Part shown: positions 1 through 64,000 of the stretch, piece by piece
Position numbering within the stretch: position 1 is the stretch's first letter
How the letters are laid out: each line of letters begins with the position of its first letter
Assembly: GCA_014898415.1 (NCBI GenBank)
Contig: RCTD01000013.1
Span: forward strand, 1,240,001 to 1,304,000
DNA from: Stromatinia cepivora
Lineage: Eukaryota; Ascomycota; Leotiomycetes; Helotiales; Sclerotiniaceae
DNA: 64,000 nt
Reading direction: 5' to 3'
The notes under the pieces: model-generated
What the model saw: the letters and a program-made list of their open reading frames with translations, nothing else
Told to the model about the DNA's origin: nothing
Databases searched by the model: none
Made by a program: the position numbers and the translations under genes

Positions 1-189
1 TTTGATGGTGTAGGATGCCTACCTATTTTGGTGAGCCATTTTCTTTTCTTTCCAGTATCTATCTATGAGGAGAAGCACTCACTAATAAAGTCTACATCAT
101 AGAACTCCATCGATTCAGAAAACACAAACACAATCCGCCCTCCGGATGACGCACCCGCCGATGCATCCTCAATTTTCTCCAATTATCTG

Positions 190-660
190 ATGGGTATCTT
201 AAGTCCCCTTTTTACAGATGGACTTGACGATTTACCTATCATTGAGAGGGAATATCGAAACAATGGTCGCGGTAATCCAAGTCCTCCTGCCACTCTTGAT
301 GACGATGAAGATACAATAATCGGAAAAAGAAATACGCCTAGTCTTATAGGGGGAGTTATTATAGGAGCACGCGAAGAAATGACCGCATCTCAAGAAGTTG
401 AAGAAGCCGCGAAGGGAGAACCTGAAGGTCATAATGAAGCCAAAAATACCAGTCCTCCTGCTACTCTAGAGGAACGAGACCCCGACATTATCGGTGATCT
501 ATCGAGCCTAATAGTAACTCCACTGCAGGTTTTTGATATCATCACGAGAAGGTCGGAAGTAGATGGTCTTTCTGTTTCTTCTACGGATGATCCAAGTCCT
601 CCTGCAATACTCACCGTGAGCTCATCGGCGACAAAAGAAAGGGTTGGATACAAGGGATGA
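190..660 (+). CDS. Doubtful ORF with three Ser-Pro-Pro repeats
   Basis: This is an open frame of 156 codons for an acidic, hydrophilic protein with no recognised domain. A short motif (SPPATL, last copy SPPAIL) occurs three times, near positions 279, 450 and 594. The first two copies are followed by acidic residues and an IIG tripeptide, so the frame seems built from a degenerate repeat of 48-57 residues. The frame stays open upstream of the ATG at 190, so the true start may lie earlier or in another exon. No splice sites or neighbouring gene support it. It may be a fragment of a longer repeat protein, a decayed gene, or chance; an antisense frame over 429-866 shows that this region is simply poor in stop codons. 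Confidence 0.25.
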   Translation: MGILSPLFTDGLDDLPIIEREYRNNGRGNPSPPATLDDDEDTIIGKRNTPSLIGGVIIGAREEMTASQEVEEAAKGEPEGHNEAKNTSPPATLEERDPDIIGDLSSLIVTPLQVFDIITRRSEVDGLSVSSTDDPSPPAILTVSSSATKERVGYKG

Positions 661-2397
661 AGGGCTTTCAATATTACAGGAATCACAATTTTAGTCTCAT
701 TGGTTGATGATGTGGGGAATAGCTTGTGATTTATTGTTTTGAGGAGGATATGAAGGTGAAGAGGAGGGAAAAGGGGGGCCTGGAAGGAATGGAAATTTGT
801 GGTATTTGGTTCATGGAGGAAGAGTGGAGGAAAGTTTGGGAATGAAGACTTGGTCCAGAAAGACACTTATGGGAGGAAAGAAAGCACAGGCTGAACTTGA
901 CGATATTTACTCTGAAGCATTGATAGCTACGGGCGAGACAGAGTGTTGATTTGATATGCATATACATAGATAAGCTTAAGAGTTTGGGGCTCATCATATA
1001 CCCGCGTGGCTATGAATCTGGCATTTATTGGGATTAGCTCTTCAATTCTCCATGTTAAATACCTCCACTTGAGTATTATACACAGAAATCGATCGTCCGA
1101 TCTCTGTAAGCAGATTATGCAATTCTCATTAAAAAAATTGAATTGTCAATGCATTATTCCGTACCATGAAAAGCCAAAAGGTTATACAACCCTCTTCTCA
1201 TGCCACGCAGCTGGTTATTCTATCATATCAGTCTTAGCTAGGTTGTGCTAACTACTGCACACCTATGACGTCATTCATTTAATGCGATTGGCATCGCCAT
1301 TGCGCAAAAAAAAAGTCTAATTAGACTCCGATCGCCCGTGTTAAATTATTTTATTATATTTCTATTCTTTCTAGTCCATTCTATTTGCTATGGATTACAC
1401 GACTCTCTTCTTACATGAATCAAAACCGATGTCAAATAATCATCGCATTGCGTTCACAAACATGAAAATTGGTCTTCTGAGGCTTTAAGATATTTCTGTC
1501 GCTTCTCGCCATCCATCTGATGGAGGATCTCTACTGAAAGAGGTATTTGTATTAGGTTGTTAGTTTTAGCTTGTGAGTCTACAGGTTTTGAGCCTTAGAT
1601 TGTAAGTCTTGATACATTGTGGAATTCGCTAGATTGTAAATCTAAATAGGTTTTGAGTCTTAGGCTACGAGCCTTACTCATCGGAAGGAAGAAATGCTGA
1701 AGAAATGTTGTGGGTTAAGAGAAAAAAAGTCAAGGGGCCCAGGCGACTTTGAGCTTTGGATACTGGTGCAGTAATCTTACGATGGTTTTGGCGGACTGCC
1801 TTTAATCGGAATACAGTTGAGAGTAGTATGGTGTAGTATAGTTGGAAGAAAAACAAACCGTATAGCAAAGACTTCACGATCTCAAAATTAAGTTTTCTCA
1901 AAAAGTACTAGTGCCGTCAAATCTGGTCGCTGACCCTTTGATGGAGTCCCAAACTCAAAATTTGGTTGGCTGTAATATGCGGGACTAATACGTGCCTCAA
2001 CTATACGTTGATACTTGAATACTTGTTAGGTTTAAATTTATAGCTGATAGTAATCACAAACTATCACTCTGAATGTCCCGACCATTGTAATCACTCTCTA
2101 CAATAATTCTCTACAACCACGTTTTCAATTTTCACATCCTCCATTCATCATCTAAATTCATTACCACTCTAACGATAAAAGACTCTAAGATATTGGAACT
2201 GTTTTGATTATTGAATTTATAGTCACTCTCTGCAGTCATGCTCCTTTATAATCCTCTCCACGCAAAGCTTGTTCCTAGTAAATCTCACCCTAATAACTTC
2301 CGTAGCACTTGCCAAAAATTAGAAATGATCAAAGATAATCCCACCCCGCCTCCCAATCCCAATTATCTCAAAAATTCTAATCAAACCCGTCAAGCAC
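661..2397. other. Non-coding spacer
   Basis: No convincing gene is visible. The only structure is a small degenerate repeat at about 1549-1680, where phrases of the type TTTTGAGYCTTAG and GATTGTAARTCT recur several times. The frame at 2238-2459 runs into the first unit of the satellite-like array that follows and is treated with it. Confidence 0.5.
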
Positions 2398-2459
2398 TTT
2401 TGTTGCATGTCTACAGTCTCATCTTACAATATGCATCCCAACAAGCACTCGAGCACTAA
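2238..2459 (+). pseudogene. Short ORF covering the first array unit
   Basis: This is a 73-codon open frame ending in a peptide (LLHVYS..LQYASQQA) that corresponds to the recurring core of the array downstream. Later units carry the same frame with stop codons and substitutions. The first unit may be the best-preserved remnant of a coding sequence from which the array spread, or it may be open by chance. No domain is recognised. Confidence 0.25.
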
Positions 2460-3470
2460 TCTAGTAGTTTTGAAATAGTTTCGATAGCTCCTTCACTCCC
2501 TGTAGCTTCTTCCATATTGTTCCGATTCGAGATAATCTAATAAGTCTCAAGCTAACCCTAAGAGTTCTTCCTATTATCACCAGTATTCCGGATGAAGTCT
2601 AAATTACGTCCCTCAAGCTCTTTTGTTGCATATCTTAAATTTACTGTTGCAAGGCTCATCCTAACAAGTGCGCAGGTTGGGTCCATAGTCGTATACTGTA
2701 ACTCCTTCACATTGTCACGATTCGGGATAATTAGCCGAAATAGTCCCACACTAACACCCTAAATTTCCCTTGACGTCATCACCGTCCCAAGTCAAATCTG
2801 ACCACTTCTCGGCAAAGGTTTGTTGCGTATCTAAGATAAATATACGAGTCATAACCATGACTCACAAGGATATCCGAGTGGAGAAGTACTGTCCATACAT
2901 CTCCCTACTACTCCACACTTATCGACTAGCCCCTCATTTTCAAAATCATTCCAATCACTATTCCAGAACACATTCACAGAGCTTTGTTGCACATCTAGAT
3001 TTCCAAATTACAAGGATGCTCCTGACAAGTTCTGAAGTAGTATCTAACGATCGATTCACTATTTCAGATGCTGTAGCTAAGTACCAGTACCAGCTAAATA
3101 CCAATACGGATGGGAATACTTGCCATTTAGAACCTCCAATCACAATCTTCATGGCTGGTTTTAACAGCTTTGTTGCACATCTGCATTTCCAAATAACAGG
3201 GTGTATCCCAAAAAATGTTCGGATAGAATTGGGTAAAAACATGTCCGGTGGAATCTGTAGCTACGATCAATGAATCTAACCCACGACGCATTAATGGTAA
3301 TGTAGACACTTGCCAAAGTAAGATAACACAATTGCAGATCAAAAATTACTTTGTTGCATATCTATAATTGTATATTAGGTGGCTCATCCTAACAAATATT
3401 CGAATAGTATTCATTAGCCCAACAACTACTTCACACCTATCTAGACTACACAGAAATAACCCGCAACTTA

Positions 3471-3915
3471 CGGGTACCCACAGATAATCCGCTCCGTAGA
3501 TTATCCACCAAAGCTATTATTCGCTCCGTAGGTTATTCATTGAGATTTTAAAATAATCTGTTTTGCATAGGTTATCCACAAATACTTAGATTATTCATCA
3601 ACCCATAGATAATTATAATTTGTATAATTTATAAAGATTAATATAAAGATTAATATAAAAATTAATATAAAAATTAATATAAAAATTAATATAAAAATTA
3701 ATATAAAAATTAATATAAAAATTAATATAAAAATTAATATGAAAATTAATATAAAAATTAATATAAAATTAATATAAAAATTAATATAAAAATTATAAAT
3801 TTAAACGGATATCTATAAATTATTTGTGGATTACCCATCAATCTGTGGATAGATGGATTATTTTTGGATTGGTGGATATCCATGGATAATCCGCAGATAA
3901 TCCACGGGTACTCGT
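3471..3915. repeat. Palindromic element rich in GGATTATCC motifs
   Basis: The ends form an imperfect inverted repeat: a left arm at about 3471-3495 with GGGTACCCACAGATAATCCGC, and a right arm at about 3889-3915 that matches it in reverse complement (GATAATCCACGGGTACTCG). Between them GGATTATCC/GGATAATCC-type motifs occur repeatedly on both strands, flanking a pure 12-bp AT-rich tandem repeat. The motif swarm continues to about 3990. There is no open frame. The element interrupts the satellite-like array, which resumes at 4075. No clear target-site duplication was seen. Confidence 0.5.
3631..3797 (+). repeat. 12-bp tandem repeat (ATTAATATAAAA)
   Basis: About 13-14 nearly perfect head-to-tail copies of a 12-bp unit, with only single-base changes and one shortened unit. 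It lies at the centre of the palindromic GGATTATCC element. Confidence 0.9.
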
Positions 3916-5637
3916 TCAGATTCTTTAATTATCTGTTTCTCCAATGGATTATCTACGGATTATCCACCAGAGTCATTATCCGCCCTGCGGGTAACCGTTG
4001 CGCAGCCTCCGTGACCTACCAATGAAATACAGGCTATCGAAAGCCTTAGACACCAACCACATTTCTTTAAAAGATTTGTTGCACATCTACAATTGCATTT
4101 TATAAGGGCCATCCTGTCAAGCGTACCCAAAAGCTCAAATACAAAGAGATTGTCCCCGCGATAGCTCTGCCCTGACTTCAAATCCGTTGATTGCCGGACC
4201 CTTCTACTTCCAGTGTATCCAATAGTCCGGATGCAGGATTTATTAGTTTTTTTTTTGGGGCTAAATAGTCAAGTTTAAGTTTATCAAAAAGAAAGATTAG
4301 CCATCAAATAATATTGGAAAGCTGGGTCAGAGCTAGATTATAGTTTTCTAGTTTGGTTTTTTGGATTAGTTTTATTTTTAAAAATAATATATTTTCAACT
4401 TTCCAATCTGGTTATTCAACTTTTTTGATATTCTGACTATGCAACAATTACGTGATATATTCATTTTGATCACATGATCAATACATTTCATCTAGTTCAA
4501 AAATCTAGATGGTTATCTGAACTTTTGAAATTTAGATTTAGTAGTTTAGATTTTTTATTCAATTTATTTATAATAGTTTAGTTCGCTTAGATCATGAATT
4601 AGTCGTTTGATTTCCATCCGGACTTTAGACGACAGGATTATTGGATAAAATGTCTATTTCTCCTTCCATCCAAGTCTCCTCGACAAACCTCCCTCCCAAT
4701 CACTGACTTTAGATAGTTTTGTTGCATATCCTTATTTCTGTATTGCAAGGTTCATCCCAACAAGTCTTCACGTGTAGTGTTTAGCTTCCACGATCGCCTC
4801 TATGAGATGCCATATTACTCAAACCTAAACCTCCCATTTCACATCCACCCCGATTTCTCTTCAAGATTATCCAATCAAACTTCCTAAAAAATTTTGTTGC
4901 ACATCTATATCTCCATATTGCAAGGCTCACCCCAACAAGCCTTTATACATTATCGATGACTATCCTCTAGCTCTTTCGATAACTAGTGTAACAAGGTAGT
5001 AGGCTTGGAATGATATTCAATTTAGCTAATAATCTTTTAGGGTTCCTAAGATCCTTTTAGTCTGATCTCTCTTAGGATTGTAGGAAAATGTCTAAGTTTA
5101 TATACATATTCCTATACAAGATATGACAACTCATCACACATGAGAGTGTGACAAGACCTTATTTATCCAGTTCACCCGGAGCTCAGCTCGGAACCATTCT
5201 TCCGTACAACAACTAGACTATACTACTTAAACCAATAGATTACTACTTTTCCTCTAAACCAGATTCTTTTCAAGTGTATCCAATTACACTTTCTGAAAAT
5301 TTGTGTTGCAAATCTACAAGTTCAAATTACAATACTCATCCCAACAAGCCTTCATATACTTGCCGGCCGCATGAAAAGCTGATCTTTAGCCCTTTCGATA
5401 GCTAGACTATACTACTCAAACCAATAAGTTACTACCCTCCCTTTAAACCAGATTCTTTTCAAGCATACCCAATCACATTCCTCAGACAATTCTATTGTAC
5501 ATCTAAAATTTCACATTACAGAATACATCCAAACAAGATTTTATACTCTATCCACTATCCATTCAACCTCTTACCACCCTTCACTTCGAACCCCCGACCG
5601 GGACCCTCGGGACCCCTTCATAACTATTCATGCTGCT

Positions 5638-5736
5638 AGAAAGTATGACACATTCCACTTAAACATAGACCACTATTCCACTTGTAGTTTACCATCTTGT
5701 GGTATATGCTTAAGAATGGAGTGTGATATACTTTCT
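5638..5736. repeat. 99-bp imperfect hairpin
   Basis: The left arm starts AGAAAGTAT and the right arm ends ATACTTTCT. The arms of about 37 nt pair with several mismatches (shared blocks include CACA, TCCA, ATA and ACCAC), leaving a loop of about 25 nt. There is no coding potential. It could be a small MITE-like palindrome or a relic of an inverted duplication. Confidence 0.6.
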
Positions 5737-6143
5737 GGCCGCCCGAGTATAGTACTTCAAGTCCTTACCTGATAACCTCCTTACATTAATAAAATAAACA
5801 ATACTCCAAACTGTATCCTAGATAACTTTCCTCCTAAACTCTCGCTAAACCTACTACCCCAACTATCTCGCTTATTGAGAGTATCTAACTATCACTCCTT
5901 CCAAAATCGTAAGATATTCATTCTAATTTCTAGCTATATTTCCCTCATCATACCACTTTAAACCAGCCCATGAAACTAATATCGAACTTGGACATTTTCT
6001 AGAATGAATAATAATCCAATCAAATGTCCTAGATAATTTTGTTGCATATCTATATTTTATATGACAGGGTGCATCCTAATAACGGATACTTCAATTGCAA
6101 GTGATTAAAGTGCTCAAGTAGTGTCTATAGTTTTATCACCCTA

Positions 6144-6205
6144 AATCAACTGCCCTACTTTCGGGCCACCCTTGTTTCGGACCACTTTTTCATACCAAAA
6201 ATCTC
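6144..6205 (+). repeat. Left terminal inverted repeat of the TIR element
   Basis: This TIR of about 60 bp matches 42033-42086 in reverse complement. It contains two tandem TTTCGGRCCAC blocks that could be transposase-binding sites (inference). Confidence 0.8.
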
Positions 6206-6889
6206 GAAAATCTATATTTTTAACTTTCTTATTTATGAATATAATTTCTTGAAATTTTGATTATAGATTTATTATATGTATAATAATAAATTTTAGCAAT
6301 TTCAGATTTTTCGCAATTTTTTTCGTCAAGATATTGGAGATTGAATTTTCGATTTATATATGATTTATATACAAATTTAAAAAATATGAAAATCTTGAAT
6401 AATCTTTCAATAAAAAATATTAAAAATAAATTATAAATTTTTATCGAATTCTTAAGTTTTATTATTGACAAAAAATCTAATTTTTGAATTTTAAAAATTA
6501 TAAATAAAACTTTATTTACAATTTTCGATTTTTTTGAGATTAAAAAATTGAAGATTTCTAAAAAAATAAAAAATTTCTATAAGTTATTAATTAAGATAAA
6601 TAGATTTTTTAGATTATAATATTTTCAAATATTCTATGAAAATTTATAGTTTATTTTTAAAAAAATTTGTTGAAAAGTTATTCAAGATTTTTATCAAAAA
6701 ATTATTTTGTATATAAAATATATATAAATTCAAAATTTGAAAATTCAATTTTCAATAACTTTTTATTGATGATTTACAAAATTCTGAAAATTTCAAAACT
6801 TTATATCTATATAAAGAATTAATATTTCAAATTTTAAAAAATAATATTGAATACTGATGGAGTTATTAATAGGTTAAAATGACCGATTT

Positions 6890-7056
6890 TGTTGGAAATG
6901 AGGCTATCATAGGATTAGAATTGAGGTCACATGATCATAATGGTGTATAGATCATATTTGGGGATAACCTCAATTCTACTTCTACTAGAAATATAGATCC
7001 TTAGTTCAAATCTATATAATCAATAATATTATTACTTCCTATACCAAAAGTTAACA
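6890..7056 (+). repeat. 5' LTR of Copia-1
   Basis: 167 bp, TGTTGGAAATG...GTTAACA; preceded by GATTT. Confidence 0.93.
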
Positions 7057-7086
7057 GATTATAAAATCCAATTGCACAATAGTAAC

Positions 7087-7368
7087 TGTCACGAATCGTG
7101 AACCACAGGAGGCTAACCACGTGATACCTCTTATCTCTCATATCAATTTATGAGCTGATCATCTGTATGTATGCGTTACGAATCATACGATTTAGTATGG
7201 TAAAATGATAACCCTAATAACGCTTATATACAACCCTGCAACCCACAAATAGGTATTTATATATATATATCTAATCGTTCTTTACAAGCTATAGTTCTTC
7301 AATTGTAGATTCTAAAGAACATAATTGATCCTATTTATTCAGCTCTACTACGGCTTTTGTGTGTTACA
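7087..7368 (+). repeat. 5' LTR of Gypsy-B
   Basis: 282 bp; starts TGTCACGAATCGTGA and ends GTGTGTTACA. It is less mutated than the 3' LTR at its start. Confidence 0.93.
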
Positions 7369-7860
7369 TTATCTACAATTCATTTACAAACGTTTAACCA
7401 TTTGATGGCCTCCCAAATAATACTTCACTTTAATAATACCTTTTTAAATGAACTTTTACAAACGTTATATCCAAAAAAAGAAGATCTATTTCGATCTAAT
7501 CGATAAAGATATAAATATTTTTAAAAATGTATTATCATTTTTATAATACAACGAACTTCTTTTCCTATATACTTCGAATCTTCGAAAATATATTCTGAGG
7601 AATCCTTTCCTTCTTTTTAATTATTTCAATAACCCTTCGAAGAAAATATGAATACAGGATTGGATAATATTATTATTGAAAGAAAGAAGATTAATAAAAA
7701 GAAAATTCTAGTATATAAAATTAATACTTTTAGCAATTCAATTACTCCTTTTGAATTATTATTACAATTATAAGATTTCTATATAATAATTATAAATTTG
7801 AAAGAGGAGAATCGATAATTAAAAACTATAATGATAATGAGCTTTACTGTTGGAAATAAG

Positions 7861-9535
7861 TGTGACGAACCCAACGAGCGTTTAGAGATCAACCTTAGAA
7901 TTAAAAGCTACAGAGCTAAAGAGAGTATGCTACAAAGCTATATATATGATCGGCTCGGAGCTTAATACCGTACTAGCCCGATCGTACGTGATCACATATA
8001 TCTCGTAATACTACCCCCCCCTTTTGAAAAATTCGCCTCAAATTCATTTTAAATGAATAACTTAAGTACAAAATGATCACTAATCTTCTTTTAATAAAAA
8101 TTCCTGATATACAGATTGTATCACAGCCAACGAATATGTATCCATCATACCATTTGCTTTTTCCAAGCGATCTTCAAAATATCGATTATTAATTATTTCT
8201 TTTAGATCTTTATCATCATTATTTTCGAACTCAATAATCAATATAATAACCGGAATAGACTTTTATTGATCTCGAATTCCTTGATACAGATCTAACGGAC
8301 AAACTTGTATCCAATAAGAATTACTTTTATATTGTATATATTTATTTTGTTTATACAAAAGAGTTCTTTCAAAAAGAGAAAACTCGGATACTTATATATA
8401 GAGTAGAATCAAAGTACAATTGGGTTTATCCAATTGAGTATCAAAAGGGTTAAAAGTATCAATAACATTAAGGTTGCTAATATCCATTGGATTGTAATTC
8501 CGAAAGTGGGATAGATTCTGCAATATATATAAGGCTCTAAATTCACTAGAATAAAATGATACAAGGAATTCATTCGCTATATAAGCAGTTAGTTGTTATA
8601 TAACCTAAACAAAGTCGGGATAAAAGCAAAGAAGAGAAAGCTATTGAAAAAAACGATTTCTAAAAATAACATTAAGTCCATTACGAAAAGTTAAGATTTT
8701 ATTCGAATCAGGCCAATTCTGACCTTTAGCTTTATAAAGGATCCTTTCGAATTTTGCAATATAGATATATAAAGAATCGATTCCTTATTTGAAAATAAAT
8801 AACTTATCTTCAACTTCTTGAATTTTATTCGGATTGTTGTAAATGTATATAAATTGATCCAGGATCATTGTATAATCTAAAAAAACATTTTGATCAAAAG
8901 AAGAAAGCTGAAATAGTACTATAATTTATATATAAGATTCGAAATTGAAATAAACATAATAAAATTGAATTATAGAATTGCCGATCGTAGTGCCATCTAC
9001 TTGTAGTTTCATTCGAATCGAAGAAAACCAGATATCGAATTTTTGAAAACTATTACTGAATTTTTCAGGATCAAAGAAAGAGGATTTCGGACAAAAAGGA
9101 GTATGAATAATTGGAATATATTCGAGAATTAGGGAACGTAGAAACGAGATTTCATCCTACTGACAAATCACTTCGTCACAAAGTTCTATAATCATAAGGT
9201 TTATCGAATTGTAATTTATAACTTAGAAATTAAGGATAAAAAAAAAGACAATATTTTCGAATAATATCAAGAAGATTTATATACAAACAAAAAAGCATAA
9301 GTATATATCTAAACAAAAACAAACGGAGTATATATGAGCATATACAAATATTATTCTATTTTTTATTTGAAAGAGCTTTTAATAATATAACGAACCCAAT
9401 AAGCATTTAGAGATCAACCTTAGAATTAAAAGCTATAAAGTTAAAGAGAGTATACTACAAAGTTATATATATAATCGGCTCGGAGCTTAGTACTGTACTA
9501 ACCCGATCGTACGCGATCACGTGTATCTCGTGACA
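7861..9535 (-). mobile_element. C-1: gag-only LTR element, inside the Copia-2 LTR
   Basis: The 150-bp LTRs lie at 7861-8010 and 9386-9535. The element reads on the minus strand (right LTR is 5'). The duplication ATAAG occurs at 7856-7860 and 9536-9540. The length is 1675 bp. A C-tract at 8013-8019 beside the left LTR is the complement of the polypurine tract. The interior is colinear, in reverse, with C-2 and holds a mutated Gypsy-type gag but no protease, RT or integrase. It is the youngest insertion in the nest. Confidence 0.9.
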
Positions 9536-9540
9536 ATAAG

Positions 9541-9693
9541 GCCATCATAAGATTAGAATTGAGGTCACAAGACCACAATAGTGTATAGACCATATTTAGG
9601 GATAACTTCAATTCTACTTATATTAGAATTATAAATCCTTAATTCAACCTATATAATCAACAATACTACTACTTCCTATACCAAAAGTTAACA
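9541..9693 (+). repeat. 5' LTR of Copia-2, distal part
   Basis: The rest of the 5' LTR, after the first 13 bp at 7848-7860 that lie beyond element C-1. The ATAAG at 9536-9540 is the duplicated target. Confidence 0.92.
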
Positions 9694-10156
9694 AATTATA
9701 AAATCTAATTGCACAGTAGTAACTAGAAAGCAAAGCAAATCGAGAAAGGATTAATATAACTAATAGAAATGGAATAAAGTGAAAATCAGAGTTTTTATAT
9801 AGTATTACCAAAGCAAAGTTGAAATACAACAATACAGCTTATAATTCACAATATCATAGATCAAAGCGGAGAACAATCTGTATAATGCCGATACAGAATT
9901 ATAGTAGAGGCGAAGAGCAAGCTCGCACAGCTACAAGAAAACACATTACAATACAATCTTACAAATTCTTTTATTGTTTTATTTTTATATTTCTTTATTA
10001 TTTTGAATTTATTTGCTGTATACTTTTTTTAAGATTATCTTAAAAATCTGAAGATTATCTTCGATATCTATCAAATAACAAGAAATCTTTACAATATCGG
10101 AATCAAACAATCCTTCGAAGTTCGATCAAAATAATTATAAACGATGATTCAAACAA

Positions 10157-13100
10157 ATGAAGATACAATTAAGAAGGAAAGAATGGTTTTATATAATTGA
10201 TCAAATATTAAACGAATATATGCAGATTGCAGGATCCAATATAGTATTTGCTTATAAGATTAATGGTCGTGTATATTATAATGTCGAATTGAAATCGGAA
10301 TATTTAAAGAACGAAGCGAATGTATTATTGTATATTTGTATAACACTCAATAATAATGATGAAATCCTTACCGACGAATATTCAACAATATATATATTCT
10401 GGAAATATTTTAAATCAAAATATACCAGAGTTAGTATAGTTACAATTAATATGTATATAACGATGATCTAGAATTTCAAATTCCAATCCAATATCTATCC
10501 CAATATAACCATTATCGAAGCTTGGGATAAATTGAAAGAGTATAGAAGGAAACTAGAAGTTGCAAACGAAAGTTATTGATTAGTATATCAAGATATTATT
10601 CTGTTTTTGGTTTTAATATATAATCTTTTAATTGATTATCAAGGAATAATAGATATATTAGATATCCAAATCAATCTTAATATCAACAATAAGATCAAAT
10701 ATTTACAAATTAAAGAACTTCGTCTTAAAGATAGATCAGAATTAGCATAAATTGTAAAAGAATCTAAATACATTTCTTGACGCTAAAAATTAGATTTCGA
10801 AACTCCAAACAATATTTGTAATCTATATCAAAGGGAAAATCATTATATATAAGACTATCTATATTTAATATAAACCAATAAACTCCTTTACAATTATTTT
10901 TGTTACCAAAGGAAAAGAAGATTATCAAATCTAAAAAAGATTTATTTCAACAAAAAAGATTAAATATATTTTATTAACAATATCTCTGAATCAGATTCCG
11001 ATATTGAAGATATAATAAAAAAAGATTACAATTTGATAAAAAAAACCATTAATAAGACTTTCTTTAACAAATAGTATATCGATATAAATGTTTCTTTATA
11101 TATATCTAATCAACCTTTATTATTCAAATCAATAGAATTTATTACTAAATAAAGAATAAAAATTAATAAAAAAATAATATATTATTGTTATTAAAATTTA
11201 ATAAATATAATATACAAAGATAATTCTAAGATACTATTTTCAAATATATTATATATACCAGAACTAAAAGTAAATTTATTATTAAAAAAAAGGATCTGCA
11301 AAACAAAATTACAAAGAGAATTCAACTCTTATTATATATATTTCAAAAAGAACAATAAGAAAGTTATCTATATTAGAATATAAGATAGAATATATATGAT
11401 TTTATATATGACCAAAGAATATAAAGATACAACTTTCTGTTCTAATATATATCAAAATGATCAAAAAAAAGGCTTCTCTTCAAAGATAATTGATAATATT
11501 AAAAATATCGATAACGAATTAATATTTAAGGAGAAAAAGAGATATCTATTATAATATCGAAGATTCAATTATCTAGATTTAAACAAGATTAAGAATTTAT
11601 ATAAGATATCTAATATAATTAAACCAATATAGATCCTAATTGAATTAGATATCTATAAAGTATATATATTCATCAAGATAACCAATCATATTCCGAAGTA
11701 ATTGAGTTTGTACAAATCAAAGAGATTCGAACTTATATATTTCGATATTGTAGAATCATTCTCAAAATCGATTCGAAAGAATCGTTATTTCATATTGATC
11801 ATTGATAATTGTATAAGAGTAAATTGGATTATATCATTTAAACAAAAAGATAATACAATTCAAATATTGAAAATTTGAAAAAAGGAGATAGAATTAACTA
11901 CTGAAGAAAAGATCATTACAATTAGAACTAACAATATATCGGAATTCCTACAAACTATTCGTGAATAATCATTAAGTACACGATCCGAAATTACAACAAT
12001 TGTTTCTTTATATCAAAACGGATTTGCAAAACAGAATATAAGGATTACAAAAACAAATATAAAAGCAATACTAAAAGAAACTGGATTACCATTAGAATTT
12101 TGAGACGAAGCTGTAGAACATGATATTTATATCAGAAATCGTATTAGTATTGGTTCTAATATAAATGAAATAGATCAATTCTTTATAGAAGCTTTTACAA
12201 ATATAATATTAGATATAGAAATATACAAAATCTAAAAGAGCAAATGTTACACTTATATCAATCCCAAGATTATTCCAAAAGGGCAGAGATATGATAAATT
12301 GCAGAATATTTCGAGAATCAATATATTTCTAAAGTATTCAAAAATTACGAATAAATATATTAAAGTATATTTTTTAAAATTAGATTATATATTTCGATTA
12401 AATAAAGTAATTATAAATGAATTTCATCAAAAAGAAAATTTGGATCTTAAATTAAGAAATTATGAATCAAATTTATAAGGAACAAAGAATATAAAATTAG
12501 ATCGAAAACCTTATAATAGATCAACAACAAATAAGGCATTTTTTCCATCTTCAATATCAAATGTGATACTTGTATCACTTTCGTTTCAAGTATTCTCTTC
12601 AACAGATATTATACCGAGTTCAATAATTGTATCAAGTATCCCAATTGTTGAATTGAAATCAGATAAATTAGATATATCAATATTAATATATGATAAAGAT
12701 AAAAATAATAATATCCAGAAAACAAATCAAGAATTTTCTTTTAAGGATATTTCAGATATCGAATTCATCATTTCAAAAGATCCAATCCAAGAATCAATTT
12801 CTGCAAACTCTGAATCTATATTAGAAGCAAAATTTAAAACCGTTTTAAATTTTGCTGATAAGTTTATTTCAGCAAAATCAAAAAGCGAAGTAAATCTATA
12901 ATCATTTGAAATCGAGCAAAAGGATGAAATGGATCTTGAAAACGAATCCTTAAAGTATTTAATACGAAAACGGAAAAGAGATATGAAACAAGATCCTAAA
13001 GAAAAACAGGAAAATAAGATTATAAGAGTATTGATTACAATATCTATATAGACCAAAATTTAAAAAAGTATAAAATACATTATAATTACAATCCCAATTA

Positions 13101-14810
13101 TTTACAAAATGGACCCTTATATCAAAGATAAGATCATTTCAGATTTCATAACTTTATTGATAGATACAAATAATACAAAAGGTATAATATATCTGGTCGA
13201 AGAAGTTCTAGGAATCAAAATACCAAGAACTTATAAGAAAGCAATATCAGATCAAAAATACTTTGAAAAATGGAAGGAAGTTATCCAAAAGGAAATCATA
13301 TCTTTAATTCAAAATAATACTTGGGAAAAATATATATTTTCTAAAGGAAGTAATTTAGTTTCAATAAAATAGATATTTACAATTAAGATTAAAAATAACA
13401 AAATAGAATAATTCAAAACAAAATTAATAACTCAAAGATTCAATCAAATACTAAAAAAGGATTACAACGAAATATTTATATCAACAATAAAATTAAATAT
13501 ATTCAGATTATTCCTAACTATTATCACAAAAGAAAATTTGAAATACTTACATTTCAATATCAAAAACGCTTTTATCGAATCATATTTGAAGAAAGAGATC
13601 TATTTCGAATTACCCTAAAATATCAAAATCAAAAAGGGATATATATTATAAACTCTACAAAGCCTATATAGATTAAAGCAAACTGAAAAGAACTAAAATT
13701 TATTATTAAAGAAAAAGCTTTTAGATATAAATTTTATACAAAATTTAGCGGATTTATATCTATATATATTCAAAGATCATAATATAATATTACTAATATA
13801 TATCAACGATATCATTATTACATCATATATATCATTACAAATCATTTGGTTCGATGAAAAGCTATCAATCCGTTTTAATATCAAAAATCTAAAGAAGATT
13901 AGTAAAATCCTAAATGTTAAAATCATTCGCAATAAAAAAGTATATATATTAATTATAAATTAAGAAGAATATTTCAACATTATACTAACCAAATACAATA
14001 TTATATATAAACAATATCAAATTAAGAAACTATCAATAATAAATTATATTTATTTCCAACCAGCAATTGATGATAATAAACTAATAGATATAAACAAATA
14101 TCAATAACAAATAGGAAATATAATTTATCCAATAATATACATCCGATCAAATATAGTATTCTCAATTGAAAGATTTTCACAATTTATAACAAAACCAACA
14201 AAATATCATATTATAGCTTTGAAGAATCTAATATGATATCTACAATCAATAATCAAATAGAAGTTATAATTCAGGTCAAAAGAAATATAATTTAATATTT
14301 ATAAAGAATATAATATATTTAATAATATAATAAAAGTATATACAAATACAGATTGAATTAATGATAAACATAATCGGAAAAGTGTTTCAAAAGGAATTGT
14401 AATATTTTATAGAGGTTCTATATTGTAGGCTAATAAGAAACAAATATTTATAGCTATTTTTAATATAGAATCAGAATATATTACAATAGTAATGTTTACT
14501 AAACAAGGGAAATGGATTGTATAAATATTTAAAGATCTATTTAAATCAAATTACATTGAAAAGAATAGAGATATAGTTCAAATACTTGATAATAATCAAA
14601 ACGTTTTAATTTTAATCAAGAATCTATATTTATATGAACGATCCAAATATATAGATATCAATTATTATTTTATCAAAGATTTAATAGAAAAAAAGAAAAT
14701 CGTTATTAGTTATATTAATATATATAATATAATTGTTAACAGAATAATGAAGTCTTGTACAAAGATTGCTTTCGAAAAATTCAAGAAAATATTAGGATTA
14801 ATAATCTAAA
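10157..14810 (+). pseudogene. Copia-2 gag-pol
   Basis: Broken polyprotein in the Ty1/Copia order. Gag is 10157-10870, with a degenerate CCHC knuckle near 10820-10860. The protease/pre-integrase region is about 11150-11650. Integrase is about 11700-12420, with a D-containing IIDN segment and a late C-terminal part recognisable by its NRxSI and KCY motifs. A linker rich in Ser/Asp/Glu follows at 12480-13060. RT is 13109-14270, where the catalytic YVDD box reads YIND because of mutation. RNase H ends near 14810. Integrase precedes RT, which separates it from Gypsy. Stops occur every few dozen codons, many at former Trp or Gln codons, as RIP would produce. Confidence 0.85.
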
Positions 14811-14841
14811 AAAATCAAATAGGATATCCTTAATAAAGGAG

Positions 14842-15007
14842 TATTGGAAATAAGATCATTATAGAATTAAAATTGAGGTTACAAAACTATAATAATACAT
14901 AGACTATATTTGGGGATAACCTCAATTCTATTTCTACTAGAATTATAAATCCTTAGTTCAACCTACATAGTCAACAATACTACTACTTCCTGCACCAAAA
15001 GTTAACA
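14842..15007 (+). repeat. 3' LTR of Copia-2
   Basis: 166 bp; starts TATTGGAAATAAG, ends GTTAACA, followed by TTTAC. Confidence 0.92.
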
Positions 15008-15530
15008 TTTACAATAATACAATTTTCTTCTGAACTCTAAATGATGTCTATATAGATATCCAAATCAACAATAGTATCTGGGATTCTTCTTATTTCTTTA
15101 ATCGAAATTTAAGGATCTTTATTCAAGCAAATCTGAAGATCCCAAAATCAAAGAAAGAAAACTTTGATCAAACGATTTGATTATCCAAGGTCTTTTAAGG
15201 ATTCTCCTTTCCTTTTAAGAAATAACGATTTATTTAATAATCAGGGATCCCTTTACTCAAAAAATCGATCTAATTGATCAAGATTATATTCCTGTATTAA
15301 TTACAATTTGTAATAAAATATATATATATCAAAATCTACAAATCTTATTATTAAATTTAACAATAGTATTGAATTTAAAGTTAATTTGTGGTAATTATTG
15401 ATTATAGAACGATTCGAACTGTATACTATATTATTTAAAAGTGAAATGCAATATTGTATATATATAATCGATTAAATCGAATTGGAAGTATAAACATATT
15501 ATTATGCTTTTTATGTACAAATGCCCCGAC

Positions 15531-16250
15531 TCACAATACTCGAATTGATCGAACAGTTTGTAGCGATCTATCGGAACCCGGTCGAAATCGATGATATTCG
15601 TTTTCAATATGAAATGTGGATTATGCCTAATACAATTCGATATAGCAATTTCCTAGAATGATATAGGAAATTCAGATTACTTATTATCCAAATGGAGATT
15701 ATCAACAATAAAGTTCTATTTAGGAATCTCGAATAAAAGATTTCCGATTTTCTCTTATAAATAGTAACAATACCTATTAAGGATTATAAAACTACAAAAG
15801 AATTTATAAATATATTTACTAGAATAAATCAAAACGAAATTTCATTACAAGAACGAAATCGATATTGTATTAATCGAAAAGCTTTTATAACTATTCGCAA
15901 ACTAACAATTACTACAAACCCTTTGCAACCCTTTTGAAACTCTAACAACTTCAATTTTGGAACCTTTATATTCCCGAAACTATTTCCACTCCGGAATATC
16001 CTTCTTGAATATACCGGCCTTGCTATATCCAATAATTATTCAAACTTCAAATGCTCATCGCCCTTTCTTTCTTTTAAAACAATATATACATTGACGCTTT
16101 GTATCAATAATTTCAATGAGATCGAGATAATACAAAAAGAAACAGAAGAATTCGAAGAATATCAGGATACCAAAGAAAACTTTAACTTAAAAGTTACAAT
16201 GGAAACTATATAGAATACTTGTTTAGAAAAAGAAAAGCATTTAAAATCAA
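15531..16250 (+). pseudogene. Gypsy-B gag
   Basis: A frame starting MPRLTILELI at 15531 reads through a gag-like helical region with several stops (the first near 15658). It lies directly upstream of the protease region and downstream of the 5' leader, the expected place for gag. Assignment rests on position and general resemblance. Confidence 0.55.
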
Positions 16251-17537
16251 ATATTTAAATTCTATCTCTATTCTAAACACTATATAGGATATAAGATTTC
16301 TTGATTTAACTAAACTTATAGAAGGAGAAGTATTTATTTTTTCTTATAATCTTTCGAAAAATAATTATATTTATCGATTAAAAGCATTTATTGATTTTAA
16401 AGCAAATGGATTTGTTTTTATTAATACTATACTCTTTATTTGTTTATTTCCTATATTTAAATCTAGAATTATATTGTTTGAAGTTTCAATTAAAGTTAAA
16501 GGATATAATGGTATACAAGGCTATACCATTACCTATTTCACATTCCTTAATTTAATGGTCAATGATTATAAACAATCTTTTGTCCTTTTCTTTATTATTG
16601 AATTAAGGAGTTATAATATTATTTTAGATAGATTTTGGTTATCAAAGATTCGAATGAAGTTTGATTGCTTTAATAGATATTTTGAATGATCTAAAGAGAG
16701 ATTCTATATCATCTCCTATTCGAATAATCTTCTTGTTATTTAATTATTCCTTTGCAAATAGAAAATCGATCGATTAATTTAACAAGATACTGATCGACAA
16801 AATGATCAGTTCGAAGAATATTAGAATCGAAGAAATTCACAATTGAATAGATCAATCACAATTGGTGATATACAACAAGAACCTTCAAATATAAATATAA
16901 TATAGACTTTTATTGAAAAGGAAGAGGTTTTGATTCTTTTCAAATTCAATCCATCTCTTTTTCAATTAATTATATTACTATTGTAAATCTACAAATGCCT
17001 TCTCTATATATCGTCCGAAGTCCTCGATCTATATATATTTAAATCCGATAAATTCCAATTAAAATGTAAGAGAGATGAACAAATTGAACTTTTTATTATT
17101 ACTTTGAAAAAACTTAATGATGTAATAGACTTTCGATAGAATGAATAATATACGGAAAAGAGAATACTGATTGCCTTAATCGAATTCAAGAATACAAAAG
17201 TTCGAGAGAAATTCGATCGAATATTAATCGAAATCGATTCAGAATTTAAAATATCATTTGAATATCGATAATATTATCAAACCTTTTCCAAGTATAAATC
17301 AAATATTTTGTCTTCTAACTAATCTTATAATTATAAAATCATATTGAAAGATGAAGAAGAACAAGTTTTGCGTTACAATCCGTTTTACAAAATATTCCTA
17401 AAACAATTAAAAATCATTAAAGAATATATTATAAATAATTTTAGCAAAAATTTCATTGAATTCAATTAAACCCTTTATACTGTACTCATTCTATTCATTA
17501 AGAAACCCAATAATAATTTGAGGTTCTATATAGACTT

Positions 17538-19211
17538 TGTTACGAGATACACGTGATCGCGTACGATCGGGCTAGTACGGTACTAAGCTCCGAGCCGATC
17601 ATATATATAGCTTCGTAGCACATTCTTTTTAGCTTTATAACTTTTAATTCTAAGGTTGATCTTTAAATATTCGTTGAATTCGTTATATTATTAAAAACTC
17701 TTCCAGATAAGAAATAGAATAACATTTGCTTATATTTATATATACTCCGTTTGCTCTTATTTAAGCATATGTTTATACTCATTCATTTGTATATAGATCT
17801 TTTTGATATTATTCGAAAATATTGTTTTTTTTTTATCCTTAATTTCTAAACTATAAATTACAATTCAATAAACCTCACAATTACAGAACTTCATGGCAAA
17901 GTGATTTATTAGTGGGATGAAATCTCGTTCCTACGCTTTTTAATTTTCGAATATATTCTGATTGCTCATACTCCTTCTTATCCGAAACCCTCTCTCCCTG
18001 ATCCTGAAAAGTTCAATAATAACTCTTAAAAGTTCGATACCTGGCTTCCTTTGATTCGAACAAAACTATAAATAGACAACACTACGATTAGCAATTCTAC
18101 AATTCAATTTTATTATATTTATCTTAATCTCGAATCTTATATACAAACTATAATACTATCTTAGCTTTCTTCTCTTAATCAAAACATTCCCTTAAATCAT
18201 ACAATGATCCTAAATCAATTCATACACATTTACAACAATCCGAATAAAGTTCAAGAAATCAAAAATAAACTATTTATTTTCAAACAAGGAATCGATTCTT
18301 TATATACTTATATTACAAAATTCGAAAGGATCTTTTACAAAGCCAAAAATCAAAATTGATCCGATTCGAATAAAATCTCAATCTTTCGCAATAAATTCAA
18401 TATTATTTTTAGAAATTATCTTTCCCAATAATTTTCTTTTTCCCGTTTTTATCCCGATTTTGTTCAGATTATACAACAACTAGCTGTTCATATAACAAAT
18501 AGATTCCCTGTATTATTCTATTCTAATAAACCTAGAGCCCTATATATATTGCAGAATCTATTCCACTTTCAGAATTATAATCCAATGAATATTAGTAATC
18601 TTAATATTATTGATGCCCTTAACCCTTTTGATACTTAATTGAACAAGCCCGATCGTACTTTGATTCTACCCTATATACAAACATTCGAGTTTTCCTTTTC
18701 TGAAAGAACTTTCTTGTACAAACAAAATAAATGCATACAATATAGAAGTAATTTTCATTGAATACAAATCTATCCGTTAGATCCGCATCAAGGAATCCGA
18801 GATCGATAAAAGCCTATTCCGGTTATTACATTAACTATTAAACCCAAAAACGATGATGATAAAGATCTAGGAGAAATGATCAATGACCGATATTTTGAAG
18901 ATCACTTGAAAGAAGCAAATAGTATAATGGATGCATATTCGTTGATTATAATGCAATCCGCACATCAGGAATTTTTATCAAAAGAAGATTAATGATTATT
19001 TTGTATTTAAATCATTCATTTAAAATGAATTCGAAGCGAACTCTTCAGAAAGGGGGGGTAATATCACAAGATACATGTGATCGCGTACGATCGGGCTAAT
19101 ACAATACTAAGTTCCGAGCCGATCATATATATAGCTTCGTAGTATACTCTCTTTAGCTCTATAGCTTTTAATTCTAAGATTGATCTCTAAACGCTCGTTG
19201 GGTTCGTCACA
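17538..19211 (+). mobile_element. C-2: gag-only LTR element, inside the Gypsy-B RT
   Basis: The 150-bp LTRs lie at 17538-17687 and 19062-19211, with duplication GACTT at 17533-17537 and 19212-19216. The polypurine tract AGAAAGGGGGGG (19048-19057) ends just before the 3' LTR. The length is 1674 bp. The insertion point falls in the RT domain of Gypsy-B: the reading frame breaks at 17537 and resumes after 19216 with the expected RT residues. Only a gag-like region is encoded, so it must have relied on another element for RT and integrase. Confidence 0.92.
17900..18640 (+). pseudogene. Gag-like region of element C-2
   Basis: The translated interior resembles the capsid-like gag of Ty3/Gypsy elements. 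A PDPEKF-type segment (about 18000) is followed by a helical region in which Phe, Tyr and acidic residues have the spacing of retrotransposon gag domains (about 18200-18420: a QGIDSLYTYITKFE stretch, then a repeating Arg/Asn-Phe pattern). Several stops interrupt it. No zinc knuckle and no pol domain follow before the polypurine tract. Confidence 0.55.
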
Positions 19212-21551
19212 GACTTTAGATTATTGAATTCCTTAATATATAAGGATCAATATTCTCTCCCTTTGATCAACGAAACATTTTCTTGACTTTCCGGTATTAA
19301 AATCTTTACTAAACTTGATATTTATCAAACTTTCTATTATATAAGAATGGATCCTGCTTTAAAAGAGTATATTATCTTCCGAACCTAATACAGATCATAC
19401 AAATACAAAATCATACTATTCGGATTAACGAATAATCTTATAACCTATTAGTATTATATGAATGATATTCTATTTGATTATCTAAACGTTTTCTATACAG
19501 TATACCTCGACGATATTCTAATCTATTCCGAAAACGAAGAAGAATATCAAACTCATATTAAACTAATTCTCGAACGATTAAAAGCTACTAACCTATAAAC
19601 AGATCTCAAAAAATACGAATTCAATATTATATATATCAAATACTTAGACTTTATTATTTCTATTAAAAGAATAAAAATAAACCCTAAAAAGATTAAAATA
19701 ATTGAGAATTGGATCTTTCCGACAACAATGAAAAAGATCCAATCATTCTTCGGTTTTTGCAACTTTTATCGACAATTCATTAAGGATTATAATATAATAA
19801 CGAAACCTTTCAATGAATTCATTAAAACAAACATTAAATTTATATTCAACGAAATATACCAAAACACATTCAATATCTTAAAGAAAAAGCTTATCTCCAC
19901 TCTATTCCTGTAATATTATAATTACCGATTTCCTTGTATATTCGAAACAGATATATCCAATAGAATAATTACTAATATATTATTACAATAGTATAACAAA
20001 GATTGATTTCCTATAACTTATTTCTTTAAAACTATAATTGCTGTTAAACTGAATTACAAAGTTTATAATAAAGAAATGCTATCAATTATTTGATCTCTCA
20101 ACCATTAAAAAACAGAACTTATCAGTTCATCATATAAAATCAAGGTTTATATCGATTATAAAGCCCTCGAATATTTCATAACTATCAAGATTCTCAATAT
20201 CCAACAAACTCGCTGAATAGAAATTCTAATCGATTATAACTTTATCATTATATATCACTCTAGAAAAGATAACCCTCTCACCAACACTTTAACTCATCAA
20301 ACCAACGAATTGGACTTCCAGAACTATATCAAAAAAAAGAATCGCCTTTAATAGTTTATTAAAAACAATCAAATTGATATCGAAATCATAAAAAAAGCCT
20401 TACGAAAACATTATCCAAACGAAACAACGATTACTAGTATCGATTTGAATGAAATCGCTCCTCGATTCGATCTAGTTAATTGTATCATCGAAGCAAATAA
20501 AACTACAGATAATTTGCTAATATTCAGAATACAAGTTACCCAAAATTATAAGTATATATCATTCCAAAATGATTTCTTGCTTTATGATGATTGTTTGGTG
20601 ATACCCAATATCGACAACCTTCGAACTTATTTGATTCGTAAAGCCCATAATTCCGTTTCCATTGCTCATCCTGGTATAAACAAAACCTACCTTTTATTAT
20701 CTCAATAATACTACTGGTCCAGAATGTACGATACTGTAGCCAGATATATACACAATTGTTACACTTGCAAATGCAATTCCGTTTCATATAATCGTATCCC
20801 CAGTTTATTATATCCACTTTCGATTCCTAATCAAGCATAGTAATATATTACTATAAATTATTACAACTTTAATAAGGATAAATATAGATATAACAACGTT
20901 TTAATTATTATTGATCGATTAACAAAACAAACTATCTTCATACCTTGTTACAAATTAATCGATACTCGAATTCAAATATAATTATATCTTTATTATGTAT
21001 ATCGATATTATAATCCCTTTGATATTATAATATCAAATTATGGCCCTCAATTTATATTATAGTTTTAGAAGGAATTCAACTAAATCCTAGAAACCGATCT
21101 CAAATTATTTATTACTTATTATCCCCAAATCGATGATCAAATTGAGATCTATAATCAATACCTTTAGTAATGGTTAAAATCGTTTATTAATTACTATCAA
21201 AACGATTGATCAGAATTCCTATTTATAATAAATTACATACAACTTACTCTTCCATATAATTCTTTAGGAGGGCTTACACTTTACAAAACCCTATACAAAT
21301 ATATACCGAAATATATATAAGAATAAAAGGAAGATATTAGTAAGTCAACAAACGATATAAATATATATGATACTTATATATATACAAAATATAATAGATT
21401 AATTTTCGTACAAACGAAAGAAGATCTATTATATACTTAAATCAAGATATCGAAATCCACAAATATTTATCAACATAAAATTGATTTCGATATCGGAGAT
21501 TATATATAACTCAATATGAAAAGTTATTCTATTTAAAGATTATCCAAGAAA

Positions 21552-21960
21552 TTGAACTTTCCAATTCAAGGAAGATTCAAAATCATTAATCGATCTGGAA
21601 GCTTTTTCAAATTCGAATTCCCGATTATAATAAAAATTCATTTTGTTTTTCCTTCAGATCGATTATACAAGGTATATAACGATCCTCTTTCTGGTCAGAT
21701 ATTCGAACCACCTTTATTTATTAATATAATTAATGATTCGGAATGGGAAGTGGAGAGAATTCTAGTAGTAAAGAAAGCATGAAAAACCTTATTATACAGA
21801 GTCTTGTAGCTTAATAATGATATCAATCTTACTTAATATCCTATTTCCGATCTTAAAATATCATTGTACTTTTTGTGCGATTTTCATTTGGCCAATCCAA
21901 TATTACCTGGTCCTTTTAATCGATTAATCGATTGGATAAAGCTTTATAAGAGCGGAAAGG
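21552..21960 (+). pseudogene. Gypsy-B C-terminal chromodomain-like tail
   Basis: The frame is open from 21552 to 21782 and then continues past stops. It follows the integrase core and carries the pattern WEVERIL...YRV-L-W/N-D...YP-SDLK, which is the chromodomain signature of chromoviral integrases (expected to bind methylated histone tails and direct insertion to heterochromatin). This fits insertion into another retrotransposon. Confidence 0.6.
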
Positions 21961-22254
21961 ATAATTATAATTATATAAATAACGATTCATCTATAAAACC
22001 AAGGAAAAGAAAAGTGTTCTTCAATATAGCAGACTAAATGTTATGATTTTATAATAATGCATATATATACAATTATAAAAGGATCAAAAACCCATACAAA
22101 TTCAAGGGAATTTGATTGTATACGTATATAATCCGAGCTTTATATAACAGACAAGCTACCACCACCAAAACAATACAAAAGCAATATATGCCTATAATCA
22201 TTTCAAAAAAATTATGCAAAGGGAAGCTTGAACATGGTAAGAACGAAATATAAT

Positions 22255-22600
22255 ATCACCCCTATCGATTTCATTCAATTTGATTCAATTTGATTGATTT
22301 AGTCAATTTGATCAATTTGATCGATTAACTTAATCGATTTCGGAATTGACCATATTAACCACCCATTATCACTATACTATAATTCAATCTCCTTCCCTTT
22401 TCTATTAAAGCTTTTTCCTTTCAAAGATTCCCCAAATCAAAAAGAATACAAATCAATATTAATTTAACTAATTGATGAACGATTTAATCGATTTGATCAA
22501 TTCATTTGTCATTTTGATCAATTTGATCGATTAATTTGGTCAATTTGATCAATTTCCAGTAAATTGACCAAATCAACCAAAATGATCAATTTAAGTGATT
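22255..22600 (+). repeat. TTTGATCAATTTGATCGATT-rich tract before the Gypsy-B PPT
   Basis: Within the 3' untranslated part of Gypsy-B, strings of the type ATTTGATC, ATTTGATT and GATCGATTAA recur in both orientations (22259-22335 and 22475-22590), making a degenerate short tandem/inverted repeat region. It has no coding potential. Confidence 0.6.
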
Positions 22601-22700
22601 TAAAGCTCATAAACCTTCACAAAACCTAATTTCCGATGAAATAGTAATGAAATAGAGGAGTGAAATGCTTAAAGACGAGCTTTTCCGAAGGGGAAGATAG

Positions 22701-22982
22701 TATCACGAATTGTAAATCATAAGAGATTAATCATATAATATCTCTTATCTTTTATATCAATTTATGAACTGATTATCTATATATATATATTACAAATCAT
22801 ATAATTTAATATAATAAAATGATAACCCTAATAACGCTTACACACAATCTTGCAGCTCATAAATGGATATTTATATATATATATCTAATCGCTTCTTATA
22901 AGCTATAGTTCTTCAATTGTAGATTCTAAAGAACATAATTGACCCTGTTTATTCAGCTCTACTACGGCTCTTGTGCGTCACA
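22701..22982 (+). repeat. 3' LTR of Gypsy-B
   Basis: 282 bp. It starts TATCACG (a G-to-A change from TGTCACG) and ends GCGTCACA, followed by GTAAC. The purine tract CCGAAGGGGAAGATAG just upstream (22685-22700) is the polypurine tract. Confidence 0.93.
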
Positions 22983-23430
22983 GTAACTAAAAAGCAAAGC
23001 AAATCGAGAAAGGATTAGTATAACTAGTAGGGGTAAAACAGAGTGAAAATTAGAGTTTTTATACAATATTACTGAAACAAAATTGAAATATGATAATATA
23101 GTTTATAATTCATAACATTACAGATCAAAACGGAAAACAGTCTGTGCAATATCGATATAGAATTATAGTAAAAGCAAAAAGCAAATTTGTATAACTACAA
23201 GAAAATATATTACAATATAATTTTATGAATTTTCTTATTGTTTTATTTTTATATTTCTTTATTATCCTGAATCTATTTGCTATATATTTTTTAAGATTGT
23301 TTTAAAAACCTGAAAACTATTTTCGATATTTATCAAATAGTAAGAAACCTTTATAATATTGGAATCAAACAATTTTTCGAAACTCGATCAAAATAATTAT
23401 AAACAATAATTCAAATAAACGAAGATACAA

Positions 23431-25466
23431 TTGAAAGGGAAAAAATGGTTTTATATAATTAATCAAACATTAAACGAATATATACAGATTACAGGATCCA
23501 ATATAATATCTGTTTACAAGATCAATGATTGTATATATTATAATATCGAATTGAAATCGGAATATTTAAAGGATGAAACGAATGTATTATTATATATTTA
23601 TATAATATTCAATGATAATGATGAAGCCTTCATCGATAAATATTCAACAATATATATACTTTGGAGATACTTTAAATCGAAATATATTAGAATCAATATA
23701 ATTATAATCCATATATATATAATAATGATCCAGAACTTCAAATTTCAATTCGATATTTATTTTGATATAATTATTATCGAAGTTTGAAATAAATTGAAAA
23801 AGTATAGAAAGAAATTAGGGGTTGTAGATGAAAATTATCGATTAGTATATTAAGATATTGTTTTGTTTTTAATTTTAATATATAATTTTCGAATTGATTA
23901 TCAAAGAATAGTGGATATATTGGATATCCAAATTAGTTTTAGTATTGATGATAAGATTAAGTATTTACAAACTAAGGAATTTCGTTTTAAGAATAAATTA
24001 GAGTGAATGCAAATTGCAAAAGGATTTAGGTATATTTTTCGATATCAAAAATCAGATTTCGAGATTCTAAATAATATTTGCGATCTGTATCAAAAAGAAG
24101 ATTATTATATATGAGATTGTCTGTATTTAATATAAATCAATAAACTCTTTTGTAATTATCTTTGTTATTAAAAGAGAAAGGAATTATTGAATCCGAAAAA
24201 GATCTATTTTAATAAAAAAGATCAAGTATATTCTATTAATAATATTTCTGAATTAAATTTCGATATTGAGGATATAATAAAGGAAGATTATAATTTGACA
24301 AAGAAGATTATTAATAAGGTTTTTTTTAGCAAATGGTATATCGATATAAATATTTCTTTATATATATTTGATCAATCTTTATTATTCAGATTAATAGATC
24401 TTATTGTTAAATAAAGGATAAAGGTTGATGGAAAAGTAATGTATTATTGTTATTGAAGTTTAATGGATATAATATACAAAGATGATTCTAAGATGTTATT
24501 TTCAAATATATTATATATATTAGGGTTAAAAATAAACTTATTATTAGGAAAAAGGATCTGTGAAATAGGGTTATAAAGAGAATTCAACTTTTATTATATA
24601 TATTTCAAAAAGAATAATAAGAAATTTATCTATATTAGAATATAAAATGGAATATATATGATTTTATATATAACTAAAGGATATAAGGATATAGTTTTTT
24701 GTTTGAATATATATCAAAATGATTAGGAAAAAAGCTTTTCTTCAAAAATAATCGATAGTATTAAAGATATTAATGACGAATTAATATTCAAGGAGAAAAA
24801 GAGATATCTATTATGATATTGAAGATTCAATTATCTAGGTCTAAATAAGATTAAGAATCTATACAAGATATTTAATATAATTAAGCTAATAAAGGTCTTA
24901 ATTGAATTAGATATTTGTAAAGTATATATATTTATCAAAATGATTAATTGTATTTCAAAGTAATTGAATCTGTATAAATCAAAGAGATTCGAATTTATAT
25001 ATTTCGATATTACAGGATTATTCCCAAAATCGATTCGAAGGAATCGTTATTTCATATTGATCATCGATAGTTATACAAAAGTAAATTGGATTATACTATT
25101 TAAACAAAAAGATAATACAATTCAAATATTGAAAACTTAGAAAAAGGAAATGGAATTGGTTATTGAAGAAAAAATCATTATAATCACGATTAATAATACA
25201 TCGGAATTTCTATAAGTTATTTGTGAATGGTTATTAGGTATACAATCCGAAATTACAACAATTGTCTCTTTATATCAAAATAGATTTGCAGAATGGAATA
25301 TAAGGATTGTAGAAATAGATATAAAAGTAATACTAAAAGAAACTGGATTATTATTAGAATTTTGAAATGAAATTGTAGAGTACAATATTTATATCAGGAA
25401 TTATATTAATATTGATCCTAATATAAATAGAATAGATTGATTTCCTATAGAAGCTTTTATAAATAC
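23431..25466 (+). pseudogene. Copia-1 gag and front part of pol
   Basis: Colinear with Copia-2 10157-12190. It covers gag (open 23431-23787), the degenerate zinc knuckle, the protease region and the first part of integrase, and then stops at the Copia-D insertion. The remaining integrase resumes at 33739. There are many stops. Confidence 0.85.
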
Positions 25467-25775
25467 TGTCACGGAAAGCCCCGCAATCCCCTGTATCTTA
25501 TGAAGGATCAAAGCGTATGCTTTCCAATCGGAATGAAGGATCTACTAGCCCTTATCAATCCATCAATTGATAAGGTAATCCTGATATACTAATAAACAAA
25601 GATCTAATCTAATTAAAATGCATATCGACTAGATAATTATTTATTTGTTCTATATATATAACTCTTGATTCATATAATCAAGGGCAAATCATTCAATTCT
25701 TTTACTTTACCAATTATATATACCATTTATTCAACGATCCCTGAAAATACTGTATAATTATATTATCCTATGATA
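25467..25775 (+). repeat. 5' LTR of Copia-D
   Basis: 309 bp, preceded by AATAC. Confidence 0.93.
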
Positions 25776-25787
25776 ATTATAAACCCG
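25776..25787 (+). other. Probable primer-binding site of Copia-D
   Basis: The 12 bases directly after the LTR (ATTATAAACCCG) would read GTTATGAGCCCG if three G-to-A changes are allowed. That string is complementary to the anticodon arm of initiator tRNA-Met (CGGGCTCATAAC), the internal tRNA site used by Drosophila copia. The identification is an inference from one mutated copy. Confidence 0.45.
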
Positions 25788-26599
25788 ATAACTTTTAAAA
25801 TCTACACAACTTCCTATCCAATGATTACTAAATATTTAAGAGATTATTTTTAAAATATCATTTTTATTTTATTTATAATTCAATATTTATATCAATTTAA
25901 TTATTTTTATTCAATATAGTAAAGAATCAAAATGATCTTCTTTTTATAATCTATATTCAATAATTAGAGTGGTATTTACGCTTGAAAAATAAGTATCAAG
26001 TTTAAGGAATCTGGGATTCAATCAATCCAGAAAACGATTCATTTGTTTCTATATCAACGATATCCATTTCAAATTCTGATCTGATAAATAAACCTATCTA
26101 TATTTAGGTTGATTGATTTTCAATTAAACTATTTGTTTTACTTTCCGTTATCGATTTTCAAGTCAAATATAATCAAAAAAAACAAATTCAATACCAAAAA
26201 GAATTCTCGGAATATCTTATAGCAATTTAATCTAGAGAAGATATTAATGGAGATACAAAGATGAAAGATTCTGATAATAATATATCGGGATTTATTCCTA
26301 ATAGATTCATTATTCTATTCTTAATCATCTTTTAAGAAATCTTTTTCGAACTTGCTTTTTTCCAATTAGAGTATTGATATTGATAACAAGAATATATATA
26401 GAATTACAAAGTTTTTAGGGATATTTATAAATGAATTGAATCGTTAATTGATCAAATATACTTTATAGAATTATTTATTCTCAATCAAGGTATTATAGCT
26501 TTTTCATTCAAAACGATTATCAATGTATTCAAAAAGAAGTTTGCATTTATAGTAATTACTATTAAACTCGCAGTACTACAAGAATATCGATCTGTTCTA

Positions 26600-27067
26600 G
26601 TGTAAGTTTCGTTCGGCAAAATCGATTCTATCAAATGGTATAGAGATTGGACTATAATTTACACCAAAGCTTTTGTATATAAGATCATTGAGATACAGGA
26701 TGAAATCGTTATCAATACTTTTCTACAAATCGTTAATACCAGGATACTCCCAATCTGGGCAAATATTATAATTATATAGATCGAAATGAACAATCAATTC
26801 GGATTATCTAATCTTTTATTCAAACAATTTGGAGATATTTTTGAAAGATTAGTTTTCCAGAATTCTATTTCCTTAAAAATTAAAAGAGAAATATATTCTA
26901 TATTTATCTTTTTTCAAAATAATAAAAGTTTAAAAAGAATAAGAAGAATATCAATTCTAAAAGTAATCAAAGGATTAAGAAAATCTGGGAATGTCCTTAC
27001 AGAATTGAATCTGAATGAAACAATGAAATTGATTATAACTATATTGTATACAATTACAAAACCATAG
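26600..27067 (+). pseudogene. Copia-D gag (part)
   Basis: A frame through 26620-27067 (open from 26786) reads as a Copia-type gag, with a W(Y)RDWT...AFVYKI...FLQIVN pattern followed by a segment with QFGDIFERL. The upstream part (about 25980-26600) is too mutated to delimit. Confidence 0.5.
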
Positions 27068-27249
27068 AGTTAACGTTTATCGAAAAGACCAATCCACCGT
27101 TTAAAAAAGTATTCAGCGAAAACGAGCTATAAACAATTAAGGATCGAACAAAATCGCATTTATAGAAACAGTTTCATCTTGATTGAATTAAAAGGAAATG
27201 GATAAAAGATTCTATTGATCCTTTAGGATCTTCAATCAACACTGCTATC

Positions 27250-30200
27250 TTGGATGTTCGATATAATCAATCAGGGGTATACTTTATAGTAATAAGAGTA
27301 TATTATCTATTCAATAACATTTTATTCGATAATTATGGTATTATATATATCGTGAATAATATATCTCTATTAAATGATCATCAATATCGATTATCCGATT
27401 CTAATGATCTTGTAGAAGCAGGTATTTCCAATTTCCAAGTTTTAAAATACAGGATTTGTATTATTAAAGGGATCATCAAAAGAGAAGATTACCCTAATAA
27501 TGATCTGATCTTGAATAATATAATATTCATCCCTGATTTTCATATCAATATCGTTTTGGAGACTCGATTGAAGAAAACCGACCTATGGTTTTCAAAATAT
27601 AACTGTATTCTTCGTAAAGGAGATTATACAAATAATATAATAATTATTCAATATATTTATATTGAAAATCTTATATTCTTAAAATACAAATTGTTTTCTA
27701 CTTATTCGAATATTTTTTTATTTATTCCTATAAGTAATCCTTTTATAATATATCTAATAATAAACAGAAAAATAAACAAAGTATTTCATCGTTTTCACAA
27801 TCTATCTCTTCCAAAAGAAGATACGAATGAAATGTAATATAAACGCTTTGAGCATTTGAAGAAGGAAGCTTTTGAACATTTAATATTTGTAATACAAAAT
27901 ATTAAAATAAAAGATATTATTCATTCCAATTACACTGATTATGCTTGTACTTATACAAAGTAAATCATTTCTTGCACTTCAAATAATCGTTAGTCACCTC
28001 AGCCCTTCTACAAAATTCAATGAGATCTTTTTGATTTCGATAAAGGGTATAATAATACATTATAGCTTTTATTGATCAAAGAAATGTACTATGGTAAGAT
28101 CTTTTCATATCCAATCTACTACAAAATATACGACGAAGTATTTGTAATCATTCAAAGCTTTATAACCTGGGTTCATTATAAGTATAATCTAATAATTATA
28201 ATGATCAAACAGGATAATAATATATCTATTATTGGAATTATAAGAATAATGTTATTTAAGAAATGGATCAAATAAGAAGGCATCGAATTCGAGTTATCCC
28301 TATCTTATATATATGAACCCAATAAAGGATCAAAATATATAGAATAAAAAATAATTACAAAACAAATAAAAATATAGATCACAACAGATTTATTGGACAA
28401 ATTGTAGATGGAAATGGTGCAAATTGTTATTTATTTATATAATATAAATCCTTTGAAGACCAAATCCTTTAAATCGTTCAATAAAGTATTCGATATATAG
28501 TTCTGTGATTATTTTTGTAAAGATAATCCTCTATTCGCAAAGAAAATATTTAACAATCTTTATCCCAATTGAAATGGAATTTATAAATATGGATACCGAA
28601 TTTATTTTTTAAATAAAAACAGAGAAACTAGAATTAATAGGAAATGATACAAAACCAATCTTCGAACATATATTGGGTATTTAGTAGATTATATCTTAGG
28701 TATATTGATCTACTATATATGGATACCCAAATTCGATAGAATTATTATTATTTGAAATGTAACGTTTAATAAGAAATTCATTTATTATATAGATTTTATC
28801 AATCGAATAATCGATATTTATACTATAAAAGAGTTTAAACAGCTTGTTAAAACCTTTGACCTACAAAATTATATCGAATTAGATAGAACGATTATTCAAA
28901 ATGAGAACAATCATAAGAATTTCATTCACCTACCTATTTTCACAGATCGAAAAGCTTTTGATTTATTTATCAAGTATATTTCAGATTTATTGCCTACAAA
29001 CAAATTGATCTTAAAGATAAATACAGATCTAAAGGATAATAATAGAAATAAAGAAATCGATCTAGAACTATTCAATCTATTTAATTCTTTAGATAATAAG
29101 GATAAAATATACAATGAAGATATACAAACACTAATCGATCTTTTCATTAAAGAAACTGAAGAAACCGATTCTTTTATTGAAAAGCAATTATATCTTACAA
29201 ATAAAGATATTAATATTACTCAAAGAGATGTTTATAATAATAATACAGATCCCAACCTTACCGAATATATTGATATAGGGAATATAAAATATAAGCCTAC
29301 TAATCATATTATCGAAATTCTTTGTAGTATATACAAAAATGATCCAAAGACCATTTCAATCAATCAACCTTAATATTCCAAAAGGAAATATATATATTGG
29401 AATAATCAATCAAAGTATTCTGTAAAGGAAATCCAATTATTATAAAGATTATCGCACTCTATATATTCATCTGATCGATTCATAAAGGATTCGCAGACTC
29501 ATAATTTCGAATAGATACCTAAAAGAACTTGCATTATAAGGATTGAAATATTCAAGGTTCAGATCAATCCATTTGAATTTCAATTATATAATTACTATTT
29601 GGAATTATCTCTTTTCCAAGAATCACCTGGCTTTTGTATCCTAAAGCAATCAGTATGTATACAAAAGCAATTGTGTATATAACAATACCATCAAGGAAGC
29701 GATCCCAACACTGGATCCTATATAGGAATTGTTATATCTCAAAGAACAAATTCAATGGGATTATCCTATTTAAACAACTTTCATTCTATATTCTAATTTG
29801 ATCAATAAGGAATGAATGATATAAAAGAATATTCTCAATTTGTAACAGTTTACAGTATGATTATTATTGAAATTAAAGCAAAATCATTATTGCCTTCTAT
29901 TTGATCTATGATCAATGGATTACAGACAATATCACTTCCTCGAATTCATACATTTACAGTTCCAAAATTACCTCGTTTTTATTATCAATTAGAAAATCAT
30001 TAAATGGGATATTGATTCAAATAGGATTGCAATCTTGAGATTAATAATCTTAAGGTTAGGAAAACCTAGCATAAAATCAATTCTGGATCGGAACCTTCAA
30101 AATCGATCCTTCTTCAATAAATATTTATGTATAAATACGATGATCAAGGTTTAATTATTTATTGCTACTTACGTTTAATAATACAAAGAGATCTCCAAAT

Positions 30201-31500
30201 TAAGAATACTATTGAAACTATTTACACCGCTATATTAGTAGATCAATCATTCCAAATTATAATAACAATCATTACTAAATACAATCTCGAAACAAAGCAA
30301 TATAATATAATCAATATCTTTATCAATACTTTACACAATCTTTCCGGTATCCCAATTATATATTATCTATCTAATAAATACAAAATCCTAAACAAAAATA
30401 TTATAATTAATCAAACTTTATATAATCTACAAGATTCCCCAATTATATAATTTAAGGATTTCACTCAGATATTCGAGAAACTAAGATTAATACAATACAA
30501 AGAGGAACTATATTTATATATTAATCTAAAACATACCATCATGATTCTTTTCTTTATAAACAACATTCAGATCATTTATTATAAGAAAAACAAATTAGCT
30601 GCCATAAAGATCATCAAGGGAATCAAAGCTGTATATAAGTTACAAGATCTAAAAAACATTAAATAATTTCTAAGTATATATATACTTTATGATCGATCCA
30701 AGAAAAAGTTGTGATTAATTTATAATATATATATTAAAAAGATTGCTAAGAAATTCAAAGCAACAAACAGGACAGCAAATATATCGCTTCCGATAATAGT
30801 ATTTCGGAAAAATTAGGGTCAAGCTTCTGTATATATTATAAAAATATATCAAAAGAAAATAAGCTCAGTATTATATACTACAATCATTATAAGAGTAGAT
30901 ATATCATTCGTTACTTTGCAATTGAACCATTATTTAATCAATCTATTGAACGATTATATAAAAACTATCGATTACTATTTACAATATCTATGAAATACAA
31001 AGTATCTCGTAATCCAATATAGCAATGATCAAATATTACAACTTTTTGTCTTCTCAAACACTTCTTTTATAGATGATCTAAATACTTATCGATCATCCCA
31101 AAGATACATTATATCCTTTTTCGATAATTTAATCATATAGAAAGTGTTCAAACAAAACATTATAATTATCTTGATTACCGAAGTAGAGCTTTTCGAAGTC
31201 GAATATATATCAAAAGAAATCATAGCAATCTTACATTTCTTAAAAAAGATCGATCTAGCAATGAAAGAATCTATAACAATCTTCTACAATAATCAGTAAA
31301 CAATTAGATTAATGATTAATGATTAATGAGAACAAGCGGATCATTACAAAACTATATCACATCGATATCCAAAATATATAATTACATTAAAAATATTCAA
31401 AAAAGAACTTTTATATAATCTATCTATCGATTACTGATATGATTGCTAATGGGCTTATTAAGAACCTTACAAAATAAAAGTTCGAATATTTCCGATCCTT
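27250..31500 (+). pseudogene. Copia-D pol
   Basis: The protease/pre-integrase region is 27250-27837 (195 codons still open), with a degenerate GAG-pre-integrase segment to about 28050. Integrase is about 28000-28420, with DLYDFDKGY-like, MIKQDN and HEPN-like (here YEPN) regions that correspond to the D,D,E core. RT is about 29650-30720 (open 30127-30450; the DD box reads FINNI). RNase H is about 31050-31500, including the TTAEAELL-like segment. Between integrase and RT, 28990-29373 is an acidic linker. Stops and lost catalytic residues show that it is dead. Confidence 0.8.
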
Positions 31501-33424
31501 TTTTAATTTACAAGATATAAATAATAGAATTATAAAATTTGAATAACGATGATTATAGAATTTGAATAACGATAATCTGGAGTTCATATTTCTTCCCTTT
31601 GATATAAATAAAATGAATCCTATTTGGTATTCCAGATTATTATATTTTTCTATAATGCACTCCAATTTGTGTATTCTATATTCATCGAGAAACAAAGAAC
31701 AATCAAGACCGATCATTTCTCCGTTCTTCATTTTCCTATCCTCGAAGAAGGATAAATTTCTTTTTAAGTTTAATAACTTAAAATTTAAATAAAAAAACTT
31801 CTGGATTATCTACAACAATCAAGGAACAAGGAATAATTGGAGCAATCAAAGTTATTGATGTTATTGGTATTATAGAAACTAAGGGATTATCCCTTCTTTC
31901 CCTTTTTTTTTGAATATACCATTTACTCTTTCCTTCTTTTCTTTTCTATTATTCTTTCTTTCTTATCTTCATTATTGCTTTCCGAAATTACAATATATTT
32001 CTTTCGCTCGGCTTTTCGAGGATTCCAATGAATAATACGGTGAGGAGAGGGGGAACGATAATGCAGAGGCGAAAGAACAATTTCTTTTTTCTCCTCGATC
32101 TCCAATATTACCTTTATCGTAATTCTGTATTCCTGTTTGGATTATACAATTAATAATCAGTATATTATAAAGGTAGGGGGTAAACGAAGAACTTATTTTC
32201 GAATTTTGCTGATAAATGATAATATAATAATTTGTTAGAGGATAAAGGAAAGTTGGTAAGGGAGCATACGGATAAGTACTACAATTCCAATACCGACGAT
32301 TATTCGGCTTAAAAAAATCAACAAAGTATTCATCGTAGAAATTATATCTCCCAACGATCAACGATTTCATATATCGAATATATAAATGATCATTCCTTTC
32401 TCTACGATTCCTTTTATCTTTTGTTTTGGCTGGAGAGCCAACAACTTTCGATAATCTTTTTTCTTTTTCTTCTTTATTTAATTCATCATCCGAAAAACCT
32501 GGCGTCGAAGGATCGAATAGATCATCATCATCAGATAAGAAACATTCCCTCTTTTCTTTTCTTTATCGAATGATCTTTACTTCGATAATTACAAATATAG
32601 GATTAATAAAATCTTTCAATTATATAATAGGATTCAAAAATGAAATCTACCTTCAAATTATTACCTGAACTTATAATTAGCAATTGATCATGACAAACAA
32701 CAATTCCTTCAACAGGGGGGAGCAATTTCTGAAATAGATGATAATATGTTATTCTAGAAACAGATTTAATTAAATTATATTTCCAAAGATCAATATCTTG
32801 GTTCGTTATTTATATTAAATTCATTAATTCTTTTTACTCGATTTATTGATCCTTCAAAGGAATACTAAGATCTTCTTTTGTATTCGATTTTCTCAAAACT
32901 TTTTTCTCAATCATCATTTGCTTAGTACAATTGAGATTCGTTTGTTTAGCTTTCTTAAACCCCAAAATCTTAAGTATGATAATAATCAATAAAAGCTTGA
33001 TTGAGATAAAAACGAGAATATGAAAAGGGGATCTATATACCTTTTAAAAATTCATTTATTTTACTTTGCTATTGCGATCAATACACTATAGTTTAACAAT
33101 TATATACATTCTCAATTGCTATGTTGTAGAATCAATCAATCATCTGTATTCTTTTGACGGAAAACTTTCTTTTTATTATTCAAAATCTTGATTTTGAAGA
33201 ATATCGCAGGTAGCAAGCTAAAGATTAAGAGAAATTTGTGATTTATATATATTCAAATTCTTCTCTATTCTAAAGGTACCAGGATCATTTCAGGTTTATA
33301 TGTTACATCAATCCTTGGTTGATATCTGTCTATAATCGTCTTGTATATTCATTCACAAATCATATGAATTGCCATTTTCTATACTTTTCCATTTATTTCA
33401 GATCGCCTTCCGATCTGAAAGGTG
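31500..33424. other. Extra 1.9-kb 3' region of Copia-D
   Basis: No retrotransposon domain is seen between the end of RNase H and the 3' LTR. A direct repeat of about 20 bp (GAATTTGAATAACGATRAT) occurs at about 31540-31575. The minus strand holds a 132-codon frame (31972-32370) and the plus strand short frames at 31562-31792 and 32426-32668, none recognised. The base composition is slightly richer in G+C than the pol region around 31.9-32.5 kb. Confidence 0.5.
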
Positions 33425-33733
33425 TATCATAGAAAGCCCTGCAATCCCCTGTATCTTATGAAGGATCAAAGTGTATATTTTCCAATCGGAATGAAGGATC
33501 TACTAGTCTTTATCAATCCATTAATTGATAAAATGATCCTGATATATTAATAAACAAAGATCTAATCTAATTAAGGTGTATATCGGCTAGATAACCATTC
33601 ATTTGTTCTATATATACAGCTTTTGATTCATATAATCAAGGGCAAGTCATTCAATTCTTTTACTCTACCAATCACGTGTACCACCTATTCAACGATCCCT
33701 GAAAGTGCTGTGTAATCATACTATCCCGTGATA
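33425..33733 (+). repeat. 3' LTR of Copia-D
   Basis: 309 bp; the start is mutated to TATCATAG. It is followed by AATAC. Confidence 0.93.
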
Positions 33734-33738
33734 AATAC

Positions 33739-35052
33739 AATATCAAATATAAAGATATACAAAATCTAGGGAAGCAAATATTACATTTATATTAATCCCA
33801 AGATTATTCCGAAAAAGCAAAGATATAATAAATTACAGAACATTTCGAGAATTAGTATATTTTTAGGATACTCAAAAGTTATGAATAAATATATCAAAAT
33901 ATATTCTCCAAAACTAAACTATATATTTTGATTAAATAAAATAATTATAAATGAATTTCATCGAAAAAGAGATTTGGATCTTAAATTAAGAAATTATAAA
34001 TCAGATTTATAAGGAACAAAGAATATAAAACCAGATCGAAGATTTTATAATAGACCAACAATAAATAAGGCATCTTTTCCATTTTCAATATTAAATACGA
34101 TATCTATATCACTTTCGTTCCAAGTATTCTCCCCAATAGATATTATACCGAGTTTAATAATTATATCAAGTATTTTAATTATCGAATTGAAATCAGATAA
34201 ATTAGATATATTAATATTAATATACAATGAAGATAAAGATGGCAATATCCAGAAGATAAATCAAGAATTTTCTTTCAAGGATATTTCAGATATCGAGTCT
34301 ATCATTCCAAAGGTTCCAATCTAAAAGTTAATTTCTGTAAACCCTGAATCTGTATTGAAAGCAAAATTTAAGATTATTTTAAATTTTGTTGATAAATTTA
34401 TTTCAATAAAATCAAAAAGCGAAATAAATCTATAATCATTTGAGATTAAACAAAAGGATATAATAAATTTTGAAAATGAACCCTCAAGATATCTAATACG
34501 AAAATGGAAAAAAGATATAGAATAAAATCTTGAAGAAAAACAGGAAAGCAAAATTATAAAAGTATTAATTACAATATTTATATAGACCAAAATTCAAGAA
34601 AGTATAGAATACATTATGATTATAATTCTAATTATTTACAAAATGGATTTTTATATCAAAGATAAGATCATTTCAGATTTTATGATTTCGTTGATAGATA
34701 TAAATAATATAAAAGATATAATATATCCAGCCAAAGAAATTCTGGGAATCAAAATACCAAAAACTTATAAGAAAATAATATCAGATCGAGAATATTCTGA
34801 AAAATAAAAGGAAGTTATTTAAAAGGAAATCATATCTTTGATTCAAAATAGTATTTGAGAAGAATATATATTCCCTAAAGAAAGTAATCTAATTTCAACG
34901 AAATAAATATTTATAATTAAGATTAAGAATAATAAGGTAAAATAATTCAAAATAAAATTAGTAATTCGAAGGTTCAATTAAATATTAAGAAAAGATTACA
35001 ATAAAATATTTATATTAACAATAAAGTTAAATATATTCAGATTATTCCTAAC
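33739..35052 (+). pseudogene. Copia-1 integrase C-terminus to start of RT
   Basis: Colinear with Copia-2 about 12215-13515; bounded by Copia-D on the left and Copia-3 on the right. It includes the acidic linker (34045-34600, open on the opposite strand by chance) and the front of RT (34616-34807 open). Confidence 0.8.
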
Positions 35053-35218
35053 TGTTAACTTTTGGTGCAGGAAGTAGTAGTATTGTTGATTATGTAGGTT
35101 GAACTAAGGATTTATAATTCTAGTAGGAGTAGAATTGAGGTTATCCCCAAATATGGTCTGTACACCATTGTGGTCTTGTAACCTCAATTCTAATCCTATG
35201 ATGGCCTCATTTCCAATA
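35053..35218 (-). repeat. 3' LTR of Copia-3
   Basis: 166 bp; on the + strand it starts TGTTAACTTTTGGTG and ends TTCCAATA. The adjacent CTCCCCTATT (35219-35228) is the complement of the polypurine tract. Confidence 0.93.
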
Positions 35219-35250
35219 CTCCCCTATTGAGGATATTCTATTTGATCCTC

Positions 35251-38200
35251 CTAGACTACTAATCCTAACATTTTTTTGAACCTTTTGAAAGCAATTTTTA
35301 TATAAGACTTCATCATTCCATCGACAACCATATCGTATATATTGATATAATTAATAGCGATTTTCTTTTTTTCTATCAAATCCCTAATGAAATGATAATT
35401 GATATTTATATGTTTGAATCGTTTATACAAATATAGATTCTTGGTTAAAACTAAAGCGCCTTGATTATCACCGAACATTTGAACCATATTTTTATTCTTT
35501 CCAATGTAACTTGATCTGAATAAGTCTTTGAATATTTATACAACCCATCTCCCTTGTTTAATGAACATTGCCATCACAATATATTCTGATTCTATACTAA
35601 AGATAACCACAGATACTTGTTTCTTGCTAGCCTACAATATAGGGCCTCTATAGAATATCACAACTCCCCCTAAAACACTTTTCTGATCATATTTGTTACT
35701 AATCTAATCTGCATCTGTATATACCTTTATTATATTATCAGATATATTGTATTCTTTGTAGATATCAGATTATACTCCTTTTGATCCGAATTATAACTTT
35801 TGTTTGATTATTAATCATAAATATCGCATCAGATTCTTCAAAGCTATAATAAAATGTTTTGTTGGTTTTATTATAAATTGTGAAAGTCTTTCAATTGAGA
35901 ATGCTATATCTGGTCGAGTATATACTATTGAATGAATTATACTTCTTATTCGTTGTTGATATTCGTTTATATTTGTTAGTTCATCGTTATCGGTTGCTGG
36001 CCGGAGATAGGTATAATCCATTATTGGTAATTTCTTGGTTTGATATTATCTATATGTAATATTATATTTGGTTAGTATAATATCGAGATATTCTTTTTGA
36101 TTTATAATTAATATATATACTTTTCTATTACAAATAATTCTAACATTTAGGATCTTATTAATCTCCTTTAGATTTTTGGTATTAAAATAGATTGATAGCT
36201 TTTCATCGAATCAAGTGATTTATGATGATGTATATGATACAATAACGATATTGTCGATATATACTAGTAATATTATATTACAATCTTTGAATATATATAG
36301 ATATAAATTTGCTAAATTTTGTACAAAATCTATATCTAAAAGCTTTTTCTTCAATAGTAAACTCCAATCCCTTCCAGTTTGCTTCAATTTATATAAACTT
36401 TGTAGAGCTTGTAGTACATATCCTTTTTTGATTTTGATACTTTAGAATAATTTAAAGTAGATTTCTTTCTTCAAATACGATTTGATAAAAACATTTTTGA
36501 TATCGAAATATAAGTATTCCAAATTTTCCTTTGCAACGATAACTAGGAATAGTTTAAATGTATTTAACTTTATTGTTGATATAAACATTTTGTTGTAATC
36601 CTTTTTTAATACCTAACTGAACCTTCGAATCATTAATCTTGCTTTAAATCGTTCTACTTTATTATCCTTGATCTTAATTATAAATATCCATTTTGTCAAA
36701 ACCAGATTACTTTCTTTAAGGAGTATATATTCTTTCTAAATATTATTTTGAATTAAAGATATGATTTCCTTTTGGATAGTTTTTTTTCATTTTTCAGAAT
36801 ATTCTTGATCCGATATTGTTTCTTTATAAATTCTTAATATTTTGATTTCTAGAATTTCTTTGGCCGGATATACTATACCTTTTATATTATTTGTATCTAT
36901 CAATGAAATTATAAAATCTGAAACAATCTTGTTTTTAATATAAAGATCCATCTTATAAATAATTGGGATTATAATTATAATATATTCTACATTTTCTTGA
37001 GTTTTGATCTATATAGATATTGTAATCAATGCCTTTATAATCTTGCTTTCCCATTCTTCTTCAGAATCTTATTCTATATCTCTTTTCCATTTTTGTGTTA
37101 GATACCTTAAAGATTCGTCTTCAAGATTTATTTCATTTTTTTGTTCGATCTTAAATAATTATGAATTTACTTTGTTTTTTGATTCTATTGAAATAAACTT
37201 ATCAATAAAATTTAAAATAATCTTAAATTTTGCTTCTAATACAGATTTAGAGTTTACAGAAATTGATTCTTGAATTGAACCCTTTGAAATAATAGATTCG
37301 ATATCTGAAATATCTTTGAAAAAAGATTCTTGATTTGTTTTCTGGATATTGTCATCTTTATTTTCATTATATATTAATATTGATATATCTAATTTACCTA
37401 ATCTCAATTCGATAATTGAGGTGCTTAATACAATCATTAAACTTGGTATAATATCTATTGAAGAGAATATTTGAAACGAAGGTGATACAGATATCATATT
37501 TAATATTAAAAATAGAGAAAGTGCTTTGTTTGTTACTGGTTTATTACAAGGTTTTCGATTTAACTTTACATTCTTTGTTCTTTGTAAACCTGATTCACAA
37601 TTTCTTAATTTAAGATCCAAATCTCCTCCTCAATGAGATTCATCTATGATTATTCTGCTTAATCGAAATATATAACCTAATTCTGAAGAATATATTTTGA
37701 TATATTTGTTCGTAACTTTTGAATACCTTAGGAATACACCGATTCTCAAAGTATCCCGCAATTTATTGTATCTCTGCCTTTTCGGAATAGTCTTGGAATT
37801 GATATAAATATAACATTTGCTCCTCCAGACTTTATATATCTTTATATCTGGTACTGTATTTGTAAAAGCTTTTATAAAAGATCGATCTATTTTATTCATA
37901 TCAGGATCAATACTAATACAATTCTTAATATAAGTATTATACTCTACAACTTCGTCCCAAAATTCTAATGGTAATCTAGTTTCTTTTAGTATTACTTTCA
38001 TATCTGTTTCTACAATCCTTATATTCCATTCTATGGGTTCGTTTTGATATAAAAAGGAAATTGTTATAACTTCGGATTGTATACCCGATAACCATTCACG
38101 AATAGCTTATAGGAATTCTGGTATGTTGTTAATTCTAACTACAATGATCTTTTCTTTAATAATTAATTCCATTTTCTTTTTTTAAATTTTCAATGTTTGA

Positions 38201-39900
38201 ATTGTATCGTTTTTTTATTTAAATAGTATAATCCAATTTACTTTTGTACAATTGTTAATAATCAATATAAAATAACAATTCCCTTAAATCGATTTTGGGA
38301 ATAATCTTGCAATATCGAAATATATAAATTCGAGTCTCTTTGATTTGTGCAGATTCAATTGCTTCGGAATATAATTGATCATTTTAATGAGTATATACAC
38401 TTCGCAGATATCTAATTCAATTGGGATCTTTATCGGTTTAATTATATTGGATACTTTATGTAAATTCTTAATCTTATCTGGATCTAGATAATTGAATCTT
38501 CGATGTTATAACAGGTATCTCTCTTTCTCCTTAAATATTAATTCGTTATCGATACCTTTGATATTATCGATTATTTTTGAAGAGAAGCCTTTTTCCTGAT
38601 CATTTTGATATATATTAGAATAGAGAACTGTATTCTTATATCCTTTGGTTATATATAAAATCATGTATATTCCATTTTATATTCTAGTATAGATAACTTT
38701 CTTATTATCTTTTTTGAAATATATATAATAAAAGTTGAATTCCTTTTGCAACCCTGTTTCGCAGATCCTCTTTCCTGATAGCAAGTTTACTCCTAGCCTT
38801 GGTACATATAATATATTTGAAAGTAGTATCTTAGAATTATCTTTATATACTATATCCACTAAACCCCAATAGCGATAATATATCATTCTCCTATCAATCT
38901 TTATCCTTCGTTTAGTAATAGATTCTATTGATCTGAATAATAAAGGTTGATCAGATATATATAAAGAAATATCTATATCAGTATATCATTTATTAAAGAA
39001 AACCTTATTAATAATTTCCTTTATTAAATTACAATCTTCCTTTATCATATCTTTAATATCAGAATCTGATTCAAAGATATTGTTAGCAGGGTATACTTGA
39101 TCTTTCTTATTGAAATAAATCTTCTTTGGATTTAATAATCCCCTTTTCCTTTGGTAATAAAGGTAATTATAAAGGAGTTTGCTGGTTTATATTAAATATA
39201 GGCAGTCTCGTATATAATAATCTTCCTTTTGATATAGATCGCAAGCATTGTTTGAGATCTCGAAATCTAATTCTTGGTGTTGAAAAATATATTTAGATCT
39301 TTTTGCAATTTATACTAACTCTAATCCATCCTTAAAATGAAGTTCTTTAATCTATAAATACTTAATTTTATTATCGATACTAAAACTGATTTGGATATCC
39401 AATATATCCATTACTCCTTAATAATCGATTGAAAGATTATATATTAAAATCAAGAATAAAGCAATATCTTAATATACTAACCAATAACTTTCATTTACAA
39501 CTCCTAATTTCTTTTTATACTTTTTCAATTTGTCCCAAATTTTGATAATAATTATATCGGAATAGATATTGAATTGAAATTTGAAGTTCTGGATTATCGT
39601 TATATATATATTAACTGTAACTGTACTAACTCTGGTATATTTTGATTTAAGATATCTCCAAAATATATATACTGTTGAATATTTGTTGATAAAGGCTTCA
39701 TCGTTATTATTGAATATTATACAAATATACAATAATATATTCGCTTTATCCTTTAAATATTCCAATTTTAATTCAACATTGTAATATATACGACCATTGA
39801 TCTCATAGACAAATGCTATATTGGATCCTATAATCTACGTATATTCGTTTAATATTTGATCAATTATATAAAACTATCCTTTCCCTTTCAATTGTATCTT
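35251..39900 (-). pseudogene. Copia-3 gag-pol
   Basis: Reads right to left. Gag is about 39890-39250. The protease region is 38886-38677 (SNILYVPRLGVNLLS is typical of Copia protease ends). The integrase C-terminal part is 38001-37630 (123 codons open, with LPLEFWDE and KCYIYI motifs). The acidic linker is 37620-37159. RT is about 36960-35815, with a TRPDIAFSIERLSQF segment at 35815-36021. RNase H is 35487-35251, with DNQGA. There are fewer stops than in Copia-1 and Copia-2, but it is still broken in every domain. Confidence 0.87.
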
Positions 39901-40354
39901 CGTTTGTTTGAATTATTGTTTATGATTATTTTGATCGAATTTCGAAGAATTGTTTAATTCCGATATTATAAAGGTTTCTTATTATTTGATGGATATCAAA
40001 AATAATCTTCAGATTTTTAAGACAATCTTAAAAAAGAATATACAGCAAATAAATTCAAAATAATAAAGAAATATAAAAATAAAACAATAAAAGAATTCGT
40101 AAAATTATATTATAATATATTTTCTTATAATTATACAAACTTGCTCTTCGTCTTTACTATAATTCTATATCGGTATTGTATAGACTGCTTTCTGTTTTGG
40201 TCTATGATATTATAAGTTATAAACTGTATTATTATATTTCAATTCTGTTTCGATAATATTATATGAAAATTCTGATTTTCACTCTATTCCACCCCTACTA
40301 ACTATACTAATCCTTTCTCGATTTGCTTTGCTTTTTAATCATTACTATACAACC

Positions 40355-40367
40355 GGATCTTATAACC
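40355..40367 (-). other. Probable primer-binding site of family A (Copia-3 copy)
   Basis: On the minus strand the bases after the LTR read GGTTATAAGATCC. The same site is mutated in Copia-1 (7057-7069) and Copia-2 (9694-9706). The string resembles the complement of a Met-tRNA anticodon arm (loop CTCATAA) with one G-to-A change. Confidence 0.4.
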
Positions 40368-40533
40368 TGTTAATTTTTGGTATAGGAAATAATAGTATTA
40401 TTGATTATATAAATTGAATTAAGGATTTATAATTCTAATAGAAATAGAATTAAGGTTATCCCCAAATATGGTTTGTGCATTATTGTGGTCTTGTGACCTC
40501 AATTCTAATCCTATGATGGCCTCATTTCCAACA
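40368..40533 (-). repeat. 5' LTR of Copia-3
   Basis: 166 bp; on the + strand it starts TGTTAATTTTTGG and ends TTTCCAACA. Confidence 0.93.
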
Positions 40534-40538
40534 CTAAC

Positions 40539-41850
40539 TATTATTGTAAAGGAAAATTTGGAATGTTTATATTTCGATATCAAAAATGTCTTTACTGAAT
40601 CGTATTTGAAAGAAAAGATTTACTTCGAACCATCCTAAAATATCAAAATCGAAAAGAGATATATACTACAAGTCCTACAAAGTTTATATAATTTGAAATA
40701 AATTGAAAGAGATTGAAATTTATTATTGAAGAAAGAGCTTTTAGATATAAACTTTATACAAAGTTTAGCAGATCTATATCTATATATATCTAAAAATCAT
40801 AATATAATATTACTGGTATATATCGACGATATTATTATTGTATTATATATATTATTGCAAATCATTTGGTTCGATAAAAAGCTATCAATTTGTTTTAATA
40901 CTAAGAATCTAGGGGAGATTAGTAAGATCCTAAATGTTAAGATCATTTGTGATAGAAAAATGTATACATTAATTATGGATTAAAAAAATATCTTGATATT
41001 ATATTAACCAAATATAATATTATATATAAATAATACTAAACCAAGAAACTATTAATAATGGATTATACTTATTTCCGGTTAGTAATCGATAATAATGAAT
41101 TAATAAATATAAACGAATATCAATAACGAATAAGAAGTGTAATTCATTTAATAGTATATATTTGATTAGATATAGCATTCTCAATTAAAAGATTTTCATA
41201 ATTTATAGTAAAATCAACAAAACATTATATTATAATTTTGAAGAATCTAATATGATATTTATAATCAATAATCAAATAAAAGTTATAATTCAGGTTAAAG
41301 GGAGTACAATTTGATATCTACAAAGAATATAATATATCTGATAATATAATAAAAGTATATATAGATGTAGATTGGATTAATAACAAATATGACCGGAAAA
41401 GTGTTTTAGGGGGAATTATGATATTCTATAAAGGCCTTATATTGTAGACTAACAAAAAACAAGTGTCTGTGGTTATCTCCAATACAGAATTAGAATATAT
41501 TGCAATAACAATATTTATCAAACAAAGGAAATGGATTATATAAATGTTTAAAGATCTATTCAGATTAAATTATATTGGAAAGAATAGAGATACAATTTAA
41601 ATGTTTGATGATAATTAGGGTGCTTTAGCTTTAACCAAAAACCTATGTTTATACGAATGATTTAAATATATAAATATTAGTTATTACTTTATTAAGGATT
41701 TGATAGAAAAAGAGAAAATCGTTATTAATTATATCAATATATATAATATAATTGCCGACGGAATGATAAAGTTTTGTATAAGGATTGCTTTCGAAAGGTT
41801 TAAGAAAATGTTAGGATTAATAATTTAAAAGGATCGAATAAAATATCCTC
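40539..41850 (+). pseudogene. Copia-1 RT and RNase H
   Basis: Colinear with Copia-2 about 13520-14820. The RT catalytic box reads YIDD in the open stretch 40726-40983 (LLVYIDDIII), so it is better preserved here than in Copia-2. RNase H follows up to the polypurine tract before the 3' LTR at 41861. Confidence 0.85.
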
Positions 41851-41860
41851 AATAGAGGAA

Positions 41861-42027
41861 TATTGGAAATAAAACCATTATAGGATTAGAATTGAAATCA
41901 TGTAATTATAATGATATATAGATTATATTTGGGGATAATCTCAATTCTATTCCTATTAGAAATATAGATCCTTAATTCAAACCTACATAGTCAACAATAC
42001 TACTACTTCCTGCACCAAAAGTTAACA
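41861..42027 (+). repeat. 3' LTR of Copia-1
   Basis: 167 bp. Its first bases are mutated to TATTGG. It is followed by the GATTT duplication at 42028-42032 and preceded by a purine tract (AATAGAGGAA) acting as the polypurine tract. Confidence 0.93.
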
Positions 42028-42032
42028 GATTT

Positions 42033-42086
42033 TGATATAAAAGGGTGGCCCGAAACAGGGGTGGCCCGAAAGTAGGGTAGTTGACT
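42033..42086 (-). repeat. Right terminal inverted repeat of the TIR element
   Basis: This is the mirror copy of 6144-6205 with two GGGTGGCCCGAAA blocks. Copia-1 inserted at its inner edge, so only the outer 54 bp lie to the right of the retrotransposon. Confidence 0.8.
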
Positions 42087-43496
42087 TAATAGTCTACTTC
42101 AAATCTTTTTTAAATAACGGTTTATAAATTCACTGCTTTTGTTATTCACTCATCATCACATCTCCAACCATCCCGGGTATATATCTCCTGATAGTCACCC
42201 TTCCAGAGGTGCGAGTCATCGCGATCTTCAGCTCTATGTTTCATCTCAATCCTTCGAAAGATTATCAGCTATTCTATCCAATCCATAGCCCTCTATCACC
42301 TAACTACACACTATTCCGCATCTAAACCCAGCAAACCTAATCACCAATCTCCCAACTTAAAATCACTAACTCAAGTAACCAACCACTCATTGACACTCAA
42401 ACACCATCCGTCATCCCAAACCCCAAATACTTTCCTACGCACTTACCCACTTACGCACTTCCCAACCTACTACTCACGCACTACCCATCCAAACCCTCTC
42501 CTCCATAAAACAATATCCAATCCCAATCCCACCCCAACCCTTCACCCCCCCCAAACCCCCAATCAAAAAGCTCAAAACCTTTATTGCAATCTTACATTTA
42601 ACATCTAAACCCCAACCAAAATCTCACACCGGATCTTAATAATTTCATTATTATAGAGAAGAAATTATTATAATTTATATAATTCTTCAAATCTTTATAT
42701 ATATTTTAATTTAAATAAATTTTGAATAAAATAATTATAATCAATTACTATTTGCTCTTTTTTTTTTCTATTTTAATTTAATATTTTGATTTATAGGATT
42801 TTTATTCCTTGTCCCCTCTATCTCCCTATCACCCCCTCTCAATCCAGCGCCATTCTCCCCCTTCCAATTTTTCCCTTTTTTCTCTCCTTTGCCCCCCCCC
42901 CCCTTTTTTTTCCTTTCTTACAACCTCACCTCGCACCAAGTTCTCCCTCCCAATCCAGTCCCCTCCTCTCCCAAAACCTCACAACCTCACAACCTCACCT
43001 CCAAATCCCAAGCCAAACCTAACCCTAAAACCTCCAAATAAACCTCCAACAAAACTTACAATATCCCCTTTATCATAAAACTTCTATCTATCCATCCATC
43101 CACCCATTTATCCATCCATCATCTTACCCTACTAATCTACTTTAAATCTAAAGTCCTATTACAATCATGAAATTTATACACTAAACCCACATTCCTACCA
43201 GCTCAACGACACCGCTCAGTTGATGGGGATATATATGTATGTATTTTTATATATAGGTACGCAGAAATATAAAGCAAGAAAACTAAAATCTCACATCTAG
43301 CAAACTTCCCAAAAAAAGTTGGAGTATAGAAATGGTTTACAGTTGAAAAGGTATCATATACAATAACTAACTCTTTCTCCTCTCACTCAAGACATGCCAT
43401 CCCAATCTTCCTTCACAAATGCTCAAACCTCTCAACCTCTCCATCCCAATCGTCTCCTCCCATCCATCCATCCACCCAACAAAACCTCTAAAATCT
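42087..43496. other. Spacer with G-depleted, C-rich + strand
   Basis: From about 42290 to 43130 the + strand is made almost only of C, A and T (minus strand rich in G and purines). There is a run of 12 C at about 42892-42903 followed by T8. A very AT-rich patch (about 42640-42800) lies within it. Short frames in the tract (42390-42608, 42786-43078) are Pro/Ser/Leu-rich products of the skew, not genes. The part next to 43496 should include the 3' UTR of the FHIP gene. Confidence 0.6.
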
Positions 43497-46400
43497 CTAA
43501 ACAAACTTAACCTCCCCAAACAATCCCGCTCTAACTTGCACCAACGCCGCCAACTCCAACAGAAACTCCTGCAACACAATAACATTTGTCAAAATATGAC
43601 TAACGCTAACTTTCTTATCTTCTTTTTCTTCCGCATCAACATCCTCTGCCTCTTCATCAATATCCTTTGCCTCTCCATCACCATCCCCCTCCTTCTTATC
43701 CTCCCCATCCACCGCCTTTCCCTTCGAATCCTTGCTACCCTCCGTTTCACTACTATCCATCTCAAAGGTCTCCACCAGCGTTTTACTTTCCACCGCTCCA
43801 TCTGTCGTTTCCGATGCCTCCGTATCTCTCGCCTCAGTTTTTGATTTTTTAAGATCCGGAAATGGTATTGGTGCCACTACATCTTTTTTCGAGGGAGCTG
43901 GAATTCCGACCCTTCGGTTCAAGATCCCCTGATCAATAGCCGAAAACGCCGCTGTCTGACTAGGCAAAACAGTTCTCGACTGTCTATTCGCATCCTCATC
44001 ATGACTTCTCGATTGCGAAGTACCTCTACTGGGTGTTTCGGCGCCCATAGGAAATTGAGGTGGAGGATTTAAAGTACGATTAGTTGGTGTAGATAAACCA
44101 TGACTACCACTTGTGCTTCTCTGTTCACGACCTTGGTTTGAAGGGCGGCCGCGAGTCTGTGGAGAACCCGATCGAGAGGGCGTGTTGAAGTCGCCGGAGA
44201 AGATGCGTTGGGCAACTTTGTCGAGGGCGGATTGGCGGGGAGGTGATCCTCGATGAGTGGATGATTCGCGTTGACTTCTGGGTCGATGACGGACTGGAGT
44301 GGACATGGATGCTGCTTGTTGGAAAGCATCTCGACGTTGTTGGAGGATATCTTCGAAGCGGGGAATTTCGGTACGGTAGCTATTAACTTGGTCCACGAGC
44401 ATATCTAGTCGGGTAAGTAGCTCTGGTTTTGGGGTTTCTGACCATTTGAGACGACGTTGCGTTAGTTTGAGAGCACGAATCTGTGCTTTCTCTAAAATTT
44501 CGTCCGGATCTCCTACATTAGCAAGAAGAAGATCATCCATGATTTCATCTGTTCTTCCCTCTTCAGATTCCTCGTATACATATTTTGAAGGGTCAGGTAA
44601 GAGCCATCCATCCACACTCATGAAACCACATGTTGCCAAATCAATAATTGCGGCTGTCAATGAAAGGTTGGTTTCGACCGAATTTATGAAAAATGTCGAT
44701 AAAATATCGAGTAAAATCATAAGAACAGGATCTTCAGGTCTCAAAGTATGTGGTCGAATATCTTTCGGGGCACCAGGAATTGTTGCTTGCGAACCTGGAA
44801 ATTTCGACGTTCCACCAGCTGATTTAGGCGCAACAAGTGCTATAGAACAATTATGACTTTCCAAAGTGTTCATACTATCTTTGATATGATTTTCATAAAC
44901 TTCATCAAAGTTATCATCGCCACCAAGATCTTCGGCCATTGTGAGTAGACACTCAATTTCTCTTTCATGAGCTGCAATAGAACGTTGCGGTCCATCACTC
45001 AATACCTGACCGGTTCGAAGTAGTGTAGTTACAGCATATCGATGATGTCGTTTCAAAATAACAGACACAAGCTGCAAAGTAACGGTTACAGTCTGTGAGC
45101 TTTCTGATCGAAGACTTCCTAAAATAAGATCCACCAGGTTGTATAATGCAGGTGCACCCCCTTCTACCTGTAAAGCCACTAAAGTTGCAAGATCTAAAGA
45201 CTTTCGTTTCCTCGCTGCGCTCACTGATGCTTTCGATCCTGAAGGGGCGGGTGTGGTATCAGGTAAAGCAAGAAGGTAGTGAAGTATAAGATGAATCATA
45301 TCAGGATGATCCAAAGATTCTAGAATTCGTCTTAAATATGTCAAGACTGCAACCGATGATCCTCCATCAACATCTGAAGATTCGAGTAATGATGGATAGC
45401 TATGAACATTAGTCTTAGTAGTTAAAGAATGATTAGGAGCTCATACAGTAATTGTTGTAGGAATATAACCTGAAAGTGCTCCAGGAGTGTCTGTTTAACC
45501 TCCATGGATTTGCAATGATTCAGAACATCTTGCCAGAAGACCAAATGTGAAAGAAAAGTTTCCATGTGCGATTGATAATCCTCATCGACTGAGCTCACAA
45601 TCTCATGTGTTGTTAGAGGATGTCGATAATCGGAAAGTGCTAGAACAGGAGGTAATGCATCCGGGGGATGATCGATAACAAGTTTTCGACTGAGCTGACT
45701 GTAAAGTGCACCGAGACCCGTAGCCATAAGAGTAGCCAAATCACTCTCAACTATCCATTGCTCCAACGCCACATCATTGGAAGCAGCCTCAATAATGTAA
45801 AGAAGACCCGTCCTGGCGAAATCTCCGCACCTTCCTTCCTCATGTATGTAATCGATCAGCAGATAAAATAGTTGAAAATCCTCCTTATGCGTCTTTCCGG
45901 CAAACTTCTCATGCGGATCCGCAGTATATCCTTTTGCAATATCCTCATCCCTTCGTTGTGACGTAAACCAAACCGGCAAAATCTCTGGATCAAGTCTGAT
46001 CTTGGTCGTAATGTTAAATGACAACTCCACCACCTCTACCGCCAATTCCGAGCCCAGGTGGATATTGTTCGATCCAGTGATTTTAACCAACAAGTTCATC
46101 AGACTCTTGGCAAACACATCATTCTCGACGAAATTCTCCTCCTCACTATCAAGCAATGCAGCGAAGAGAGATACCGCCTCCCTAATGACCCCCTCATTGT
46201 AAGACGTTGTAGCTATCTTCCCAATCGAGATGTATATTTGTTTTTCTGCGGCAAAAGCTATGCATGGATGTGGTAAAGGACGGCGAGACTCATCGCTGAG
46301 CACTCGAGTGATTTCGGAAAGACAGATTCGTATTTGTTCTGCTGCTTCATAATCTCGGGCTAGATTCGTGGCACCGCGCCATAATTGCTATATCATATCC

Positions 46401-46741
46401 CGGTTAGCTCTCCCGTCTCACACCATTCCCACCTACCGTTCCCCCACCATCCGCAGATGAGTACACTTACCAAAAGACGATTATACTCCCTCTTGAACCT
46501 GGCCAAACGTTTCTCTGGGTTGTTCAATGTAACTTTGCTGCTAGCTGGCGCTAGGGAGGTGCCCGCTATCAAACGTTGCCACTATTATGGGAAGAACTTG
46601 TCAGTAAACATGCTACTTTCTTGAAATCTTGCTTTCTGCATAGATCAAGACATGAGTGAGATACACTGTGTACCGAGTTCCAACCGGAAAGAGTGTGGGC
46701 AAACTTACAAAATCCATGACTTTAGAGGAGGCATCATTCAT
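43497..46741 (-). CDS. FHIP / RAI16-like protein (FTS-Hook-interacting)
   Basis: The model has four exons on the minus strand: 46741-46709, 46581-46471, 46387-45447 and 45399-43497, giving 995 residues. Introns of 127, 83 and 47 nt have GTAAGT, GTAAGT and GTATGA donors and TAG acceptors, and the frame runs through all junctions. FHIP proteins join FTS and Hook into the complex that links early endosomes to dynein, as shown for FhipA in Aspergillus. The N-terminal WQRL...LNNPEKRLARFKREYNRLL segment and the helical region to about residue 480 resemble the RAI16/FHIP domain. A long Ser/Pro/Arg-rich disordered region follows, then an acidic Lys/Asp/Glu stretch (about 900-960). A final conserved helix (LTNVIVLQEFLLELAALVQV, then RAGLFGEV) is characteristic of the family end. 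The start at 46741 gives a short first exon (11 codons); it fits the splice site but is not proven. Confidence 0.85.
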
Positions 46742-47234
46742 ATCACCTTAAAAGCTGTCGCATAAATTAAAAAAAGTCCGAGAGATGAAGGGGACGCGAC
46801 CTCTTGAAACGCGCCTGCAACTTCAAATTTGGTGAGTTTATTCTTAGTCAGCATGGACTGATATCAATATCTGGCTTATCTTTGGTGACAATGATAATTT
46901 GGAGGGGTTGAGAAAACTTATGAATTAGGGGAGTATGAGGTATGTGATCAAGTATATCTGCATATCTCATTTCCCCCTTTTCAATCTTGTGTATGTATGC
47001 CATGATGACGATGCAGATCATAAGTTTTTGACCCACCTCATATGCAAGATTTATCACAACACAACACAAGACTGGATCTTATGCAAACAGGATGGTAGTC
47101 GAAGTAACATACCACATCTGGTATTTATTTCTTTCAAAACATATTCAAGTATAAATAAATATATATACAATATTTCCTCCTCTAAATCCAATTCCCAAAA
47201 ACAATCTCTTCCACACCATCTCATTCCATCTCAT
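46742..47234. other. Spacer between glycoprotein gene and FHIP gene
   Basis: This 493-bp spacer holds the FHIP promoter/5' UTR and the 3' end of the gene upstream on the same strand. No further ORF or RNA gene is recognised. Confidence 0.5.
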
Positions 47235-48726
47235 CTACACACCCCAAATCCCGACCAATCCTGCCAAAACCACACTGCCCACCCACAAAATCCCAATATC
47301 AGCTTTTCTCCCTATAGGACCTCCAGAATCATTCGAATTCTGCACCACGCCCGGAACCGTACTATTCGTCAACGCTTGTGCCGTGCCAGTTCCCGTCTGC
47401 GTACTCCCTCCCACTCCTCCCGAGGTGCTCGTACTAGCCCAATCCATAACCACCACAATTTTCGGCAAACTTCCTCCTTTTACCATAGCCGTACTCACAC
47501 CATTTCCCGTTCCTGTCGAAATCACCGATTCATTCTGCGTAATCAATTCGGGACCCATAATTATATAGTCAGAAGTCTGGGGAATAGTACTTGAGGTCTG
47601 GGAAACAGAAGAAATTGTAGCTGCTGCTGACGTGATTGTGTTTATGAGGGCTGCTTTTACTGTTGCAACTATTGTTTGTATACTTGGAGTTTGAGATGTT
47701 ATTGAAATATCAGCTATTTTGGTTATTGTAATGAAAGTGGTTCTGGTGGTTGAGCGAGTTGATTGAGAGGTCGTAGTTTTGATTGGGGTGGTAGCAGTTG
47801 ATGCAGATGATGCGATTTTAGTTAATTTATTAGTTGGGCTTGAAACGACCCCGGTATCAAAATTTCCATACATAGTGGAGGTAGTAGTAATAGTAGCCGT
47901 GATTTCATTGTAGGGAACATAGGCGGTAGGTACACCTCGTCCAGCACCAAGTCCACATTTTCCGAGATTTGTCAGGGTATTTGCTGTGTCTGCAGCTGCA
48001 TAGCTAACCATCCAATCACGCAATTGTGTAGGCAATGTTGTCGATATAGCCCCTGGTGAGTTCCAACCATAATCGGAATCATTGTCGGCAAGAAAAAATC
48101 CTGAGGGATAAGGAGAAATTTCATTGCCGGATGAGCTCTTGATGTCACTCGGATTAGGACATGCATATGCACTCCGCTTCAACTTTGGTAATGCAGTTGC
48201 ATATATGACATCTGTGTAGATCCAAACAGGTGTCGGCGATTCATACACTGTTCCATATGGATCGGTGAAAGCGGTTCCGTGAATGAATGTTGTCTCGGCT
48301 TGGTAAACTCCTAGACCAGTCCCAATAATTGTTGTAGGAAGGCCATTGATGGATGATCGTGTTATGGGTCTTGATGGCGCTGTAGAGTTTGTAGAGATAG
48401 TCAGGGTTCTTGTAATAGCTGTGTTGTCATACTTGTACACGACAGTAGAAATTGTTGCTACAGTAATGTTGATACTTTCGGAATACCATAGAACTTGACC
48501 AACTTCGAAAGATGAAAGATAGCAGCATTCCAAGCTAACAGCAGAAGATGTTATGGCTGCCCTGTCTGAACTCGTCGATGTTTCATTATATGAGATGGAA
48601 GCCGCTGCTGGATGTCAATTATGAACACCGAACTGGTTAATTGGTTGACTTACTTCGTTTTGGAAGTAGGCCTAATACTTGTATCGCCCATAGTAAAACA
48701 ATGAACAAAGTCGTACAAATTGGCAT
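47235..48726 (-). CDS. Secreted Ser/Thr-rich glycoprotein, probably GPI-anchored
   Basis: Two exons: 48726-48654 and 48607-47235, with a 46-nt intron (GTAAGT...CAG), giving 481 residues. The chosen Met begins a classic signal peptide (MPICTTLFIVLLWAIQVLGL). An upstream in-frame Met at 48819 would add 31 residues that are themselves hydrophobic (513 codons in all), so the start is uncertain. The mature part has Cys pairs near its N-terminus (ECCYLSS), several N-glycosylation sequons (NET, NIT, NST, NDS, NES), and a Thr/Ser-rich stalk in the second half. The C-terminus is short, polar and then hydrophobic (ILWVGSVVLAGLVGIWGV), as in GPI-anchored or single-pass cell-surface proteins. No enzyme domain is recognised; it is probably a lineage-restricted cell-wall or surface protein. 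Confidence 0.7.
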
Positions 48727-50873
48727 TTTTTTAGATGTAGTACAAAATAGGTCACAAGCCTGAAGGATGAATGGCAAGAAGGTTATGAGCATGGCTAAAA
48801 TATGGAGCAAGTTTGCCAATTTTAAGAGAGAAGAGAAAGGGCTGAGTTCTAGGCCACCAACTTCATCTCCATAGCAGGAATGTCGGATCGCTCCGCAATT
48901 TGAACTGTTGGCGCCTGCCCACTTCGTGAGGAAATCTACGAACCAGAAAAGATCGCGCGTAGCGCCTCAGCCTTGAAGAGCATTCAAATAATAGGAAAAT
49001 GTAAGGACTTGGAGAATCTCTGACAAAAATAGCGATTGAGGAAGGCTGATTTCTCCGTTCCTATGTCAACTTTGACACAAGAGATCTTTGGCATTCCCAG
49101 CAGAGCTTCAGGTCCGGAATATGCCGGTTGCGAGAAATTTAAACATTTATATGAACATTTTTTCTAAAATGCCAAAATCTTCGATATTTCAATCAGATCG
49201 GGAGCACAAGACGAGTTCAAGAATCGATCTCTGTTGGAATGAAATCCAGCTTATTGAAACCCCTCGAGATCATGATTGACGAGAGCAGTGCAGGCAGTTC
49301 AAGCAGCTATTTACCAAGTCTGTGGCTCGAGAAGATCTGGACCTTTGCCAGCCCAGGCAGATTTGCTACTGGGGATAGCAGATATACTTTACCAAGACTC
49401 ATCTGAGGAGAGTGGGGTATACGCGTCTATTAATGTATTGATGAATGGTTTGGGGGTGATGAGTAAAAACGAAGGTGTCGGAGGATTTTAATGCCTGCTT
49501 TTCAGATGTAACCTTTCCGGGAAATAGTGAGTGACTTAGTCCCAAATCAGCTAGCTCTCACTTCTAAACGCCCAAGAAATGGACGAGATGAATCTTGGTA
49601 CAGATCACCCCCACCGTTGCTATCCAAGATACATTCCCATGCTATACCATAAAGCTCTGATGACACCCCGACGACCGGGTAAGAGTTGATCAGCTTCTCC
49701 CCGAGCTCTCCGTTCTTAGAAAGTTGTGTACCATACGGGAAGTTCATTTCTTCGTTTCATACATCATCTCCGATCCATACTTACCGACCCCGGAGCATTC
49801 GCGGCAACCAATGTGATTGTTGTCATGAATGATCCAGAATTCGCTTTCAACTCAAAACCGAAAAGAGTTTGTCGAGGAAAATTGCCCAGCATAGAGTGGG
49901 GAACGGGTTGGAGGAAAGTCTATTTTTCAGTTTGGAGGATCGGATCATGGCCATCACCCGAGGCTAGATTATGGATACTTCTCAATATTATCAAATGCTT
50001 GGGACCTCTCGTTCATTGCAGAATGAGATATCTGAGGTGTGATGGGCAGATCTCATTTTTTACTTTCTTGGATCAATCCGCCTCATTATTTTTTCGACAT
50101 TTTTGATGGCTTAACTTGGTTTTCGATGTGCAATACTCGTGTCCATGATTTTTATTATGATACTTGTGAGCTTTTGGTTTTGTATGAGAAATATGTTGAT
50201 TTGAATGGCAGTCGTGGTTCCCGAATGATGAGTACGGTAACCTTTACAGTACTTATAATGTTGTCCCATGGATTGTGGACGAGAAGAAGGTTTGAGAATT
50301 TCCGGCTCTGCGTCTGGTCACCAAGGTCTAGAATCGCAGCAAAAAAGTATCATCAATGCTGTATCTGAAATGTTGATCAACCACGCAGATGAGGCGGTAC
50401 ATTGCCTGGTATTTCTGCAACGAGCCCTTCTCCTAGACTAAAAAAGATTATGAAGGAAAAACTGAAGATTGAAAAGGAACGAGTGTTGAGTTCCGACACT
50501 CGATTCATTCGACATTAACGCATCCGATTCCCCGATAATGAAAGTCATGATCCCATATAGTCTGGGAGCTGGTTTGGGATATGTGGTCCTTATATGCAAG
50601 ATATATAACAATCGTTGCTGCGAGCTCCACCCTAAATTGGATATTATCTGGAGACCGAACCATACTTACGGACTGTTTGCGGGTATTCGATACAAAAATG
50701 GCTGCTGGATTCTTGACCGCAGGAAGACACTGATATATGCCCCTTTGTAGCCGCTACGACATGCAGCAGATGAGATGTTCTGGTTATTGTGATGAAACAT
50801 CCAACAGTCCCAGAGCGCAAGATAAAGTTCGTTCTTAAATCTGTGCAGAGTCAACAAACAGCGGGGAATCTCC

Positions 50874-50916
50874 TTTGTTGTTATTGTTGTTGTTGTTGTT
50901 ATTATTATTATTATTT
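50874..50916 (+). repeat. TTG/TTA microsatellite
   Basis: Trinucleotide run, TTG units followed by TTA units. Confidence 0.9.
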
Positions 50917-51189
50917 GAAAAATGAAAAATCGATCTCGGTAACCATTGGGATTTTGCTAATTGAAGGCAGGGAAGTTCCTAGGCGATAAAGAGCAGTCAT
51001 TCATTCATTCAGTCATTCATCAGCTGAGTTGGGATGAGGGATGAGGGGTAGATTTTTTGTTTGGAAATGGAGCTATTCACGCTATTCTAGTGTTTATTCA
51101 TGGATACAGTTTCGGAAAATTATGTACCTAGGTAGTATCCAATTCTCCAGCTTCCAACTTTCTTTACTGTTTGTTTTTGTTATGGATAC

Positions 51190-51219
51190 GAGAAAAGAGA
51201 AAAGAGAAAAGAGAAAAGA
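51190..51219 (+). repeat. GAGAAAA tandem repeat
   Basis: Four copies of a 7-bp purine unit. Confidence 0.85.
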
Positions 51220-51423
51220 CGGGAAAAGATATTGAATTATCAATAATTGGATATTACTTGATGCGAACACTGGCATATGTAATATGTAGGTGAGATTTTA
51301 CGATAGCAAAAACAACCTATAAGAGAGTCGTATGCATGAAATTTCATACTTGCATCATATTCTTACATGAATGATACCTTAGTTAACAGTGGAGAGAGAA
51401 GTAGTGCGGAAAGTAAAATGGTT

Positions 51424-51460
51424 ACCACGATTCCACCACGATTCCACCACAATTCCACCA
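51424..51460 (+). repeat. CCACGATTCCA tandem repeat
   Basis: Three near-identical copies of an 11-bp unit, the third with one change. Confidence 0.85.
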
Positions 51461-51590
51461 TACAATTCCCTTTTGTTTACATGCACGATAAGCAACCAAT
51501 TCTGAGATATCGTGAATACCGTCTTTTTTTTCTTTTTTTTTTTCTCAGACGATGGATCGATGGTTCATTGGACAACATAAAGTACTTTCA

Positions 51591-51666
51591 TATATATTCC
51601 ATATATTCCGATATATTCGATATATTCCGATATATTCGATATACTTCGATATAATTCGATATATTA
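51591..51666 (+). repeat. ATATATTCCG/ATATATTCG tandem repeat
   Basis: About seven copies of a unit of 9-11 bp around GATATATTC, alternating between TTCC and TTCG forms. Confidence 0.85.
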
Positions 51667-52551
51667 CTACTGTACACAAACAATAAAAGAAACAAATCAT
51701 ATTGTATAATTTGTCTTTTTTTCATAATTGTAAATGGATCGTACTCGAATATTCAAGTTATCTAAAATAGTCGAAAAGTCTCAAAAATCCCAATTTTGGA
51801 TTTGTTTAGGTATCAATTGAAGAGTTAATGAACCAATTATCTTTCATTTCTGTTGATTTCTTATAGTGAAACTTCACTAGGATTATAATTCATCTACTAT
51901 AATCTTACAACTAAGAAAGAGAGCACGGTTGCTAGAGCGACGTGTAATAATCCACCCAAAAAAGTCACCCATTCAGCATAATTCGTCTTGTTTATTATTA
52001 CGGCCGACCAGTCAGCCCCCATTCAAAAGTCTCTCTTCTCATTAAATTCTAAAGATTCTAAAGTACTTGTTAAGTTATTAAATCGATTAATCGGTACAAA
52101 GCAAGCAACTATTGTTGATACACCCCCTTCCACTCCTCAAAATAACATCCAATTACTTTCCTTATTCTTTGCTATCTTGCAAATTATCTCTTCCTCAAAA
52201 ACTTTCCCTCACAAGTCATACATGACAACTTATTTTCTCCTTTATTATTGAAACTCCCTTTGGAACTCCTTTTTAATCCACATTACAACAATAATAGTTC
52301 GGGGGGGGGGAGTTAAATAAGGAAAAAGGAATCGTATCTCTTTTTATTCAACAACATTCGTTCTTTTTGACTATTTACTTGCTACGCGCATTCCTCGCGT
52401 CTGATTGTTACAGACTTGATTTCTATCAACATTATCATTTGTCCAAAATCCCACATTCCACAAATATACATCTGGCTACTGCAAGGTGATTATCCTGCTC
52501 CACAGGACCGACTTGGGCATCTTTGGGGTGGAAGTTGATGAAGTCTAAAAG

Positions 52552-55500
52552 ATGTCTTCATCTTCACAACCGGTAAGCGCACAAATTGATAACTGATTTT
52601 AATTATAGAGCGCGTCGAAAGGATTATTGTTGCGAGTAAAAATGATATCTAATACATATGATTTAGGTTCCTCCATTGAGGATTCAAAAAGGTACCAGTT
52701 TTCCTGGTTCACCAGTCAAAAATTCCACACCGCGACCCCTTTCCGAACTAGGCCCAACAGCTCAAAGACGAAATTCTCCAAGTTATAATCAGGCCGCGAA
52801 GGTAAGAATTCAATCTGTCTATTTTCTGCATATCTTTCGGAGAATTAAAAGCTAATTCTGACGACGTAGAAGATGTCTCTCACTGGGGATTCGTCTCCAT
52901 TCCAGTCATCCCCGTTCACTTCCGCTGAGGGCTCATCGCCACATCTCTTTTGGCAGAACCGTGATCCAGGTACGCCAAATCGAATCAGTACGGAAAATTT
53001 ACACAAGGATTCTTCAATATCACCGACAAGAAAATCATCAATCGAACGATTACAGCGCGCGTCGCGTGTGAAAAACAGCACTATGTACGCAAGGGAGCAA
53101 AAACTGGAATACGATCCGATGTCAATACCGGTCATTGAGAGACCATTAGCAAAGAATATACAAGGCAATGCTTATGGAGGAAAAGGTCTGGAAGGGTTTA
53201 GATCTGAGAAAAATCGACCATATGTCCACGCGAAGACAGATAGTAAAAGCAGTCTCTCGTTGGCCAGTCCACCGCCACTGAGCCCTGTTGCTAGAGAGCC
53301 CCTGAAAACAGCGGCCACAAACGGTTCGAGATCGCCCAGCAAAGATCAAATCTCACCTACGAAATCATCCATGGCAACTAGTCGATTTGCTGGAAAGGCC
53401 CTTTACGACCCGGAACATAATGCCTTTGGCGAGGAAGATTCAGGTGACGAGCGAAAGCTGCCCCCTGGACGGAGTTTGCACAGACATGCGAAGAGTGTTA
53501 CCTTCGACGTAGCTCCTCCACAAATCAACGAGTACGAATTGGCTACACCGGATATATCATCTGTCGGAACAGGCTCTCGGGAAAATAGTTACGATTCTGA
53601 GGAGGAGGATGAAGAAGACCTTTACTACCATGGCGATGGTCTTGAACAAGATGATAGCTTCGATGCTTCTCTTGAGGATATAGAAAAGACCCCAGTAGTC
53701 GGACCGGATGACTGGAGACATTCTGGCCCTGGAAATACCTATGGCCAAGTCTCTGGGTACTATGATGACCCATTTGATGGTCCAGAGGGTAGTCCTATGC
53801 CCGATGCCCGTCCTTCTTCCTCCTCCGGCCGTCCTAATGCCACACGCAATGATTCAATAGCCTCTAACGGTGAACATAGACCACTGCCACCGCTACCTGG
53901 TATGGCTGGTAATGATCGAAGGGGTTCGGCGTCTTCCGGCATTGAGCGTGCAGCGACAAACTCGCCCAGAAATCTCCCTACACCACCTCCTCCAGCCTCT
54001 ATTAGCAAAGCAGATCTACAAGGGATGAACGGAAACAAGATGACTTTGGAGGAGAGGTTACATCTGATGATGATCCAGGACGATGATAGGCCAAAGTCCT
54101 CTGAAGGCAGACCAAGATCTGCCGAGAGAGATGAACAACGAGAACGTCGTATGCGTCGGGCAGGAGCACGTAAGAGTCAGACACCCGAACGAGAGGCCCA
54201 ACCAATCAAAATTCATGAAGATAAGGAAGACCATGAAGATCATGAAGACGAAGATACATTGGATGATCTCCCAGGATTGGATTCGTATCAATTACCACCT
54301 CGCATCTCACGGGAATCAATCTTGAGAAAAGTCAATGGACAAGAACCGTTTACGCGGGAGTCGGATTACAATTTGGATTCGCCTCTGCCTGGCTCAAGTC
54401 CAGAACGTCCAAGTACCGCTCAATTGGCCGAACTTGATCCTGACACTCCTATTCCATCCACAGAGGATTCATTTGTTGAATCTGGGGACGACGAGGATGT
54501 GGATGAGGATGTGGACGACCAAAACAGCGTTATGATAAAATCGGAATCCGAAGATGACGATGAAGAGGTTGATATGTATTCTATTCCTGACATGTACCAA
54601 CGTACTGAGTCAGGAATGGAAAGTCATCAAACTGAAAGTGAAGTTGGAACAGTAGAGGATGATGAAATGGAAAGCCATTATTCGGATGAAACACCTTCTG
54701 AAATGCCACTTCATGAAAGCCCACAATTCCAATCGAATAGTGTTCCAGAAGACGACGGTCCGCCAACCCCAAGAAACATTAGTCCTTCAAGCATTTCAAT
54801 GGACCCTACGAAGGAGAAGCGAAGAATATCTCTACCTGAGTTTTCAGGACTTCTTACCGACAACACAGACTTTGGTCTTAGCTTGAGATCTTATATGACA
54901 CCTTCTCCTCCACTTCAAGAGGAAAAGGGGGAGAGAAAGGTCTCTGTGATGTCAGAGGCACGTGAATCTCTCCATGGACCCGAAACACAAGAGGCGGACG
55001 ATGAGGTAGTTGATCAAGCACCCATCAATGAGCCCGAGCAGAGTGAGGAAGAAACTGAGGAAGATACCCCAGAGCCCCAGCAGAATGCCCCCGAACCTCA
55101 AGATGAACATGAAGCACCGCCGCTCAAGAAGATGGTTTCGCGTCCAGAATACGATGGATCGGAATGGGGACCACAAGAAGATGATGATGACGAGATATCT
55201 GATTCAGAATCCGTGATACGTCATCCGGTGGATGAACCCATTGATCACCCTTTCAGAGCGTCAATGGATCGACCATTTAGATCATCGATTGATCAACCAT
55301 TCCAGCACCCATTCGTTGACCCTCCCAAGATATCTCCTACGCCACCGCCACCTTCAGACTCTCCTGGCATTCCCGAAACAATGGCTACTATCAAGGCTCG
55401 TAGTGGGTCAAAACTCAAGACGAGACCATCTGTAACACCATCCGACCTTGCAGCCATGCGTGAAGCTCGACGTCAAGTCAGTGGTGCTGGTCCTGTTGTA

Positions 55501-57468
55501 CCTCCAATTCCTCAGCGACACCGCAGTCGCCCTTCATTAAATGGGGAGCAAGATGACGAGGATGATGATGACGATGATGCGGAAAAGGGAACTTTGAAAC
55601 GAAATACAAGCTTCAAAAACCGAAGTCTTACGCTCGATATCGGGGGTGATCTTGGACTCAATCTGGAGTCGGATTTCGACCGAGTAATCGAATCCTCAAA
55701 GGTAGCATTTGATTTATCTTCTACACATTCGACTTTCTTTACTGGTAGAGCAGGACAAGCGTCCGAACCGAATAATTTTGCAGAAATGAGTGATCATGCT
55801 AACAAAAGTCTCCCACAGCGAGGATATTTGATGAGACAGAACACCAAAGTAGTAGTTGCTAGCAGCGATGAAAGAGAGACTCGAGTTGCTAAATCAGTCG
55901 GAAACTCGCCTACAAAACCAGATAATCGTCCACAATCATGGGTTGTTGAGCCATGGAATGGTTCTCGTAAAAGCAGCGCTCGCCCTTCCAGTCCACGCAA
56001 GAAGCCTCCTACTGGTGCAGTTCCTCCGATGCCTGGTCATGAAAGTAATGCTGCCACTGGATTGGGCATATTGACAGAAGGTCAAGTTGCTGAACCTGTG
56101 TCGGATGAAAATAGTGAACGTGGAAGATTGTTCGTGAAAGTCATTGGAGTAAAGGACTTGGATTTACCATTACCCAAGAGTATGTTTCTCCCAGATTTTA
56201 GTTTTTATTTTGCTAACATTAGAATAGATGAACGTTCATGGTTTAGTCTAACCTTAGATAATGGCGTACACTGTGTTACCACAGCATGGTTGGAATTGGG
56301 AAGAAACGCGCCTATCGGACAAGAATTTGAACTTGTTGTACCAAATGAGCTTGAGTTTCAGCTGACGTTGAATGCCAAGCTTGAGAAGCCAGCACCGCCG
56401 AAGCGTGTACAAACTTCTCCAGTCAAAGCAACAAAGCCATCGAAGCCTTCAACTTTCAGTCGAGTATTCGCCTCACCAAAAAAGAGGAAGGAGCTTGAGA
56501 TGAGACAAAAGGAAGAGGAACAACGCATTGCACAACTAAAACAACAGGATGCTCAAGCATTGAAGAATTCGTCACAACCAACTGCATGGGAGCTTCTTTC
56601 ACCGCTCGCTGCTGCAGATGGTAGCTTTGGTAGGTCTTATGTTTGTCTAAAGGATCATGAGAGTCGTTGCTTCGGAAGACCTTACAATGTCGATGTGGCC
56701 GCTTTCAACGAATGGGCTACTGAAGAGACAAACCAATCATCGAGTGTTATGAGCAAACGTAGCGTTCCTCCACCAGTCCGAAAGCGCGCTCCTTATACTG
56801 TCGGAAAGTTACAATTACAACTTCTTTTTGTACCAAAGCCAAAAGGAGCTAGTGATGAAGATATGCCTAAGAGTATGAATGCTTGCATCCGCGAGATGAA
56901 GGAAGCCGAACTTGAGGTTGCTAGACAATTCGAAGGTCATCTAAGTCAACAAGGTGGTGACTGTCCTGTAAGTTATTTCCATACCAATATACTCTATTCG
57001 CTACTGACATATTTTTAGTTCTGGCGTCGTCGTTTCTTTAGACTAGCGGGAAGTAAACTTACGGCTTATCACGAGTCGACCCGACAACCCCGTGTCACAA
57101 TTAATCTTGCAAATGCCAATAGATTGATTGATGATCGTAGAGCACTCACACAGAAGGAAACTACCGCGAAATCCGGTAAACGTCGCAAGTCTGGTTTTGC
57201 TGAAGATGAAGAAGGCTACATGTTTGTTGAAGAAGGTTTCCGAATTCGATTCAATAATGGTGAAGTTATTGATTTCTATGCCGACTCACCAGCTGATAAA
57301 GAAGCATGGATGTCCGTTCTTGATCCTTGTGTAGGAAAAGAACGTGCAGGTGGCAAAGGTGGTTGGTGCGAGATGGTTCTGAAGCGGGAAGAACATTTGA
57401 TGAGGAAAGCTTCCGGAACTTCAGGCAAAGGCCGATCACATTCGAGAGTGAAGAGTACCATCTTTTGA
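52552..57468 (+). CDS. BUD4: BUD4/anillin-like PH-domain protein
   Basis: Four exons: 52552-52572, 52667-52801, 52870-56967 and 57019-57468, giving 1567 residues. All introns have GT-AG ends (donors GTAAGC, GTAAGA, GTAAGT) and join in frame. BUD4 homologues are anillin-like landmark proteins that organise septins at the bud neck or septum. The N-terminal two-thirds is disordered and Ser/Pro/Asp/Glu-rich, with acidic runs. An anillin-homology segment lies at about residues 1130-1225 (GRLFVKVIGVKDLDLPLPKS, then a beta-rich region ending in an LTLNAKLEKP-like string). A basic coiled stretch follows near 1257-1286. A C-terminal PH domain spans about 1415-1525, starting CPFWRRRFFRLAGSKL and ending near KEAWMSVL. 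The PH domain is split by the last intron. The ATG at 52552 was chosen because its exon feeds a conserved PPLRIQKG-type N-terminus; an extra exon within the 94-nt first intron is possible. Confidence 0.9.
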
Positions 57469-59057
57469 TCCTTCTACTCATCAACATTTACGTCAATCGG
57501 CTTTTACCTCTGATTTCTAACGCCTGAAACGGTCTTTCCTTTCCTTGTATAACTTTCTGCCCGGGTGGCCTTTATTCTATTTCAGCAAAATTGTGTATCT
57601 TCTCGCGGGGATTCGGGTTAGAAGTAGATAAACTTTGTCATTATGACAGACTCAACACTATTTCTGTTTTATAGGTCGTTTTCATTTTGGTATTTTGACA
57701 AGGGAAGCGAGGGGGTTTATGGATGGAGCTTGGGGAAGTGGGAGCGTAATTATTGATTTTATTTCCCTGCTTATTTGCTGCTTTTGTAAGATTTTTAGTT
57801 CGAGTAGTGCTTCCTTTCCTTTTGAAGGCAACAAACATTTCTTCTCTGTGTTTCGGATACTAGTTTTCTTTTACTTTCTTTTGGTTGGCTTTGAGGTTAG
57901 GTTGTGCTTTATCGATTGGACAGGATGCTTTGCGTTGCGTTTGCGAGAGAGTTGCATGGAGGTGACGCGAGAGGAGATGAGATAAGGTGAGATTTGATGG
58001 TGGAGAGGGAAAGTTGTGCAGGGGCTGGTTGCGAGAGAGGAGAAACTGAGTCGACCGAGTAATGAATGATTCGTTATGCGATTAAGAAGATGAAGTACAT
58101 GTATACGTATGAAGAGTATACGTATGAAGAGGGGAAGAGATTATGAGTTTGCGTGCTTTGTGAGAGACAGGGAGAAGGGGCGGGTAGAGTAGGCGTGTGA
58201 GAGAGCGTAAATGGCAATGAGAAAATGAAAAAGAATGTCAACATTTATATTTATGAGTTTCTTTATGTTTGTAGAGTTGACGTGATGTGATATGATGTGT
58301 GATTTGTATGTTAGTTAGTAATATGTAAGTGATATATGAGTTTATACACGATATATATACATCGCGTATCAAAAAGGTAAGGTATTAAAGAACAGCTAAT
58401 TTAAATTATATTCACGACTATAACTACAACTACGACGACGGGAATTCAAATCATTCTTATTCGGAATTAAAATAAAGATGTTGTATTTATAGTAGAAGAA
58501 GAAGAGGAAAATTTTGAGAGCGACTACAATTTCCGAAGTTGTAGTTAGCGCTTTTCGTTCTGTACCACCGTTCTAATTCTAGTTTTAGGGTTGGGGTTTT
58601 GGGGTTGGGATTGTGTATTAATGAGGCTGTATGTGTTCAAATCCATATCGTATGTTCTGGCTGGGTATGGGGGGGAAGAGGGTGGAAAATGGAAAGAATG
58701 CTAGAACTATATATAATTTGATTTGATTGCTGAAATGTACGATTGCTGAAATGTAAGGTTGGGAAATTTGTTGGGGTTTGGGATCTGTGGTTTGGTTCAT
58801 TTATTAGACTGTTCTACCAATATTTCGTACTAGGGTGTGCAAACATATAGGTATAAATTGATATGATATGGAAATGATCTAGATAGAATTCTGGTAGCAT
58901 TGCACGAATGGATCACAGTCTTATCACTAGCTTAGGATATAGAAGTACTTTCTTTCGGCTTCCCACCAGGTTTCCTTCCATACACCACGTTCCTAACTCA
59001 CATTAGCAAAGCTTCTCAAACCTCTTTCCCCTCCCCTTTAAAAAATTACAAAATAGC
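57469..59057. other. Convergent spacer between BUD4-like and methyltransferase genes
   Basis: Both flanking genes end here, so 3' UTRs and terminators are expected. A 15-bp direct duplication (GTATACGTATGAAGA) lies at 58101-58130. No ORF with support, tRNA or other RNA gene was recognised. Confidence 0.5.
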
Positions 59058-60560
59058 TTACACCCTCAAATACGCATGAATATCCGTATTATACAAATCC
59101 CTCCTCACCTCCTCCACCAGCATCCTCACCTCCTCCGCCTTCCACCCCAACCCCCCCAAAACCTTCAAACTAAGCCCCTCCAACCCATTCGACAAATCCC
59201 TCAAAACATACCCCCCAATCTCCTTAAAATACGCCCCTCTAGCCCACGAATTAACCGGCCAGAAAAATTTCTCCTCAACCACTTCTTCGAATCCGATATC
59301 TTGCATCCAGCGTTTATAATTCAGAGCATTATTCCAGGGGCGACCAGAGGCCGCAGCGCCTTCGGTGCATAGGAGACTCCATTTGTAGAATGCGGTGTGC
59401 GTGGGTGGAGCCCCGATGTATTGGGGTGGGAAACAGAGGTCTTGGAGTTCGAGGTAGCCGGCTGGGGCGAGAGAGTTGTAGGCGGAGCGGATTACGAGGG
59501 AGGGGTCGCTGAAACAAGAGATTAGGGCGCGTCCGTGGATGAAGTTGAAGGGGTGCGGGAATATCCATTCGTCTTCTGCGTCGTCGATTTCGAAACGGAG
59601 GTTTGAGGGGACGCTGTGGGGTGGTGAGTGGGGTGATGGTTTATATTTGATGAGTGATGGGATATCATGGAGGACGTACTATAATGGTTGGATGGCGCTT
59701 AGATCGGTTCCAATAACGTTGGACTTGGGATGTTGTTCCGCTTTTCAAGATTATTAGTATGAATCATGAGGTGATGAGTTCATAAGGTCATCGATTCATA
59801 CCAAATTCGATTGCCCAAACACCAGTGCCTGGTATTTGTTAGTAAAGTTCTCATGCTCTTTGTCGTTGCAATTACCTGTAGCAATATCAAGAACATGTTC
59901 CGGATTTTCTCCAATTGGTGCTAGGTATAATTTTCCCTTGAAAGTTACACCGAATAAAGTATGTTGGATCTCTGTCAGATTAATTAGATATGATATATGT
60001 TTAAGATAGATATACTCTACATACGTAAACGCTCTTGTTCCGTCTAATCACACTGTTAGTTATAGCTCGGGTACGTGTAAAGAAACAACTAACCTCATCG
60101 TTTGGCAATGGATACTCTAAAGGGCTATTTGTTAGAAACTCCGCTTTTCCCATGAATGTATATATGCAACAAAATCATGACTACAAACACACTTACTCCC
60201 CTGCTTAAACTTATGATAAGTCCTTCCATTCTCCTCCACATGACCATAAAGACTTGAATTCAACGATTGAGCAGATGATCTAATTCCTCAGCAACATGAT
60301 CATGAAACTATCAACCCCGACCTCCAAACTGCAATTACGCAACGAAGACATACGAGTTACTCAATCCACCAACAGCAGAATCCGTATCAGTCTACCGATA
60401 TCAGCACATATTCGCACTCGACTTCGAGTACTTAACTTACACTATCATCATCATCAACTAAGGGCAAATTCCCTGTAGAACTGGCGTTATCATGAGATGT
60501 GGGGCCATTTGACTTCCCTGTGATGATTGGATTATTAGTCCTTTCATTTGAAGCCATCAT
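59058..60560 (-). CDS. LaeA-like SAM-dependent methyltransferase
   Basis: Nine exons on the minus strand: 60560-60441, 60391-60354, 60279-60197, 60116-60094, 60043-60025, 59971-59876, 59828-59802, 59740-59680 and 59613-59058, giving 340 residues. All junctions are GT-AG and keep the frame. A TDTDSA motif opens exon 2, and ENGRTYHKFKQGKYPLPNDE bridges exons 3-4. SAM motif I reads VLDIATGTGVWAIEFAE across exons 6-8, followed by an acidic VIGTDLSAIQP motif, FEIDDAED, and the IHGRALI motif typical of the fungal LaeA-like family. These enzymes act as regulators or as secondary-metabolite methyltransferases; the substrate here is unknown. Four exons are only 19, 23, 27 and 38 nt, an unusual density of microexons. 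No biosynthetic gene cluster is visible around it. Confidence 0.85.
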
Positions 60561-61142
60561 TTTTGTTGAAGATACCAAATATTAGTGGCAAAAGAGTACT
60601 AGTACTAGTTCAAAAGAAGAATTAATCCAAGTGCAAATGAAAGAAAAGAAACAATACAGTTGTGATATTTTAATGCCAGACGTGAGACTTCACGCATATT
60701 GGCTGACCAACCGCAAGTGGCCAATAACATTTCCATGATTTCTCATGAGTTGTGGAAAATCCTTCAAGAGTGGAGATGACCTAAACGGAAAGATATTCGG
60801 TAGGTTATTGGTAATCAGTCAGCCGAGGGTCATTAGATGAGACATTCTAGCAACCACACTTCTGATGGAAATCAATATGTAGCTTTGTGAATCCAACTCT
60901 CGAATATAGAGGATTTGAATTTTGATATGTTGGGAGAGAAGTAGAAGCGTCTTAAAGTTATAACTTATAATTCTTCGGTAGTACAGTAGAGAGATTGCTC
61001 CCGAATGGGACTAGCAGGTTCCTCTCCATATCACAGCCTTCTTCTCTTCAAGAATAATAATACCCATCAGATATTCGAGAGACGCCCCAATTACCAATAT
61101 TCGAGATAAGTTCAAATATTAAGCGTCCCCCATTGTCGAATT
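60561..61142. other. Spacer between methyltransferase and zinc-finger genes
   Basis: 582 bp with the promoter of the methyltransferase and the 3' end of the zinc-finger gene (both on the minus strand). Nothing else is recognised. Confidence 0.5.
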
Positions 61143-62200
61143 TCATTCCAGGCTATCGGGACTTCTGGTATCACCGTGGTAGCTCGAGATCTCAGTATCA
61201 CTTAAGTTATGCAAATTCCTCATATGGGCCCTACAACTAGAGAGACCTGAAAACACCATTCCCGTTTGGCTGTCTCTGTGGTAACGACACCCTCTTTTCT
61301 GACAGTGAAAGAACCGTACAGTCTCATGAACCGCAATTTGGTGTCTATGCAAATTGATGCGATCGCCGAAAGCACTAGAACAATGAGAGCATTGGTATGG
61401 TCTGGAGCCGTAGCGTACGTGAATTGTATTTTGGTGACTTTGCAGATTGCCGCGACAGCTGAAAGTTAGAGTACAATGAGGGCATCTGAACGGTCTGGAG
61501 TGGCAGAGTACATGTTTCCTATCATGAGAAGGAGAATAAGTTCTCAGCGGATCAACAGTGGGTGCACGAATTCATGAAAACAATGTGAAATTGGAATATT
61601 CTTTTGTATTCTCCAAATCTCAATGGGATGATTCATCACAAATCAAGCAATGAGATTACAGGTTTGGGGAGAAAATTTGTGGGCTTGCTGAGGTGATGGA
61701 GGAAACATGAAAAACGTACTTCAATTTGTGGTTTTTGTCAAAAGTCTTTGTGCAATGCGGACATGAAAAACGGCTCTCTTCCACACCATTGATAGATGCC
61801 GGGGATGGGGTTGGTGTATCGGGAGGCTCATCTTCGTTTAGCAGACTGTTTATGGAAACCCTCTTTGGAGGATCAACAATTTTGGTATTGATAGGGGTCA
61901 GAGATGGGGTTGGTGTATCGGAAAGCTCATCTTCATCCAGCGGACTGTTTGTGGGAGGAGTGTTTGGGGTATCCATCATCTCGGCATGAGTTGGCGAGGA
62001 TACTTCTGAGGAATAATTGGTGTGCCAATAACATATTCCCCCAATCTCGGTTGGACTGATACGGCTGGCGGGTTCGGATATGAATAACTAGAGATGGAAG
62101 ATAAAACTTGATTTTCTTTTGAGGAATGGTTTACCTGAAAGCCTCGGTATGTATACATGGCGCGGGCAGTGGTTGTGCCTGCCGACTCCTTCTTTTTCAT
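61143..62200 (-). CDS. C2H2 zinc-finger protein
   Basis: The proposed exons are 62200-62135, 62087-61720 and 61518-61143, giving 269 residues; lengths and frames agree at both introns (47 and 201 nt, GT-AG). Three classical C2H2 fingers lie in the C-terminal half. The first is split by the second intron (CPHCTKTFDKNHKL, then KKHVLCH); the others are CPHCTLTF...H...H and CSHCSSAF...H...H. A fourth, atypical one (CQKRGC...H...H) is stretched as in some fungal proteins. The N-terminal half holds two tandem copies of an acidic DTPTPS-containing segment of about 35 residues. It is probably a DNA-binding regulator; its target is unknown. The first exon is the weakest part: the start at 62200 and the 47-nt intron rest only on frame and splice signals. 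Confidence 0.6.
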
Positions 62201-62712
62201 AGAATTGAATCGGGAAGCGACGAGGCCTAGTACAACATAGCGATGATAATGCCCCGGAAGGTTAAGAAGTACATTGCGGACGAGACACACGCTAAAGACA
62301 AGCAGCTCGTTGTCAACAATTGCGCCAATCATTCATTGGCTGGACACCTCACGTGGGGGTCGTCGACTCTGGTACGTGATTTTGCCAATCTGACCTTCAT
62401 GAAAAATGAAAGTGCATTGGCTTGGAAAACCCATTAACTAGAGAAGAAAGAGGATTAATTGATATTTCGAAAAGAAGTGTGACTGAATTCAAGTATAAAA
62501 AATAAAGCAGTGGCTCCAAAATGCTAGATATAACCTGGATTTCGTCCACTATTGCCAAGAACATCAGTATCGCCAATGCTTGATTATTGAGATCATTTTA
62601 GATATCCAAGCTCGCATCGTTTCTTCCCGAAGGCACTCTGTCGTAAATGTGATTCGCAGTCGGAGGATGTACCACCTCTCTAGACTCCATCAATCTCTCA
62701 TTCATCATCTTT
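62201..62712. other. Spacer upstream of the zinc-finger gene
   Basis: 512 bp containing the promoter of the zinc-finger gene and the 3' end of the DUF952 gene. The + strand frame at 62243-62437 has no support. Confidence 0.5.
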
Positions 62713-63257
62713 TCATCTTCTAGCCTTCCCAATCCCGTAAAGACTAAAAGGACGATCCACCTCGCCCCAACACCAACCTTCACCAGACCACCCTTCATTT
62801 CCTCTCTTCCATTCTCCCACATCATCAACCTCTTCTTTTCCAACTTTCAAGCCATTGTAGATATGAGGAAAGAACCCCGCCTTTCCCTCCGTATCCCAGC
62901 ATCCACCTACTTCCTCTGGTTGCTTCCCCACTGCATTCTCCCATTTGATGTATGGAGCTACTTTCTCGTACTTGATGCGGAGAATATAGACGTGGGATTC
63001 CTTACTGTGAAGTGTTAGTGGACGGAACAAGTGAGACTATCAGAAAGATGAAAGTTAATGCTCCAAAAAATGAAAGGAGGTTGCACATACGAGAAGAATG
63101 CATTTAAAGTCCCTAAAAGTTGTTTCGAGGTAGAGCAGTGAACAAACCCATCTCTCTTATCAAGGTCAGAGACTGGGAGGGCTTCTGGAAGAGGTGAAGA
63201 TGGCTCCGCATCTGAAGGAAGGATTTTGTAAATGTAGGTTGGATATGTTGAGGTCAT
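62713..63257 (-). CDS. DUF952 family protein
   Basis: Two exons: 63257-63091 and 63004-62713, with an 86-nt intron (GTATGT...CACAG), giving 152 residues. The N-terminal part reads YIYKILPS...LDKRDGFVHCSTSKQLLGTLNAFF, the signature of DUF952 (YKI...D..DGFIHLST..Q). The second exon reads HVYILRIKY...KWE...GCWDTEGKAGFFPHIYNGL, which closes the small alpha/beta fold; the last 25 residues are family-variable. DUF952 proteins are small and cytosolic with no established reaction. The Met at 63257 fits the usual start of the family; an upstream in-frame Met at 63338 exists. Confidence 0.85.
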
Positions 63258-63770
63258 TTTTTCTGTTTGTTGCACGTGATGAAGAGGGTGATGAAGAATG
63301 TTGATAGGAATTAGAAGGCAGTTAGTGTTAGATGGCAACGGTACTTTTGTTAAAACAAGTAGAGGAGAGTAAGTTTAAGTCTTGGAATGGTGGAGTGTGG
63401 AGTTTGTTTATGGAAGAAGTAAACGGGCGGGGAAAACCTCGGAAGATCTCTCAGGGAGGCTTTTGAATGTGACTTTATGCTGAACATCTATGTAGTGGTA
63501 CTCCCGGTGAGCTCTCCTATTCGCTACCGGTGAGCTTGTAATATTTAGCAAATGATTTTTTGCGAGTTCCTCTGCTCGATCGGTCAAACAGGCGCCGGTG
63601 CATGGACCAATGAGGGCGGGCCTAAAAAGCTACGACTTGTACACCGCCCTCACTGGCAGAATTTGTCTCGCGCCGAAAAAAAGTTGATGGAAAATATCTC
63701 TGTTATGAAGAAGAGACTTTAAGCTTCAAAAACACAAAACAACCTCAACGTCTCGAATACCTCAATCAAT
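63258..63770. promoter_or_regulatory. Divergent intergenic region DUF952 / MAK16
   Basis: The two genes start 513 bp apart on opposite strands, so both promoters lie here. An ACCGGTGAGCT-like string is repeated (CCCGGTGAGCT near 63504 and ACCGGTGAGCT near 63526). No specific factor site is claimed. Confidence 0.4.
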
Positions 63771-64000
63771 ATGTCGTCAGACGAAATTGTCTGGCAGGTT
63801 ATTAATCAACAATTCTGCTCGTTCAAGCTCAAGTAAGTTGATTGATTATATACATGGCGATTTTCGTCTACTAATGATGTCCAGGACTACGAAGGATCAA
63901 ACTTTCTGTCGCAATGAATACAATGTAACTGGTCTTTGTAATCGACAATCATGCCCCCTTGCGAATTCTAGATATGCAACCATTCGCGCAAATCCTCAAA
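63771..64000 (+). CDS. MAK16: MAK16 ribosome-biogenesis protein (5' part)
   Basis: Exon 1 is 63771-63832 and exon 2 starts at 63885 and runs off the window; the 52-nt intron has a GTAAGT donor and CCAG acceptor. The first residues ([20 protein letters not shown], then [20 protein letters not shown]) are the highly conserved N-terminus of MAK16, a nucleolar protein of 60S subunit assembly that works with RPF1 on pre-rRNA. The cysteines at FC, FC, LC and SC of this segment form the family's zinc-binding/iron-sulphur-like cluster. The gene is cut by the window end after about 59 codons. It is transcribed away from the DUF952 gene. Confidence 0.95.

What the first reader, a model, noticed from the sequence alone, without database searches (positions are those of the whole stretch)
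6144..42086. A seven-insertion nested transposon stack that can be read exactly
Every layer has paired termini and an exact 5-bp (or TA) target duplication: GATTT, GTAAC, TTTAC, ATAAG, GACTT, AATAC, CTAAC. Removing the inner layers gives three Copia-A copies of 5479, 5480 and 5481 bp and one Gypsy-B of 7052 bp, a check the model could easily have failed. The order is TIR element, Copia-1, then Gypsy-B / Copia-D / Copia-3, then Copia-2 and C-2 inside Gypsy-B, then C-1 inside Copia-2.
Basis: seen in the sequence. Interest (0 to 1): 0.75.

Follow-up and report, generated by a model that had tools for sequence, protein, structure and literature searches.

The report
Mutated nested transposon stack in fungus
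A 36-kb block of transposons that jumped into one another in an ascomycete fungus is real and readable exactly as claimed, and its scars show that a RIP-like repeat-mutating process wore down outer layers before later ones landed, with an unusual taste for cytosines that follow an A rather than those that precede one.

Summary
Observation confirmed to the base: a TA-flanked TIR element holding seven LTR insertions, each with an exact 5-bp duplication; net lengths 5479/5480/5481/7052; Copia-1 and Copia-2 pieces abut on Copia-3. Nested LTR stacks are ordinary. Copies differ almost only by C-to-T transitions (Copia-2 vs Copia-3, 914:4). Three features go beyond the ordinary. (1) Mutation depends on the 5' neighbour (ApC .62 > GpC .52 > CpC .41 > TpC .33) and little on the 3' one, so CpA-based RIP indices fail. 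(2) In C elements it falls to 2-6% within 40 bp of the outer ends, while inner LTR ends of the same sequence are hit. (3) That dip is absent where later insertions split Copia-1 and Gypsy-B (72 of 161 sites mutated, 71.3 expected), so these were mutated before being hit. Best reading: a RIP-like, homology-delimited process with a 5' rule; a RID-like DNMT gene is present. Host probably helotialean; species unknown.

The parts
6144..42086 (.). Outer TIR element (net 800 bp), TA duplicated at 6142-6143 and 42087-42088; split by Copia-1
   Evidence: Ends and TA; 63-bp terminal inverted repeat at 86%; 80 matches from 40 scored candidates in the genome, many on both strands of the same place
6890..42027 (+). 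Copia-1, duplication GATTT; pieces 6890-7086, 22988-25466, 33739-35052, 40539-42027
7087..22982 (+). Gypsy-B, duplication GTAAC; pieces 7087-7847, 15013-17537, 19217-22982
   Evidence: Integrase_H2C2 hit at 20355-20705, E 1.5e-4, below the curated cut-off
7848..15007 (+). Copia-2, duplication TTTAC; pieces 7848-7860 and 9541-15007
7861..9535 (+). C-1, 1675-bp short LTR element in the Copia-2 LTR, duplication ATAAG
17538..19211 (-). C-2, 1674-bp copy of C in Gypsy-B, duplication GACTT
25467..33733 (+). Copia-D, 8267 bp, duplication AATAC, LTR about 303-310 bp, last bases TA
   Evidence: a 54-aa piece at window 30121 matches the Copia-2 RT region, E 1.2e-4
35053..40533 (-). Copia-3, uninterrupted 5481-bp copy, duplication CTAAC
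   Evidence: Pol_BBD, SH3_retrovirus and RVT_2 pieces
25427..25466 (+). Last 40 bp of Copia-1 left of Copia-D: no drop in mutation at the break
   Evidence: 9 of 18 C/G columns mutated, 8.6 expected
7808..7847 (+). Last 40 bp of Gypsy-B left of Copia-2: no drop in mutation at the break
   Evidence: 7 of 16 mutated, 7.1 expected

Best explanation
The block is a natural nested insertion stack in AT-rich DNA of an ascomycete. After an element inserted, a RIP-like process recognised it by homology to its other copies. It converted some 40-45% of its cytosines to thymine, in strand-coherent tracts, mostly sparing the last ~40 bp at each end where homology stops. The mutated copy diverged enough to be left largely alone, and later elements inserted into it. 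The enzyme prefers C after A (then G) and is nearly blind to the base after C. SHOWN: order, duplications, transition-only divergence, 5' context, edge protection, no edge at the breaks of Copia-1 (by Copia-D and Copia-3) and of Gypsy-B (by Copia-2). INFERRED: homology pairing as the cause of the edges, the RID-like methyltransferase as the agent, sexual-cycle timing, loss of recognition after mutation, the same order for the remaining layers.
For: Structure. Transitions only: Copia-2 vs Copia-3 914:4, C-1 vs C-2 273:2, seven LTR pairs 184:1 over 1351 sites; 32 Copia-A pieces 211:1 and 31 C elements 44:1, summed over pairs. Context: base -1 explains 24% (Copia-A) and 8% (C) of the between-site variance, 0 of 1000 permutations reach it; +1 explains 0.2% in Copia-A, 829 of 1000 permutations reach it; ApC exceeds TpC in 32 of 32 and 31 of 31 copies. 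Edges; same-sequence control, LTR positions 1-40 mutated alone in the outer LTR 10 times, in the inner 137 (31 C elements); in the window 7 of 7 elements, inner 106 vs outer 11. Strand coherence, small but steady: same-strand correlation +0.058, opposite -0.053 at 1-5 bp, decaying over several hundred bp, permuted null 0. Breaks: 72 of 161 C/G columns within 40 bp of five insertion points mutated, 71.3 expected from other copies. DNMT gene: PF00145 in an 881-aa frame at C20, nearest named relatives Botryotinia calthae 63% and Monilinia fructigena 59%.
Against: The canonical RIP mark (CpA) is not met. Base -1 is not the only position above chance: -2 and +2 in Copia-A (eta2 0.037, 0.035) and -4, -3, -2, +1 and +2 in C (0.035, 0.046, 0.048, 0.025, 0.093) are also reached by 0 of 1000 permutations, and in C base +2 exceeds -1 (0.093 vs 0.080; the C counts include the spared ends). 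Counted by each copy's own neighbours, a mild 3' preference appears (Copia-A: CpA .365, CpT .350, CpC .286, CpG .222), and in the Gypsy-B LTR pair GpC is not raised. The Gypsy-B break at C-2 is inconclusive (8 of 26 within 40 bp vs 10.2; 1 of 11 within 20 bp vs 3.7). The Copia-1 break at Gypsy-B lies in the taper of the element's own 5' end (8 of 29 vs 9.0). Copia-1, the oldest copy, is somewhat more mutated than the others (348 of 647 sites vs 289.9 expected, 288 of 554 vs 248.2, 316 of 636 vs 281.8), so 'once only' may be too simple. RIP elsewhere also reaches DNA next to repeats (PMC8254937 passage); here the ends are spared. Loci were picked as best matches to window copies. No cross, expression or methylation data.
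Confidence: 0.82

Rival explanations
1. Slow deamination of methylated cytosine in heterochromatin, not a RIP-like pathway: DNA methylation covers the block, and C becomes T over long times.
For: Five places with DNMT-family matches; almost every C/G column is hit in some copy (520 of 538 in Copia-A).
Against: 184 transitions to 1 transversion in LTR pairs leaves almost no time for ordinary mutation. Methylation should spread over ends, yet outer ends are spared while the same sequence inside is hit, also for C elements that lie in AT-rich DNA (flank GC 0.12-0.38; ends). Mutations run in strand-coherent tracts.
Confidence: 0.1
2. Editing of the cDNA during retrotransposition by an APOBEC-like deaminase, so that elements arrive already mutated.
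For: C-to-T changes with a 5' context resemble a deaminase (recalled, no call). In several C elements G-to-A is about twice as frequent as C-to-T (for example .52 vs .20).
Against: LTR pairs, identical at insertion, differ by transitions. Both C-to-T and G-to-A are present in every copy counted. No AID-type -2 preference within ApC in Copia-A (A .64, C .63, G .69, T .62). The ends of the TIR DNA element also differ by 7 transitions and 0 transversions.
Confidence: 0.04
3. Ordinary canonical CpA RIP, nearly saturated, so that CpA differences are no longer visible.
For: Other Helotiales show CpA RIP or positive RIP indices (H. fraxineus mean composite index 1.66, PMC8254937 passages; Phialocephala subalpina, PMC5148876 passages).
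Against: CpA is not depleted: (CpA+TpG)/(ApC+GpT) is 1.02-1.81 and TpA/ApT 0.78-0.93 in the 13 segments of 197 bp or more. CpA sites are mutated to 0.47 in Copia-A, like CpC .45, CpG .45 and CpT .45, so nothing is saturated.
Confidence: 0.06
4. Assembly artefact: repeats misjoined into a false nest.
For: The families are abundant (40 candidates scored in each search out of 170 to 754 first-look candidates), which makes misjoins possible.
Against: Exact duplications at all seven LTR insertions plus TA, and exact abutment of pieces. Spared outer ends are seen for the window's own elements (7 of 7), which random misjoins would not give.
Confidence: 0.02

Closest known systems
Repeat-induced point mutation (RIP) of Neurospora crassa
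   Same: [quoted passage not shown] a RID-like DNMT gene is present here. Strand-coherence in N. crassa is recalled.
   Different: N. crassa RIP favours CpA (PMC12543289 introduction passage); here 5' ApC matters and CpA is not favoured. Timing and gene dependence not tested.
Relaxed or shifted RIP signatures: CpT beside CpA (Botrytis, Sclerotinia, Magnaporthe); GpC/TpC depletion in Sclerotiniaceae; no CpA decrease in Monacrosporium haptotylum
   Same: A CpT signature beside CpA (PMC4352252, abstract and passages). A 5' effect noted as GpC and lesser TpC depletion in Monilinia, citing Clutterbuck 2011 for Botrytis and Sclerotinia (PMC8959702 passage); GpC under-abundance in Anisogramma (PMC10998396 passage). 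CpA not decreased in M. haptotylum repeats (PMC3828140 passage).
   Different: Here ApC leads and TpC is least mutated. Monilinia still shows 'classical CpA->TpA' changes and Anisogramma CpA and CpT. None of the passages read reports ApC preference or spared outer ends.
Nested LTR retrotransposon stacks in plant and fungal genomes (recalled)
   Same: Successive insertions with duplications give relative dates.
   Different: Here mutation scars also date the mutation of a layer relative to the next insertion.

Membership tests
RIP (repeat-induced point mutation) | Changes are C-to-T / G-to-A transitions | tested here: met
   914:4, 273:2, 184:1; 211:1 and 44:1
RIP (repeat-induced point mutation) | Mutation bounded by the ends of shared homology | tested here: met
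   Outer ends spared, inner identical sequence hit; mutation in single-copy flanks was not testable without a relative
RIP (repeat-induced point mutation) | CpA preference (canonical form) | tested here: not met
   Copia-A CpA .47, CpC .45, CpG .45, CpT .45; RIP indices negative in 13 of 13 segments of 197 bp or more at the RIPper cut-offs quoted in PMC7882544. Therefore filed as RIP-like, not canonical RIP
RIP (repeat-induced point mutation) | Strand-coherent mutation tracts | tested here: met
   Small same-strand positive and opposite-strand negative correlation
RIP (repeat-induced point mutation) | RID/Masc1-class DNMT gene | tested here: inconclusive
   PF00145 gene at C20, no Pfam domain (so no BAH) in the 599 aa upstream, nearest named relatives Botryotinia and Monilinia; no tree of DNMT classes made
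RIP (repeat-induced point mutation) | Premeiotic timing, dependence on RID | not testable with these tools
   Needs crosses and a deletion
Ty1/copia LTR retrotransposon (Copia-1, -2, -3) | TG..CA LTRs, 5-bp duplication, integrase before RVT_2 reverse transcriptase | tested here: met
   domains tested on Copia-3 only, minus strand: Pol_BBD 38985-38680, SH3 38106-37633, RVT_2 36441-36223; Copia-1 and -2 by collinearity
Ty1/copia LTR retrotransposon (Copia-D) | RVT_2 reverse transcriptase | tested here: inconclusive
   No Pfam hit; a 54-aa match to the Copia-2 RT region, 39%, E 1.2e-4
Ty3/gypsy LTR retrotransposon (Gypsy-B) | RT before integrase | tested here: inconclusive
   Integrase_H2C2 at 20355 below the curated cut-off, weak RVP_2 at 16288 (E 0.059); RT not confirmed by Pfam
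Tc1/mariner-type TIR element | TIRs, TA duplication, transposase | tested here: inconclusive
   TIR and TA met; the one 115-aa frame tested has no Pfam hit, so at most a non-autonomous relative

The most novel reading that the evidence does not exclude
This fungus has a RIP pathway whose target choice is set by the base 5' of the cytosine (ApC > GpC > CpC > TpC) instead of the base 3' of it. It leaves 40-150-bp spared ends where homology stops and works mainly on newcomers. Standard CpA-based indices score such genomes as RIP-free, and spared edges make a general clock: an edge dip at a nested break means the target was mutated after the hit, no dip means before.
Probability: 0.6. Interest if true: 0.68.

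Novelty: new variant of a known kind. Interest (0 to 1): 0.52.

Why it matters
The stack itself is ordinary. [quoted passage not shown] The spared ends give sequence-only evidence of where homology recognition stops. Together with nested breaks they let one ask, in any genome with nested repeats, whether silencing came before or after the next insertion. The usual LTR-divergence clock would date these insertions far too old: LTR pairs differ at 11-16% of sites, but by 1 transversion in 1351.

Tried and rejected
A plain MAFFT alignment of loci mixed orientations and gave false transversions; its context figures were discarded and replaced by reference-anchored alignment. The idea that exact duplications prove that old layers are immune to further mutation was dropped: duplications touch the spared ends, so they would stay exact anyway. 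Of 30 C elements 25 have exact duplications at the reported ends and 27 when ends may shift by up to 3 bases; 23 G:C positions, 0 mismatched; L058 has an A/T mismatch, L062 and L065 none. A related idea, that duplications preserve bases mutated before the hit, is weak: 3 of 6 examined carry a mutated-looking base on both sides that a sister copy lacks (Gypsy-B and Copia-3 in Copia-1, C-1 in Copia-2), but for C-1 the 3' LTR of Copia-2 has the same base, so Copia-2 may have arrived with it; the other three (Copia-D; Copia-2 and C-2) do not. An AID-like WRC motif was rejected (no -2 effect within ApC in Copia-A; in C, A and T are lower, not higher). The last 10 bp of Copia-A looked mutated (.298); one column, T in 25 and C in 3 copies, causes it, and the G and C there are intact in 29 of 29 and 23 of 23. 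Species naming failed: the RAI16-like search gave unnamed relatives at the top; the DNMT search points to Botryotinia and Monilinia as nearest named relatives. Ten literature searches showed, in listings and the passages opened, no paper on ApC preference or spared ends in RIP; only this open-licence library was searched, and two papers asked for were not held.
Full report
WHAT WAS CLAIMED AND WHAT IS THERE. The window lies in a 55.7-Mb, 48-contig genome (G000 C13:1240001-1304000). Neighbouring genes include an anillin-domain protein (52873-57018) and RAI16-like pieces (43497-46303). Between 6.1 and 42.1 kb GC falls to about 24% (2-kb windows 0.215-0.285) from 37% on the left and 43% on the right. 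Inside lie one TIR element and seven LTR insertions with exact ends and duplications. I did not excise and rejoin elements; each piece of Copia-1 and Copia-2 was aligned on its own to Copia-3, and the pieces tile it (1-191, 197-2678, 2681-3990 and 3993-5481 for Copia-1; 1-13 and 14-5481 for Copia-2). The few unaligned bases at the joins are equal in number on both sides, and gaps within pieces are 1-3 bp. Paralogues run unbroken through the insertion points of Copia-D and Copia-3, Copia-2, C-2 and Gypsy-B. The nesting order is therefore sound. Gypsy-B, Copia-D and Copia-3, all inside Copia-1, are not ordered by nesting.

ELEMENT IDENTITY. Copia-3 pieces hit Pol_BBD, SH3_retrovirus and RVT_2 in copia order, and its RT region is also among the 150 scored RVT_2 places of the genome. 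Copia-D rests on a 54-aa match to the Copia-2 RT region, Gypsy-B on an integrase zinc-finger piece below the curated cut-off. C is a 1675-bp LTR element; one stop-free frame of 76 aa was listed in C-1 and one of 89 aa in C-2 (minimum 70 aa), and I tested neither against families. In each family search 40 candidates were scored, out of 663 (Copia-A piece), 436 (C), 481 and 454 (Gypsy-B pieces), 754 (Copia-D LTR) and 170 (TIR) first-look candidates, so these are high-copy families and the counts are lower bounds.

THE MUTATIONS. Copia-A copies in the window are 82-86% identical but differ almost only by transitions: Copia-2 vs Copia-3 914:4; C-1 vs C-2 273:2; seven LTR pairs 184:1 over 1351 sites. 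Over 32 Copia-A pieces (30 genomic loci, of which one is Copia-3 itself, plus Copia-2 and a Copia-1 piece) the summed pairwise ratio is 211:1, over 31 C elements 44:1. In Copia-A 520 of 538 columns with C or G in two or more copies are C/T or A/G polymorphic. The 30 Copia-A pieces fetched have GC 0.195-0.288 and the 30 C elements 0.253-0.340; these are the best matches to an already mutated copy, so unmutated copies could be under-sampled. In the wider RVT_2 search 8 of 150 scored places have no stop inside, so copia relatives without stops in this domain exist in the genome.

CONTEXT. Base -1 rules: Copia-A ApC .646, GpC .554, CpC .401, TpC .329; C element .489.443.352.295; 0 of 1000 permutations reach either effect. 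Base +1 does nothing in Copia-A (829 of 1000 permutations reach it) and a little in C (eta2 0.025). With the ends left out and 31 Copia-A copies over about 3.6 kb: ApC .623 (367 sites), GpC .518 (267), CpC .410 (353), TpC .329 (525); within ApC the next base gives A .66, C .62, G .57, T .63. The same 5' A effect appears when each copy's own neighbours are used, without column labels: Copia-A .529 vs TpC .273, C .360 vs .227, Copia-D first 1.8 kb in 8 copies .461 vs .265. Against this, that count also shows a mild 3' preference (CpA about equal to CpT, above CpC, above CpG). Other positions are also reached by 0 of 1000 permutations (-2 and +2 in Copia-A with eta2 0.037 and 0.035; -4, -3, -2 and +2 in C, where +2 at 0.093 exceeds -1 at 0.080). 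The Gypsy-B LTR pair (few sites) shows A .417 but G .167. By the RIPper cut-offs (TpA/ApT over 1.15, substrate index at most 0.75, composite over 0; PMC7882544 passage) none of 13 segments of 197 bp or more is positive; by the older cut-offs (0.89 and 1.03, PMC4188875 passage) only the 761-bp Gypsy-B piece passes and C-1 sits on the line; the 54-bp TIR end is positive but too short to mean anything.

EDGES. In C, the mutated fraction is 0.02-0.06 in the bins up to 40 bp from the 5' end and 0.03-0.05 in the last 40 bp at the 3' end, 0.42-0.44 between 301 and 1520. Sequence composition cannot explain it: each LTR sequence occurs once outside and once inside. In 31 C elements LTR positions 1-40 are mutated alone in the outer (5') LTR 10 times, in the inner (3') LTR 137 times; positions 101-152 alone in the inner (5') LTR 180 times, in the outer (3') 16 times. 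In the window all seven LTR elements show the same polarity over first and last 60 bp together, inner 106 to outer 11 (Copia-3's first 60 bp alone is a tie, 2:2). Copia-A's outer 3' end shows it too (.02-.10 at 11-40 bp, plateau .44-.49). Mutations are weakly but steadily strand-coherent.

MUTATED BEFORE THE NEXT HIT. If a target were mutated after being split, its new ends should be spared too. Within 40 bp of the breaks: Copia-1 at Copia-D 18 of 36 (16.1 expected from other copies), Copia-1 at Copia-3 20 of 34 (18.1); Gypsy-B at Copia-2 18 of 36 (17.9), Copia-1 at Gypsy-B 8 of 29 (9.0), Gypsy-B at C-2 8 of 26 (10.2). Together 72 of 161, 71.3 expected; at a spared-edge rate of 0.06 the chance is about 4e-44 if sites were independent, while Copia-1's own outer end has 1 of 15. 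Three breaks are decisive, one lies in the element's own taper, one (C-2) is unclear (1 of 11 within 20 bp, 3.7 expected). Each insert's own LTRs, identical when it landed, differ almost only by this mutation, so each was mutated after landing. The history reads: Copia-1 in, mutated; Gypsy-B, Copia-D and Copia-3 in, mutated; Copia-2 and C-2 in, mutated; C-1 in, mutated. Shown for Copia-1 before Copia-D and Copia-3 and for Gypsy-B before Copia-2; not shown for Copia-2 before C-1, where the one suggestive base may be inherited. Copia-1 carries a somewhat higher load than other copies, so a little later mutation is not excluded.

MECHANISM AND LITERATURE. A homology-delimited, strand-coherent C-to-T process in a genome with a RID-like gene works like RIP. 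I file it as RIP-like because the canonical CpA mark was tested and is not met. Precedents: CpT with CpA in Botrytis, Sclerotinia and Magnaporthe (PMC4352252, abstract and passages); GpC and lesser TpC depletion in Monilinia, citing Clutterbuck 2011 (PMC8959702 passages); GpC under-abundance with CpA and CpT changes in Anisogramma (PMC10998396 passages); no CpA decrease in Monacrosporium haptotylum (PMC3828140 passages); CpA RIP or positive indices in other Helotiales (PMC8254937 and PMC5148876 passages). The 2025 survey states a shared CpA preference (PMC12543289, abstract, section 9 and passages). In N. crassa homology sensing integrates hundreds of base pairs (PMC4858203 abstract), in line with a taper of 150-300 bp. 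In the passages and searches listed I found no report of ApC preference or of spared outer ends.

VERDICT. Observation exact; stack ordinary in kind; the mutation context and edges make it a new variant worth a genome-wide follow-up.

Noticed in passing
window 3630-3795: About 14 tandem copies of a 12-bp AT-rich unit.
   Followed up: no
window 42100-43560: Strong strand asymmetry: GC skew -0.58 over 42001-44000, a C-rich strand right next to the AT-rich block.
   Followed up: no
window 5213-5537: A 139-bp direct duplication at 79% identity in the left flank.
   Followed up: no
G000 C32, C4, C20, C8, C24: Five places with DNMT-family (PF00145) matches; one of the C24 matches has stop codons inside, possibly introns or a damaged gene.
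   Followed up: partly
G000, RVT_2 search: 8 of 150 scored copia RT places have no stop inside, so copia relatives without stops in this domain exist despite heavy mutation elsewhere.
   Followed up: no
window 6144-6889: Many of the TIR element's genomic matches are found on both strands at the same places, so it is largely palindromic; an internal 64-bp inverted repeat lies within 6386-6694.
   Followed up: no
window 7861, 7087, 25467: Outer LTR ends of C, Gypsy-B and Copia-D look alike (TGTSACG ... CGTSAYA), perhaps shared integrase recognition.
   Followed up: no
L062 and L065: Two of 30 C elements show no target duplication, perhaps recombinants.
   Followed up: no
C element, base +2: Mutation is higher when base +2 is a pyrimidine (.46) than a purine (.29-.30), unexplained.
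   Followed up: no
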